Assembly: GCA_022539475.1 (NCBI GenBank)
Contig: VCMS01000051.1
Span: 172,240-236,239 of the forward strand
Reading direction: 5' to 3'
Source of the DNA: Gracilaria domingensis
Lineage: Eukaryota > Rhodophyta > Florideophyceae > Gracilariales > Gracilariaceae
DNA: 64,000 nucleotides
This document shows, one piece after another, positions 1 through 64,000 of the stretch (position 1 is its first letter; every line of letters begins with the position of its first letter). The translations under genes and the position numbers were made by a program. The notes below the pieces were generated by a model, which did not search any database, had not been told where the DNA came from, and saw only the letters and a list, made by a program, of their open reading frames with translations.

Positions 1-507
1 TTCATGTGAACTGCTCTCTTGCATACACAACACTTGTGCCCGTACGTACTTCCATTACTTGGGTCTAGGCACCCATCTATGGCATAGCCCATGGGGGTTT
101 TCTCGAGATAATTTTAGCGATCCTGCGCGGGAGTTGAGCCCGGGTCTTGTCCAGAGTTCTCCGGGGGGGATTCGACATCATCTACGGAGCAGTCCTGCGG
201 CGGGCTTTCCGGTATTACTACTGGTCCTTCCTCTCCATCAGTTTGCGTGTGCTCAAAAATTGGTTTCTTCATCATTCTCGTCCTCTTTTCGTGTGGTTGT
301 TCGTCTCGGGACCGCAGGTAAATGTTCAATTTCGTCATTTACTTCGTCTTGCGCCTCGGGCACTGTCCTCCCGCGGATTTTAAGTAGAGATTTTAGCAGA
401 CGCCCTTTCAGTTCTTCCGTGAGTAAAGGCGCAATGCTCAATTCCCTACTTTGGGTCTGTTGGCTTCCTGACCCAGATTGGATTCTTAAACATTCCTGGA
501 TTCCACG

Positions 508-1704
508 CTAAATTTCCCTTTCTTCCTCCCCATCCAAGACAAAGTTGTTTCGAGAGTTGGGAGGCGGAGTATTTGTAAGATTCCGCAGTAGCTGCGAAGG
601 AACTCTTGGGTCCCTTCGAAGTGAGAAAAGTGATCGCGTACGAGAGAGAAGCTCCATCCCTTCCGGCCCAGAGGTTGTGTCCTGAATATCTTCGGTTTCA
701 CAATATTTCTTGAACTTCTCGATAACTTCCTTCTCGCTGGAGTTTTGAACTGATTTCGTGATTTCCAAAATTCTTTCGACGAGATTTCTTTCATCCGGAA
801 GACCGTAATCGGAGCACAGAGCAATGTAACTTAGCGTTACGTCTTCTACTTTCATAGGATTTCCACGATCTGTTTCCACTATGTGCAAGGCTTTCTTGAG
901 AGCACCGACATCAGAAAACATCTGTCGACATACACTCTGGTAGAATAACTGATTGAAAGCAACCTTCCTGTTCTGTTTTTCCATTTCTTTAACGACTATC
1001 ACACCACCAGCTTGTGTCAATCGTTGTATTGCCGAAAGCCACAAACGTTCGTAGGCTTCGCGAACAAACTGTATAGATTCGTTCCCATGGCGGCACGACC
1101 GTAACATTTCAAACTGTCTCCCGAAGATTGCTTGCTCCACGAACGTCAATGTCAACGGACGAGGCGTGGATCTCTGCGTTAATCCGAACACTTCATCTAC
1201 CCTTCGCCACATCATCGGTAGCATATTTTTCAGCTCCTGAATTTAATCGAGCAAAGAAAAAGGTTCTCCTATCGGTTTTCTTCTCTCTACGAAGAAGCCA
1301 ATGTAGGATAGTGTATCGCTTGTTACCGCCATATACGAAGGAAAGAGACCAATCATGGCTGGACTAGTCTTCTGGTGAACAAGTTTGGCGCCCACGGCAC
1401 GATGATTTCCTTCCAACACAAAGCGAAAAGATCTCTAACTTTTGATATCAATTGGTTCAAGCTCTTGTAATCCCTTGTTGCATACCATTTCTCAAATCTT
1501 TCTGCTTGCATGTATTGGGACAATATTTCTTCTCTGTTCCGTAAGAATTAAAGGGCCTTTGTTGACTGATTGTAATTTGCTGTTATCTCCATACATGTTG
1601 TGCACAATCTTGTCAACGATGTCATGCCGAACATTCGGAGGCACATGCCCCGATTCCATGGCGGAGGTTGTCGGTGACGGGGGTGGCGGCCCAGGTTCAT
1701 TCAC
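508..1704 (-). pseudogene. Relic of a ParB-like domain protein
   Basis: Read leftward from an ATG at 1704, one frame runs to a stop at 508 but is broken by three in-frame stops (about 1492, 1435 and 1240). Around 1410 it has EGNHRAVGAKLVH, which resembles the ParB/sulfiredoxin-fold motif (GxHR followed by a helix), preceded by a segment ending ILTEQRRNIVP. The same layout occurs in the ParB-like region of the large gene at 30876-34754 (VDGLHRLKAIQYL). The last 238 codons (1224-508) are open, helical-looking and end in an acidic tail; I do not recognise them. I infer a decayed distant paralogue of the ParB-dioxygenase gene. An intron-split gene is the alternative, but I saw no convincing splice sites. 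Confidence 0.4.
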
Positions 1705-2182
1705 ACTCTCAACCTCAGGCGGTAACTCAGACCCACTGGTTTCTTGGGAACTTTGACTTGAGGGTGAAGTGTTCCCAGCCCGGGTCCGCGGTACTGTAGT
1801 GGAATCCGTTCAGACTTGCATTACACGCGGTGGCATGCAAACTTCCCAAATACTGCGACTAGCCGACACCGAACGGTGGGTTCGAACCTTGTTGACGAGT
1901 TTGAACTGCTACCAAAAAGGTTATTTTCACTTGGGAAGCGGAGAACAAACCCAGCTTAGTGCCGGTAGCGTAGTGGCTAGTGCCGCGAAAGAAGTAGACT
2001 TTAGCACTTGGTTGACGAGCGCGGCGGCGGAGTCCGCCGTGCAATTCGCTTATGTACTGTTCAGCGCAACGTTCGAAACTGCCGTCGTAGAATTACAAAT
2101 TTTCGTATTTACACTGAGCACGGGCGACCAGCCTGAACAGGTCTGCTACGTCCTAGACCTGTACTTTCTCCATGCCTGCTCT

Positions 2183-2219
2183 AAATACAAAAACTGCTTG
2201 CCAAACAGTTTTTGTATTT
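2183..2219. repeat. Hairpin unit, single copy of the 14.6 kb repeat family
   Basis: Perfect 14-bp inverted arms (AAATACAAAAACTG and its complement) surround a 9-nt loop, followed by a GGCC...CCTGGCCAGGTCTGCCA segment. The same unit is tandemly repeated at 14600-14900. It lies directly left of the repeated coiled-coil module that begins at 2272. Confidence 0.7.
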
Positions 2220-2271
2220 ATTGTAGCCATGGCCCACAAGCCTGGCCAGGTCTGCCACGTGCGAGGACTGG

Positions 2272-3592
2272 CGTCTGTGTTCTGCAAAGTGGAATATAGT
2301 CTGTTCCCTTTGGAAACAAGGCTAGTTTTTTGGCTATTTGGGGCGCGCGAGGGGTTGGCAGAGGCTGGCACTCAAAAAATTAAGAAATTTTGGAATATTA
2401 AATATCATCTCGCGCAGTTTAATTCTTGAGTCTCCTAGTTTTTGTAGAGGTTCTACTTCGCCGCACGACCCCATCCATTCTTTACCGCGACCCTCTCTCA
2501 AATATGCGCTCGTGCTAGTTTGCGTTTCCATTTTCTCCCATGTTGCAATGCCAATCGCAACTCATCCCACCTCAATCATGCCATCACTTCTTCCCAGTCT
2601 ACACCATCCGGGCTATTTACCCATTTCTCGCCCATCACGCGTTCGCATTCTCCCTCTCTGTCTCCGCAAACGTCATTTTGTAGAAGTCAAGTCGGCAACT
2701 CTCCCCATTCTCGTATGCCCGCCTCGCCCTAAAACGGCTTCACATCCCTCCCATCCTTCTCTCCTCTTGTCCCCTCAGAATCCCCTTCGCCGTCGGCGCT
2801 ACCTCCGCCGCACTCTTAAACTCAGTGAACATCGGAGCCCCGACTCCTTCCCGCGGCACCTCCACCACCACCTTCTTCACCTCCTTACGCCTCTTCTTCA
2901 GACCGCTCTTCCCATCCCCAACCCCACCACCCTTTGTCTTCGGGTTCACAGGGGACCCCTTCTGCACCGCCACCCTCCCCGCACTTCCCTTCTCCGTCTT
3001 CCTCTCCACACCTCCTTTCACCGTCTTCTCTTCCACCAATCTTTGCCTCTTGCCCAGCTCCTTATCCTCCTTCTCCAGCACATCCAACCTCTCGTTCAGA
3101 ACCCTATTCTCTTCCGGCAACTATCCAACTTCCCTTCCAGCACAGTCCACTATCCAATACACATGATTCCTTATCTCCACTTCCAGTACCGACAACGAAT
3201 TCCGCAGGCTCGAAATCGTCTCAACCGAAACGCCACCACCACCCCCACTCAGCACCACATCGCCCATTTCCGTTACAATCTATACAATGCAATCGTCCAG
3301 TCGCTTTTTCATCACCAATCTCAAAATCCCCACCCTCGCCTTCATCTCCCCCACAAAGCGCATCTCCCTGTCACCCTCTCCGCCCCCACTCTCTATCTGG
3401 TCTCCAATCTCTAAATGACTCAAATGTACCGCACTCCTTCTCGCCATTGCGACCCCCTCCACCTCCAATTCTACACCCTTCTCCACCTCATGACCATCCC
3501 CTCTCCTCGCCTCACACCTTTTTCCTTCATCGGCCACTTCCTTCTTCGACCGGCCGCCGTAATCACGTCTTCTTCTCGCCTTGGTGACAGCA
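2272..3592. repeat. Truncated copy 1 of the coiled-coil gene module
   Basis: From 2272 the sequence matches 24015 onward and 47194 onward. All three copies start at the same base, CGTCTGTGTTCTGC, although the sequences to the left differ completely. Copy 1 stops matching near 3592, inside the coiled-coil gene. The sharp shared left edge suggests a real element boundary or recombination point. No inverted repeat is visible at that edge. Confidence 0.75.
2740..3592 (-). pseudogene. Coiled-coil basic protein, broken copy 1
   Basis: Minus-strand remains of the protein that is intact at 47633-48562. The C-terminal 126 codons (3120-2740) are open and carry the coiled-coil segment (RVLNERLDVLEKEDKEL) and the lysine-rich tail (SGLKKRRKEVKKVVVEVPRE). 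An in-frame stop at the residue after REVG and a second stop after LDDCIV break the frame, as in copy 2. The N-terminus is lost at the 3592 breakpoint. Function is unknown. The long plus-strand frame over the same bases is Pro/His/Leu-rich and is judged a mirror of this GA-biased coding sequence. Confidence 0.55.
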
Positions 3593-3826
3593 TTTCGGAA
3601 ACGCATTTACAAGGTCATTTCTCCGCCAGCGTCGCAAATCGTGGCGCGCAAGGAAACATAGTTTGTACTGGCGGCGATAGCGTTAATAGCGACATTTGCA
3701 TACACAAGACTTTGGAAATGACTTAGTCGTGGCTCCGGATGGTGGAGCGTGCCAGCTCGCTGAAGCACTTTATCAACAATTATGGATGGTGAACAGCTAC
3801 TACTACTCACCAAAAATACTCGGTTT

Positions 3827-4257
3827 TTATGCGACAGTCTCTCGTTGCGGTTTATCGTACATTGTATTGCGAGCGCTCTCCAATCTGGACTCTCTAACGT
3901 TCGGAAGTGCGCCGCCATCTTCGAAAGGTTGGTCTGATACGACCGAAATGTCCGCAGCGGCAAGAGCATCTTCAAAGTCTTGCTGGTAGGTGACTTGGCC
4001 AAGACAATGATGATGATTGACATAAGCTTTAGTTTGATCCATTCTAGCCAAGTATTCTCCTGCAGTTCAAAGGTTTGTGTGCAGAAGATTCGGCCGTCCT
4101 GGCGATCATCCAGAAGCTGGATCATCTTCTTAAGAAGATTGACTTGATCGGGAATGATCATGAAGCTACCACTAAAGTAAATGTGAGTGTACAGTCTTTG
4201 ATCGGGTGGCTCAAAGTTTTTGATGTCTGCTTGGACGACGGAAAGAAGGCCGCTTAA
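3827..4257 (-). pseudogene. SAM-dependent methyltransferase, C-terminal part
   Basis: Minus-strand frames joined across one shift near 4040 give a methyltransferase-like C-terminal half: VVQADIKNFEPP, then IYFSGSFMIIPDQ, then a helix LLKKMIQLLDD and GRIFCTQTFE, typical of class I methyltransferase strands 4 to 6. The matching N-terminal half with motif I lies at 5612-5775 on the same strand. The two halves are separated by about 1.35 kb that holds an FkbM gene, so the gene seems split by an insertion. Substrate is not predictable. Confidence 0.45.
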
Positions 4258-5326
4258 AGAACAATCTTTCTAGAGAGTATCTACGTGTAGTATCACAAAT
4301 GTAAACTCGCAATAGACATATAGAGTCGGGCTCGCCGAGCCCCACGTCGTGGCGGACGAAGATGCCATCCATGCCCAGAAAGTTCTTGCCCACGGGCGAG
4401 ATCTCGCTCTTCTTGCCCACAAAATGCCTCACGTAACCGCGCCGCTCTAGCAGCTTCTCCACGTTCTCAAAGCAGTGCGTCACCTCCACGTGGATCACGT
4501 CCCCACGCGTATGCTCCCAGTCCAGCCCATGCAGTACGGCCAGCTCGTGGCCCTCCAAGTTCAGGCTGAGAAAGTCCACACGCTCAATGCCCGCGCGCCG
4601 CAGCATCGTCTGCAGCGTCTTGCAGCGCAGTAGCATGGAACCTTTGTCGTTGGCCATCCAGCTGTTGGTGCCAAACTTGTACGAGTCATCGGCCACGCCG
4701 CCGCGCTCGCCGTTCTGCACAAATGAAATCTGCTCGCCGTCCGTCGCCCTCGCGCACGTCGGCACCAGCAGGCAGCTGCGCTCGCGGAACGTGCGCTCGT
4801 AGTAAATGGGGCTGATCTCGATGCACATGCCCTTCCAGCCAAGGCAGCGGTGGAAGAAGAACGAGTTGGACAGCCTGATTGCGTCGTTGGACGCAACGTC
4901 CACGTACACGCCGTGCAGCTGCATGTGCGTGATGTCGCGCGTGAACAGGTACGCGTCCTGCCCAAACTGCGACAAAATCCACACCGAGCCCAGCTTGAAC
5001 GAGACCCAGTCCGGCTGCCGGTAGCAGCTGCCGCCGTGGCTGGCGTGTTGGCCGCACAGCATGCGCGCGTTAGCCAGCTTGCGGAAGATGGGCACGCACT
5101 CCTCTGCGCTCTCGCCCGGCGGCCAGTCGTGGGGCAGTGGCGTGCTGACACTGCCCAGATGCCTGTCGAGCCACTCGCGCCCCGCGGGCGGGAGCGATAG
5201 CGTCGGGGCGTGATGCACCAGCAGCACCATCAGCGCGACGGCGGCGGTGGTGAGCATGGCTGCGGCCGGCACGGACGCGCGCGCGGCGCTCGGCAAGCGC
5301 GGCTTGTAGATGACGGGGGATGTCAT
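4211..5326 (-). CDS. FkbM-family methyltransferase, probably membrane-anchored
   Basis: A 371-residue frame. The ATG at 5326 is chosen because it gives a short basic N-terminus (MTSPVIYKPRLP) followed by a hydrophobic stretch MLTTAAVALMVLLVHHAP, a type II signal anchor as in Golgi enzymes. The FkbM methyltransferase fold follows: SQFGQDAYLF, GVYVDVASND (motif I), GWKGMCIEISP, then DFLSLNLEGHE and a late IHVEVT strand. FkbM proteins O-methylate sugars or related small substrates; the substrate here is unknown. The last ~20 codons (after DTTRRYS) read into methyltransferase relic sequence, so the native stop may be lost. The gene is much more GC-rich than its surroundings and interrupts another methyltransferase gene, both signs of transposition. 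The frame upstream of 5326 is open but Arg/Pro-rich and unlikely to be coding. Confidence 0.7.
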   Translation of the reverse strand: MTSPVIYKPRLPSAARASVPAAAMLTTAAVALMVLLVHHAPTLSLPPAGREWLDRHLGSVSTPLPHDWPPGESAEECVPIFRKLANARMLCGQHASHGGSCYRQPDWVSFKLGSVWILSQFGQDAYLFTRDITHMQLHGVYVDVASNDAIRLSNSFFFHRCLGWKGMCIEISPIYYERTFRERSCLLVPTCARATDGEQISFVQNGERGGVADDSYKFGTNSWMANDKGSMLLRCKTLQTMLRRAGIERVDFLSLNLEGHELAVLHGLDWEHTRGDVIHVEVTHCFENVEKLLERRGYVRHFVGKKSEISPVGKNFLGMDGIFVRHDVGLGEPDSICLLRVYICDTTRRYSLERLFFKRPSFRRPSRHQKL

Positions 5327-5611
5327 GGGGTGCGTCTTCAGCGCGGGGGACGCGGCGCCCGGGGGAGCGTCCTGTCGGGTGGGAAGGGGCGGCGGCGGCG
5401 TGCGCGATATAAGGCGGCACGGCAGCGGTTGGCGAGGTGCGGTTAGTCGGCGGCGACGGGGGGCGCGCCGTGCGCGCTGTGTCGCAGGCAGACTTGCGGC
5501 GCGGAGCGCGTACTGCGGCGGCGCGGAGCGCGTGCTGCGGCGGCACGGAGACGGTTGGTGGCTCGCTGCGCGCCGCGAGAGACGGCCCTTAACTGCACTT
5601 GCTGTATGTTT

Positions 5612-5775
5612 TGTATGTTTTGTTTGCAGGCGTTGACGTAGGCTTGGTCGTAGTCGACGCCGAGAAGGGTGATGTTCTTGACACGAAGGATGTTTGTATT
5701 CGCAATTAGCATGGCGCTGGTGCCGATGCCGAATTCTAAGAGGTGGCTGTTTTCCAGGGCGCGCTCTAGTACCCG
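5612..5775 (-). pseudogene. SAM-dependent methyltransferase, N-terminal motif I fragment
   Basis: Minus-strand fragment with HLLEFGIGTSAMLIANTN (motif I) and ITLLGVDYDQAYVNACKQN (strand 2 acidic residue and helix). It is the missing front part of the methyltransferase whose C-terminal half is at 3827-4257. GC-rich repeats (5450-5600) and the FkbM gene lie between them. Confidence 0.4.
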
Positions 5776-6068
5776 TCTTTACCACGTCCCTGTGAACGAC
5801 ACAACTGACGTGTCGTAAAGCAGAGAGCGGGCGCGGTTCCACGCCGTCGTCATTCCGTCCCACAGCGAGAATGCCGCTTAGTGTCACTTCCATCATAATT
5901 TCCTGAGTAAACGCTTTCCCTTTCAGCCTCGCTTTGCACCCTGCACAAAAACAGTAGCCGCGTGCGCATTCGACCACATCTTGGCTCGGTTCCGACAAAG
6001 TGCCAGAAACGTCTTCGTTACATGGTGCAACATATAAACGTACATGGAACGCCATCCCACAATGACGC

Positions 6069-6638
6069 ATGTGTTTCTCAAGCCATTACTTCCTCCAAGT
6101 CAACATCATTCTTGCGAGACGATCCTCTTCTCCTGAAAAACATGTTGGCTGCCTTCGCGTCGCCATGTATCAAAGTTCGCTCTCTTTGCTCCTCATGCAC
6201 TCCGTATCTGTCTATGATCTCTGCGCTTCCCATCGCATATCAAGCAAGCATCTTGCCAAAATTCACCGCATCAATGACGTTTGAAACCACCGCCACATCA
6301 TCAAGAGCGCCTGCAAACCGCTGACGATGTGCTTCCCAGTATTGCGCCAGTTTCTCGAAGCAGTCGCTTGCCTGAAGACTGGGCAACCAATATGTTGCTT
6401 GACCCCATAGGCTTTTGTTCACATTGTCGTACCCAACCATTTCACACACGTTACAAAAGTACGCATGAAAACTTGCCAGCGCATCTATTGGCGCCATTCT
6501 TTCATCATAATTAAGTAGCCCACTTTGATACCATCCATCTTCCAGTCCAAAAGTCTTCCAACAAGAACAGAAAACGACTGAACATCGCAGGCACATTTTC
6601 CGGCGCTGCGTTGGATTCGATGTAGTATGCGGTCACAA
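6069..6638 (-). pseudogene. Choline-kinase/EcKL-like kinase fragment
   Basis: The minus strand encodes FLFLLEDF, then (after a one-base shift near 6550) DALASFHAYF, and near 6160 the Brenner motif HGDAKAANMFF. LLEDL, a helix with LAxFHA, and HGDxKxxN in this order are typical of the aminoglycoside-phosphotransferase/ecdysteroid-kinase-like/choline-kinase-like fold. An in-frame TGA at 6240 splits the catalytic loop from the upstream part, and the DFQ-type metal motif downstream is not found. It is therefore a truncated relic. Substrate is unknown. Confidence 0.5.
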
Positions 6639-6663
6639 CTTGTGACCGCATACTACGTCGAAT
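6615..6663. repeat. 24-bp inverted repeat
   Basis: Arms 6615-6638 and 6640-6663 are inverted complements with one mismatch and a single-base centre. The left arm is part of the kinase-like relic (codons for VVTAYYIES on the minus strand); the right arm encodes nearly the same peptide on the plus strand. This suggests an inverted duplication joint rather than a regulatory site. Confidence 0.75.
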
Positions 6664-6799
6664 GCCCTTCGAGCTCGGCGCGTACGTCGCGCCGCAGTAG
6701 CCGCACACTTCGCGCGCCGCGCCGCCGTACACAGCGGCGTCATCGACTCGCAGTGCACCACCAGCTCACGCCGATCGTCATAGTCCGCCTCATCGCGGT

Positions 6800-8853
6800 T
6801 GCGCTGGTTGCGGTCGCACAGCTAGATCACCTGCCGCACCTTGCTGGCCAGCGCGGCAGCCGACTTTAGCTCCAGCGGCCGTCGAGCAAAGCCGAAGCCG
6901 CACGGGCAGGGCGCGCTGCACCACTGCGCTCACGCGCGCGAGCGCCCCGTCAAACTCACACTCAAACTCACCGCCCGCCGACGCTGCTGCCGCCGGGCGG
7001 ACAGCGTGCCGGCGTGCGCGCAGCGCACGCGCCCGTTGGGCAGCTGCGAGAACGTCGCGGCGACGCTGCCGCTCGCGTACACCGACACGCGCGTCGCGTA
7101 ACAGCCGCCGGCGCTGGCTTGGGAGCGCACCAGCGCGATGCTGCCGTGCCGCGCTACCTGCCGCAACACGCTCACGTTCACATTGCGGGCCGCCCAACGT
7201 GTCGCCCCCCGCGCTGTCCTCCAGCAAGTTATGCTGCTCAACGAACGACAAAACGAATATGCTTCCGTTTTCGTCCAGTTGCTGCTCCTCGTCATCCTCG
7301 TCCGGCGCGTACTCCTGTACCGTTTCCGGCTGCGGCGTCAGTCACCTGATTTGACCTGCGTAACAGCCCACTCCCATCCGATAGTCGTCAAACGCCTTCA
7401 AGCCCTCGCGTTCCTCGCTGCCTTCCACCCCGACCATCCCGCTCACGTCCAAGCGCTCGCTGTCCACCACTCCGCACGTCCGCCCCACCGACAGTACCAG
7501 CGGCATCGTTTGCGCCACCGACCGCCTCGTTCGATCCGCAATCACGCGCACATCCTCGTCCACCACCCCGCCACCGCCCGCGCGCCTCCGCGCCATGTCG
7601 TACACCGATCTCGTCGCCGTGCCATAAAACTCTCGCAGCGGCTGCCGAAGATGAAAGACAGGAGAGCCGGACCAAATGCTTTGTTTCACAGCCATGTCGA
7701 TGATGCCCACCGTGTTTTCCACGCTTGTCGAGTTGAGCACGTCAAAGCTCAGGACAATTGCGCCCGCTTTCACGTACTGCGTGCACTGCAGCGCGTTCAC
7801 CGCGGGCCCGGACACGATGCGTTTCACCGTGCTCGTCAGCAGATGAGCCACAGCTCCGTCGAGACAAATACCACTGCTCTGAATGGACAGCAGCGAATCC
7901 ACAAACTTGGACTCATCGCGATACAGCAGCGTGCTGTTCAGCACCTCCACAATGCTTGTGTTCAGTGCTTGTATCTCTTCTTCCCCGCGGCTGCCCGTCA
8001 CAGTGATGGTCGAGTTGGACGTCTCCGACCCCAGTAGATAGGACCCGCTCGGGTCGTAGATCTCCACCACAATTCGGTATTGTCCTGCGCGAGCAACAGT
8101 GAAGCTCACCGCAGCTTTGCCTTTGCATCCATTGAGGCACTTGAGAGAGCCCGAAAGCACTAAATTCTCCCCCGCGCCTTCAGCCGATGTGGACGCCTCA
8201 TCGGCGTGAAGCATGAATGCGAACAGGTTCTCGAACGATGGTAGCGAGTACGCAGCCGTGTGGAAAACAGTTTGGTTGGCGCTGTCAGTCGTAATTGGCA
8301 GATTGCCAACCACCAGCGTCGAGCATGGCTGAACGCTAAACCGCCAGCTTGTTCCCATGCCTGGCCCTGCTGTTTTTTTCACCGCCCCGTGAAGCGTGTA
8401 TCTTTCAGCAGCGAGAAGGGATACGGAGACGGCTAAGAACCGACCAAAAGGTCGCTTCTTTGCCTAGTATCCGTCATAGGAGATTATCAGGCCATCCGTT
8501 GCATTAGCAAGAATTTCCGCTTCCTGCCCCTCGCCTAAAAGCTTGAAATCCATTTCTTTGGAAACGGTCTGCTTCCAAGACAGAATGATGAACTCAAAGC
8601 ACCTATAGCTCGACTCTTCGTAACTGACGGGACCACGGATCGATTTTGACGTCCCACGAAGCATTCCATTGGATGGGAACACAAGCCTATCGCTCTGCGG
8701 CGCAACGTGCAGAGTGAGATTGAGCCGCTGAGTAGCAAACGTTTCATGCAGCACGAGCACGGTGTACTCCACACGAGTTCCTGCTTCTATGCCCACAGTT
8801 GAAATCTCAAAGCTAGAAGTCTGAGAGTTCTCGGTGGCCAGCCACGGCAACAA
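6800..8853 (-). pseudogene. Extracellular/REJ-like surface protein, degenerate
   Basis: One minus-strand frame runs from about 8853 to below 7250, broken by TAG at 8464 and TGA at 7342, then shifts near 7190. Visible pieces: beta-strand-rich sequence with TVLVLHETFATQRLNLTLHV; a segment with N-glycosylation sites and the strand VARAGQYRIVVEIYD; SLLSIQSSGICLDGAVAHLL; and a Cys-containing tail ASAGGCYATRVSVYASG. The style resembles the ectodomains of REJ/PKD-type surface proteins, but no diagnostic motif was found. It is in frame with the coatomer-alpha fragment just upstream, with only a TGA between. I am confident it is remnant coding sequence, not of the family. Confidence 0.35.
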
Positions 8854-8904
8854 CAGCTGCGATGGGCAAGCCGACCCGAGATAGCAAACAGCCGGACCAC
8901 GAAC

Positions 8905-9264
8905 TCAGGTGAAGTATATAGGCTGCTGAAGAGTTGACAAGATTCCACTGTCGCCGTTGGGCATGCAATACTTAAGATGATTCAGAGTCAGGTACAGGAA
9001 CACACCTGAATCGTCCCAAGCCGCAGATTTCACACGGATTGTTTCATGGACTGTGGCAAGATGATCGAGCTTTGAGGTGCGCAGAACAATAACATGGATG
9101 CCCAGCAAGGCAACTCTCTTGTTGTCCTCGGACCATACTGCATAGTTCGCATGCGCAGCTACGTCTGAAACCTGCTTCCTTTGTTGGAGGTCCACCAAGA
9201 CAACTTTGCCGTCGGAGCGAACAAGCACGTAGCCAGAACCAGCTCCAAACAGCCAGTCGGGCGG
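8905..9264 (-). pseudogene. Coatomer alpha subunit fragment
   Basis: About 120 codons closely resemble the second beta-propeller of coatomer alpha (COPA/Ret1), the COPI coat subunit of Golgi-ER vesicles: GSGYVLVRSDGKVVLVDLQQ, YAVWSEDNKRVALLG, TVHETIRVKSAAWDDSG, and NHLKYCMPNGDSGI. The match begins abruptly near 9264 and ends at PIYFT followed by TGA at 8905. The full protein is about 1,200 residues, so this is one exon-sized piece. Its coding sequence is otherwise intact, which suggests recent capture or purifying history. It continues in frame into an unrelated surface-protein relic. Confidence 0.7.
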
Positions 9265-9489
9265 GGGGGCGCGGAAAAGGAGGGAGGCGGAAGTGCATGG
9301 ACTAGGAGGGAGAAAAAACGCGGGTTGCGCATCGAACCCAAAGAACGTACGCGGTGACCGCGCGGTCGATCAGCACGGGGAAGCGACGCGGCGCCGAAGG
9401 GAGCTGGTGGCCGAGTGCTGCGTTTAAATGGAGAGCAAGACATGTCAAATTGACATTTTGTCATACTGGTAGCGGGCAAGGTGGTACAG

Positions 9490-9990
9490 TTTTTTGTTAG
9501 GGTCGTTACCCTAACACAACTGGACCCCCTGCCCGCGGGCACGTTTTGGCTGGCGTTGTGTGTTTTGGAAAATCTGTGGAAGCTATCAGAATGGCACTAA
9601 AACGTGCCCACGGGGGGGGTCGGTTGTGTTAGGGTGGCTACCCTAACACAACCGGATCCTCCCGCCCGCGGGCATAAAATCGCACATTTTTCAAAACATC
9701 GCCCAAAACGTGCCCGCGGGCGGGGGGGTCTAGTTGTGTTAGGGTACCTACCCTAACTCGACCGACCCCCCCCCCCCCTCCGCCCGCCCGCGGGCATAAA
9801 AAAGCACATTTTTTAAAACTTCGGCTAAAACGTGCCCGCGGGCGGGGGGATCCGGTTGTGTTAGGGTAGCCACCCTAACACAACCGACCCCATCCCCCCC
9901 CCCACACCCCCGCCGGCGGGCACGTTCTGGCCACATTTTGGCATCATGCCGAGACCTCCCAAAACACCTTCCTCGACACTTCCCGCACAC
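9490..9990. repeat. Array of four GC-rich palindromes with TTAGGG-like cores
   Basis: Four near-perfect palindromes (about 9490-9545, 9602-9674, 9711-9796, 9833-9922). Each has outer arms CGTGCCCGCGGGCGGGGGG, inner arms GTTAGGGTA and TACCCTAAC, and a 2-nt centre. They are separated by AT-rich spacers of the type CGCACATTTTTCAAAA. The following sequence, with GAGACCTCCCAAAACAC (about 9950-9966), is the same end module found at 58080-58105. The array thus marks another, decayed element end. The first palindrome lacks most of its left outer arm. Confidence 0.85.
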
Positions 9991-11149
9991 ATTACGATGC
10001 ACCCGCCCACTACCACGTTGGCACCGCTGTCCAAGTTGATTGGCGAGGAAGCAAAGGGCTGTACATAAATGAGAATGTACCTTAAGTATTAGAAGCGCTT
10101 AAAAATGCACGACCGAAGAGCGCGATTATTGCTTTCATAAATCTAAATCCAGTAAAAACTCCCCTATAGCCGGCACATTTCCAGGCCATTTTCCACCGTC
10201 CCAACACCTCCCAAAATCCACTCTGCTCCATTCCTTGCAGTCGTTTTCTTGCGAGCTAACTATACATCCATTCAATGGATGTATAGTTAGCCTAAGTTAG
10301 GCAAGATTCAACTCGTCTCTATCATCCAATTGTTCCTCAACTAGGAACACAATACATAAACTTGTGTTCGCTACAATTTGTGTACTTACTGACACACTAC
10401 ATTATTCAAACTGGCCAAGGCAGCGAAGAGGCGAAATAAAAAAGCGCGCCAAGACCCGCTCGCACAAAAGTGATAACCTGCAGAAAACCAGAGTGACGAC
10501 AGTAGGTGGCTACTTAAATACTCACCACCATTGTTTCCGGTGATGATACAAATTCTACCGATGATGAAGATGAGGTATTATCTTATAGCATCAGCGCTTT
10601 GGCTCTGGCGTTTCATGTATATATCTAAATTTAATTGGTTCGTTCAAACATGCTGGCAATCAGCGATGATAGCCTTCAACGACAATAGAATACCAAATTT
10701 ATAGGGGTAGTGGAGCTCTCTGCGGAACACGAAAAAGAACTAAATAGAGTTTGATTGGCTAACTACTCTATGATCCTCAGCGCTTTAGAGAACGGGGTTG
10801 GACAGCTCGAATATGCTCGATTCATTCAGTATAAAACTCTATGGAAGGAAAAAGTGACGAGAGTCGTAGTTGAAAGCAAAACAGATGGTGCTCAAGAAAA
10901 CCGTTCAGCCCGGCTTACTTCAGCTCGTAGCACATGACAATAGTTCCAATGTTGAAATCGTATCAATTTATCTTCCGTTACCAAGGCCAGTCATCAACAA
11001 TACAATAGAAGACATAAGTCGAACTTTGTGGAGATGCCGACACCTGCACCCAATGGTGTTAGTTCTTCTTCTGTTAAGAGCCATGATAGAACTTCAGAGT
11101 TCTACTTCCGCAGCTTTGAACTGCAGCCGACGTCTTTGTCGAAGGGCGT
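9991..11149. other. Gene-poor stretch
   Basis: No supportable gene. It holds a 37-bp palindrome at 10255-10291 and short open frames without recognisable motifs. Confidence 0.5.
10255..10291. repeat. Perfect 18-bp inverted repeat
   Basis: Arms GCTAACTATACATCCATT and its exact complement flank a single C. An AT-rich perfect palindrome of this size is unlikely by chance. Nothing around it shows what it belongs to. Confidence 0.8.
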
Positions 11150-13207
11150 TTAAATGCTTCAATCTGCGACCGAAGAGACGGAATAAAGGATTTTATTACA
11201 TCATGCGTCACGATTGCATCTTTAAATAGTCCAAGCGGCGTCTGAGTACTGACAGAAAATTGTTCTCATTGGGGCCGTATCCGGCGCTCCCCATCATATT
11301 TCAAAGACTTCCGTCATGAAAGAAAGAACATGTCAAGGTCTTTTTATCCTTTGGCCTCCATCATTTCAAGGAGATCTACTTTGGTGAAGGTTCTATTCAG
11401 TGACCTGCCTATCTTCGGCGTGGACAAATCTAGATACAAACCTCTGGCAGAAAAATTGCATTGAATGGGGGATAGATTTGCGTTTGTGAAGTTGAGGAGT
11501 TGAGTACGTATCGTTCGAAATGGACGTGACGAGGATAATTCTATTGCGATGCTTAGGGTCTCTGACTACAGGTTCTCGATTTGTGGAGTATTAATCAGCT
11601 TCAATATGCCGAGATGCAAATTGCATAACTCCTCGAAAAGAGCTCTCCTTGTTCCCAACACACTGCACAGAAACAACTTCTGGATCAATCCTACGGTCAA
11701 GGAGGTTTTGATGAACGACAGAAAAAGAGATATGTAATCAGAAGAACGCTTGAGAGTATCCGCCTGGGATATAATCTCCCTCGCACGACATATACTTCTT
11801 CCTACCTCGTCTTTATTGGCATATTCTAGAATAAATGAGTATGTATTTCTAACGCTTTGCTGTGGTTTTGAGAGGGTCCAGTGAATAAGGTAAGAATATT
11901 ACTGCATAAAAATGAGGGAGGAGCTTTGAATATATGAAAGACGCTCCCCGTTCTGGTCCCAAGAAGAATAGATAGAATGTTCTTAGCCTCAAGAAAATCC
12001 GCACAAAAACTTGCAGAGGATGGCACACTTGACTTAGTTTGTATTCGCCAAAGAACGGAAAACCTTTCTGCATTAGATTTAGAATGGGCTGCAGAATTTA
12101 ACGAAGAGATTCTTGAAGGACTTGCATCCTGGACTCACGTAGAGACTTGCTAGAAACGAATGGCATTTCGTCTGCTTCAGATGCGGAAACCTCGATCACT
12201 GTGGTAGGGAAGTATGCCACTACTGAGAGGTCATCACGGATTCACTTACGGCGTAGCTCGTCGGAGAAGTTGAGAAATATGAGGTGAAGAGGATAGGCTG
12301 TGGCCGATGTTTGTTTTACAGTTGTTGAAGACTTATCGGTGTTTACCTGCAGAAGACCTACGAAAGATTCACTGTAACTTATTTCTTCGGAGTACCACAC
12401 TATTCTACTATCCAAAGAGCCCATGACCATTTCCTTAAGTTCTGAGGTGGCGTCTCTTGCGAGAGAGCAGGACATGGGGTGAGATATTTTCGTGAAGTGG
12501 GTCTGAGGTATAGGGTGGAAGAATGTGTTTTCGTTGTTAGCCAACTGAAGCTGTTTCACAGGTGTCTGAACGGGGTCTCTCGTGTAGAGGGTGGCGCTGA
12601 ACTTACATCCTTCTGGCGAGACAGTTCTTCGATTGAAACCGTCTTTTGAGGCGTATCGTTCGAAAATAGCGTTCTTCAGTTCTGTACAGCGCTTGGAACT
12701 TGTTATGGTCTCGTTGAATTGCTTTTGCGAGACTTGCGGGTCCCGAAATAGCCCAATTAGCTCGTCTGCTTCACGATGACCAAGGTTGGAAGCTACTGAA
12801 GCCAGACAAACCGTGAGATAATCCATATGCAAATCACCGAGGGCCTTCTCAGAAGGCACTGGGCGTGAACTGCTTCCGTGTTCTCGCTCTAATGACGAGG
12901 GACCCGGGGAAGGAGAAACACAATGCGAAGTGTCTGGAATGGGAGGGGCGCACGGAGTGGGGTCAACGTTGTCCTCGGACACCGGAGGCTCGGGAAGGCC
13001 ACAAGGGGCAGTGACCGTTTCGGAAGTTGCAGGCGCGGGCGCGGAAAGCTTGAGACGCTGGCTTCTTCGAATGGGCCGCCTATTGTCGTCTTCCAGCGCG
13101 GCTTTCAGACGAAACGGGCAAGGGTTTACGTGCTGTTGAAGAGATAAGACTCCTCGGCGAGTAACGAACGGGCACCGACGCTTCTTATGTGTACAGTAGT
13201 AGACCAT
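11150..13207 (-). pseudogene. CACTA/KDZ-superclass (Plavaka-like) transposase relic
   Basis: From an ATG at 13207 the minus strand encodes a zinc-finger-like N-terminus (CPFVTRRGVLSLQQHVNPC), a Ser/Pro-rich linker, then IVWYSEEISYSES, LLQVNTDKSST, TAYPLHLIFLNFSDELRRK. This YPxxLxxxNFxxExRR pattern is characteristic of Plavaka/Tnp2-type transposases. The frame meets TGA at about 12241 but continues in register with VVAYFPTT and LRESRMQVLQESL, then GFPFFGEYKLSQVCHPL. After a shift near 12000 it reads ADFLEAKNILSILLG, where an expected CxxC pair is FxxF, and lower down CNLHLGILKLI. Several stops and shifts make it a dead copy. GTAAGT and CAG bracket the first stop at 27-nt spacing, but an intron that short is doubtful. 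Confidence 0.55.
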
Positions 13208-14599
13208 GGGAAGACGAAATGAAGGAGAAACGAAGACAAAGACGGCAAAAGAAGGTCGTCCGAAGGGAGAAGCAGGTCTTGTGACAGTCAAGTTCGACGT
13301 CAAGCTGAGAGCGGAGAATACGTTTTGAGTTTAAACCACGTGCTTTCGTTCAAAAAGGAACGTAGGTGCACGTCGACCTCAACACAAGGGTGTACTTCTC
13401 GTATTATCTACCATTGGTTATAAACCTGTGGTTTCGCAACGTTGTACGCTGTACACCTGTCCAATCTCGCACAGAAAAATAAATCTGTTCCATCCGCCGC
13501 CGCCGCCGCCCGTCCGACGTCCGACCTACCGTTACCATCGTGATCCGTGCCATCCACATCCTCGCGTTCTACTCCACTTCGTCGTACCTTTCTCCGCCCT
13601 TGCACTCCCTACGAAGTAGAGAGCGGGGAAGAGAATGAGGTACGCTTCATGTCCGCCTAATGGACGCCTCCATAAAGCGGACATCATCCGTATCTCACGG
13701 ATGTATTCCGTGCAGTCTTTCCGTGCAGTCTTTTCGTACTTTCTTCCATATCCTTCTACGTATATTTGTTCTAAACTAACCAATCTTCTCCACGTCTCTT
13801 CGCGCTCCGCGACATGTAAACGGCAGGAAATAAGCTTTGGGTTACTTTTGCGAGTTACTAGGTCCCTCGACTTTTCTAGCGCAACGTTTCTGTTTTGCTT
13901 TATCAATGGTACGTTCCATCGCATTTCAGATATATCGAACGGAGCACTTACTTACTTATGGATACTTTCTGCTTGCGTATACAGGTAAATGACTTTTGAT
14001 GCAGACGTAGCTCACGAGTTGCAGCTGCAGGTTCATCAAGTAGGGAACCATGAATCTGGGCATGGTTCCCTACTTGAGGAACCAAGAGGATGAGGCGCTT
14101 CGCGCCTCATCCTCTCAGGGTGCGTATTTGTTCTACCGATAACGCACTTTGGTGCACGTGCAGTCTGCGGCAGCTGCCGCAGATTGCACCTACTCCCGTT
14201 TTATCATGGGGAAATGGTACATGTAATATAGCGAAGTAGTAGTTAGCAAAAGCGGTCGATAGAAGAATAGATACGAATAAAACGGTATGATTTCATAATG
14301 GGCATCACCTGTACTAGCACCAGTATTCCATGCGTTGCAGGGTATCATTCCAAAGAATGTATCGTGTAATGTGCACCCTAATGGAAACTGAACCTAGACT
14401 TCGCGAAATACCGTTCAGGTAGCCCTCGGTTAAAGAATTGGCACGAGTGTAAAACCCACCAGTATTTACTGCACAGCGATTCTGGACGACGCAAGCAATT
14501 ATCTCCAAATTTCGAAATAATTGATCTCGATATTTTTTCAAAAAAATTACTGCACGACCCTTGCCGCTTTCTGGACGAACCTCGCCAAAAACCAGCATC
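13208..14599. other. Gene-poor stretch with strong hairpins
   Basis: No supportable gene. Short frames at 13408-13990 show no recognisable motif. Three inverted repeats lie together: 14037-14076 (16-bp arms, 8-nt loop), 14085-14115 (14-bp arms, 3-nt loop) and 14158-14189 (16-bp arms with one mismatch, no loop). Confidence 0.5.
14037..14189. repeat. Cluster of three consecutive hairpins
   Basis: Arms are CAAGTAGGGAACCATG (14037-14052/14061-14076), AGAGGATGAGGCGC (14085-14098/14102-14115) and a 32-bp palindrome centred on CAGCTG at 14173. Each stem has a different sequence, so they are not copies of one repeat. The first two could act as bidirectional terminators or be residues of small foldback elements; the sequence does not decide. 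Confidence 0.75.
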
Positions 14600-14900
14600 T
14601 GCAAGAGATAGCCGGGCTGTTATCTCTGCCCACTGTGAATACAAAACTGCTTGCCAAGTAGTTTTTGTATTTACAGTGGCCATGTTCCACCAGCCTGGCC
14701 AGGTCTGCCATAGGCCAGGACTGGCTGCTATCCCTGCCCACTGTAAATAAAAAACTGCTAGCAAAGCAGTTTTTGTATTTACAGTGGCCAGGTTAGACCA
14801 GCCGGGCTAGGTTTGCCACGTGCCAGAACTGGCCGTTATCCCTGCCCACTTTAAATACAAAAATTGCTTGGCGAGCAGTTCTTTTATTTGTAGTGGCCGC
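14600..14900. repeat. Tandem repeat, about 110-bp unit containing a hairpin, three copies
   Basis: Three units in a row contain a hairpin with arms like AATACAAAAACTG / CAGTTTTTGTATT, each followed by TGGCC and an imperfect CCAGCCTGGCCAGGTCTGCCA segment. Hairpins start near 14627, 14743 and 14853. A single unit occurs at 2183. Minisatellite-like, non-coding. Confidence 0.75.
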
Positions 14901-17900
14901 GTCAGGCTCCGCATGAGGGCCATCAACGTAAAAGGTGTTCAGCGAATGTAACGGACCAAGCAAGGGGGAGGGGAAAAGTAGAGGCCGTTTCGCGGCGCAT
15001 TTAGTCGCAGAGTAGGGGGTTCACTAGATAATTTGCTTTAGTTTGCGATGGAGAGGAGGAGGTCGTCGAAGGGGAGTTTTCTGACCGAAGTCCAGTCGAA
15101 AGCGATGGCTCCTGACTTCTTGTACACGGACCCACTGCTTTCATTATGACCTGGATACCGAAGGATTTATACGCATTATGTAGTAATGGAGTGGTATTTC
15201 TCGACTGAAGTTTCTACTTACCGTGAGAATTGGTCAAATGTCAGGCTGGCATGTGATTTCTGTCACACTCAGCCAACACCTATGGATACATGATGATGCA
15301 CGGATGATATCCCTTTGACATCCCATTGATGTTCACTCGATTCTATGAGTTTCCTCCTAAGATTTAGAATGGTATATACGATTGATGTTTCAATGTTATC
15401 CATTACTGCATATGAAATCTATTACGAAAGAAGCCCTTCAGATTTCTGGATATTCGAATGATACGCGAGAATTCATGAGAATGCACATTCGGATTTTGAA
15501 ATCACTCGTCATATCAATCGTTACATATGCTGTTACAATCAGTGTATGTCTCAAGGGCATCAAGGGAGCAACATTTCGTATATCACTTGTCAAACCTTCT
15601 GAAGATCTATCGGATATCGCGGATGTCCGTATGACACCCTGATGATATCCACATGACATGCGAATTCAAGATCTTTAGGACATCATTCGGACATCCTTTT
15701 ACATCTCTGGGTCATGAGAGCCCCACTAGGACGATAAAAGGGGAGCAGAGTTCTCTCGCGAGTTGCATTCACGTCACGCGGGACTACTAATTGGAAATTA
15801 ATACTGTAATTGCCAACCTATCCGAGCGAAAACTGGTGCAACCGAATTAATTTCGAATTTCAAGCGACATCCAGCTGATCTTAGTCTAAATTTCAGTTTA
15901 CCAAGTCGTGCGCCATTGGGTTCTCATGACATCAATATGTAATGAAAAGCTATTGAATATAAATTTTCTGAAAACTTCAATCCAATGAAAATGCCTTGAG
16001 GATATAAGAGAAAAGCCATAGTTGCCGAGAAGTGTACGAAGATTTTATTGCGGAAAGTTCTGCCTGGTTGTCGAAGCGGACACCGAGCTGGATTTGAAGT
16101 ACTCGCTGGTAATCGAAATGGAGGCGGAGGAGGCATCCCGTTCTAACCGCTCAGAACCTCAGAGACGCCTCACCGCAGAAGATGGAAGGGTTCGGGTTTT
16201 CTACAGCGCTAGTCGTGGAGTTGAAAAACGTGCTTCAAAGCATTGCTTTGGGAGGCTCAGAGCGTCCCGCCGGGCGGGAGTGAGGCTTAGACAGTCTAGT
16301 TACGGAAGCGCCAACGCTTGGCAGACGCGAGGTGTTGAGGGGAATCTTTTTACCGCCTCCCTGCGCAAGAAATGCCGAGCCGCAATGATTTCTGCGCTGG
16401 CGATGATTACAGTGCAGCGCCTGAAGAAATGAAGGGGATTGGCGGTGATATATCCCTATTGTAAGGTATAATAAATTTGATTCTCTTGCTTCTGAGTTTC
16501 AGCTGTTCACAATATCACTTGGAATTTGTGAGGAAGAAGAAAACAATTTTCTTTATTTCTTATTCCCAGCGAAAACTCGTGCAGTTGTATTGAATCAGAT
16601 ATTCTACCGATTTTCAATCGTGCGCGGTGTTTTCTTCAATAAACCATAAACAAAGTCATTATGTTCTCATTTTGCTCAAAATGCAATGAAGATATCACTA
16701 ATTAATTGTTTCTGAAACAAATGAAGCAAACAAAGATGACTTGAGCATTAAAAATTTTTTCTTCACATGCTGAGAAACAATTGCAACATCAATGACGGAA
16801 AGTTCTACCTGGAATTCTGGATTCGATTATGTTTTAAGACGACCTCTAACAAAACGGTACGAATGCGAACCAGATCACAGGGCTCACCATTCATCAGTTC
16901 GCAAATGGTCTCGGCACTCATCAACAACCCGTTTCAGAATCCATCAGCATACTGGCCGCAGCGGGTCCGTGCGCAGGTGAGACAGAGAGGTCCTTCTTTG
17001 TACGGCTTGTGGATCATGTTACAGGTGAATGCGGAGAAGAAATAGAAGAGAGGAACCTACGGGTATGGAAAATAGACAACTGGTCTGGTAATCACATAAC
17101 TTATATATGTGAGTGAAGTCATTATGCGTTGAATGTTTGCAATGGAATTTGGAATTGTTACAAGAACAAGGATTTATTCATCATCGGTGGACGCATTTAA
17201 AGATGTAACGCTGAGAACTACAGTACATATTTCATTGGCTACTACATACGTGCAGGGCCACCGCACTAATAACAATTTTCTACCCTTCAGCAGCATGAAT
17301 GTCATTGGTGGAGCATGCAATGGTCCCTAATTTAGTATCAAGAAGGGCTCAGCTGTAGTACTTTAGTAACTAGAATGCATTTATGCGTCTTTGGCTGAAT
17401 CAGGGCGATTAGAATGAATATGCAAGGGGTCTCAAAAACGCTTCATGGTGCTTGGACCCAAGAAAATCTTGTGTTCAAGATTTACTATTCAACCTCAACC
17501 TCTCAGCAATATCTTGGGCAGTTCATCTAAGTAAATAACTGCTCTCTCTTGGCCTCTGTGCCTCACTACATCTTCTGTGCTTGCGCGTGTTTTGCGAGCA
17601 CTTCTCTACTCATACGCCGGCCCAGTACCGGTCGAAGTGCTCTAGGCGTGGATGGGAATCGGGTAGTATGTATCGAAGGTACTCTCATTTTCAGTGAGCC
17701 CCACCGGAGCTCCGGGTCGTATACCGATATCAGTCGGAAAAGCTGATGCTACGCCAACATTTGTACAGGACGGGAAGCTGTCCATTTGGTTTTCTTTCGA
17801 GTGCCAAGTAACGTCTTCTGCAAGAGGTCGGCTTGGTTAGGGAGTGAAGACTTATCGTCAGTTAGTAACTTCCCTTGAGACGCCTCGTAGGAATTCTATA

Positions 17901-19571
17901 CTCCCTTCTCTCCACGCGCAGAGATAAAAGTGCCTGCAGAACTCGCCTGCAGTTTGTTATCGTCTCTTGTTCGATTCGTTACGTTTGGTGGTTACCCAAC
18001 CGCTATTTCATCCCATTCTCTCTTTGCCCTGGGATCTTTCCCTCGGTATACTACGTTTATTTCTTTGGTGGATTCTGGGCCCACATTGGTCTTCTTGTCT
18101 GGCTGGTTGTTCTACCCTGAGCGTCTTTCTTGCTACGAGAGGCACGTGCAAGGGTCTATAAATACCAGCGCCTTTTTCTACTAAAATGACGTCCAGAGTA
18201 TTAACGGTTTGAAGAAATGAATATGCTGCGAACTATAGTTTTTAAGAACATCTGTGTCAAGTTTAAAACCTTTCAATTGTTTTCTCTTACGAAAGCAAAA
18301 AATAATTGGGTTGCTTTTCAGATTTTCGGTAGTAGTGGCAATGAATCATTTCATTTGAGGATGTCATCAACCGATTTAAGATATGTTCAGGCATTGTCTC
18401 CAAGTTCATTTGATATGGGATGTGTTTTCTCACTGATGGTCTCTTTTTTATTAGCTAATGATCTAAGTTAAGGTAGATCTCCAAAAGTGGAGCAAAAAGT
18501 GTCGTGTGACACGGCGCCTTTCTTAAACTGAAACAAAGCTTTTCTGAGTTTTTTTTGAAACAATTTGATGCATTCTAGTTATAAGGGGGCGTCTCTGAGC
18601 ATTCTTGGATTGATAGCCAAACATTCTTCCAAAGAACAGCCACGACAATCATTGAGATATATAGAAGACAACAAAATATTGATCGTCGACTACAACCGCA
18701 CAAAATCTGAATTCAGTTATATGGAAGACGTAATAGCAGGTAGGCTTCTGAAGAGATGGATTACCGATGTGGAAGTCAAGGAAAACACAGGATTGGAGTT
18801 AACTTCGAATTCAATTCAACTGTGTTTATAATTTTACGAAATTCATGGACCATTCATTAAATCACAAATACAACTCGAAATATTACTTTCGCTTTCCAAC
18901 TGTGACAAATCGGGATTATCTGAGGTCTTCCTTAATTACCTATTTCATTATTCAGTAGGAAAATTTTGCAATTCGAATGAGGAGGAAACATACCCTCACG
19001 AAGTTCGGAATTTCATATCTCAATCAGGATGGAAAGATGATCCTATTACGTTGAAGACACAAGTCGCTGGCAAGGAATTTCGATCCCCATTCATATTATT
19101 GCACTGACTATCGAGAACGATAATGAAATTAGAAGGGGAGGAACTGTAACAGGTGGAGCCCATGCCGCTGCGGTGGTACATCCGTGTAACAAAGGTTGAG
19201 TATCAGCCATAGTACCATAAATGGCGAATTGAGTAGATAGAGCGTTTATTTATTTATTGGATATCCAAAAACTAGCCTGGCACGTACTCTGGAGTTACAA
19301 ATTCGTTTTTGAGCGCTTCCGGAGGGGTTCACACTAGTATGAAAGCAGTTCCGCGCTCCGCGAACTGCTTCTCACTTCGTCTCCCCTCTGGGTAAGACTC
19401 AACAAATAAGTAGAAGTGTTTAACGTGCGTTCTACTAGAAAATAAAGATTAAATTGCTACAAAACCAAACTAAAAACCTCTAAGTCCAAAACCAGTAGTA
19501 AGCATTAGAGTTCTTCATAAATTCAGTACTTGAATTAAACCTTAAGAAATAAACTTATAGCTACCATTACA
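14901..19571. other. Gene-poor, AT-leaning stretch
   Basis: No coding region that I can support. Between 15290 and 15700 short degenerate direct repeats of the type GATGATATCC...TGACAT recur. A foldback of about 11-bp arms (AGCAGTTC...GAACTGCT) lies near 19345. Open frames at 16022-16432 and 16767-17045 have no recognisable motifs and unremarkable composition. Confidence 0.45.
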
Positions 19572-20277
19572 GTGGTAGGATCGCTAACCAGTGTTAAATC
19601 GAATTGCGTAGTGCCGAACAAAGCAGGATCAAAAAGCGAATCCAGCGCTAAGCAAAACACCTCTACTGCTCGGCCAAAGCCGAAGTCGTCGCCGGCGGGA
19701 CCAAGCCCACCCAAATCCGAACAAAACCCAACAACGGATCACGGAACCAGAACAGAATCACTTATGCAACAGCAACAAAGTAAATCACCATCTTCCGCCT
19801 CCAGACCATCAAGCCGTTCTGCCTCTGCATCGGAGTCTTGTCCCAAATCAAGTTCAAATACGGCGCATAGGTCAGTTCCTCTTCGCAGCAAACCACGATC
19901 CCCCCCCGTCATCCCCTAATCAGAAATATATCCATCATCCTTTGTGCTCTTGGATAAAGACTCCGTTGCTCCCCATGATCAACGACCCTCCGCCGGTTCC
20001 GAAAGCCATCCTTCGTCGAGTATCTGAAGAGAACCGTACGAGAAAACCAGCCGTAAAGCCTGTTCCCGTACCAAATTACGAGGCATATCGACCGGTAAGA
20101 ACTTGTCATATGGGATCAACTAAACCCCTGGAACGTCCAATACCACCCTTACCGCTTCAACGGGCCAAGGCGATAGCCGGAAACAACTTTTATCATCGTC
20201 AACGGCCGTTCCGTAGCGAACTTGAGAATCAAACGGAACGCTTTTTGACACAGATCGCGTATTCGAAATCTCAGTAA
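19572..20277 (+). other. Ser/Pro-rich open frames, possible gene remnant
   Basis: Two adjacent plus-strand frames (19572-19919, then 19942-20277 in another frame) encode basic, Ser/Pro/Lys-rich sequence: KPKSSPAGPSPPKSEQNP in the first, PPPVPKAILRRVSEENRTRKP and VPNYEAYRPVRT in the second. The composition is that of a disordered protein, and the shift between them would need an indel or intron. No family is recognised and the first frame lacks a clear ATG context. It may be a fragment of a disordered protein or chance. Confidence 0.2.
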
Positions 20278-23200
20278 AGACAAACGAGGAGACAAACAAA
20301 AGTTTGTCATATTTCGGCGTCATAGCAGACTTAGACCGATTTAGCTCTTGGTATTGATCCAGTTCGTGCCGCTCGCTGCCCATGGAGAGCAAAAGAGAGC
20401 TTTGCGATAAATCATAGACACAGGAGAGCTGACTTCATGGCCCACGACGGATGCCACGTACGAAGCGCGCCGAAGCTAGGAGTGGACCACATACTTGGAT
20501 TAAAGTGAAACTTCAAAGGTTCGGAATTGGCGAAAGCCAAGAAATTGAAAATTGAAATACTACGGTATCTTACCACGAGGTTTTGCACTCCGAGCACACT
20601 GACATGCAGAGAAGTCCGTGCCCCCTTCCTTCTACTATTCAAAGGCTACAGCCTTAACAGTTAAATTTAAACATTTCTTTTGTTACTAAAAGTTGATTGC
20701 GAAAGTGGCCTAGCAATATATGTCAAAAAGCTTGCTGATGGGCGTCAAGCCATTAAAAACTGTCAGACTTCGGTTAGACTTCTATTCTTTGTAGCTAACG
20801 AAAAGATACGGTGGTGCCAAATAGAAATGGCTCGGAAATTGTCGCTCTCAGCTAGTTGGCAGAACGGTGTTGCCATGCGATGGCGTCGTGGCGCATTTCA
20901 GATTGGTAGTGAGAAGGCGAGAACTTTCCTTGGCCACAAGACGCAACTCTTGTCTCAAAATAAGGACGCTTGATGCACTCAATTTATTGTTGCCGAAAGG
21001 CATGTAGTTCTCTGTGGTCCCCATGAAACTCGTGACGATGTGATAGAACCAAACATTTAAAAAGGGTTAGCCACCGTGTCCTATATGCGGGGTGCTGTGG
21101 CGTAAATCTCCCATTATATCCGTTCTTACTGTCTCCCTTTTTCGCCGCACTATCATAATATAAATCAAACATAACCCTGTAAGATATATTTGCGGTTTGT
21201 GGACCATGTGCGGATATTCATTGGACGCTTTTTCAAAAAGTGCAGCGCGCTTTGTACTGAAATAGATCAATGAAATCGCGCCATACGGCCGCATCTAGGG
21301 TGTCAAAAGGAAAGGCGATAAGAATATGGAAGGAGTGTTAAAGGATAGTGTTGGTGGTACATGATTCTCAGAATAGCATAACGTGCCATGAGAACAACCA
21401 TAATGCACCCTCCAATGACACTCACAGAATTGAAAAAAAATTGAAATTTTAACATGTGCCATATCGAAAAGGAGGTCGCGCGGGAGGCTGAACGAGTGCA
21501 ATGTGAGGGTCCGGCACATCCAAGTTCCTTCTTGTTACGCTCACAAAATTGAAAGTTTTTCTTCTAAGGAAAAACTTACATAGAAAAAGAAAAAAACTCA
21601 TGCCGTACACCTCTAGATCAGGCAGAATGTCATCAGCTATAGATGCCAACCTGACCGCAGACAATCAGCGCAATTGATCAAGTCGATTTACTTGCGTACG
21701 TCTGATACCTGCAGGTTGACGTGCTTCACTGTGACCATGACACAAGGTAACTGGAAAGGAGGGGCCACTGACATGCATTGCTGTCGTGATAAGATGGAAG
21801 ACCAGACGTAGTGCTGTAAATCCCCATGGATTTTTTGCTTTTGCGAATCGAAGTAGAATGGGACGTTTTATCAAACGGCTTCACCAACAGTTTTCGATAA
21901 GGATGAGAAATTGGCAGGAAGAGTGTAAACAGAGTCGTCAGAATTTCGAATTATGCAATTAATCTGTGATACTGCCCAGATATCAGTACACAAAGCAGTA
22001 CGAGCCATAGAAGAATTTTTTAGTTTTTGTGAATACCTTTGGAGTGAAAATATCGCTCTGATAAACCTCTAAGTGTACTCTCTGTGAACTCCATTCTCGT
22101 TCAATTTCAGACACCTCCGTAAAGACGAATCTTTTTTTTCAATGGCTTATTTCATTATTAGGAGTGCGCTTGGAGTCCAAATTGACAGCGCAGGGTGAAA
22201 CATGCGACCAATGTGGGCGCAGATGGAGCGAAGAGGGTATCGCTTGAACGCATACTGACCTCTCTGCATGACGCATGTCCTCCATTTGGACACATCAAAA
22301 CTGAGCTGCAACTGTGCATTGCGCGTGCGCCAAATGAAGTCCATCTGGCATCAAAGTATCATCCATGAGTGAAAATCAACCTCTATTTGGATTCTTCGTT
22401 TTCCAAACACTTCTTTTATGGATAGAGGGGTCGCGTTCTTGTATTCTTCAGCACCTCAGACATGTTATCGGCGCTGCATAGGAGTTCAATATGAGATATC
22501 TCACTCCTCAGATAGGCCTCAAGAGCCACGACAATGCCCATCATGGGACGTTCCTATGCAGTTGTAGACCATCGATGAATTATCTGGAACAAAGATCGGG
22601 AGTCCTTCAACATGCAGTGTGAAGTAGAGCACGACCAGTAGGATCTCGATGGAAAGCGAGTTGGCCACTTCAAATAAATGAACACACGCAATAGTTTCTA
22701 CCGCCAACACGGGCCGTGTAACTCGGATAGCCTTACATAACTTGTACGGCAGCGGAACTACTTTGTGGTAGCCATCAGCGAGGAATAAGATCTATCCGAG
22801 TTCAATTGTCAAGTCGGCGTTATACTCAAACGATGCGTGTGAAACACGAATTAGATGAATGGATTCCATATCCAGCTTTTGATACCGAAGGCGTAGTGTC
22901 TTCGTCTTAAACCCCAATTCCCTACAGGAAATTTTCGGAAAACGAAGAATGCAATTTGAGGTTGATTGGCTTTCATTGATGATACTTGGATGGTAGGGGG
23001 ACTACATTTGGCGCGCGCGATTTCCGTTTGAAGCTCAGTTTCGAGGTATACAAATGAAGGACATGGGCCATGCGAATGGAGGGCATTATGAGTGCAAGCG
23101 GTACATTTTGCACGCCATATGCGGCCATATTGCTCGCATGTTGCACCCCGCGCTGTCCGGTTGCCCTCCAAGCGCACTACGAATAATGAAATGAACTATA

Positions 23201-24014
23201 AAAAGATTGGTTTTCCATTGCACAGGTGCCCAAATGGAATCAGAATAGCGTACACAGAGAGACCACTTAGAGTTTCAGCAGGGCAGAATTTGCAGTTCCA
23301 ATGCGCTCACAAAAATGAAAAATTTTCTTCTCGGACATATGAGAAATGTTTGGAAAAGAGGAGAGCAATTTGAGTTCGAATGGCGACAGGGAAGCAGAAC
23401 TTGTATAAATTTTATCTCGAACGCGCTCGTTAAGCCTTTCACGCCATAAACGTTTTCTGTGATAGGCGTCTGCTGCGCATATCTGTTAATGTAGCGAGAA
23501 TTCGAAAACGGTTGCATTTTTTCATAACCTTGCATGTACAGAGTTATGCATGAAACCGGTTGTTACGCAAGAAAGAGAGCTGTACCAATCACGATATAGT
23601 TCAACGTGATACAAACTAAATCTTTTGGAGCTGCAGATACTGCCTGCTGTCGACTCTTACCGGCTCAGAGAGCTTAGCTCAACTGTGCACAAAACCTGAA
23701 TCAAATGCGTGTAGCGGTTGCTCCAGCGGACTTTGTGTACGTTTCACGGTACAGATTCTGTTCTAGAGAACCGTTGGAGCAAAGGACACCTTGACTTCAT
23801 CCGCGTAGAACCAAATGGGGCTCCATGGCTTTCTCGTACACTTCAACTCCACTGAACCCGTATCTTTTGCATCCTACTTGACATTCAGTCCCAACGGCAT
23901 TTTCCGATCCATTGTTTTAGTCTCTCGCAATGGAGGGAGCGGAAACACCTAACAATAAAAACTCAAACACCAAACAAAGTAACTGGTTCAGACATTTGTC
24001 TACAAAGAACCATA
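20278..24014. other. Gene-poor stretch
   Basis: No supportable gene on either strand. Some short motifs recur, for example CGCTCACAAAA followed by an A/T run and TTTTCTTCT near 21540 and 23303, which hints at old dispersed repeats. The stretch ends exactly where the repeated module starts at 24015. Confidence 0.45.
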
Positions 24015-24482
24015 CGTCTGTGTTCTGCAAAGTGAAATATAGTCTGTTCGCTTTGGAAACTAAGCTAGTTTTGGGGCTATTTGGGGCACGCGAGGGGGTG
24101 GCAGAGGCTGGCACTCAAAAAATTAAGAAATTTTGGAATATTAAATTCCATTTCGCACAGTTTAGTTCTTGGGTCCCCTAGTTTTTGTAGAGGTTCTACT
24201 TCGCCGCACCACCCCATTCGCTCTTTTCCGCCACCCTCTCTCAAAACTGCACTCGTGCTCGTTTGCGTTTCTATTTTCTCCCATGTTGCAATGCAAATCG
24301 CAACTCATCCCACCTCAATCATCCCATCACTTCTTCCCAGTCCACACAACCCCCGCTATTTTCCCATTTCTCGCTCATCACGGGTTCGCATTCTCCCTCT
24401 CTGTCTGCGCAAACGTCATTTTGTAGAAGTCAAGTCGGCAACTCTCCCCATTCTCGTATGCCCGCCTCGCCCTAAAACGGCT

Positions 24483-25412
24483 TCACATCCCTCCCATCCT
24501 TCTCTCCTCCTGTCCCCTCAGAATCCCCTTCGCCGTCGGCGCTACCTCCGCCGCACTCTTAAACTCAGTGAACATCGGAGCCCCGACTTCTTCCCGCGGC
24601 ACCTCCACCACCACCTTCTTCACCTCCTTACGCCTCTTCTTCAGACCGCTCTTCCCATCCCCAACCCCACCACCCTTTGTCTTCGGGTTCACAGGGGACC
24701 CCTTCTGCACCGCCACCCTCCCCGCACTTCCCTTCTCCGTCTTCCTCTCCACACCTCCTTTCACCGTCTTCTCTTCCACCAATCTTTGCCTCTTGCCCAG
24801 CTCCTTATCCTCCTTCTCCAGCACATCCAACCTCTCGTTCAGAACCCTATTCTCTTCCGGCAACTATCCAACTTCCCTTCCAGCACAGTCCATTATCCAA
24901 TACACATGATTCCTTATCTCCACTTCCAGTACCGACAACGAATTCCGCAGGCTCGAAATCGTCTCAACCGAAACGCCACCACCACCCCCACTCAGCACCA
25001 CATCGCCCATTTCCGTTACAATCTATACAATGCCATCGTCCAGTCGCTTTTTCATCACCCATCCCAAAATCCCCACCCTCGCCTTCATCTCCCCCACAAA
25101 GCGCATCTCCGTGTCACCCTCTCCGCCCCCACTCTCTATCTGGTCTCCAACCTCTAACTGACTCAGATGCACCGTACCCCTTATCTCCATTGCGACTCCC
25201 TCCACCTCCAATTCTACACCCTTCTCCACCTCATCACCATCCCCTCTCCTCGCCTCACACTTCTTTCCTTCATCCGCCACTTCCTTCTTCTGCGACATCC
25301 TACCAGCCGCCGTAATCACGTTCTCTTCCCACTTTGGTGACGGCGTCGGTGGTACCTCCTTCCCCCTCAACAGCGCCAACAGCTCCTCATCCTTCACGTA
25401 TTCGTTAGACAT
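24483..25412 (-). pseudogene. Coiled-coil basic protein, broken copy 2 (unit A)
   Basis: Starts with MSNEYVKDEELLALL at 25412 and collinear with the intact 309-residue copy at 47633-48562, but has in-frame stops after KKRLDDGIV (25023) and after REVG (about 24865). Copy 1 at 2740 shares both stops, so copies 1 and 2 descend from an already broken copy, or the intact copy B represents an older state. Acidic N-terminal half, central heptad-rich segment and Lys/Arg-rich tail are all visible. Function is unknown. Confidence 0.6.
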
Positions 25413-25689
25413 CTCCAGAAGAAGAAGTAGTAGTTGGATCGAAGTTTCCGCTGCGATACAGTGCAATCGAGCTAAACTGTGCTGTCCACCTCCACTGTCC
25501 AACCACACGGGCTATATCCAGCACCATGATTGTCCCTGTTTCCTTCATCCCATTTCCCGCCAAGACATCTTCTGTACACCTCCGCACCTTCCACTATTTA
25601 AGCGCCATCCCTCTGTCTCCTCTTTCACGCTCACATAATCTCCACCCACCTCGCCTCGACCTGCGATATTTTTCTCTTCCACCATAACC

Positions 25690-26045
25690 TCACTCGATGG
25701 TTATAGCAAAACAGGAAGATATTGCCAGTGGAGGCAAGCTAGGGACTAGTGATTGTACTTAGAGTAGCTCGCCCTCTGTCTCGACTGGGGGCATCTTCTT
25801 CTTCCGTCACATCCTGTGTGGGTTGTGACAAAAAAAGAATATGTCACCACTCGACACCGGATGGGTAACAATGATAGCACGTAGAGTAGTTCATCCTCCC
25901 TCTCAGCGTCCACTGGGGATATATTGATGTTCTCTGACATCCTTTCCCGGTTGTGATACAAGAGAAATACATCTCCACTGGAGACAGAGAATATAGTCGT
26001 GATAACACGTAAAGGTAACAATGTCATAAACAATAATTTTATGCT
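25690..26045. repeat. Degenerate tandem repeats between coiled-coil and epimerase genes
   Basis: Three imperfect units of roughly 110-120 bp recur, each with a GATAGCAC/GTACTTAGAGTAG-type start, a pyrimidine-rich CCCTCTGTCTC segment, CACTGGGG, and GACATCCT followed by TTGTGA. The block is also present in unit B at about 48840-49195. Likely intergenic regulatory or mere satellite DNA. Confidence 0.45.
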
Positions 26046-26052
26046 ACTATCT

Positions 26053-26750
26053 CTAACCAACCTTTCGAAAACCAGCTATGACATGAGCTGGGTTACTCGA
26101 GCCAAAGATGGCAGATCCTGCAACTGAAATGTTTGCACCGGCCTTCACTACTCCTTTCACAGTACTCAGTCCAATACCCCCATCCACCTGTATCCCTATT
26201 CTTGGGTACAACTCCCTTGCATGTCGCACCTTATCAGAACACCCTCCATAAACGCCTGTCTTCCAAACCCTGGCCCCACCGTCATCAACAATAACATGTC
26301 TACAACTCCTTCCTTCATAAGTGCTTCTACGACCTTTATAGACGTATTCGGGCGCAACGCAACTCCAACCTGCATTACCATCTTTTTAATTCGGTTACAT
26401 AATTCCTTCAACACCACGTTCTCCTTCTCAGTTGGTACCTCGCACTTTTCTAGTCCCTTAGCCACACTAAGGATATGAAATGTGACTCCGTCTGCGCCTG
26501 CTTCTGCAAGGTCTTTTATCCATTGTCCAGGAACTGATACCATCAGATGACAGTCCAAAAACAATTTCGTATGCCTCCGCAACGCTTTCACAACAGGCGG
26601 TCCAACAGTAAGGTTCGCCACAAAATGACCATCCATTACATCTATATGCAGCCACTCCGCTCCAGCCTCTTCCATTGCACTCGCTTCATCTGAAAGGCGA
26701 GCAAAGTCTGAAGCCAAAATTGATGGCGCTATAATTAAACGAGAATCCAT
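26053..26750 (-). pseudogene. Ribulose-phosphate 3-epimerase relic (unit A)
   Basis: Strong match to ribulose-phosphate 3-epimerase, the TIM-barrel enzyme that interconverts ribulose-5-P and xylulose-5-P in the pentose phosphate and Calvin cycles. From MDSRLIIAPSILASDFARL (ATG at 26750) it has EWLHIDVMDGHFV, LDCHLMVSVP, and VALRPNTSIKVVE. The phosphate-loop motif, normally TVEPGFGGQ, reads TVGPGFGRQ. A one-base deletion just after EGVL shifts the frame; the correct C-terminal frame (VDGGIGLSTV, GSAIFGSS) continues to a stop at 26053. The changed loop and the shift mark it as non-functional. The length of about 230 codons suits the family, with no clear organelle targeting peptide. Confidence 0.8.
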
Positions 26751-27223
26751 ACTAAACATCGATAACTTCAGTAACGCCAAACCCGTCCTTTCCAGACACA
26801 CTCCCCTTTTATACCTCAATAAAAAAGAAGATTATGGCAATCCGAGTGAAGCTATAGAACCCGTTCAAGTCATTTATGAAGCCAAAATGGCTCCTTTCAT
26901 CCTGTATTCAAGCTCCCCGTAACTCGTACTTACAACTACTTTACAAATGAGGTTCGAAATCAGTTTCATTCATTGTACACTTTCTACTCTTCCACCTACT
27001 TTTCATAAAACATCATCACAATTTGTGGCTTGTCGTCTCATACAAGCCCTATCATTCATTCAGTACAATCACATATCATACATTTCGCTCACTTTCACAA
27101 AGTGAACCATGTTCCCGTTCTGCGCTTCCCAACCGTTTGTACTTAAGTATCACTCTTTACCACAGCAGTTCTCCGCCCCATCTTCCATTTTTATCGTCAC
27201 ACAAAAACATTCGAACACTTGCA

Positions 27224-28126
27224 ATGAACTCCCAGTCCGACATGCCTCCCACTCCGCCTCCGAGTCCCAGATACTCCGACGTCCCTCAGGCCTCATCTCC
27301 CGCCCGAAGGACTCGGGCCGTTATTGTTGGAAGCGGGCGTATAGGTACCATGCTGGCGAACGAAGAAGATACGGTCATTTCCGCACACGAACTCTGCAGC
27401 ATGGCTGCTACCTCTCATCTTTCTGATGTACCGATACTAGTTTGTGCAAGAACGAACACCCTGGAGACCGGTATTCAGGCTTGCCCTTATTCGCTCAGAG
27501 AGAATCTCGTTTTCTTCCAGAATGGAGACATCATACCATTGCTTTCGAAGCTCGGTGTGGACAAATGTTCAAAAGTTGTCCTATACGTTGGTGTCCTCTC
27601 AAGAAACGCAGCTCCGCAGGATGGTGTCACTCCTCAAAGTCCAGATGGTCTCACTGTCGCAACAGGAAAGTGGGCCTCCAACGTTGCAGACAGGTTTAGG
27701 TCTATGGGTCTCACTTGCGGGGTTGTCGACGAAGACACATTTCTCGTAAGCTATTATGAGAAGCTCGTGTGGCTATCAGCGTTCAACATCGTCGGGGTCT
27801 CAAGAGGTTTCATTCCTATGGACGTAGTCGCTACGGAGTGCAGTACGGTTGTGCTCACAATAATGAAAGAGCTGTTGAAGATAGTTTCGCTTAAGACAGG
27901 TACTACTTTCAACCTGGAAGAGACTGTTGGGCGACTTCTTGCATATGGGGAAACTCTCGTTGGCTTCCCTACTTCTTTCTCCGACTTGCAGTTTAGGAAC
28001 GCGTACTTCTACGACTTTTCCCGCCAAGAAAGAAACATCGTAGTCGGTGACCCCGCTCCTTTTCATACAAACTACCTCAACGTTGTTAAGGAAAAGTTAT
28101 CCCCCTCCCCATTCCCCCAGCTTTGA
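27224..28126 (+). CDS. Ketopantoate reductase-like (ApbA/PanE family) protein
   Basis: A 300-residue frame from ATG 27224; the upstream extension to 27023 lacks an ATG. A Ser/Pro-rich leader (MNSQSDMPPTPPPSPRYSD) precedes a Rossmann motif AVIVGSGRIGTML (GxGxxG). Then NLVFFQNGDIIPLL resembles the QNG segment of PanE, and YEKLVWLSAFNIVG matches the start of the PanE C-terminal helical domain (KLxWNxxFN). The family reduces 2-dehydropantoate to pantoate with NADPH in pantothenate synthesis, but eukaryotic relatives often have unknown substrates, and the catalytic Lys region is weakly conserved here. It is intact in unit A, whereas the unit B copy has at least two frame-breaking deletions. Transcribed divergently from the epimerase relic, about 470 bp apart. 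Confidence 0.65.
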   Translation: MNSQSDMPPTPPPSPRYSDVPQASSPARRTRAVIVGSGRIGTMLANEEDTVISAHELCSMAATSHLSDVPILVCARTNTLETGIQACPYSLRENLVFFQNGDIIPLLSKLGVDKCSKVVLYVGVLSRNAAPQDGVTPQSPDGLTVATGKWASNVADRFRSMGLTCGVVDEDTFLVSYYEKLVWLSAFNIVGVSRGFIPMDVVATECSTVVLTIMKELLKIVSLKTGTTFNLEETVGRLLAYGETLVGFPTSFSDLQFRNAYFYDFSRQERNIVVGDPAPFHTNYLNVVKEKLSPSPFPQL

Positions 28127-28752
28127 AGTTAGAACACATGACTTTTCGGTGTTGTAAACCTTTTAGAGATAGTTAAACATAAAAGTTACTTTATCGAAAT
28201 GACCTGTTACTATTACATTACTTATATTGTTCGTCCTTCTGTGGTTCAAACATGTCACTTTAAATCCTACATCCCTTATCACTGATACCTGGCTAAGTTT
28301 TTGCTGGATGGAAAACGGTCATTCTACAACATTAAAGTGCACGATACTAGTAAGGAAACAATTACAAAATTGTGATATTTCTGAAGAACTAAGCCTTTGT
28401 AATACTTAGGGCACCCGTATAAAGTAAGGTAAACCTTTTATGCGTTTCAACCCTTAATGGAGGTTGTTTTACTGATCTTGATTTCTAAGCTCATGTTGAA
28501 GATATTCATAGTTCTCTTTACCCACTTGAACCCGTACATATAATTTATGATTAAATCATCCTTTCTTTACTGCAAATCGATGCAAAAGCTTCTCGTCGTT
28601 GTAACGTTTTAAAACAGTACTACAATACCGGTATATGGTCGTTCTTAGACTCTGTTTATACTACGAAACACCTTGTGAACATCAATCACATCCTTCTCAT
28701 TCGTATACCCACACTCATTTGCAAAAAGAACCCTTTCGAAAGCTTTCAAAAC
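28127..28752. other. Intergenic spacer conserved between units
   Basis: AT-rich, no gene seen. Almost the same sequence separates the two genes in unit B (50821-51446), as expected for a recent duplication. Confidence 0.5.
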
Positions 28753-29625
28753 ATGTATAACTCAGAAGTTAGAGCCCAAGAAGTAACTCCTCAGCAGCTG
28801 GCTAACGAAATATTCGAAAATTGCTACGCCGTGATTAGTGATATTGACGGTACTCTAAAAAGAGCTGGGGAGAACATTCCTGCCGAAACAGTCAAATGCA
28901 TGAAGTACATCAATGCACGCGTTGGTTTCGGAATTGCTACTGGACGAGATATAGAGGATGCCGAGAGTTTCATGGAGCACCTGGGTGGCTACACTTTTGG
29001 CATCTCTGGAAACCAAGGCGCACGGGTGAGATTATCCAATGGTACCGAAATTGATCAGGACCTTAACAGGGAAGGCTACGAAAGATGTGCAGTCGAACTT
29101 GAGAGACTTGCACTCTCCTTAAATGAATCGCACGGACTTCACGAAGAGCGTCAACAAGCAGTTGTGAGCACTAGAAAAGACAGTGGACTCCCTAACTTCA
29201 CGTACAATGGACTGTCGAAGTGGAAAACAGAAGTTAACTCCGGTATTTCAAAAGTGTTGACATCCTTTCCGAACCTGGTTGCCTACCCTCAAGATGAAAA
29301 CTGTGACATAGGGGACATTCATTTCACGAAAAATAGTGGGGCGCTAGCCTTGGTTGAAAACGACCCCCGGTTCGACACACATTTAATCGTTGCTTTCGGG
29401 AATGCTTCCAATGATGGGCCTCTATATGAAATGGCAACCCTCGCAGTTCATGTGAAGGGAGACGACCATCCAGCAGCGGTAACATATCTTGTCGATGGGG
29501 TGGAGGACGTGCATGAGACCATCAGAAGGGTGGCAGAACTGTACGGGTACAGAAAATGCAAGTGTCAATGGTTTAGAAATGCTCTTGGAATTTGTTTCAA
29601 GTGCTACGATGCCTGTAATACTTAG
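28753..29625 (+). CDS. HAD-family phosphatase-like protein (Cof/trehalose-phosphatase type)
   Basis: 290 residues from ATG 28753; the longer frame starting at 28675 begins with GTG. HAD motif I is AVISDIDGTLKRAG with both aspartates present; motif II is GIATGRDI; the late acidic motif is FGNASNDGPLYEMA, where the usual GDxxND has Asn for the first Asp. The order suits class IIB HAD phosphatases such as trehalose-6-phosphate or sugar phosphatases. The C-terminus is Cys-rich (CKCQWF...CFKCYDAC). It lies tail to tail with a diverged paralogue at 29678-30643. Substrate is unknown; the altered acidic motif may reduce metal binding. Confidence 0.65.
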   Translation: MYNSEVRAQEVTPQQLANEIFENCYAVISDIDGTLKRAGENIPAETVKCMKYINARVGFGIATGRDIEDAESFMEHLGGYTFGISGNQGARVRLSNGTEIDQDLNREGYERCAVELERLALSLNESHGLHEERQQAVVSTRKDSGLPNFTYNGLSKWKTEVNSGISKVLTSFPNLVAYPQDENCDIGDIHFTKNSGALALVENDPRFDTHLIVAFGNASNDGPLYEMATLAVHVKGDDHPAAVTYLVDGVEDVHETIRRVAELYGYRKCKCQWFRNALGICFKCYDACNT

Positions 29626-29677
29626 CTAGGATATGAGATCTCAGTACTAAAAGTGTCGTATATATCTCAATACCCTT

Positions 29678-30643
29678 TTATGATTCATGGTGGTTTTTAT
29701 CCTGCTGCTTTACCTCGTAGCTGTACAACAGAGCCACCAGCATAATTGTCGAATGTACATCCTCCACGCTTTCGAACAGGTTGTGTACTCCACCCGGGAT
29801 ACAATCTTCTTTGACTTGAACGCCGTACACGCCTACCTCATGCAAAGGCCCGTCGCTGAAAGCACTTCCGAACGTCACGACGTCATCCGTATCAATAAAT
29901 CTCGGTTCATTATCCACAAGATTTTCTCCTCCGCTTCCTTTTGTGTATCGCTTGTCCACAATTTCGCAACTTTTATCGCCGGGATAGATAACAAACGCAT
30001 CCATCTTCTGCAACAGGTCCCCAATAGCAGAATCCACTTCTTCTTTCCACTGCCACAGTTTGTTGTACACGAAATTGGGAAGGCCACTATCACTTCTGGT
30101 CTCCACGAACCCCTTGTCATCATCATTCACAATACCATGCCTCCTATTCAAATCCCTTGCCAGGAACAGTAGTCCGTCAACATTGTGGTCAAGGGTGTGA
30201 TCATTGAATGCACCCTTAATTTCCCTCTCGTCAGAGAAACGGAGGAAAGCTCCATGATTCGCCGAGACACCAAACTTATAGTCTCCGAGTCCTTCCATTT
30301 TCCCCTCCACGTCGCCCACATCACCCCCTGTGACAAGTCCAAAACCAACACGTTCGTCAATGAACTTCATACACTTCACAACTTCTTCTGGAATTGACTC
30401 TCCTTCTCTTCTCAACGTTCCATCAACGGAACTTAATATACCGTAACCATTGGCATATATGAACTTAGACAAGGTATTGGGTGAAATTTCCGCCAAGTCT
30501 CTCTGTTCCTCTGCCAGTTTTTCTGATACAGTCACCATACTGCCACAAGTACCGAATAGACAGGAATTGCATAGACTTCTCATCTTCATACTTCTCTTCA
30601 AACCAACCTTAAGTGCAGTTTCAGAAGTGGTAGGACGCTGCAT
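29678..30643 (-). CDS. HAD-like paralogue, probable pseudoenzyme
   Basis: 321 residues from the first in-frame ATG (30643). The frame stays open to 30742 with a hydrophobic stretch (SLILLRLIGTCLVSLTSLV) that would be a signal peptide, but only a TTG starts it; an upstream exon or lost ATG is possible. The fold parallels the neighbour: ILSSVDGTLRREG for motif I, GLVTGGDVGDVEGK for motif II, KFGVSANHGAF, SDSGLPNFVYN and FGSAFSDGPLHE. The nucleophilic first Asp of motif I is Ser and the GDxxND motif is GSAFSD, so phosphatase chemistry is unlikely. Unit B holds a broken copy. The pair arose by duplication with inversion, then one member lost catalysis. Confidence 0.65.
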   Translation of the reverse strand: MQRPTTSETALKVGLKRSMKMRSLCNSCLFGTCGSMVTVSEKLAEEQRDLAEISPNTLSKFIYANGYGILSSVDGTLRREGESIPEEVVKCMKFIDERVGFGLVTGGDVGDVEGKMEGLGDYKFGVSANHGAFLRFSDEREIKGAFNDHTLDHNVDGLLFLARDLNRRHGIVNDDDKGFVETRSDSGLPNFVYNKLWQWKEEVDSAIGDLLQKMDAFVIYPGDKSCEIVDKRYTKGSGGENLVDNEPRFIDTDDVVTFGSAFSDGPLHEVGVYGVQVKEDCIPGGVHNLFESVEDVHSTIMLVALLYSYEVKQQDKNHHES

Positions 30644-30875
30644 GTTCAATTGTGAATTGAATGGTGCCACCAATGATGTTAACGATACCAAGCATGTTCC
30701 AATTAGACGCAACAAGATCAAAGAAATATGACATTTGTTCAATTACCAGCCTGCCGCACCTTTTCTATGTTCATATGTATAGCCTTGCAATAGTATACTA
30801 CTCTTAATACTCGCCAGACACTCATAATTTACTAATCATCTCATTCTCATCCACTTCGAGGCGCTCGCAGCCTCA

Positions 30876-33800
30876 TTATTGGCAAGTCGTCATCACTACT
30901 ACTCTCGAGCACTTCAGTTCTACCGGCCTCCGCTTCCACACCAATCTCCACGACCACTTGGTCTTCTTCCATGTCACCCGCATAGTCTCCTTATCGGACA
31001 ACAGTTCATCCTCCGCCTCCTCCTCCTTGCCACCATTGACAAACGTTGGTCGGAAATCCCGCACCCGATGAACAGCATCAGGTAGTGCGTAGCCCTCTGG
31101 TACCATGTACATGTGGTATCTAACCAGCAAATCCATAGACTCGGGCCTATCCAACTTGTCCTTCCCACTTGCTCCAGCATGTGTCACATCACCACGGCCC
31201 ACGAATATAGAGTACGGTGGGATGATTATCTTCTTCGCTGGATACACCTCCGACATCACTCGCAACTGTTGGTTGTTCATCCCCACCAGTTGATGGCTTC
31301 CAGCGCTCACCCAGAGAGGAAAGCCCTCTTTCCCAGAGGTCATTACAAAGTATCCGGGGTTGCCAGTATTCATTGTTTCCTTCGTAACCAGACCACTGAA
31401 GTCGGTGTGCAGCGTCTGGCGCTTGCTCTTTCTCGTCGTCCCCAGAAATCGACCACCAGTTTTCGGAGTGTACATCTTCACAGCTTCCCTTTCATTGTCC
31501 CATAGTCCCAAAGCCGCAGCAATTGTACCCATTCGAACATCAAGTAAAGCACGCGACCTTACAACCCACCTGAGCTTCTCATTATCCTCCGGCTTCTCCA
31601 CCGTACCCCAACGTGTCGACATCACTCTCCCCTCAAATGGTCCATCGCTACCGTCCTTCCATCCTTCATCATCGTTGATTATTTGAACAAACGACTTCCA
31701 ACTCCGTATATCCGGCATCGCTCCATACTCATTCTTGAAGAAGTCCACCAACTTCCCCGACACATCTCCGAACTCCCGAACTTCTTCCAACTCCTCCCAT
31801 TTAGGGACACCATTATCCGTCGCAAAGCCATCAAGCACGCAATATCCATTCTGCCTTAGCTCAGCTTGCATTCGGGAGAAGAACATTTGCCCAAATTCGT
31901 CATGCTCCTTCGCAGCAACCCACAGCTCCTCTTCATCATCCATACCTGTCGGTCGAGTACGGGGATACTGCATACCAAATGTCTCCGCCCGTAGGCGATG
32001 TTCAGCCCTTGCAGCGTGCCAAAAGACAAGATGGTGTACATCTCTGGGATTCGAGACACTTAGCAGCTCCGACCTATGTCCCTTCGGCAAGTGAATGACT
32101 CTGAGCCAGGGGTCCTTGTGCTCAATTACGTTCTTCCCTTGCCATTCCTGCGGTCTCAGCCTGGCATACCCGCACCATGATGGGTTCGGTGGGCCATCAT
32201 ATGGGTCACCTCGAACAAGTCCGTGCTCCTCATATTCCGGAAGAGCTGTAGGTAACTCGTCATCAAATGACCCCCAACCTGTCTCTTGCTGATCGTCTGG
32301 CGCAGCATCTTTCTCGACAGTGACAACCCGTGGAACTGTCACAGAAAGAAGCTCATCGTCATCCACAAATGCAGAACTGCCTGCGTTCTCTGCATTCGCT
32401 CCCTCTCCCAATGCCACGAACTGAACCTTCATCGACCTTCCTCTCAGCACATGTTCATTTAGTTGAGACATCAGGTCATTCGGTGTGATGCTGTTCAGAG
32501 TAGATCTCATCTGTTGTGTGAAAGTCTTTCTCCGTTTCTTCCTCGGCGGAGCCCGCTGTTCTTCTTCAGAGCTATCCAGAACTTCTATGGCACCTCGATT
32601 TCGGCCGTGCTCAATTTCCCTATAACTCACCTGCGCCCGTTCTCGTGCACTTCTTCGCGGCTCCCCTTCTTCACTAACAGATGTTGCAGCAGCAGCAGCG
32701 GGAGTCCTCCTCTTCGTCACGGACTGCTTCACTGGTGCGGGGGGCGGAATTACCTTGAGCATCGTCCGCAATCGATTCTGAACGGAAGTCGTGGCAGTTC
32801 TAATTGAGCTCGTCCTGCTCCGAACACGCGGCAATGTGTTGAAGTTCACAACTTGTCCCAAAAGGAACTGATACACAGCTGCGTTGTTGTCTGGGTCTTC
32901 AACGTCATCTTCATTCGATGGAGCAGAAAGACTGACTTCTAGTTTCAGGAACACTTCCATGGACTCTTTCTCGTTCAGTTCATTCCTCACTGCTCTAGCC
33001 GCGCGGAACAGAGACACTGCTCTATCATAAAAGAAACCTCGAACCTCCTCAAAGCTTTTCCATTGCTTTGTCTTCGTCGACTTGCCCTTCAATAGAAACA
33101 TCTGAAGACAATCAAGAATGAAGGAAAACTCCTCGGCATCCAAAACATATAGCGGAGTATGGGACAGATGTGTGAGACCTATGTCACTCACAGTCTCACA
33201 TATATCCTCGAAATGGGCCAGCATTCCCTCACGAGACATGAGTTGCAGGGCGACATTGGCATATCTCAGGTACTGACGCTCTTGCACAGTCCCAATCAGT
33301 TGGCTCTCCTTCAACACTTCTGTCACTTCTGCAGGATCCACGTCTGCCGGCGTCACCTCCTCAACATCTTCAATTAGAATGGCGACCACACTAACTATGG
33401 AGTGTATCTTGTCTGCAAACATCATCCTTCGCATGGTACTCGTCGACTCATTGAGGTACGAAGCAACACATAACAATTCCTTCATCCCAATGGGCCTCCC
33501 ATCTCTTCGTATCAGCAGATTGCAACGCCAAAACTTGGCTAATCGCTTCCACTTCGGTGCACCAGTCGCTGCCAAATATTGTATAGCTTTCAGACGATGC
33601 AAACCATCTACAATGAAGCACTTCTTCGTTAGGCGTCCCTTGTCAGTATCTCTCTCTCCCGTAGTAGCATCTTGTAAGGCCACCGCTGGAGAACCCATCG
33701 ACTGCAATATCCCCCGCTCCTCCATGCTCTTCACAAGGGCTTCAAAGTGGCGTTTACTTACTCCACAGAGTAAATTGGGCGGAGTGTCCACTAGAGTGAT

Positions 33801-34754
33801 GTCAACAGTAACAACAACCATCCGGTACTGATTGAGGTTCACCTTTGGTACCTTCTGACGAATTCGTCTGTACGTCTTGCTCCGAGTAGGTGTCTCTTGT
33901 GTTCCAGACCGTTCGCCAAAAACACTTGAACGTGCCATTCTTGCGGACAGAAGCACAACGTCATCTTCCTGCTGCTCCGCAGTTTCTGGTGCAGTTTGGG
34001 GGACAGATGGACCAGCTCCTTGTGCGGATTGCACATCCGCGTCTGGAAAGGGACCTTTTATGATCTCATCTTCCTCTTCTTGCACAGTCGTCTCGTGCTG
34101 AATGGTCTGTTTCGACGCAGAAGTTTCCCTTGTGTCGACGGTCTGATTCATCGCAGGAGATGCCCTTTTCGACGCAGTGGGCTTCGTAGCGGAGGTAGAC
34201 TTTGTTTGACCTGTCCGCTTCCTAGCTGGAGATGCTCTCGTTTCCATTGATCGCTTCGTAACAGAAGACGGACCTGCCCGCGGAGGTGGTACTGATGCGC
34301 TACCTCTCGGTGTTGATGAACTTCGAATTGGCTCCGTGCGGCTTGTCGGCGTCATCACCTCACTCATAGCGCTCACCGTTCCTCGCTTGGACGCCAGAAT
34401 GCTGGCTGCCACCGGTTCCATCATTTTCTCATCCCAAGGAGCGGCCGTCCGGAGATCCTGGATATATTGTGGAAGATCCAGGCCCTCCGCCCGGTAAGGG
34501 TAGAACGTCTGACCGCTTCGACTGATGAGAATATTATGAACCACCACAAGACCTGGGTCCAATTGCTTCCCGTGCAACTCGCGGCGTAGAACACTTCCAA
34601 TTCCATGCAACAACGCTTCCCCGACTATCACCTTTCCTTCATCCTCAATATCCATCTGCAGAGAAACCCGCATTCCACCTTGCAATAATCGAGTGCTCCG
34701 CAGAGTGCGAGGAGTCACGCTTTGCGTACGCTTTCGAACACGAGTTGGCTTCAT
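30876..34754 (-). CDS. ParB-like domain plus 2-oxoglutarate dioxygenase-like protein
   Basis: A single 1,292-codon frame from ATG 34754. A basic N-terminus and Ser/Thr/Lys-rich disordered segment (residues about 110-290) lead to a ParB/sulfiredoxin-like region (about 305-400) with VDGLHRLKAIQYL (His386). A helical region follows, then a nuclear-localisation-like cluster PRKKRRKTF near 737. The C-terminal region has LHTDFSG (His1117, Asp1119), GDVTHAGAS (His1192) and LLVRYHMYM (Arg1212), which is the HxD...H...R pattern of Fe(II)/2OG oxygenases of the phytanoyl-CoA dioxygenase/TET-JBP-like double-stranded beta-helix fold. A ParB-like binder fused to an oxygenase suggests action on DNA or chromatin, as inference. 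The last ~40 residues differ from unit B, whose frame gives an acidic tail (SSSDDDLPIMRL); a one-base deletion near 30985 in A caused this, so the native stop would be 30847. Promoter sequence with TTTAAA lies about 80 bp upstream, in the terminal repeat. Confidence 0.7.
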   Translation of the reverse strand: MKPTRVRKRTQSVTPRTLRSTRLLQGGMRVSLQMDIEDEGKVIVGEALLHGIGSVLRRELHGKQLDPGLVVVHNILISRSGQTFYPYRAEGLDLPQYIQDLRTAAPWDEKMMEPVAASILASKRGTVSAMSEVMTPTSRTEPIRSSSTPRGSASVPPPRAGPSSVTKRSMETRASPARKRTGQTKSTSATKPTASKRASPAMNQTVDTRETSASKQTIQHETTVQEEEDEIIKGPFPDADVQSAQGAGPSVPQTAPETAEQQEDDVVLLSARMARSSVFGERSGTQETPTRSKTYRRIRQKVPKVNLNQYRMVVVTVDITLVDTPPNLLCGVSKRHFEALVKSMEERGILQSMGSPAVALQDATTGERDTDKGRLTKKCFIVDGLHRLKAIQYLAATGAPKWKRLAKFWRCNLLIRRDGRPIGMKELLCVASYLNESTSTMRRMMFADKIHSIVSVVAILIEDVEEVTPADVDPAEVTEVLKESQLIGTVQERQYLRYANVALQLMSREGMLAHFEDICETVSDIGLTHLSHTPLYVLDAEEFSFILDCLQMFLLKGKSTKTKQWKSFEEVRGFFYDRAVSLFRAARAVRNELNEKESMEVFLKLEVSLSAPSNEDDVEDPDNNAAVYQFLLGQVVNFNTLPRVRSRTSSIRTATTSVQNRLRTMLKVIPPPAPVKQSVTKRRTPAAAAATSVSEEGEPRRSARERAQVSYREIEHGRNRGAIEVLDSSEEEQRAPPRKKRRKTFTQQMRSTLNSITPNDLMSQLNEHVLRGRSMKVQFVALGEGANAENAGSSAFVDDDELLSVTVPRVVTVEKDAAPDDQQETGWGSFDDELPTALPEYEEHGLVRGDPYDGPPNPSWCGYARLRPQEWQGKNVIEHKDPWLRVIHLPKGHRSELLSVSNPRDVHHLVFWHAARAEHRLRAETFGMQYPRTRPTGMDDEEELWVAAKEHDEFGQMFFSRMQAELRQNGYCVLDGFATDNGVPKWEELEEVREFGDVSGKLVDFFKNEYGAMPDIRSWKSFVQIINDDEGWKDGSDGPFEGRVMSTRWGTVEKPEDNEKLRWVVRSRALLDVRMGTIAAALGLWDNEREAVKMYTPKTGGRFLGTTRKSKRQTLHTDFSGLVTKETMNTGNPGYFVMTSGKEGFPLWVSAGSHQLVGMNNQQLRVMSEVYPAKKIIIPPYSIFVGRGDVTHAGASGKDKLDRPESMDLLVRYHMYMVPEGYALPDAVHRVRDFRPTFVNGGKEEEAEDELLSDKETMRVTWKKTKWSWRLVWKRRPVELKCSRVVVMTTCQ

Positions 34755-34759
34755 GTTGA

Positions 34760-34925
34760 ACAGCTATTGCAGTGAAAGGTGTATATCAACAATACGCTCG
34801 CTCTGGACGATACAACAACGGAGGCGAGCCTTTAAAAGGCGACTTACGCTGGGCACCCCCGCTTTCGGCAGCTCCTCCCAGCGCACTGCCAGTCTCGTCC
34901 GTGTCCTGTCCGTGGCCGCTCGCAC
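34760..34925 (-). promoter_or_regulatory. Putative promoter in the element end, unit A
   Basis: A TTTAAA box at 34831-34836 precedes the ATG at 34754 on the minus strand. The surrounding ~100 bp (CGACTTACGCTGGGCACC and onward) recurs in unit B (57511-57617) and, inverted, upstream of the methyltransferase gene (58752-58852). The shared sequence in front of two unrelated genes argues for a promoter in the terminal repeat. Confidence 0.5.
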
Positions 34926-35179
34926 ACTGATTGTACGCTTTAGAGTCGTGGCGTTCGCGCAATGATGACTCACGCGAGCAATGGTCGCGCTCTCCAATCA
35001 TGCTCTTCAAATGCTTTGCATAGTAGTCAAGAGTACACTCATTCCCTTTCATGTACAGCCTACTCCCGCCAATACACGTGGACAGCGGCGCCAACGTACC
35101 GGCGGCCGGGTGTAGCGAAATCACTTCGGGGCGGCGTGTTTTGAGAGATCCCGGGAAGCCGCCGGAATGTGGCCAGAAC

Positions 35180-35375
35180 GTGCCCGCGGGCGGGAGGGGG
35201 GTCGGTCGTGTTAGGGTAGGTACCCTAACACGACCGGACCCCCCCACCTGCCGGCATAAAATCGCACATTTTTCAAAAAATCGCCCAAAACGTGCCCGCG
35301 GGCGGGGGGGGGTGGGGGGTCGGTCCTGTTAGGGTACCTACCCTAACACGACCGACCGACCCCGCCCATGGGCAC
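35180..35375. repeat. Pair of GC-rich palindromes, unit A right end
   Basis: Two palindromes (35180-35256 and 35292-35375) with CGTGCCCGCGGGCGG outer arms and GTTAGGGTA/TACCCTAAC inner arms, separated by the CGCACATTTTTCAAAA spacer. Inverted flanking sequences (GTTTTGAGAGATCCCGGGAAG and its complement after the pair) make the whole block a larger palindrome. The end module and the LTR insertion follow. Confidence 0.85.
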
Positions 35376-35439
35376 GTTCTGCCTACATTCCGGCACCTTC
35401 CCGGGACCTCCTAAAACACGCCGCCCGGCACTTCCTGTA

Positions 35440-35444
35440 CCCAC
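35440..35444. repeat. Target-site duplication CCCAC (left)
   Basis: CCCAC precedes the 5' LTR here and recurs directly after the 3' LTR at 47172-47176. Removing the retrotransposon plus one copy restores CTTCCTGTACCCACTGCGTC, which is exactly the sequence at the end of unit B near 58111-58130. Confidence 0.9.
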
Positions 35445-36301
35445 TGTAGAGCAAAACGCCATTTTGTGGGGATGCACCGAGGTGCTTTTCATAGTTTGTT
35501 GATCCGTTACCGGCTTCGACACCTCAGGTTATGAGAGGCTACTGTGATAGTGGCCCTATTTTGGGGTATGCCTAGGAAGGGTAGTATTTCTGCACACGTG
35601 TGCCAAGTTGGCCCGATAGCGGGTGCGCCGTGGCAAACCTGCCACGGGGGCACACCTGTAGTGTATTGGCCGGCAGCGCCGGATAGTTAGATATTTTAAT
35701 TGATATTTCAAGTGCCGTATATAAGTGCCGGCACTTGCCGTCACTGTACGGGAAGTAAACCTCAACGAGGCCTTTGGCTCTGATCTTCTTGCCGCTTGCG
35801 CACGGTCACAAGCCCCATCCTGGGGAATACCGCCGCAATTCTGGGCTGATCAACCAACCTCCATCTCTGAGGAGTACTAATCCGTCGTCACGGCACCTTT
35901 ACTATCTATTTTATCGTTTTCATTTCCGTCTTACGGCTTTCGCTACTCTGCCCTACATTGTAGATTTGTCCCATTTGCCTCGGAAGTTTTCCCGCTTATC
36001 GCGAGTCAGTGCTCCGCAGTGCGGCTCGTTTGTTGATCCTTTGTCGTCCCATACCCTTGGGCTAGATACCCTCACTCGCTGTGGCTCGCCGGAACCATCC
36101 GGATACCTACGCCGATTCTACCCCCTTCTACCTCCGACTGCACGCCCAGATCGGGGCCACCAGGATTTACACCCGGCTCGCGTTGGCCCTATCGGAGGGT
36201 TCTGCCGCTCGACTGCCCTTCACAGAGAGCAGGGCCTGAACACCCTGAGGTGCTCGTTCGCGACGCGGCTTGTTGTTTTCCCGTCGAGGGTTTGCACCAC
36301 A
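35445..36301 (+). repeat. 5' LTR
   Basis: 857 bp, from TGTAGAGC to CACCACA. A TATA-like TATATAAG lies at 35718-35725, placing the likely transcription start and R region in the next ~30 bp. The rest of the LTR is pyrimidine-rich leader. Confidence 0.92.
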
Positions 36302-36303
36302 AA

Positions 36304-36318
36304 CTGGTCTCCCGACCT
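36304..36318 (+). other. Primer binding site
   Basis: TGGTCTCCCGACC begins a few bases after the 5' LTR. TGG is the complement of a tRNA CCA end and the following bases would pair with an acceptor stem. I cannot name the tRNA with confidence; it is not the common initiator-methionine site TGGTATCAGAGC. Confidence 0.6.
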
Positions 36319-36465
36319 AGAATCGGCTTTATTGGCCAACGTTTGTTGGAGTTGGTTCGTTTGTTTGGAGCCAAGATAGTTGGGAATATCCGTTCTCACG
36401 GTTCTCTCATTGTCCGTTTTCGGAAGTTGTTTTGGTTGCCAATTGGCCGACGGTGTCGGTGAACG

Positions 36466-38475
36466 ATGTCGTCTCGTCGCAGGAGTAGCGCGCCACGTGC
36501 CGCTTCTGTGCCCGGTTCGTCCGGCTTGCCGGCAAGTTTGCCTCCGTTACCGAAGGACGCACTGGATGTCCCAGGCAATGTCGACCCGAAACCGGCTTCC
36601 CGGGGCCTCCGTTCTGATAACGGGACCCCACTCACTCGTGGGCCAACTGAAACCGCACCTGCGGCTGATGCCACCGCAGCGGTTGACGTTATGTCGTCGC
36701 GGTCCGACGAGTATACCCTCCGTGAATTAGAGGCTCAGGTTCGCATCCTGCAGAACTCTCAAGTGGGCCTCATCTGGGATATTACGAAACTCCGGCAACG
36801 GCTCGATGAAGCCGGTGTCCGGGATGTTTCGAGCGACGTCCGTGTTTTACGGTCTGATGTCAACCAGATTATGGAACACCGACAGGTGTCGGCTGGTCTG
36901 CACGAGCAGGCTGCCGCACGCCTACACCGCCTGGCTACCCGTCTGGAGACGGTCAAGCAAATCATCCTATCTGATGCTGTTGCGCCGGGAGCCCCGGTTT
37001 CTGAGGGTTCTCAGCACTCGCGCCGTTCCCGGGATCGTCCGGCAAAGAAGAAGGTCGAGGTTGAGTCTGACTCGTCTTCTTCATCCTCTTCTGATAAGGA
37101 GGGCTCTCAAAAGGGATCGTCTACCGACTCTTTGGAGAGCGTGGAAGAGCGCTCTCGCTATCGTGCATCCCGTTCGCGGGCTACTGAAGCCACCTCTGGT
37201 GTTGCACGAGGCCGTAAGAAAGGACGGAGACACCTTGGATTGAAGGAATTGAAGCCGACAAACTTACTTTATCGGAAGCTGCTATCGTACCGATATTATC
37301 GGCTTGATGACACGACGCCACAGAGAATCCCACGTAGGACTGGCAAAGTACGAAACCATCTCCGACAGATGGAGCTCACGCTGAAGCCCCACAAGTTCTC
37401 TGGGGAGGATCCAATTCTTGTCTTGGATTTTCTTGGCCGCTTCGTGGCGGAAGTCGATGTACTTCGGATGAGCGAGGCGCAGGCCTACATTGCGCTGCCG
37501 TACTTCTTGACGGGCGTAGCCGAAGACCAGTACAACTCGGTTCGTGGGTCGACCCAAGCCTCTGAGGGAGGAGTTACGTGCTGGCCGGAAGCGGTACAAT
37601 ATCTCCTGCGCTCTTACGCAACAGGCAATGCGATACAAGGTGCTATACTCGCGCTGCGAGACACGAAGCAAGGAGCCGAAGAGTTGGAAACCGTTTATTC
37701 GACCCGCCTCAATAAGGCTTTCCACAGATGTGGCAACGTGTTCTCGGCAGCTGAGCGCTGCACGATGTTCGTCGATGGCCTAGATCGTTCGATCAGGACA
37801 CTGGTTGCCCGTTATCGGGAGAACAAACGCCGGATTACTTATTTGGAACTAGTCCAATTTGCCCAAGCTGAGGGAGATGCAGCTCGCGCACGCACCGGTG
37901 TCAAATCACGCACGCGCCGGCTCCTTCATGTAGAAGGCCGGGACTCTTCACTGCCTCACTCGCGAGGTACTGTTCAAAGGGGTTATGATAACCTACACCT
38001 GTTACAGGACGATGGTTCAATGCCGAGTTCGGAATCGCCGTCGACGACGGAGCAGTCTACAGTGGACGGAGACCCCGCTCTGTACGCCGGACGTCAAGTC
38101 CCGGCATTGCCCGTGCCGCAATCTGGCGGATATCGAAGCCAACGCCCTGGATGGAGGGACCCGTATCCTCCTCGACAGGAGCGCCGGCCGCCCAACGCGG
38201 ATCTTCTTCGTCGCCTTATTTGTCACACCTGTTACAGGCCAGGGCACATCGCTCCGAATTGCTTAATGCCCATACGGGATATGGCAAAGATAGTGCCTCA
38301 GTATGAGTCGTTGACGCCCGCCGAGCGGGAACGTGTCCCCGACAAATCATACCTTCGTGCGAAGGCGGAGACTCAGCCTGGAAACCAGGAAACGGTGCCA
38401 TCGAATGGTGGAACTGTAGCCGCCCCTGCGGAATCGCAACCTCCGCAGATTGGCGGCGACGCTCAGAAAAACTGA
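36466..38475 (+). CDS. gag: Gag polyprotein of the Ty3/gypsy element
   Basis: 669 residues from ATG 36466, the first ATG after the leader in this frame. Ser/Pro-rich N-terminus, a coiled-coil-like segment (about residues 85-170: LRELEAQVRILQNS), an Arg/Ser acidic-basic linker, then a retrotransposon Gag core (about 300-480) with KFSGEDPILVLDFLGRF and LPYFLTGVAEDQY. A CCHC zinc knuckle, CHTCYRPGHIAPNC, lies near residue 585 and binds RNA. The frame is fully open, unlike pol. It ends in AAC-TGA at a probable -1 frameshift site that leads into the protease frame. Confidence 0.88.
   Translation: MSSRRRSSAPRAASVPGSSGLPASLPPLPKDALDVPGNVDPKPASRGLRSDNGTPLTRGPTETAPAADATAAVDVMSSRSDEYTLRELEAQVRILQNSQVGLIWDITKLRQRLDEAGVRDVSSDVRVLRSDVNQIMEHRQVSAGLHEQAAARLHRLATRLETVKQIILSDAVAPGAPVSEGSQHSRRSRDRPAKKKVEVESDSSSSSSSDKEGSQKGSSTDSLESVEERSRYRASRSRATEATSGVARGRKKGRRHLGLKELKPTNLLYRKLLSYRYYRLDDTTPQRIPRRTGKVRNHLRQMELTLKPHKFSGEDPILVLDFLGRFVAEVDVLRMSEAQAYIALPYFLTGVAEDQYNSVRGSTQASEGGVTCWPEAVQYLLRSYATGNAIQGAILALRDTKQGAEELETVYSTRLNKAFHRCGNVFSAAERCTMFVDGLDRSIRTLVARYRENKRRITYLELVQFAQAEGDAARARTGVKSRTRRLLHVEGRDSSLPHSRGTVQRGYDNLHLLQDDGSMPSSESPSTTEQSTVDGDPALYAGRQVPALPVPQSGGYRSQRPGWRDPYPPRQERRPPNADLLRRLICHTCYRPGHIAPNCLMPIRDMAKIVPQYESLTPAERERVPDKSYLRAKAETQPGNQETVPSNGGTVAAPAESQPPQIGGDAQKN
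38466..38475 (+). promoter_or_regulatory. Probable -1 ribosomal frameshift site at gag stop
   Basis: G-AAA-AAC followed at once by TGA. The heptamer fits the slippery pattern (related to A-AAA-AAC) apart from its first base. A one-base backward slip enters the frame that encodes the protease DTGAG motif about 280 bases on. Downstream structure was not assessed. Confidence 0.5.
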
Positions 38476-41400
38476 GCAAGGGACCCTCCAGCAATAGAGA
38501 GGCCCCCCCAGCGACGGGGTTTAGTGCGCCTGAGGCTGAAAAGCCTCGCTCCCCGGTCACAATCCTTTCGAGGAAACTGGCCACTACAGACGTGGACTCT
38601 GAGCACCTTGGTGTCTTGCGTCGCCCGTGGATACTGTCTAAGAACAGCCGGTTCCCGGATAGAGCCCTGGTCATGGCGAAACGTGACTACAAAGTTTACG
38701 CCGACCTAGGTGTTTCCGATCAGTACATGGTTCGGCAGTTTTCCGTGCTCGATACAGGAGCTGGGCCAATTTCTTGGTTGGATCGATGATTCCGCCGCAC
38801 TTGCGGTCTCGCGTTCGTGCGGCGCCGCAGATTGATATAGCGGATGCGAACAATCGGCCACTTTCCACTGTGGGAGTAATAGCCCTGCTCGTCAGGCTTG
38901 GCCGCTACGTGGCGAAGCTCGATTTCTTGGTTTGCAAGCAACTCGCTGCGCCGGTTATCCTCAGCTGCGACTTCTGTGACATCTTCGTCGATGCAATTCG
39001 ACCGCGGAAGAGAACCATCGAAATGGAAGATGGGACTACTGTACCGATTGTTCGGCATCCCCTTCGCCGGGCTTTGAAGAAACAAGTCCCTTTGCCTGCG
39101 GCGCAGGAGCCTACAGCCGATGAACGGAAGTCTACAAAGCTCCGAGTAGCTCGGTCTATTTCCATCCCGCCTGAATCACAGGTCTGGGTTACTGTGACGT
39201 CTCCACAATGTGGCTTACAAACGGTACAACCGTTGCCTGCGTTACAGGAGAAGCATCAGCTTGCCCTCGCTAATGGGATTGTTTTCGTCGAACCCGAGAA
39301 GCCTTTTCAGGTGCTGGTTGCGAACTTCAGCCGTTTTCCTCAACGGTTGGTTCGGAGCCAAGTTATTGGTTCATTGCTTTCGCACCCTGCGGCAATAGTG
39401 CCTACTCAGGTTTCTATTGCCGAGGTTCTCGGAATCCTCGAAGCTGAGGAGGGGGAGGCGGAACGGAACAATTCCGAACCGAATACTGGACCGAACAGTT
39501 CGTCGGAAGATGCTACGCCGACTTCGTCGGATGCAAATAACCGCAGCCTGTCGAAAGAGGCAATGCCGACCTCGTCGGACGGTAATGATACGGATCTGAG
39601 TGCTGCTGACACGAAGGATAAGGCAGTACAGGAGCTTGAGTCTCTGGACTTCAGTCATTTCCCAGAGACTCACCGCGATAAATTGCGGCATATGCTCAAA
39701 GAGTTCACGCCCATGTGGGATGGTTCCCTCGGGAAGATTGGTATTACCGAACATCGGATTGATTTGCTACCGAATACTCAGCCCATCTCACAGCACCCTT
39801 ACAGGGCAGGACCGACAGCTCGGTAGGAGGAGAAGGCTCAGGTAGAGAAGATGCTCCGCGCTGGAGTTATCGAGCCGGCTCAGTCACCATGGGCATCGCC
39901 GGTGGTGCTCGCGCCCAAAGCTGATGGGTCTTGGCGATTTTGCATCGACTACCGCAAGTTGAATGCGGCTACGGTCAAGGATGTGTATCCTATACCACGA
40001 ATGGATGAATGCATCCATTCATTGGGCGACGCGAAGGTTTTCACAACCCTAGACGCGAATTGGGGCTATTTGCAAGTTCCTGTGAGGGCTGAGGATCGTG
40101 ACAAGACAGCCTTCGTTTGTCATGAAGGATTGTACCGATTCAATCGGATGCTCTTTGGGTTAACGAATGCGCCAGCCACTTTTCAACGAGCTGTGGATAT
40201 TTTGCTAGCCCGCTTCAAGTGGAAGACTTGCCTGGTATACCTGGATGACATCATTGTCTACTCCAGCAACCTGGATGAGCACTTGACCCACGTACGGGAT
40301 TTGATGCGAGTCCTACGCGATGCAGGCATTACGCTCAAGCTCAAGAAGTGTGAGTTCTTTACCGAAACCGTCAGGTATCTCGGCCATGTTATCCGTCCGG
40401 GACGGCTTTCGATTGACGAAGTACGCGTGAAATCCCTCAAAGAGGCTAAGCACCCGAGGACGCAGACGGAACTCCGATCTTTTCTCGGCTTGTGAAATGT
40501 GTATCGCCCCTTCATTCCGAACTTCGCAAATATCGCTGCACCTCTGAACGAGCTTCTTCGCAAAGAACAGCCAGTCGACCTGGAAGAATTCGACGACCGC
40601 AAGGTCGCGGCTTTCTCGTCGCTCGTGGACGCGGTGACATCGCCACCTGTTTTATCTCTGCCTAGGGCTGGTTTGCCATATGCAGTAGATACGGATGCGA
40701 GCGACTACCAAGTCGGCTGTGCCCTATTCCAGACCACCAATGATGGCGAGCGATTGCCAATTGGGTATTGGTCAAGGAGCCTCAACGTTCACGATAGGAA
40801 TTACTCGGTATCCGAGAAGGAGTGCTTGGCAGTTGTCTGGGCATTACAGACACTGCGGCTCTATCTTATGTAGACCCGCTTCATTGTTCATACCGATGAT
40901 TCGGCCTTACGCTGGCTACTCTCTATAGCAGAGCCATCTGGCCGCTTGATGCGGTGGAGACTTCGCTTGTCGGAATTCGACTTCGAAATCCGTTACAAGA
41001 AAGGACTCCTGAACACTCAGGCTGATGCACTGTCCCGCTTGGAAACAGCGGCTGAAGCTGCGCTAGTCGATGATCTGGAGATACCGTGCTTCCTCGCGGA
41101 AGGCGGCTCGAGCGATGCCGATGAAGAATCGGAAGGATGGGACATCTACGATGCTGTTTTAGCCGTGTCAGACACGCAACCCGAACCGGGCTCTTTCGTA
41201 CCGATCAAGACGGAGGAACTCACCCGGGAGCAGCACACCGACCGTTTTTGTACGGAGATTCGTAGTCGTCTAAACGGTGGAGCACAGTTGCCTTTCGTCG
41301 AGAACGACCAAGGATTTCTAATCCGAACTGTCGGAAACAAGCCACAGATTGTGGTTCCGCACTCACTTCAGTCACGAGTACTGCATTTGTCGCACTATGC

Positions 41401-43944
41401 AAAGTTGTCAGCCCCCCTGGTGGCAGGAAGTTGTACTACACCTTACGGAAGGACTTTTACTGGCCAGCAATGGCTTTCGACGCGTATGCCACTGTTCGTG
41501 GATGTTCTGACTGCGCGAAGAACCGCGTCAAGCTGCGGAAGTATTCCAAGAAGTTGGTACTATTCCCTGCTAGGGCTCCACTGGAGTTTGTGGCGATCGA
41601 TCTACTCGGTGAGTTTATTCGCACCCGCCGGGGAAACCGGTTTTTGCTTGTTATCACCGACCGCTTTTCTAAGCTGGTACGGACTGTGCCTTTAAAAAAG
41701 GTTACTGCTAGTGCGGTCGCCCAAGCTTTTGTTACTCACTGGGTTTTTGTCTACGGACCGCCGATTGACTTACTATCGGATAATGGACCGCAGTTCACGG
41801 CCAAGTTCTTTCAGGACGTATGCCGCATCTTGCGGGTCCAAAACTGGTTTACGACAACATATCATCCCCAGAGTAATGGGCAGGTTGAGCGTTTTAACCG
41901 CACGATGCTCAACGCATTGCGGACGTTTCTTGCCGAGCATCCGTCGGAATGGAATCAGTACACCGATGCGGTAACATATGCCTACAGTACGCAGGTTCAT
42001 CGCACGACTCAGAGCTCGCCGTTCGAGCTTGTGCTATCACGCGTCCCACCTTCGGTTGCTATCGAGCCACAGCCAACCTTGGATAAGTTCCCGTCGCCCC
42101 GTCTTCACACGGACGCCTGGAAGGACTGGCTTAAGAACATTATCCCTACAGTTGGGCAGAATATCGCTAAGGCACATGCCGCATACAAGCGGAATTTTGA
42201 TGCTAGAGTGCGTAAGAATGCCTCTCAGATCAGGGAAGGTAGCTATGCCTTCCTACGGAAGGAGTACTGTAGCCCGGAAAAGGAGAAGAGGCACAAGCTC
42301 TCTCCTATCGCGGACGGCCCCTACAGGGCTATTTCTGTTACCGATACAACTGTTGTCCTCGATATCGAGGGGGAGCAAGAGCGGTTTTCGCGGGATCGCG
42401 TAAAGCCGGCATCTAAGCCTGTTTCTCAGGAAAAGCAACCGGCAACGCCGGACAGCACTACGCCTACTGCGCAACAAGCCGCAACAGCGGGAGAGCGCAC
42501 TTCGTTGTCAGTATTGCCGCATCCTAATCGCGGACTCGCTGATTTGCTAGCTAAGCCGGAATCTCCCCAGTCGGCCTCGCCTGCCGCACATTTCCACACG
42601 CGAATACTGGCCCCTGAAGGGATACTCACCCCCGCCCCCGACGCTCCAACTGAGGAGGGGGAGGCGGAGATAAGTCGTTTGATTTCGTTGTCGCCGTCGT
42701 CGACGGAATCGCCCTTGCAGGCTTCTGTTTCGCACGAGCGCGCGACGTCGCGCGACTCGCAGCCGGAAACCCGGAATGAACAGGACGACGCGCAGGCACC
42801 GCGCAAGCCTCGAAAGGAGGAACTACGTTCGCCCTCCCGAGAACAGGAGCACAGAACCGATGTGGTACGTGATTCGCTGCCGGAAAGCCCGAAGAGTTTC
42901 ACAGGTTCGTTGAGGCCTTCGGAGAAGAACGCCGCTCCGTTGACGATCGAATCCGGTCGACCGGAAGAGAAGGACGCGCCGTTACCACGGAAGCCTGAGT
43001 TGGAACGCACCACTACGGTGAATCGCAAAGCCGGAAGACTGGAAGGAGAGAAGTTAGTGAAGAAAGACCGTGCTGTTACGGCAGACCCGACTTCGGGAGA
43101 TTCTGGTGCAGCACCAAGTGCCGAAGCCGTCGAAAAAACGGAATTAACCACCAGTGTGGCAAACAGTCAAGCCACAGCAAGTGGGCAGCACTCAAGCACC
43201 GCCGACGAGCGCACGGCGCGCCAAGCGTCGAGCTCTGTGGGAGATCCGCCTCCAACCGAGAATTACAGTGCACAAGCCGGGCACGTGCCAGCCACAGACC
43301 TGGCGTCGCCTAAAACCGGTTCGGAAAATTCCGAGTTTGAATTCGCCCTTGACAGCCATGCAAAGGCGCAGGTGTCGCAGACCGCAGTGCGCGGCGAACC
43401 GTCGCCACGGCACGTGCCAGAACACCACTCGCTGGCACACCACGTTGCGGACCGTTCACAGTCGCAACGGGAGATTATGCCGGAACGCCGGAAGCTCGCC
43501 ATTCGAGAGGAACGAAGTCCGTTTACAGCCCAGCAGCATGGGAAGAAGAACCAGGAAACTGGAAGCCTGACAGTCAGGAAAACACCATGGTCAACGTCGC
43601 CTTTGCCTGGTGTGCAGGATATGTTGCCGTCAGGACGGAAGCCACCTACATTTGACGATGCCCACGACGGGAACAGGAGCGACAACGCCTCGAAAGAGGA
43701 TTCCTCGACCAAGTAGCATCCGGAGCGGAAGGTTCTCGATGAGGAATATGTTATCGACCGTCTGGTAAGTCACGGCTACGCCCCTGACGGGGAACTGCTG
43801 TATCGACTCCGTTGGTACGGCTATGCCTCTTCAGAGGATACGCACGAGCCTATCGAGCACTTGCCTCCCTCAAAGGTCTTGCAGTACCACCTTCGCACAC
43901 GGACACCGATACCGGCTATGCTGGACAAGGCCCAAGTGGGTTGA
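38476..43944 (+). pseudogene. pol: Pol: protease, reverse transcriptase, RNase H, integrase, chromodomain (broken)
   Basis: Reading -1 to gag, FSVLDTGAG (about 38740-38766) is the retropepsin motif; a one-base indel near 38772 shifts the frame. Reverse transcriptase follows (39850-40495) with DGSWRFCIDYRKLN, FTTLDANWGY, FGLTNAPATFQR and the catalytic YLDD at 40238-40249. TAG at 39824 and TGA at 40493 interrupt it. RNase H (40680-41040) has AVDTDASD, YSVSEKE, HTDDSALRWL and ADALSR, with TAG at 40871. Another shift near 41420 breaks the zinc-binding domain (HLSHYAK...CSDCAKNR). Integrase then has AIDLLGEF, LSDNGPQFTAKFF and QSNGQVERFNR as D-D-E. A long Pro/Glu/Ser-rich linker ends at TAG 43714, followed in frame by a chromodomain (next entry). 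Each domain is recognisable and most residues intact, so decay is moderate. Confidence 0.9.
43726..43944 (+). pseudogene. Chromodomain tail of integrase, after an in-frame TAG
   Basis: In the integrase frame, directly past TAG 43714-43716, the sequence reads EEYVIDRLVSHG, LLYRLRWYGY, and EDTHEPIEHLP. This is the chromodomain pattern (YxVexIl, YLVKWkGy, xxTWEPxxxL), with His replacing the aromatic Trp of the TWEP motif. Chromodomains on chromovirus integrases target insertion to marked chromatin. It stops with TGA at 43942. Confidence 0.8.
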
Positions 43945-43969
43945 CCACCCACCACCCAAGTGAGTACAG

Positions 43970-44304
43970 CCGTCTCAGACGGAATATGCCGCCTCATGCG
44001 GATAATATTGCATTTACGCAAGGATACGCCGCCTCACGCGGATGCAAACTAAGTTAAGTTGAGGTCAGTAAGCCGCCTTAGGCGGAACAAGCCGCTCAAT
44101 ACGGACAGCTTCAAGCTGGAAACACACGCCGCAAAATGCGGAATCCACTTACAGTGGAGAAGAAGATGAAGAAGAAAGAAGCCTAAGAAGAAGGAGAAGA
44201 AGCCAGGACACTGGAAGGAAGACTAAGAAGTTTTATCGCTACAGCCGCTTGTGCGGAAAAGTTACCCCTCTCTTGTGGGCCATTCGCAACAGCCTCAAAC
44301 GAGG
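43970..44304 (+). repeat. Cluster of about ten mini stem-loops
   Basis: Short inverted repeats with 4-5 bp stems and 3-5 nt loops recur: CCGTCTCAGACGG (43970), CCGCCTCATGCGG (43989), CCGCCTCACGCGG (44029), CCGCCTTAGGCGG (44073), AGCTTCAAGCT (44107), CCGCAAAATGCGG (44129), CCACTTACAGTGG (44145), CCGCTTGTGCGG (44245), CCTCAAACGAGG (44293). Stems co-vary while the loop is often TCA or TTA, which points to structured RNA or repeat evolution. It lies between pol and the antisense frame. Confidence 0.65.
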
Positions 44305-44733
44305 TATTGCCCACTGAGAAGGGGGAGAACAAGACGAAGAGTTTGAGCCAAGCCAGCACGGCTGGAGAAGTTTACTTCTAACTATTGAGTTGCCCCTCAT
44401 CATCGGGGTCTATCGCGGACTACCGTAGCCCGTCAGGGATCGCGAGCCGGGGAATTACGCGCCGGACGACCCAGCACCTGGGATGCCCCCACTACCGGGA
44501 GCCCCGGAGAAGCGCTGTGCCGCTATCGCTTGCAACTCCGACTCGTCGGTCACCGTATCGGGAACGGCCACTCCCACGCCTCGGAGGAAGTCGCGAATGA
44601 CCGCCGCTCGCGGAGTGAGAGAGGAACTGCCGCCCCCGGCGGATGCTACGTCCTGAGCCTACGAGCCGGTCGGATCGGGAGCCGCTACAGCGGGTGGGAC
44701 AACAACCACGACTTCGTCGTCGTCGCCCATAGC

Positions 44734-46260
44734 TCAGGGCTCCGGGACAACCTCCACGCCCACTGGGCTCCCCTCATCCATGGGGCTTCCACCCTCAGTA
44801 GGGTCATCACCGTCGTCATCGACGTATACGAACCCACGCGGGTGCCCTTCCGGGATATATCGCTCCTCTCGGCGGCGACCAGCCGCCTCAGCGGGGCCAA
44901 TTACCTCCCAAATCCATGGGTCAAAGTATACGAAGTCGCCGGCGTTGACGTTCCGTCCGGGAGAACGGTCCGACTGCCGACGAAACCCGTCGGAAACCTG
45001 ACTAGCAGGCACCTCATTCCAGTCAATCTGGTCAATGACGTCCACCAACGCAGTGGCTTCGCGCGCATTGCGGACCGAGCCGAGCACTTCGGAGATATCC
45101 AACGCTCGGATCGCTTGCCGGATGAGCTCCGGGATGAACCAAACTCGGTACGAATCATATGCCTCGATGAGGAGGAAAGCCGCAACGCGGACGGTCCATT
45201 CGGTTGCCAGGATGCTCCACAGGGCGCGAGGCGGATCGTTCATGAAATACGAGCTTATGTAAGTTAGGCAGGGCGGTAGCTCTACATGACACCCTTGTGG
45301 GACTTCAACCGCAGGCCAGAATGAACACAGCGGCAGGTATCGCCCAGTATGGGAGTGACGCGCGACGCCCTCCACCTCTGTGCACTGGTACGGCACCAGT
45401 ACCCCGAAGCGGGAACGCCATTTCCTCTCGAATCGGAGGCCTTCATGAAATTGAGACCGTCCAGGACGGCGAAGGAACCGGAACTCGGCGCGAAGAATAG
45501 GCCGCGCCCACAGGATCAACTCCTGCTGCGGCTGAACGGTGTCCGAATATCGGTTAATTTCGTCCAACGCGTTGGCTAGATGGTCGCCGTAGCCGACTTC
45601 GCCGAAAGTTCGGTAACGTGCCACGTCGTACTGGTACTGTGCCGGCACCGGATGTTCGTTCGGAACCCGGAAGTGTCGCGCGTACGCAATGCGGGCCATT
45701 TCATTGCGAGCGAACTGTCTCGTCTCGTTCCGACCTACAAACAGGCAACTCGGTATAACCGCAACGCGGGCGATCCAGTCCCACGAACGGGTAACGTCAG
45801 CCGGAAGCCCACCAGGGAGTTGACCGTCGGCAGCGTACGAGTCGACGAGCTCGGTATCCCGAACGGCCTCGGCGTCAAGCCAGGGAGCCTGGGCGAAAAG
45901 GAAACTGTGCCGGGGCGGATCCCGGATGCGTAACGCGCCTGCGGTAGGCCACCCACCCAGCGTAGCTGGCATCTCGGCGTTGAACCAATCCCACACGGGC
46001 GCGGGACCAGCCTGAGCTGGAGCGTGATCCTATCCGGAAGAGCCCGGTTGAGAAGCAGCCGCTGACTGCGGAAGAGGTACAGACCGGAATGGCGGGTTGG
46101 ACACTTGCATACGTGCCGTCGAGGACGGAGGGCCGTTCAGTGCGTTGGACATCGCAGGGGAGCTCGTGATGGCGAGGTTCCCTATGGACACCGGAGGTGT
46201 TGGTGACTCCGAACAGTTCTCGGCAGACCCGTCTTGGGAGACCTCCTTATATCCCTCCAT
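44734..46260 (-). CDS. Antisense ORF of the retrotransposon, one in-frame TAG
   Basis: On the minus strand, an ATG at 46260 opens a frame that runs 509 codons to 44734 with a single TAG at 46030-46032; after it 420 codons are open. The N-terminus is Ser/Pro-rich, the middle is rich in Trp, Tyr, Phe and Arg (VWDWFNAEMPATLGGW, FMNDPPRALWSILATEWTVR, DFVYFDPWIWEVIGP), and the tail is acidic. Aromatic content and length look like a globular protein rather than a chance frame. Some Ty3/gypsy lineages carry antisense genes between pol and the 3' LTR, but I do not recognise this family. It could have its own promoter near the 3' LTR. Function is unknown. Confidence 0.5.
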
Positions 46261-46300
46261 CGCGAGGCGTGTCGAGCCGACGGCGTCGGTGTCTCAGCCT

Positions 46301-46313
46301 GAGAAAGGGGAGA
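46301..46313 (+). other. Polypurine tract
   Basis: GAGAAAGGGGAGA abuts the 3' LTR start and would prime plus-strand DNA synthesis. Confidence 0.85.
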
Positions 46314-47171
46314 TGTAGAGCAAAACGCCATTTTGTGGGGATGCACCGAGGTGCTTTTCATAGTTTGTTGATCCGTTACCGGCTTCGACACCTCAGGTTA
46401 TGAGAGGCTACTGTGATAGTGGCCCTATTTTGGGGTATGCCTAGGAAGGGTAGTATTTCTGCACACGTGTGCCAAGTTGGCCCGATAGCGGGTGCGCCGT
46501 GGCAAACCTGCCACGGGGGCACACCTGTAGTGTATTGGCCGGCAGCGCCGGATAGTTAGATATTTTAATTGATATTTTCAAGTGCCGTATATAAGTGGCG
46601 GCACTTGCCGCCACTGTATGGGAAGTAAACCTCAACGAGGCCTTTGGCTCCGATCTTCTTGCCGCTTGCGCACGGTCACAAGCCCCATCCTGGGGAATAC
46701 CGCCGCCATTCTGGGCTGATCAACCAACTTCCATCTCTGAGGAGTACTAATTCGTCGTCACGGCACCTTTACTATCTATTTTATCGTTTTCATTTCCGTC
46801 TTACGGCTTTCGCTACTCTGCCCTACATTGTAGGTATGTCCCATTTGTCTCGGGAGTTCTCCCGCTTATCGCGAGTCAGTGCTCCGCAGTGCGGCTCGTT
46901 TGTTGATCCTTTGTCGTCCCATACCGTTGGGCTGGATACCCCCACTCGCTGTGGCTCGCCGGAACCATCCGGATACCTACGCCGATTCTACCCCCTTCTA
47001 CCTCCGACTGCACGCCCATATCGGGGCCACCCGGATTTACACCCGGCTCGCGTTGGCCCTATCGGAGGGTTCTGCCGCTCGACTGCCCTTCACAGAGAGC
47101 AGGGCCTGAACACCCTGAGGTGCTCGTTCGCGACGCGGCTTGTTGTTTTCCCGTCGAGGGTTTGCACCACA
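46314..47171 (+). repeat. 3' LTR
   Basis: 858 bp and collinear with the 5' LTR; the TATA-like box is at 46588-46595. Differences include an extra T in the TGATATTTTCA run and scattered substitutions. It is followed by the CCCAC target duplication at 47172-47176. Confidence 0.92.
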
Positions 47172-47632
47172 CCCACTGCGTCACCTCAGTGCACGTCTGT
47201 GTTCTGCAAAGTGGAATATAGTCTGTTCGCTTTGGAAACTAAGCTAGTTTTGGGGCTATTTGGGGCGCGCGAGGGGGTAGCAGAGGCTGGCACTCAAAAA
47301 ATCAAGAAATTTTGGAATATTAAATTCCATCTCGCGCAGTTTAGTTCTTGGGTCCCCTAGTTTTTGTAGAGGTTCTACTTCGCCGCACCACCCCATTCAC
47401 TCTTTTCCGCGACCCTCTCTCAAAACTGCACTCGTGCTAGTTTGCGTTTCCATTTTCTCCCATGTTGCAATGCCAATCGCAACTCATCCCACCTCAATCA
47501 TCCCATCACTTCTTCCCAGTCCACACCACCCCCCGCTTTTTACCCATTTCTCGCCCATCACGCGTTCATTTTGTAGAAGTCAGGTGGAAAACTCTCCCCC
47601 TTCTCGTATACCCGCCTCGCCCCAAAACGGCT

Positions 47633-48562
47633 TCAAATCCCTCCCATCCTTCTCTCCTCCTGTCCCCTCAGAATCCCCTTCGCAGTCCGCGCTACCTCCG
47701 CCGCACTCCTAAACCCAGTCACCACCGGAGCTCCCACTCCCTCCCGCGGCACCTTCTCCACCACCTTCTTCATCTCCTTACGCCTCTTTTTCAGACGGCT
47801 CTTCCCATCCCCAACCCCACCACCCTTTGTCTTCGGTGTCACAGGAGACCCCTTCTGCACCGCCACCCTTCCCACACTTCCCTTCTCCGTCTTTCCCTCC
47901 ACACCTCCTTTCACCGTCTCCTCTTCCACCAATCTTTGCCTCTTGCACAGCTCCTTCACCTCCTTCTCCAGCACGTCCAACCTCTCGTTCAGAACCCTAT
48001 TCTTCTCCCGCAACTCTCCAACCTCCCTTCCCGCACACTCCACTATCCCATACACATGATTTCTCATCTCCACTCCCAATACCGACAACGAATTCCGCAG
48101 GCTCGAAATCGCCTCAACCGAAACACCACTACCACCCCCACTCAGCACCACACCGCCCATTTCCGTTACAATCTCCACAATTCCATCGTCCAGTTGCTCC
48201 TTCATCACCAACCCCAACATCCCCACCCTCGCCTTCATCTCCCCCACAAACCGCATCTCCCTGTCACCCTCTCCGCCCCCACTCTCTATCTGGTCTCCAA
48301 CCTCTAACTGACTCAGATGCACCGCACCCCTTCTCTCCATTGCGACCCCCTCCACCTCCAATTCTACCCCCTTCTCCACCTCATCACCATCCCCTCCCCT
48401 CGCCTCACACTTCTTTCCTTCATCAGCCACTTCCTTCTTCTGCGACATGCGACCAGCCGCCGTAATCACGTCCTCTTCCCGCTTTGGTGACGTTGTCTGC
48501 GGTACCTCCTCCCCCTCCAACAGCGCCAACAGCTCCTCATCCTTCACGTATCCGTTCGACAT
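47633..48562 (-). CDS. Coiled-coil basic protein, intact copy 3 (unit B)
   Basis: 309 residues from ATG 48562 (MSNGYVKDEELLALLEGEE); an in-frame extension to 48658 has no ATG. An acidic N-terminal third (about 1-100) with many Glu-Val pairs is followed by a Gly-rich hinge (GGVVLSGGGSGVS), a heptad-rich coiled coil (about 150-215: LREKNRVLNERLDVLEKEVK) and a basic tail with KTKGGGVGDGKSRLKKRRK. The layout resembles small nucleic-acid-binding, self-associating proteins of mobile elements, but no zinc knuckle or RRM is visible and I do not recognise the family. Two broken copies lie at 2740 and 24483. Its position at the left edge of the unit suggests an element-encoded protein. Confidence 0.6.
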   Translation of the reverse strand: MSNGYVKDEELLALLEGEEVPQTTSPKREEDVITAAGRMSQKKEVADEGKKCEARGGDGDEVEKGVELEVEGVAMERRGAVHLSQLEVGDQIESGGGEGDREMRFVGEMKARVGMLGLVMKEQLDDGIVEIVTEMGGVVLSGGGSGVSVEAISSLRNSLSVLGVEMRNHVYGIVECAGREVGELREKNRVLNERLDVLEKEVKELCKRQRLVEEETVKGGVEGKTEKGSVGRVAVQKGSPVTPKTKGGGVGDGKSRLKKRRKEMKKVVEKVPREGVGAPVVTGFRSAAEVARTAKGILRGQEERRMGGI

Positions 48563-49202
48563 CTTCAGAAAAAGAAGTAGTAGTTGGATCGAAGTTTCCG
48601 CTGCGATACAGTGCAATCGAGCTAAACTGTGCTGTCCACCTCCACTGTCCAACCACACGGGCTATATCCAGCACCATGATTGTCCAGGTTTCCCTCATCC
48701 CATTTCCCGCCAAAACATCTACTGTACACCTTCGCACCTTCCACTATTTGAGCGCCACCTCTCTGTCTCCTCTTTCGCGCTCACATAATCCCCACCCACC
48801 TCGCCTCGACCGGCGATATTTTTCTCTTCCACCATAACCCCACTCGATGGTTATAGCAAAACAGGAAGATATTGCCAGTGGAGGCAAGCTAGGGACTAGT
48901 GATTGTACTTAGAGTTGCTCACCCTCTGTCTCGACTGGGGGCATCTTCTTCTTCCGTCACATCCTTTGTGGGTTGTGACAAAAAAAGAATATGTCACCAC
49001 TCGACACCGGGTGGGTAACGATAGTAGCACGTAGAGTAGTTCATCCTCCCTCTCAGCGTCCACTGGGGATATATTGATGTTCTCTCACATCCTTTCCCGG
49101 TTGTGATACAAGAGAAATACATCTCCAATGGAGATGGAGAATATAGTCGTGATAACACGTAAAGGTAACAATGTAATAAACAAAAAATTTATGTTAATAT
49201 CT

Positions 49203-49520
49203 CTAACCAACCTTTCGAAAACCAGCTATGACATGAGCTGGGTTACTCGAGCCAAAGATAGCAGATCCTGCAACTGAAATGTTTGCACCGGCCTTCACTA
49301 CTTCTTTCACAGTACTCAGTCCAATACCCCCATCCACCTGTATCCCTATTCTTGGGTACAACTCCCTTGCATGTCGCCCCTTGTCAAGAACACCCTCCAT
49401 AAACGCCTGTCCTCCAAACCCTGGCTCCACCGTCATCAACAATAACATGTCTACAACTCCTTCCTTCATAAGTGCTTCTACGACCTTTATAGACGTATTC
49501 GGGCGCAATCCAACTCCATC
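49203..49520 (-). pseudogene. Ribulose-phosphate 3-epimerase, C-terminal remnant (unit B)
   Basis: Only the last ~105 codons survive: NTSIKVVEALMKEG, the canonical loop TVEPGFGGQAF, QVDGGIGLST and GSAIFGSSN, stop at 49203. The N-terminal half present in unit A is deleted, with a junction near 49520. The loop here is the ancestral form, so the gene was functional before the two units diverged. Confidence 0.85.
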
Positions 49521-49920
49521 CTTTTAATTATGGCAATCCAAGTGAAGCTATAGAACCCGTTCACGTCATTTATGAAGCCAAAATGGCTCCTTTCATCCTG
49601 TATTCAAGCTCCCCGTAACTCGTACTTTACAACTACTTTACAACTCAGGTTCGAAATCAGTTTCATTCATTGCACACTTTCTACTCTTCCACCTACCTTT
49701 CATAAAACATCATCACACTTTGTGGCTTGTCGTCTCATACAAGCCCTATCATTCATTCAGTACAATCACATATCATGCATTTCGCTCACTTTCACAAAGT
49801 GAACCATGTTCCCGTTCTGCGCTTCCCAACCATTTTTACTTAAGTATCACTCTTTACCCCAGCAGTTCTCCGCCCCATCTTCCATTTCTATCGTCACACA
49901 AAAACATTCGAACACTTGCA

Positions 49921-50820
49921 ATGAACTCCCAGTCCGACATGCCTCCCACTCCGCCTCCGAGTCCCAGATACTCTGACGTCCCTCAGGCCTCATCTCCCGC
50001 CGAAGGACTCGGGCCGTTATTGTTGGAAGGGGCGTATAGGTACCATGCTGGCGAACGAAGAAGATACGGTCATTTCCGCACACGAATTCTGCAGCATGGC
50101 TGCTACCTCTCATCTTTCTGATGTACCGATACTAGTTTGTGCAAGAACGAACACCCTGGAGACCGTAATTCAGGCTTGCCCTTATTCGCTCAGAGAGAAT
50201 CTCGTTTTCTTCCAGAATGGAGACATCATACCATTGCTTTCGAAGCTCGGTGTGGACAAATGTTCAAAAGTTGTCCTATACGTTGGTGTCCCCTCAAGAA
50301 ACGCAGCTCCGCAGGATGGTGTCACTCCTCAAAGTCCGGATGGTCTCACTGTCGCAACAGGAAAGTGGGCCTCCAACGTTGCAGACAGGTTTAGGTCTAT
50401 GGGTCTCACTTGCGGGGTTGTCGACGAATACACATTTCTCGTAAGCTATTATGAGAAGCTCGTGTGGCTATCAGCGTTCAACATCGTCGGGGCCTCAAGA
50501 GGTTTCATTCCTATGGACGTAGTCCTACGGAGTGCAGTACGGTTGTGCTCACAATAATGAAAGAGCTGTTGAAGATAGTTTCGCTTAAGACAGGTACTAC
50601 TTTCAACCTGGAAGAGACCGTTGGGCGACTTCTTGCATATGGGAAAACTCTCGTTGGCTTCCCTACTTCTTTCTCCGACTTTCAGTTTAGGAACGCGTAC
50701 TTCTACGACTTTTCCCGCCAAGAAAGAAACATTGTAGGCGGTGACCCCGCTCCTTTTCATACAAACTACGTCAACGTTGTTAAGGAAAAGTTATCCCCCT
50801 CCCCATTCCCCCAGCTTTGA
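49921..50820 (+). pseudogene. Ketopantoate reductase-like gene, broken copy (unit B)
   Basis: Collinear with 27224-28126. Small deletions after QASSPA (about 49998) and in the GSGRIG loop (about 50030) destroy the Rossmann motif, and another near 50525 shifts the frame before the C-terminal domain. The stop is at 50818-50820. Confidence 0.8.
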
Positions 50821-51446
50821 GGTTAGAACACATGACTTTTCGGTGTTGTAAACCTTTTAGAGATAGTTAAACATAAAAGTTACTTTATCGAAATGACCTG
50901 TTCCTATTACATTACTTATATTGTTCGTCCTTCTGTGGTTCAAATATGCCCCTTTAAATCCTACATCCCTTATCACTAATACTTCGCTAAGATTTTGCTA
51001 GATAGAAAATGGTCATTCCATATCATTAAAGTGCACGATACTAGTAACGAAACAAGTACAAAAATTGTGATATTTCTGAAGAACTAAGCGTTTGCATTAC
51101 TTGGGGCACCCGTATAAAGTAAGGTAAACCTTTTATGGGTTTCAACCCGTAATGGAGGTTGTTTTACTCTTCTTGATTTCTAAGCTCATGTTAAAGATAT
51201 TTACAGTTTTCTTTACCCACTTGAACCCGTACATATAATTTATGACTAAATCATCCTTTCTTTACTTCAAATCGATGCAAAAACTTCTCCTCCTAGTAAC
51301 GTTTTAAAACAGTACTACACTACCCGTATATGGTCGTTCTTAGACTCTTTTTATACTACGAAACACCTTGTGACATCAATCACATCCTTCTCATTCGTAT
51401 ACCCACACCCATTTGCAAAACGAACCCTTTCGAAAGCTTTCAAAAC

Positions 51447-52316
51447 ATGTATAACTCAGAAGTTAGAGCCCAAGAAGTAACTCCTCAGCAGCTGGCTAAC
51501 GAAATATTCGAAAATTGCTACGCCGTGATTAGTGATGTTGACGGTACTCTGAAAAGAGCTGGGGAGAACATTCCTGCCGAAACAGTCAAATGCATGAAGT
51601 ACATCAAGCAGGCGTTGGTTTCGGAATTGCTACTGGGCGAGATATAGAGGATGCCGAGAGTTTCATGGAGCACCTGGGTGGCTACACTTTTGGCATCTCT
51701 GGAAACCAAGGCGCACGGGTGAGATTATCCAATGGTACCGAAATTGATCAGGACCTTGACAGGGAAGGCTACGAAAGATGTGCAGCCGAACTTGAGAGAC
51801 TTGCACTCTCCTCAAATGAATCGCACGGACTTCACGAAGAGCGTCAACAAGCCGTGGTGAGCACTAGAAAAGACAGTGGACTCCCTAACTTCACGTACAA
51901 TGGACTGTCGAAGTGGAAAACAGAAGCTAACTCCGGTATTTCAAAAGTGTTGACATCCTTTCCGAACCTGGTTGCGTACCCTCAAGATGAAAACTGTACA
52001 TAGGGGACATTCGTTTCACGAAAAATAGTGGGGCGCTAGCCTTGGTTGAAAACGACCCCCAGTTCGACACACATTTAATCGTTGCTTTCGGGAATGCTTC
52101 CAATGATGGTCCTCTATATGAAATGGCAACCCTCGCAGTTCATGTGAAGGGAGACGACCTCCACCAGCGGTAACATATCTTGTTGATGGGGTGGAGGACG
52201 TGCATGAGACCATCAGAAGGGTGGCAGAACTGTACGGGTACAGAAAATGCAAGTGTCAATGGTTTAGAAATGCTCTTGGAATTTGTTTCAAGTGCTACGA
52301 TGCCTGTAATACTTAG
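51447..52316 (+). pseudogene. HAD-like phosphatase, broken copy (unit B)
   Basis: Collinear with 28753-29625, including motif I SDVDGTLKRAG. Indels near 51605 (after MKYIK), 52000 (DENC then stop) and 52157 break the frame. Confidence 0.8.
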
Positions 52317-52373
52317 CTATGATATGAGATCTCAGTAATAAAAGTGTCGTATATATCTCAATACCCTTTTATG

Positions 52374-53340
52374 AATCATGGTGGTTTTTATCGTGCTGCT
52401 TTTCCTCGTAGCCGTACAACAGAGCCACCAACATAATTGTCGAATGTAATCCTCCACGCTTTCGAACAGGTTGTGTACTCCACCCGGGATACAATCTTCT
52501 TTGACGTGAACGCCGTACACGCCTATCTCATGCAAAGGCCCGTCGCTGAAAGCACTTCCGAACGTCACGACGTCATCCGTATCAATAAATCTCGGTTCAT
52601 TATCCACAAGATTTTCTCCTCCGCTTCCTTTTGTGTATCGCTTGTCCACAATTTCGCAACTTTTATCGCCGGGATAGATAACAAACGCATCCATCTTCTG
52701 CAACAGGTCCCCAATAGCAGAATCCACTTCTTCTTTCCACTGCCACAGTTTGTTGTACACGAAATTGGGAAGGCCACTATCACTTCTGGTCTCCACGAAC
52801 CCCTTGTCATCATCATTCACAATACCATGCCTCCTATTCAAATCCCTTGCCAGGAACAGTAGTCCGTCAACAGTGTGGTCAAGGGTGTGATCATTGAATG
52901 CACCCTTAATTTCCCTCTCGTCAGAGAAACGGAGAAAGCTCCATGATTCGCCGAGACACCAAACTTATAGTCTCCGAGTCCTTCCATTTTCCCCTCCACG
53001 TCGCCCACATCACCCCCTGTGACAAGTCCGAAACCAATACGTTCGTCAATGAACTTCATACACTTCACAACTTCTTCTGGAATTGACTCTCCTTCTCTTC
53101 TCAACGTTCCATCAACGGAACTTAATATACCGTAACCATTGGCATATATGAACTTAGACAAGGTATTTGGGTGAAATTTCCGCCAAGTCTCTCTGTTCCT
53201 CCGCCATTTTTCCTGATACAGTCACCATACTGCCACAAGTACCGCATAGACAGGAACTGTATAGACTTCCAGTTCATACTTCTCTTAAAAGCAACCTTAA
53301 GTGCAGTTTCAGAATGTTAGGACGCTACATGTTCAATTGC
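52374..53340 (-). pseudogene. HAD-like paralogue, broken copy (unit B)
   Basis: Collinear with the gene at 29678-30643 and also with Ser in place of the nucleophilic Asp (LSSVDGTLRREG). A one-base deletion near 52935 shifts the frame after VSANHGAF, another near 52446 alters the C-terminus, and the N-terminal region near 53165-53330 is altered. Because both units share the missing nucleophile, the loss predates the duplication. Confidence 0.75.
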
Positions 53341-53540
53341 GAATTGACTGGTGCCACCAATAATGTTAACGATACCGAGCATTTGGCATGTTGCAATTAG
53401 ACGCAACTGGACCAAAGACGTTTGACATTTGTTCAATTACCAGCCTGCCGCACCTTTTCTATTTTCATATGTATAGCCTTGTAATAGTATACTACTCTTA
53501 ATACTCGCAAGACACACATAATTTACTAATCATCTCATTC

Positions 53541-56500
53541 TCATCCACTTCGAGGCGCTCGCAGCCTCATTATTGGCAAATCGTCATCACTACTACTCTC
53601 GAGCACTTCGGTTCTACCGGCGTCCGCTTCCACACCAATCTCCACGACCACTTGGTCTTCGTCCATGTCAACCGCCCCACCCTCCTTATCGGACAGCAGT
53701 TCATCCTCCGCCTCCTCCTCCTCGTCACCATTGACAAACGTGGGTCGGAAATCCCGCACCCGATGAACAGCATCAGGTAGTGCGTAGCCCTCTGGTACAT
53801 GTACATGTGGTATCTAACCAGCAAATCCATAGACTCGGGCCTATCCACCTTGTCCTTCCCACTTGCTCCAGCATGTGTCACATCACCACGGCCCACGAAT
53901 ACAGAGTACGGTGGGATGATTATCTTCTTCGCTGGATACACCTCCGACATCACTCGCAACTGTTGGTTGTTCATCCCCACCAGTTGATGGCTTCCAGCGC
54001 TCACCCAGAGAGGAAAGCCCTCTTTCCCAGAGGCCATTACAAAGTATCCGGGGTTGCCAGTATTCATTGCTTCCTTCGTAACCAGACCACTGAAGTCGGT
54101 GTGCAGCGTCTGGCGCTTGCCTTTCTCGTCGTCCCCAGAAATCGACCACCAGTTTTCGGAGTGTACATCTTCACAGCTTCCCTTTCATTATCCCATAGTC
54201 CCAAAGCCGCAGCAATTGTACCCATTCGAACATCAAGTAAAGCACGCGACCTTACAACCCACCTGAGCTCCTCATTATCCTCCGGCTTCTCCACCGTACC
54301 CCAACGTGTCGACATCACTCTCCCCTCAAATGGTCCATCGCTACCGTCCTTCCATCCTTCATCATCGTTGATTATTTGAACAAACGACTTCTGTTCCTCT
54401 CCTTTCCGTATATCCGGCATCGCTCCATACTCATTCTCGAAGAAGTCCACCAACTTCCCCGACACATCTCCGAACTCCCGAACTTCTTCCAACTCCTCCC
54501 ATTTAGGGACACCATTATCCGTCGCAAACCATCAAGCACGCAATATCCATTCTGCCTTAGCTCAGCTTGCATTCGGGCGAAGAACATTTGCCCAAATTCG
54601 TCATGCTCCTTCGCAGCAACCCACAGCACCTCTTCATCATCCATACCTGTCGGTCGAGTACGAGGATACTGCATACCAAATGTCTCCGCCCGTAGGCGAT
54701 GTTCAGCCCTTGCAGCGTGCCAAAAGACAAGATGGTGTACATCTCTGGATTCGAGACACTTAGCAGCTCCGACCTATGTCCCTTCGGCAAGTGAATGACT
54801 CTGAGCCAGGGGTCCTTGTGCTCAATTACGTTCTTCCCTTGCCATTCCTGCGGTCTCAGCCTGGCATACCCGCACCATGATGGGTTCAGTGGGCCATCAT
54901 ATGGGTCACCTCGAACAAGTCCGTGCTCCTCAATTCCGGAAGAGCTGTAGGTAACTCGTCATCAAATGACCCCCCACCTGTCTCTTGCTGATCGTCTGGC
55001 GCAGCATCTTTCTCGACGGTGACAACCCGTGGAACTGTCACAGAAAGAAGCTCTTCGTCATCCACAAATGCAGAACTGCCTGCGTTCTCTGCATTCGCTC
55101 CCTCTCCCAATGCCACGAACTGAACCTTCATCGACCTTCCTCTCAGCACATGTTCATTTAGTTGAGACATCAGGTCATCCGGTGTCATGCTGTTCAGAGT
55201 AGATCTCATCTGTTGTGTGAAAGTCTTTCTCCGTTTCTTCCTCGGCGGAGCCCGCTGTTCTTCTTCAGAGCTATCCAGAACTTCTATGGCACCTCGATTT
55301 CGGCCGTGTTCATTTCCCTATAACTCACCTGCGCCCGTTCTCGTGCACTTCTTCGCGGCTCCCCTTCTTCACTGCAGATGTTGCAGCAGCAGCAGCGGGA
55401 GTCCTCCTCTTGTCACGGACTGCTTCACTGGTGCGGGGGCGGAATTACCTTGAGCATCGTCCGCAATCGATTCTGAACGGAAGTCGTGGCAGTTCTAATT
55501 GAGTTCGTCCTGCTCCGAACACGCGGCAAAGTGTTGAAGTTCACAACTTGTCCCAAAAGGAACTGATACACAGCTGCGTTGTTGTCTGGGTCTTCAACGT
55601 CATCTTCATTCGATGGAGCAGAAAGACTGACTTCGCGTTTCAGGAACACTTCCATGGACTCTTCCTCGTTCAGTTCATTCCTCACTGCTCTAGCCGCGCG
55701 GAACAGAGACACTGCTCTATCATAAAAGAAACCTCGAACCTCCTCAAAGCTTTTCCATTGCTTTGTCTTCGTCGACTTGCCCTTCAATAGAAACATCTGA
55801 AGACAATCAAGAATGAAGGAAAACTCCTCGGCATCCAAAACATATAGCGGAGTATGGGACAGATGTGTGAGACCTATGTCACTCACAGTCTCACATATAT
55901 CCTCGAAATGGGCCAGCATTCCCTCACGAGACATGAGTTGCAGGGCGACATTGGCATATCTCAGGTACTGACGCTCTTGCACAGTCCCAATCAGTTGGCT
56001 CTCCTTCAACACTTCTGTCACTTCTGCAGGATCCACGTCTGCCGGCGTCACCCCCTCAACATCTTCAATTAGAATGGCGACCACACTAACTATAGAGTGT
56101 ATCTTGTCTGCAAACATCATCCTTCGCATGGTACTCGTCGACTCATTGAGGTACGAAGCAACACATAACAATTCCTTCATCCCAATGGGCCTCCCATCTC
56201 TTCGTATCAGCAGATTGCAACGCCAAAACTTGGCTAATCGCTTCCACTTCGGTGCACCAGTCGCTGCCAAATATTGTATAGCTTTCAGACGATGCAAACC
56301 ATCTACAATGAAGCACTTCTTCGTTAGGCGTCCCTTGTCAGTATCCCTCTCTCCCGTAGTAGCATCTTGTAAGGCCACCACTGGAGAACCCATCGACTGC
56401 AATATCCCCCGCTCCTCCATACTCTTCACAAGGGCTTCAACGTGGCGTTTACTTACTCCACGGAGTAAATTGGGCGGAGTGTCCACCAGAGTGATGTCAA

Positions 56501-57448
56501 CAGTAACAACAACCATCCGGTACTGATTGAGGTTCACCTTTGGTACCTTCTGACGAATTCGTCTGTACGTCTTGCTCCGAGTAGGTGTCCCTTGTGTTCC
56601 AGACCGCTCGCCAGAAACACTTGAACGTGCCATTCTTGCGGACAGAAGCACAACGTCATCGTCCTGCTGCTCCGCAGTTTCTGGTGCAGTTTGGGGTACA
56701 GATGGACCAGCTCCTTGCGCGGATTGCGCATCCGCGTCTGGAAGGGGACCTTTCATGATCTCATCTTCCTCCTCTTGCACAGCCGTCCCTTGCTGAACCG
56801 TCTGTTTCGACGCAGAAGTTCCCCTTGTGTCGACGGTCTGATTCATCGCAGGAGAAGCCCTTTTCGACGCAGTGGGCTTCGTAGCGGAGGTAGACTTTGT
56901 TTGACCTGTCCGCTTCGTAGCTGGGGATGCTCTCGTCTCCATAGACCGCTTCGTAATAGACGACGGACCTGCCCGCGGAGGTGCTACTGATGCGCTACCT
57001 CTCGGTGTTGATGAACTTCGAATTGGCTCCGTGCGGCTTGTCGGCGTCATCACCTCACTCATAGCGCTCACCGTTCCTCGCTTCGACGCCGGAATGCTGG
57101 CTGCCACCGGTTCCATCATTTTCTCATCCCAAGGAGCGGCCGTCCGGAGATCCTGGATATATTGTGGAAGATCCAGGCCCTCCGCCCGGTAAGGGTAGAA
57201 CGTCTGACCGCTTCGACTGATGAGAATATTATGAACCACCACAAGACCTGGTCCAATTGCTTCCCGTGCAACTCGCGGCGTAGAACACTTCCAATTCCAT
57301 GCAACAACGCTTCCCCGACTATCACCTTTCCTTCATCCTCAATATCCATCTGCAGAGAAACCCGCATTCCACCTTGCAATAATCGAGTGCTCCGCCGAGT
57401 GCGAGGAGTCACGCTTTGCGTACGCTTTCGAACACGAGTTGGCTTCAT
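53541..57448 (-). pseudogene. ParB-dioxygenase gene, broken copy (unit B)
   Basis: Collinear with 30876-34754. Shifts occur near 57250 (GGG to GG), 55430, 55375, 55310, 54935, 54755, 54530 and others, mostly single-base losses, so no long product is possible; the best piece is the 605-codon frame 57242-55425 that holds the ParB-like domain. It preserves the C-terminal frame lost in unit A, an acidic tail ESSSDDDLPIMRLRAPRSG ending at 53541. Confidence 0.85.
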
Positions 57449-57510
57449 GTTGAACAGCTATTGCAGTGAAAGGTGTATATCAACAATACGCTCGCTCGGA
57501 CGATACAACA

Positions 57511-57617
57511 ACGGAGGCGAGCCTTTAAAGGCGACTTACGCTGGGCACCCCCGCTTTCGGCAGCTCCTCCCAGCGCACTGCCAGTCTCGTCCGTGTCCTG
57601 TCCGTGGCCGCTCGCAC
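57511..57617 (-). promoter_or_regulatory. Promoter-like arm of the terminal repeat, unit B
   Basis: Contains TTTAAA near 57523 and is the inverted counterpart of 58752-58852. It sits about 60 bp upstream of the broken ParB-dioxygenase gene start. Confidence 0.5.
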
Positions 57618-57869
57618 GCTGATTGTACGCTTTAGAGTCGTGGAGTTCGCGCAATGATGACTCACGCGAGCAATGGTCGCGTTCTCTAATCATGCTCTTC
57701 AAATGCTTTGCATAGTAGTCAAGAGTACACTCATTCACTTCCATGTACAGCCTACTCCCGCCAATACACGTGGACAGCGGCGCCAACGTACCGGCGGCCG
57801 GGTGTAGCGAAATCACTGCGCGGCGGCGTGTTTTGGGAGGTCCCGGGAAGGCACCGGAATGTGCCGATA

Positions 57870-58055
57870 TGCCCGCGGGCGGGGGGGGTCGGTCGTGTTA
57901 GGGTAGGTACCCTAACACGACCGGACCCCCCCGCCCGCGGGCATAAAATCGCACATTTTTCAAAAAATCGCCCAAAACGTGCCCGCGGGCGGGGGGGGGT
58001 CGGTCGTGTTAGGGTACCTACCCTAACACGACCGACCCCCCCCGCCCGCGGGCAC
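57870..58055. repeat. Pair of GC-rich palindromes, unit B right end
   Basis: 57870-57942 and 57979-58055, nearly perfect, with GTTAGGGTA/TACCCTAAC inner arms and CCCGCGGGCGGGGGG outer arms. Confidence 0.88.
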
Positions 58056-58336
58056 GTTCTGGCCACATTCTGGCACCCTCCGGAGACCTCCCAAAACACT
58101 CCTCCCGGCACTTCCTGTACCCACTGCGTCACCTTAGTGCACCATCCCGTCATCTTAACCCTCCAGACACTCCCTAATTTCCGGGATGGTGCACTGAGGT
58201 GACCATCCCGTCTTCTCCACCCTCCAGACACTCCCTAATTTCCGGGATGGTTCACTGAGGTGACGCAGTGGGTACAAGAAGTGCCGGGAGGAGTGTTTTG
58301 GGAGGTCTCCGGAGGGTGCAAAAAATCGTCGAAAAC

Positions 58337-58521
58337 GTGCCCGCGGGCGGGGGGGTCCGGTCGTGTTAGGGTAGGTACCCTAACACGACTGGACCCCCCC
58401 GCCCGCGGGCACATTTTGGACGATTTTTTGAAAAATGTGCGATTTTATGCCCGCGGGCGGGGGGTCCGGTCGTGTTAGGGTACCTACCCTAACACGACCG
58501 GACCCCCCCGCCCGCGGGCAC
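58337..58521. repeat. Pair of GC-rich palindromes, element C left end
   Basis: 58337-58412 and 58448-58521, the same palindromes as in units A and B in mirrored context, separated by a spacer with GATTTTTTGAAAAATG. Confidence 0.88.
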
Positions 58522-58751
58522 GTTCTGGTCACATTCCGGCGCCTTCCGGAGACCTCCCAAAACACTCCTCCCGGCACTTCCGGCAGTGATTTCGCTGCAC
58601 ACGCCGTACACATATATCAAACTAGAGAAAACTAGCGCTTCACACCCACTTGATCCGCGACTTTTAGCACAATACGGGACCGTTGCAATAGCTCCGAATC
58701 GCGACGTGGCCGACACGCGACGCTATCGCTCCGACACGCGACGCTATCGCT

Positions 58752-58868
58752 CCGAGCGGACACGGACACGGACGAGACTGGCAGTGCGCTGGGAGGAGCT
58801 GCCGAAAGCGGGGGTGCCCAGCGTAAGTCGCCATTTAAAGGCTCGCCTCCGTTGTTTGCGCTGAAGCG
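58752..58868 (+). promoter_or_regulatory. Promoter-like arm of the terminal repeat, element C
   Basis: ATTTAAAGG at 58833-58841 lies about 30 bp upstream of the methyltransferase ATG (58869). The arm is inverted relative to those upstream of the ParB-dioxygenase genes. Confidence 0.5.
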
Positions 58869-61359
58869 ATGGATTCCACCGATGTTGGAGAGGAGATACA
58901 TCCTATCGACATGAGTGCTCCGCCTCCGGCGTTCCATGCATATGTCAGACTTTTCTTGGTTCTTCGCGATGCTTTGGCAAACAGCGATGGAGGCCCTGAT
59001 CGGCCACGGGACGTGGGGTTTAGAGGGTTAATAGAGTTCTGCGCCGAGAACTATAAGGATATTCCGGAGGCAAGGAAGATGTTTGAGGAGGCCACTAACT
59101 CCAAGAACCTGCAGAACTTGACACTGCAACAGCTGCGAAAGAGTGTTGTGAATAACAAACCTGTGGAACAGCGATATCTTGTAACGAAGCTTCTTGACAA
59201 GAAGGACGGGGATGAGGACCAGAGACTGCGCGATTTTTTCCTTCTCTCTATGGATATGGGTATATACCTACCGGTGCGATGCCTGGTTGGTTATTTCATG
59301 ACCAGGAGAAAGCAGGTTCTGAAGACGACAGTGTTCATCCCACCAACAGCTGTGAACCCATTTGAGGTCGTTATATACTTATCATACCTCGGCCACATAA
59401 TGGGAGAGAACGACAACATCCGAATGATGAAGAAGAAACAACCGAAAAAGAAACGAAAAGTGAACCATGCACCAGCTGTGTACATACCCACTTTTACGTC
59501 GTTCTCCAAAGACAACTGTGATCGACTGGGATTCGCTATCAGTGAGGTCGTATGGGCATGGAGTTGTTTTGCGGCTCATCTTGGATACACGAACGTTCAG
59601 CACATGGTGAAACCATACATTTACATGAATATGCAGACGTTGAAGTATACAGCGCTAGAGACACGGGAGTCTGGTTATGCCCCGCCGAGCCAGAGTACTC
59701 GATTCAACACAAAGGATGTGCCACAGAGCAGTACTAGTGGATCGGTGGAGACCTTGAGTGATGAATGCGATACAAACCTGCGAATACTGGCTAAGGAGTT
59801 TTTGACAGACCTCGAAACCATATGCACCCACGATAGCCTCTATAGCTTACGGGTTGATCAGATGAGGAACTGGATAGAGTTTTCGGAGATACGGATGGAT
59901 ACCGTATCTAGCTCTGACTCCGGTGAGTTGCCTGCTCGATTTCAGAAGTTTTCGGAGTTGCTATGGAAACCGATACAGGATATGCGTCATGCGGCAGGGT
60001 TCCATGTCGGCATTCACGCGAAACCTGATATTGAACTGACGAAAACCCCTAAAACTTCCGGTAATGCCGAACCTTCTTCGACCAAGTCTGCCCCACCCCC
60101 ACCTCGTCGAGAGTATATGAACCTCGTGAGCTCCGATAGCGACGAGTTCGAGAAGCCGGTGAATCTTGCGGAGCATGAATCTCGGGTTGCTGGTTACAAC
60201 ATCCAAAAGACTGGTATTGAGCCGCCCATGAAGGGGATATCCAGTCTCCTTCGAATGAATATGGACAAGGTGTGGAAGGGGATGAGAAAGTCACACTTTG
60301 TAGCGTACAACTGTGACATGAAGGACCTGAGGCACACACACGAAACGTTTGTGAATCAGAGTGAGATTTTATGGGGTGAGGCACAGCTTGTCCTAACAGA
60401 CCCTCCCTTTAACACTCGAAGGAAGAGGAACAAACGGAATAGTGGTCACGATGTCTTCAGTGAGGAAGACATGATCCGTACGGCTGACTTAATAAGTTCC
60501 GCGCTTCGGTCAGGTGGGCACTTCATTATATTCTGTGCCATGGCACAGTTTCATGTGTGGCACAGGATACTTTCGGAAACGGCGAGTACGAAAGATGAAG
60601 CTGGAAGCGAAGGTAAACCAGAACTCATGCCTTCGTTTAAAGTGGATGCGAATCCACTGGTGTTCATCCGGGATCGCAGTAATGTTGGAGGGAATCCACG
60701 GAAGTTTGGGATACAGCCCGTAACGGAGTACGCCGTTCATGGGGTGAAGCGTGGATTGCGACCATCGGAGGAAGCCAGTCTTACTCCATTTGAGGAGAAC
60801 AATTTCATTCCTTCCACTTTCCCGGCTAACAGGAATGTAATTGACCGGGTGCCCAAACCGAGGCGGGGGAGTGGTTGACATGGAAGGTACATGAGCCAGG
60901 TAGCTCAGTACCAGGTGGGCAGTACATAAGACCGGAGCAGAAGTCGAGGGAGTTGATGAAGGAGTTGATATGTCGCTTCACAAGACCGGGTGATCTTGTC
61001 ATGGACATGTTCGCGGGAACTTTTTCTACGGGTATGGCGTGCCTATCGCTGACAAAGCATAGGAAGTTCTTGGGGTGCGAGAAGAATAGGCCATGTTTCA
61101 GCCATGCGAAGCACCATCTAACGACTCTTATGGCCGAAGTTATTCGGGGGGGAAGAATGACATCCTGGTTGAACAGGAGGTGGTGGATGCGGCTTCAACG
61201 ACCTATGAACGGGTTCCACATCGGGACCGAGGTCGGCTTGAATGGGAGGCTCCATTTGGTTACCCCCAGTACCAAGTGATGCCTGGACATATTACTCAGT
61301 TCCTAGGAAGATACTGGAAGGACTGGGACTTTGTCGACAAGTGTGGAAGCGTACTGTAG
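58869..61359 (+). CDS. Beta-class DNA methyltransferase (adenine-type motif), two G-run frameshifts
   Basis: From ATG 58869, 669 codons are open, then the frame changes near 60869 (GGGGG run) and near 61150 (GGGGGGG run); each is repaired by one extra G. The N-terminal ~480 residues are helical with a basic patch (KKKQPKKKRKV, NLS-like) and match nothing I know. Motif IV is LVLTDPPFNTRR (Asp511-Phe514), followed by a variable region and then motif I, GDLVMDMFAGTFSTGMAC, near 60985. Order IV before I defines beta-class N4/N6 methyltransferases; DPPF favours N6-adenine over the SPP[YF] of N4-cytosine enzymes. This class is bacterial in origin and rare in eukaryotes. A SET gene follows 37 bp after the TAG at 61357. 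Confidence 0.75.
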
Positions 61360-61396
61360 ATCTTTGGGAGGGAAGTACCGAGGAGCTCTGAATCTT

Positions 61397-62002
61397 ATGG
61401 ATATGCATATGCTGTTGACTGTTGAAGCCAATCGCTATCGCTTACATATAGCATCTTCTAAGATCCGACATCCCCGTGCTGGTATGGGGGTGTTCACGGA
61501 ACATAAGATATTGGCTGGGGAAACTATCTGTCATTTCTATGGAACTTTGGTATACACGGATCTGACGAACCGGAAGGAAAGACACTTAACGTATGGAAGT
61601 GGCTGTCTCGGAGCAACTCCAGTGCGGTACAAGTTGTTTTCTATGATGGTCACTGTGACTGGTACGGAGTTTCTGCACCTGAGGAACAGACCAGGACAGG
61701 CTCAGGATAGAAAGGAGAGCGAAGTCTACATTGTCCCGGCGCCTTTTTGTATCGGGGGCTACATTAACGACGCCGGATATCATGCCGGGGATCCCGATTT
61801 ATCGGAGCCCCGGTCAAACAGGACTCGAAGTGCCAATGTGCAGGTGGTGGAAGCGAAGTCCGTGATACAGTTCAAGTCAGACCTTTCTAACTATGCTCTA
61901 CTTCGTTGTAGAGCAGTAAGAGATATTGAGAGGGGCGAAGAGTTGTATTTCGACTACGGAGAGCAGTACGCCTGGGACTGGGCTCTGACATTGGAGCAAT
62001 AG
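61397..62002 (+). CDS. SET-domain protein
   Basis: 201 residues from the first ATG in frame (61397); the frame is open back to about 61304. SET landmarks: HPRAGMGVFTEHKILAGETI (the GxGxxA-like entry strand), CHFYGTLVYTDL, GGYINDAGYH in place of the usual NHSC segment, a basic strand NVQVVEAKSVIQF, then LLRCRAVRDIERGEELYFDYGEQY, which fits the ERGEEL-DYG end. SET enzymes methylate protein lysines, often histones. The pre- and post-SET zinc clusters are absent, as in small viral or mobile-element SET proteins, and the altered NHS motif makes activity uncertain. It sits directly behind the methyltransferase gene on the same strand and may be co-expressed or part of a fusion whose frame is lost. 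Confidence 0.7.
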   Translation: MDMHMLLTVEANRYRLHIASSKIRHPRAGMGVFTEHKILAGETICHFYGTLVYTDLTNRKERHLTYGSGCLGATPVRYKLFSMMVTVTGTEFLHLRNRPGQAQDRKESEVYIVPAPFCIGGYINDAGYHAGDPDLSEPRSNRTRSANVQVVEAKSVIQFKSDLSNYALLRCRAVRDIERGEELYFDYGEQYAWDWALTLEQ

Positions 62003-62250
62003 ATGAGTTCAGTAGCGAATAGAAAGTAAATATGCTTGTGAGTGTTGCAGCTGCCTGCAATACGCGTTGTTGTACATGTACACTGGAGCTCTTCATCTGT
62101 AACGGCGATATTTGCGACCCATTGGGCACCTCAAATTCCTAAAAAGCAGGAACTGCGGAGTCTCCCGGAATATCTGAACCATGCACCCCCCCCCCACCCC
62201 CTCCCCCCCTCCCCAACAATTTCGTTTCATTACCCTGTTTATCTCCACAC
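62003..62250. other. Spacer between SET and coiled-coil genes
   Basis: No gene; contains a C-rich run (62180-62210). Likely carries the SET gene 3' end and promoter of the next gene. Confidence 0.4.
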
Positions 62251-64000
62251 ATGGGTATAACGCCGAGAAAGCGAAATAGTACGCAGCGGAACAAGAGTGG
62301 ACAGAAGAAGAGAAGAGCATCGGATGATACGAATCAGGCTACAAGCACCGCACTTCCTAAACGGAAGTCGTCCTCGACGAAGGAGAGAGTCAGTGGGCGT
62401 CCTTCTACAGGACTCTCTCGCCCATCTCGCAGCGGAGCGTCTTCCGGGATTGCGTCAAGAATTCGTGGATCAGCGAACGATGTCGTGCCGTCAACTGCCG
62501 ATAATGCAAATCGTGCATCTGTCTCTGCTCCTCAAGAAGATGAGGTAACTCGGCCCAGCGGGTCAGGACAGGAGGGCATGACAACTGGAACCGAAGAGGT
62601 TCGTATGACACCAAAACCTTCATGTCCCCGGCCGATATCGAAGACCGGAGCTACTGGGGCGCGGGTTACGCCGCCCAGTGGATCTGGACAACAAGGGACA
62701 ATGACGAGAAGTCGTGAGAGTCCTAGTATATTAAGATCGTCACGTCCATCCCTCTCTTCTAGAACTGGGGCCGCTATGAATCGTATCATGCCTCGCAATG
62801 GGTCCGGACAAGGGAGAAACACAATAAGAAATCGAGAGACAACTGATAGACGAGTTACTTTTCGACCTTCCCCTCTTTCCAGAACGGGGGCCGTTGCAGC
62901 TCGTACGAGGCCCAATTCATCTGATATACCATGCCATGGAGGAGGACATACACGGGAGTTGGAGCTCGGAGCCGTGCCAAGGGTGGACACAGAACGCCTG
63001 CAGCCTCTCGTGGCTAAGGCTATGGCACATGAGGATAGTTCCGATAACGAAATAACACCGAATCCTGCGGCATTACCGGGGCCTGTCGCCGAAGAAGCTA
63101 GGGAAATAACGGAAGATATCCAAACTGGTGTGAATTCAAGCTCTATGAACAGACCTGATCTTTTAAATGAACTGAATTGCTTGAAAGAAAAGGTTAAGAC
63201 GCTACAAGAGGACTTGATGGTTCGGGGAATTCTAGTGAAGGTCGCCCAAGAGCAGAGTACGGCTTTGAAAAAGAGGCTTGAAGAGAAGGATCTAGTCATT
63301 GAAGGGCTAAGAGGGGCACTGAAACAGGAGGGAGATAGGAGTACACGTGCTGGTGAACCTGGGCAGACAGGTCGAAAGAAGCATAAAATTGAGGTGTGCG
63401 ACGAGTTTCGAGGGGTTGCTCGAGCAGTGTATCACAACATGCTGACGTGGGCAAGGAGAGAAACAAGTGAGCTATGGCTCGAAGGTGAGTCGCTCACCCG
63501 AAATTGGGGTAACCGTGCCGAGAAGGTGGAAGACGCAACTGAGAGTGGGGAAGGGCTTATTGAGCCGGAGGAAGGTGGTTCATACATGGTTCCTAAAAAC
63601 CCCGTGGAGCTCTTGGGCAGTTTTGGCATGTTCACACCGTCGGTAGAGGGGGGGCCAGATGCTTTGCTGAAGAAAATGGTTGAAAGCGAGTTGAAGGAGT
63701 TGAGCTGGGAAGGTATTAGAAAAGCATCTCTTACCGACAGGTGTATACTGGAACTTTGTGCAGATATGTGCCTTAGGCAGAGAATGCGGCAGACCATGAG
63801 TGACGTCGTGGGCGTTCGTAAGAGAAATACGAGGGATAAACTATTTCTGCTCCTGGGGTACGATCTGATTTGGAGAAGAACAAAGCTGGTAGAAGAGAAT
63901 GCTGACGAACTCACAATGCAGTTGAAGGAAGCGCAGGAGAACATACTGCGTCTTGACGAAAATGGTGTACCGAACACTTCATGGTGGAGAAAAGCCCCAT
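62251..64000 (+). CDS. Long Ser-rich and coiled-coil protein, runs off the window
   Basis: An ATG at 62251 opens a frame that stays open for 583 codons to the window end. The N-terminus is basic (MGITPRKRNSTQRNKSGQ). Residues about 120-230 hold about three repeats of ~42 residues, each with SxTGA, a P-SGSGQ-type element and RxRE. A coiled-coil-like segment follows (about 305-370: LNELNCLKEKVKTLQEDLM, LKKRLEEKDLVIEGL). The C-terminal part (370-583) is helical with ELCADMCLRQRMRQTMSD and a second coil (VEENADELTMQLKEAQEN). No catalytic motif is recognised. Third gene of the C module after the methyltransferase and SET genes; perhaps a structural or DNA-binding partner, which is inference. Confidence 0.65.
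   Translation, partial: MGITPRKRNSTQRNKSGQKKRRASDDTNQATSTALPKRKSSSTKERVSGRPSTGLSRPSRSGASSGIASRIRGSANDVVPSTADNANRASVSAPQEDEVTRPSGSGQEGMTTGTEEVRMTPKPSCPRPISKTGATGARVTPPSGSGQQGTMTRSRESPSILRSSRPSLSSRTGAAMNRIMPRNGSGQGRNTIRNRETTDRRVTFRPSPLSRTGAVAARTRPNSSDIPCHGGGHTRELELGAVPRVDTERLQPLVAKAMAHEDSSDNEITPNPAALPGPVAEEAREITEDIQTGVNSSSMNRPDLLNELNCLKEKVKTLQEDLMVRGILVKVAQEQSTALKKRLEEKDLVIEGLRGALKQEGDRSTRAGEPGQTGRKKHKIEVCDEFRGVARAVYHNMLTWARRETSELWLEGESLTRNWGNRAEKVEDATESGEGLIEPEEGGSYMVPKNPVELLGSFGMFTPSVEGGPDALLKKMVESELKELSWEGIRKASLTDRCILELCADMCLRQRMRQTMSDVVGVRKRNTRDKLFLLLGYDLIWRRTKLVEENADELTMQLKEAQENILRLDENGVPNTSWWRKAP

What the first reader, a model, noticed from the sequence alone, without database searches (positions are those of the whole stretch)
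24015..64000. A candidate giant DNA element family carrying a DNA/chromatin-modification toolkit
Seen: two copies of a unit whose right end encodes a ParB-like/2OG-dioxygenase protein, and facing them a left end that encodes a beta-class DNA methyltransferase, a SET protein and a coiled-coil protein. Both end types share inverted termini (CACTGAGGTGACGCAGTG), promoter sequence and palindrome arrays. Known: TET/JBP-like oxygenases travel with KDZ transposons in fungi, and CACTA-type elements have CACT[AG] ends and subterminal repeats. Inference: one element family has a writer (methyltransferase), possible oxidiser (dioxygenase), histone modifier (SET) and ParB-like binder at its two ends, with metabolic genes between.
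Basis: partly seen in the sequence, partly recalled or inferred. Interest (0 to 1): 0.92.

Follow-up and report, generated by a model that had tools for sequence, protein, structure and literature searches.

The report
Giant seaweed transposon with epigenetic toolkit
The window holds copies of a very abundant jumping-gene family in a red seaweed whose largest members carry a DNA methyltransferase, a histone-methyltransferase-like protein and a DNA-binding oxygenase-like protein between one pair of ends, so the element may edit the chemical marks on its own DNA.

Summary
The finding is real, but its geometry must be turned inside out. The window lies in Gracilaria domingensis, a red alga. The "right end" (ParB-like/dioxygenase) and "left end" (methyltransferase, SET, coiled coil) are not ends. 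They are two arms of one element diverging from a palindrome-rich centre (57.4-58.9 kb).

The true termini are CGTCTG...CAGACG, with 572 left and 555 right matches in the genome. The complete element read here is 22,815 bp (contig C187) with a 2-bp target duplication. A Plavaka-type transposase (PF18759, E 2.7e-19) lies at its right side.

About 10-kb deletion derivatives (15 of 15 tested have 2-bp duplications) lack the module. Other forms carry captured host genes such as ECM29. Ten of 14 long pairs lack a duplication, perhaps from assembly.

Prior art exists: giant EnSpm elements in red algae, ParB-methyltransferase proteins in algal transposons, TET/JBP-bearing Plavaka in fungi. I saw no published element combining a ParB-dioxygenase fusion, separate methyltransferase and SET; the closest red-algal paper could not be read. 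The oxygenase and ParB calls rest on motifs only. Self-modification is inference.

The parts
2272..14614 (+). Element A: 12,343-bp divergent member with both ends and other cargo (FkbM-type methyltransferase frame 4214-6085 -), repeat/palindrome pair near 9657-9900, decayed transposase frame 12245-13330 -; TSD GG at 2270-2271 and 14615-14616
   Evidence: left end 91% and right arm 83-92% to C187; flanks read; Pfam; repeats (the strict palindrome scan found none here)
24015..35444 (+). Element B: left arm of a second full-size element, cut by the LTR element; its tail continues at 47172-47191; its right arm is not found next to it
   Evidence: 93-97% identical to 47193-58126
30876..34754 (-). 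ORF of 1292 aa: ParB-like motif region (VDGLHRLKA) plus C-terminal 2OG-dioxygenase-like region (HxD...H...R)
   Evidence: relative P0004, 36% identical over 44% of the query, keeps both regions; no Pfam hit
35445..47171 (+). Nested gypsy-like LTR retrotransposon, LTRs 35445-36301 and 46314-47171 (98% identical), TSD CCCAC
47194..64000 (+). Element C: full-size element, starts CGTCTGTGTTCTGC at 47194, runs out of the window; right terminus CAGACG at window coordinate 71503; flanking dinucleotides CA and TA, so no TSD
47636..48661 (-). 342-aa left-arm ORF; no family above cut-off
49206..49523 (-). C-terminal piece of a ribulose-phosphate 3-epimerase (cargo)
   Evidence: PF00834 E 1.3e-24
28555..30742 (.). 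Two HAD-like hydrolase frames (28555-29622 +, 29681-30742 -), cargo, in copy B
   Evidence: PF08282 E 3.4e-13 and 1.5e-4
53573..57332 (-). ParB-like/dioxygenase gene of element C, interrupted frames
57446..58868 (.). Central bidirectional intergenic region with long GC-rich palindromes (57867-57946, 57988-58047, 58317-58432) and the 18-mers at 58122-58139 (-) and 58253-58270 (+)
   Evidence: 1308 places of the 26-bp palindrome core in the genome (up to 1 mismatch)
58869..61276 (+). Beta-type amino DNA methyltransferase (DPPF motif IV at 60393, motif-I region at 61004); two overlapping frames in the window; in C187 open from the middle to the end, with its 5' part in another frame
   Evidence: PF01555 E 6.9e-12; C187 frames; DpnA/CcrM matches
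61307..61999 (+). SET-domain open frame
   Evidence: PF00856 E 1.1e-8, above cut-off; weak MLL1 match
62143..64000 (+).
   Evidence: no Pfam hit

Best explanation
This is a Plavaka-type (CACTA/EnSpm-Mirage-Chapaev-related) DNA transposon family in the red alga Gracilaria domingensis. Shown: ends CGTCTG...CAGACG with an imperfect TIR (12 of 15 bases), 2-bp target duplications, and a transposase on the right side reading inwards. In the full form (22.8 kb) a palindrome-array centre has a ParB-like/dioxygenase-like gene leaving it leftwards and a DNA amino-methyltransferase, SET and a further gene leaving it rightwards; cargo fragments sit further left. The smaller forms that were read are an internal deletion (C19) or carry other genes (C5, element A), and keep ends, a transposase region and palindrome-type repeats. 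Inferred: the transposase moves all forms. The ParB-like protein binds the palindromes and brings the oxygenase, methyltransferase and SET activities to the element's own chromatin. This keeps it expressible, or marks it as self, and the short copies are served in trans.
For: Termini: 572 left and 555 right matches with at most 2 mismatches, reversed-pattern control 0. TSD: exactly 2 bp in 15 of 15 end pairs of 8.9-10.8 kb, 2 of 5 at 11-15 kb, 4 of 14 at 15 kb or more (about 1 in 16 by chance). Transposase: PF18759 E 2.7e-19 and 2.4e-17; 123 scored matches of 672 candidates, many in frames of about 1,100 aa. Both modules between one end pair: C187:23263-46077 read in full; C8, C50 and C51 by exact markers for all three genes; C137 by the same lists plus its ends. 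Palindrome cores inside 10 of 12 paired elements of contigs C2-C9 (exact cores only). Deletion derivative C19. ECM29 in the C5 form. ParB-like/dioxygenase fusion kept at 36% identity in P0004, including HxD...H...R.
Against: Ten of 14 end pairs of 15 kb or more lack a TSD, and so does window element C, which is not among the 14 (CA and TA); assembly chimeras among near-identical copies or recombination are likely but unproven. Of 31 exact methyltransferase matches in C1-C66, 17 have no exact divergent oxygenase match within 9 kb and 9 no exact SET match within 2.5 kb (deletions, contig ends or mismatches). The two paired elements without an exact palindrome core are both long ones. The methyltransferase motif I reads FAGTF, not FxGxG. 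No family library recognises the ParB-like or oxygenase regions, and both structure models had very low confidence (pLDDT 28 and 32). Selection on the methyltransferase is not clear (first 1.5 kb, 22 copies, most chosen for similarity: 20 nonsynonymous and 10 synonymous variants, per-site ratio 0.55). Nothing here tests methylation, binding or expression.
Confidence: 0.8

Rival explanations
1. The modification genes are passive cargo: like ECM29, FkbM and the epimerase they were picked up by a gene-capturing transposon and do nothing for the element.
For: Other forms of the family carry host-type genes (ECM29; FkbM; epimerase). All 32 exact-ended pairs under 15 kb in C1-C66 lack every exact module marker yet are the more numerous class. 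Constraint on the methyltransferase is not significant.
Against: Markers of the three genes have 194, 239 and 226 matches genome-wide. Of 31 exact methyltransferase matches in C1-C66, 22 have SET just downstream and 14 the divergent oxygenase upstream. The ParB-like/dioxygenase fusion exists in a distant protein with catalytic-type residues kept. Related accessory genes recur in unrelated algal transposons (PMC12477816).
Confidence: 0.3
2. One reading: two separate end types with CACTGAGGTGACGCAGTG termini facing each other, i.e. modules on different units.
For: In the window copy 1 does stop at that motif, next to the start of copy 2.
Against: In 19 of 19 other loci the two modules are continuous through the motif. 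The true ends are elsewhere with sharp boundaries. Copy 1's stop is explained by element C abutting its centre.
Confidence: 0.03
3. The 20-24 kb units are assembly chimeras of shorter elements; the modules never transpose together.
For: 10 of 14 long pairs lack a TSD while 15 of 15 short pairs have one.
Against: C187 and C8:278212-298361 have 2-bp TSDs and both modules. The centre is continuous in the 19 loci checked, and the short form read (C19) is a clean deletion of the long one.
Confidence: 0.08
4. An endogenous virus or virus-like element rather than a transposon.
For: Large size and methyltransferase cargo.
Against: Plavaka transposase, short TSDs, no viral family among the frames scanned with Pfam. 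No relative of the ParB-like/dioxygenase protein found in viral contigs.
Confidence: 0.02

Closest known systems
Plavaka DNA transposons with and without TET/JBP dioxygenase in fungi (Kojima 2025, PMC12730594; abstract, section 3.2 and passages read)
   Same: Plavaka transposase, 2-bp TSD, element-borne oxygenase gene
   Different: Termini CGTCTG..CAGACG instead of TGT..ACA or CATCA..TGATG; the oxygenase is fused to a ParB-like region and not shown to be TET/JBP; methyltransferase and SET genes added; red alga
Giant EnSpm/CACTA elements of red algae (Chondrus 16-20 kb with 4-5 ORFs, Kojima et al. 2013, cited in PMC6431247; Petroll et al. 2025, the Bostrychia genome, cited in PMC12477816; passages read, neither primary source held or seen)
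   Same: Red alga, giant size, multiple accessory genes; EnSpm is related to Plavaka
   Different: Gene content of those elements could not be compared; they may include close kin of this family
Sola1-1_Ec32 of Ectocarpus with a 1104-aa ParB-like plus 4mC/6mA methyltransferase protein (PMC12477816, passages read)
   Same: ParB-like DNA-binding region and amino DNA methyltransferase as transposon accessory functions; [quoted passage not shown]
   Different: There the two are one protein on a Sola transposon; here ParB-like is fused to an oxygenase-like region and the methyltransferase is separate, with SET
Plavaka giant repeats of Amoebidium (PMC11244446, passages read)
   Same: Up to 50 kb, Plavaka transposase at the edge, intron-poor cargo
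   Different: Many of the cargo genes are tyrosine recombinases
SET-bearing HarbingerS and MuDR transposons of Phytophthora (cited in PMC12730594, passage read)
   Same: SET gene carried by a DNA transposon
   Different: Different superfamilies; no DNA methyltransferase or oxygenase mentioned in the passage

Membership tests
Plavaka superfamily | Plavaka transposase domain | tested here: met
   PF18759 above cut-off in the three long frames tested, L021, C187 and C19; the decayed window frame 12245-13330 is below it (E 0.039)
Plavaka superfamily | 2-bp (or 3-bp) target duplication | tested here: met
   15 of 15 pairs of 8.9-10.8 kb; 21 of 34 pairs of all sizes; window element A GG/GG; window element C none
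Plavaka superfamily | Termini TGT..ACA (A) or CATCA..TGATG (B) as in PMC12730594 | tested here: not met
   CGTCTG..CAGACG; a terminus type outside those two fungal lineages
Plavaka superfamily | C(2)C and H(3-4)H motifs between the catalytic residues | tested here: inconclusive
   CHRC read in the frame, an H(2)H (HNLH) follows; not aligned to reference transposases
CACTA/EnSpm | CACT[A/G] termini | tested here: not met
   The CACTG motif is internal
TET/JBP dioxygenase | Double-stranded beta-helix fold with HxD...H...R and family similarity | tested here: inconclusive
   HxD, H and R conserved with P0004; no family hit; AlphaFold pLDDT 32
ParB-like N-terminal domain | ParBc family match | tested here: inconclusive
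   VDGxHRLxA motif only (motif recalled); no Pfam hit
N6/N4 amino DNA methyltransferase, beta type | PF01555 with DPPx before the SAM-binding motif | tested here: met
   46.2 bits against cut-off 26.7; DPPF precedes it (order of motifs for the class recalled); second Gly of FxGxG is Phe
SET domain | PF00856 above cut-off | tested here: met
   35.8 bits against 22.4; the usual NHS motif (recalled) is not evident (INDAGYHAG)
Dispersed satellite | Shared sequence in tandem, without element boundaries | tested here: not met
   Sharp ends, TSDs, coding capacity

The most novel reading that the evidence does not exclude
The element runs its own sequence-addressed epigenetic system: the ParB-like/dioxygenase protein recognises the palindrome arrays (about 1,300 cores genome-wide, present also in short copies without any exact module marker), and the element's methyltransferase, oxygenase and SET protein set a private chromatin state on hundreds of autonomous and parasitic copies. 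The host genome search found no C5 DNA methyltransferase (PF00145), so the mark would be a non-5mC one (6mA or 4mC).
Probability: 0.3. Interest if true: 0.85.

Novelty: new variant of a known kind. Interest (0 to 1): 0.6.

Why it matters
By a rough estimate this one family makes up about a tenth of the genome (about 560 ends of each kind times a mean of 14.1 kb over 44 exact-ended pairs). It offers a natural contrast between long copies with a DNA/chromatin-modification module and short copies without it, in a host with no C5 DNA methyltransferase detected in our search. That makes the open question whether transposons use their own DNA-modification enzymes on themselves directly testable by long-read methylation calling.

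Tried and rejected
Structure prediction failed to settle the oxygenase: P0004 with 4 rows gave pLDDT 28, the oxygenase segment with 3 rows gave 32; no fold search was run because such models give meaningless matches. Protein searches for the first methyltransferase frame and for the transposase found no relative at E 0.001 (only candidates sharing words are scored). Viral contig scans found no relative of the ParB-like/dioxygenase protein. The selection test stopped with an error after three of five gene pieces; its ParB piece had frame breaks (6-8 stops per row) and is not used; the third piece (methyltransferase 3' part, 3 copies) had 3 nonsynonymous and 1 synonymous variant. CpG depletion is not seen (o/e 0.92 in C187, 0.99 in the window), so no 5mC footprint. 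The strict palindrome scan found 3 in C187, 3 in element C, 1 in C19, 2 in the C5 stretch and none in element A or copy B, whose arrays show only as looser repeats. A subtelomeric reading of the many copies near contig ends was dropped without a full test for telomere repeats; contigs breaking in long repeats explains it. A tandem-unit reading of copies 1 and 2 was dropped: copy 1 ends in its own centre where element C begins.

Counts with limits: pattern searches list only the first 100 places, exact ones first, so one search used 99 of 572 left and 92 of 555 right ends (contigs C1-C66); absence of an exact marker there is not absence of the gene. TSD test: 35 pairs were fetched (30 of the 44, chosen by hand for size spread, plus C187, C158, C137, C412 and C315); C315 was dropped because its right terminus was not found in the stretch, leaving 34. 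Right ends alone were read for C20, C65 and C164.
Full report
What the window is. It lies on contig C51 of a 77.9-Mb, 680-contig eukaryote assembly. The best relative of the ParB-like protein is annotated from Gracilaria domingensis on a 1,013,300-bp contig, which equals the length of contig C22 of this assembly, so the genome is very probably that species' public assembly.

What was right and wrong in the observation. The two ParB-like/dioxygenase arms and the divergent methyltransferase and SET arm are there. The motif CACTGAGGTGACGCAGTG is there three times. But it is the middle of a bidirectional intergenic region, not a terminus. Of loci L002-L020, the best matches, 19 of 19 hold the ParB-like start on one side and the methyltransferase start on the other. 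The gap between window copies 1 and 2 is a nested gypsy-like LTR retrotransposon with 98% identical LTRs and TSD CCCAC.

Finding the true ends. Of 40 scored left-end copies (655 candidates), 36 begin within two bases of CGTCTG, three begin 5-16 bases earlier, and one is the window itself. Of 40 scored right-end copies (636 candidates), 37 stop at CAGACG or up to nine bases after it, one (C315) stops two bases short, and two (the window itself and C577) match the whole query. Whole-genome pattern counts are 572 and 555 with at most 2 mismatches, 0 for the reversed pattern. The TIR is CGTCTGTGTTCTGCA against CGTCTGTCTCTTGCA. Thirty-four end pairs were checked for TSDs: 15 of 15 at 8.9-10.8 kb have exactly 2 bp, 2 of 5 at 11-15 kb, 4 of 14 at 15 kb or more. 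Element A in the window also has GG on both sides; element C has none.

The complete element. C187:23263-46077 (22,815 bp, TSD TT) reads, left to right: a frame of unknown kind; a stretch aligned to the window's epimerase fragment; a frame without family hit and HAD-like frames; the ParB-like/dioxygenase gene on the minus strand in more than one frame; the palindrome centre; the methyltransferase, open in one frame from its middle to its end; SET; a further gene; and on the minus strand the Plavaka transposase, followed by the right end. In contigs C1-C66, 44 pairs of exact ends were formed. None of 32 pairs under 15 kb has an exact marker of the methyltransferase, oxygenase or SET. Of 12 pairs of 15 kb or more, 11 have at least one, 6 have two or more and 3 (C8, C50, C51) have all three. 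C137 also holds all three between its ends, though without a TSD. Total marker counts with at most 2 mismatches are 194, 239 and 226.

Derivatives. C19 (10.3 kb) is the 22.8-kb element minus the HAD, oxygenase, methyltransferase, SET and further right-arm parts, with ends, palindromes and transposase kept. The C5 form (13.8 kb), of which 10 kb were read, shares its left end, palindromes and part of the transposase side and carries ECM29. Window element A carries an FkbM-type frame. The palindrome core has 1,308 places. Exact cores lie inside 10 of 12 paired elements of contigs C2-C9: 4.8-6.0 kb from the right end in the nine elements without an exact right-arm marker and 9.2-9.4 kb in the one with it; the two without an exact core are both long. 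Its presence in copies without the genes points to a cis role.

The proteins. The methyltransferase belongs to the N6/N4 family (PF01555; DpnA and CcrM matches), with DPPF before the SAM motif; that motif is FAGTF rather than FxGxG. The SET call is above cut-off but its NHS motif is not canonical. The ParB-like and oxygenase calls rest on motifs conserved with P0004, a 36%-identical protein from JGI sequence data, probably metagenomic. Pfam, NCBIfam and PHROGs found no such family, and two AlphaFold models were unusable. The TET/JBP label should not be used.

How it likely works. Shown: a transposase-bearing, TSD-making element with smaller derivatives and a divergent pair of modification modules. 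Inferred: the transposase serves all forms; the ParB-like region binds the palindromes; the enzymes act on the element's own DNA and chromatin. No C5 DNA methyltransferase was found in the genome (0 matches, control 10 of 14 genomes; an exon-wise search may miss a split gene) and CpG is not depleted, so a 5mC-erasing role for the oxygenase looks unlikely; 6mA or 4mC is the mark to look for.

Prior art. Giant EnSpm elements with 4-5 ORFs are reported in Chondrus (cited in PMC6431247), and giant EnSpm elements with accessory genes in red algae (cited in PMC12477816). ParB-like plus 4mC/6mA methyltransferase proteins on algal transposons, with a proposed self-modification role, are described for Ectocarpus (PMC12477816). 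TET/JBP-bearing Plavaka elements and SET-bearing DNA transposons are known (PMC12730594). I read an abstract, one section and passages of PMC12730594 and passages only of the others. In the listings of ten full-text searches I saw no element with this combination, but Petroll et al. 2025 is not held and the Repbase reports were not seen. The work is therefore scored as a new variant, not a new kind.

Noticed in passing
window 35445-47171: Young gypsy-like LTR retrotransposon (LTRs 98% identical, 5-bp TSD) nested in element B; a diverged relative's LTR-side piece (82%) abuts the right end of element C outside the window.
   Followed up: partly
window 2100-2271 and 14615-14898: A satellite-like repeat (108-bp period at 14615-14898) flanks element A on both sides, as if A had jumped into the satellite.
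   Followed up: partly
L063 3147-5427 (C5 form): A 13.8-kb form of the family carries ECM29 (proteasome adapter) gene pieces, a host-type gene between the ends.
   Followed up: partly
window 47172-47193: Element C begins inside the centre of element B, but B's other half does not follow C's right end: rearrangement or assembly chimera.
   Followed up: partly
P0002 and P0003 in public records: Element proteins are annotated as Mediator subunit 15-like and cell-wall-anchored SasA in G. domingensis: misleading names for a transposon gene.
   Followed up: no
L026 4743-7988: The C187 transposase frame differs from the C51 copy at a conserved-looking position near the C(2)C motif, so this full-length copy may depend on others.
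   Followed up: no
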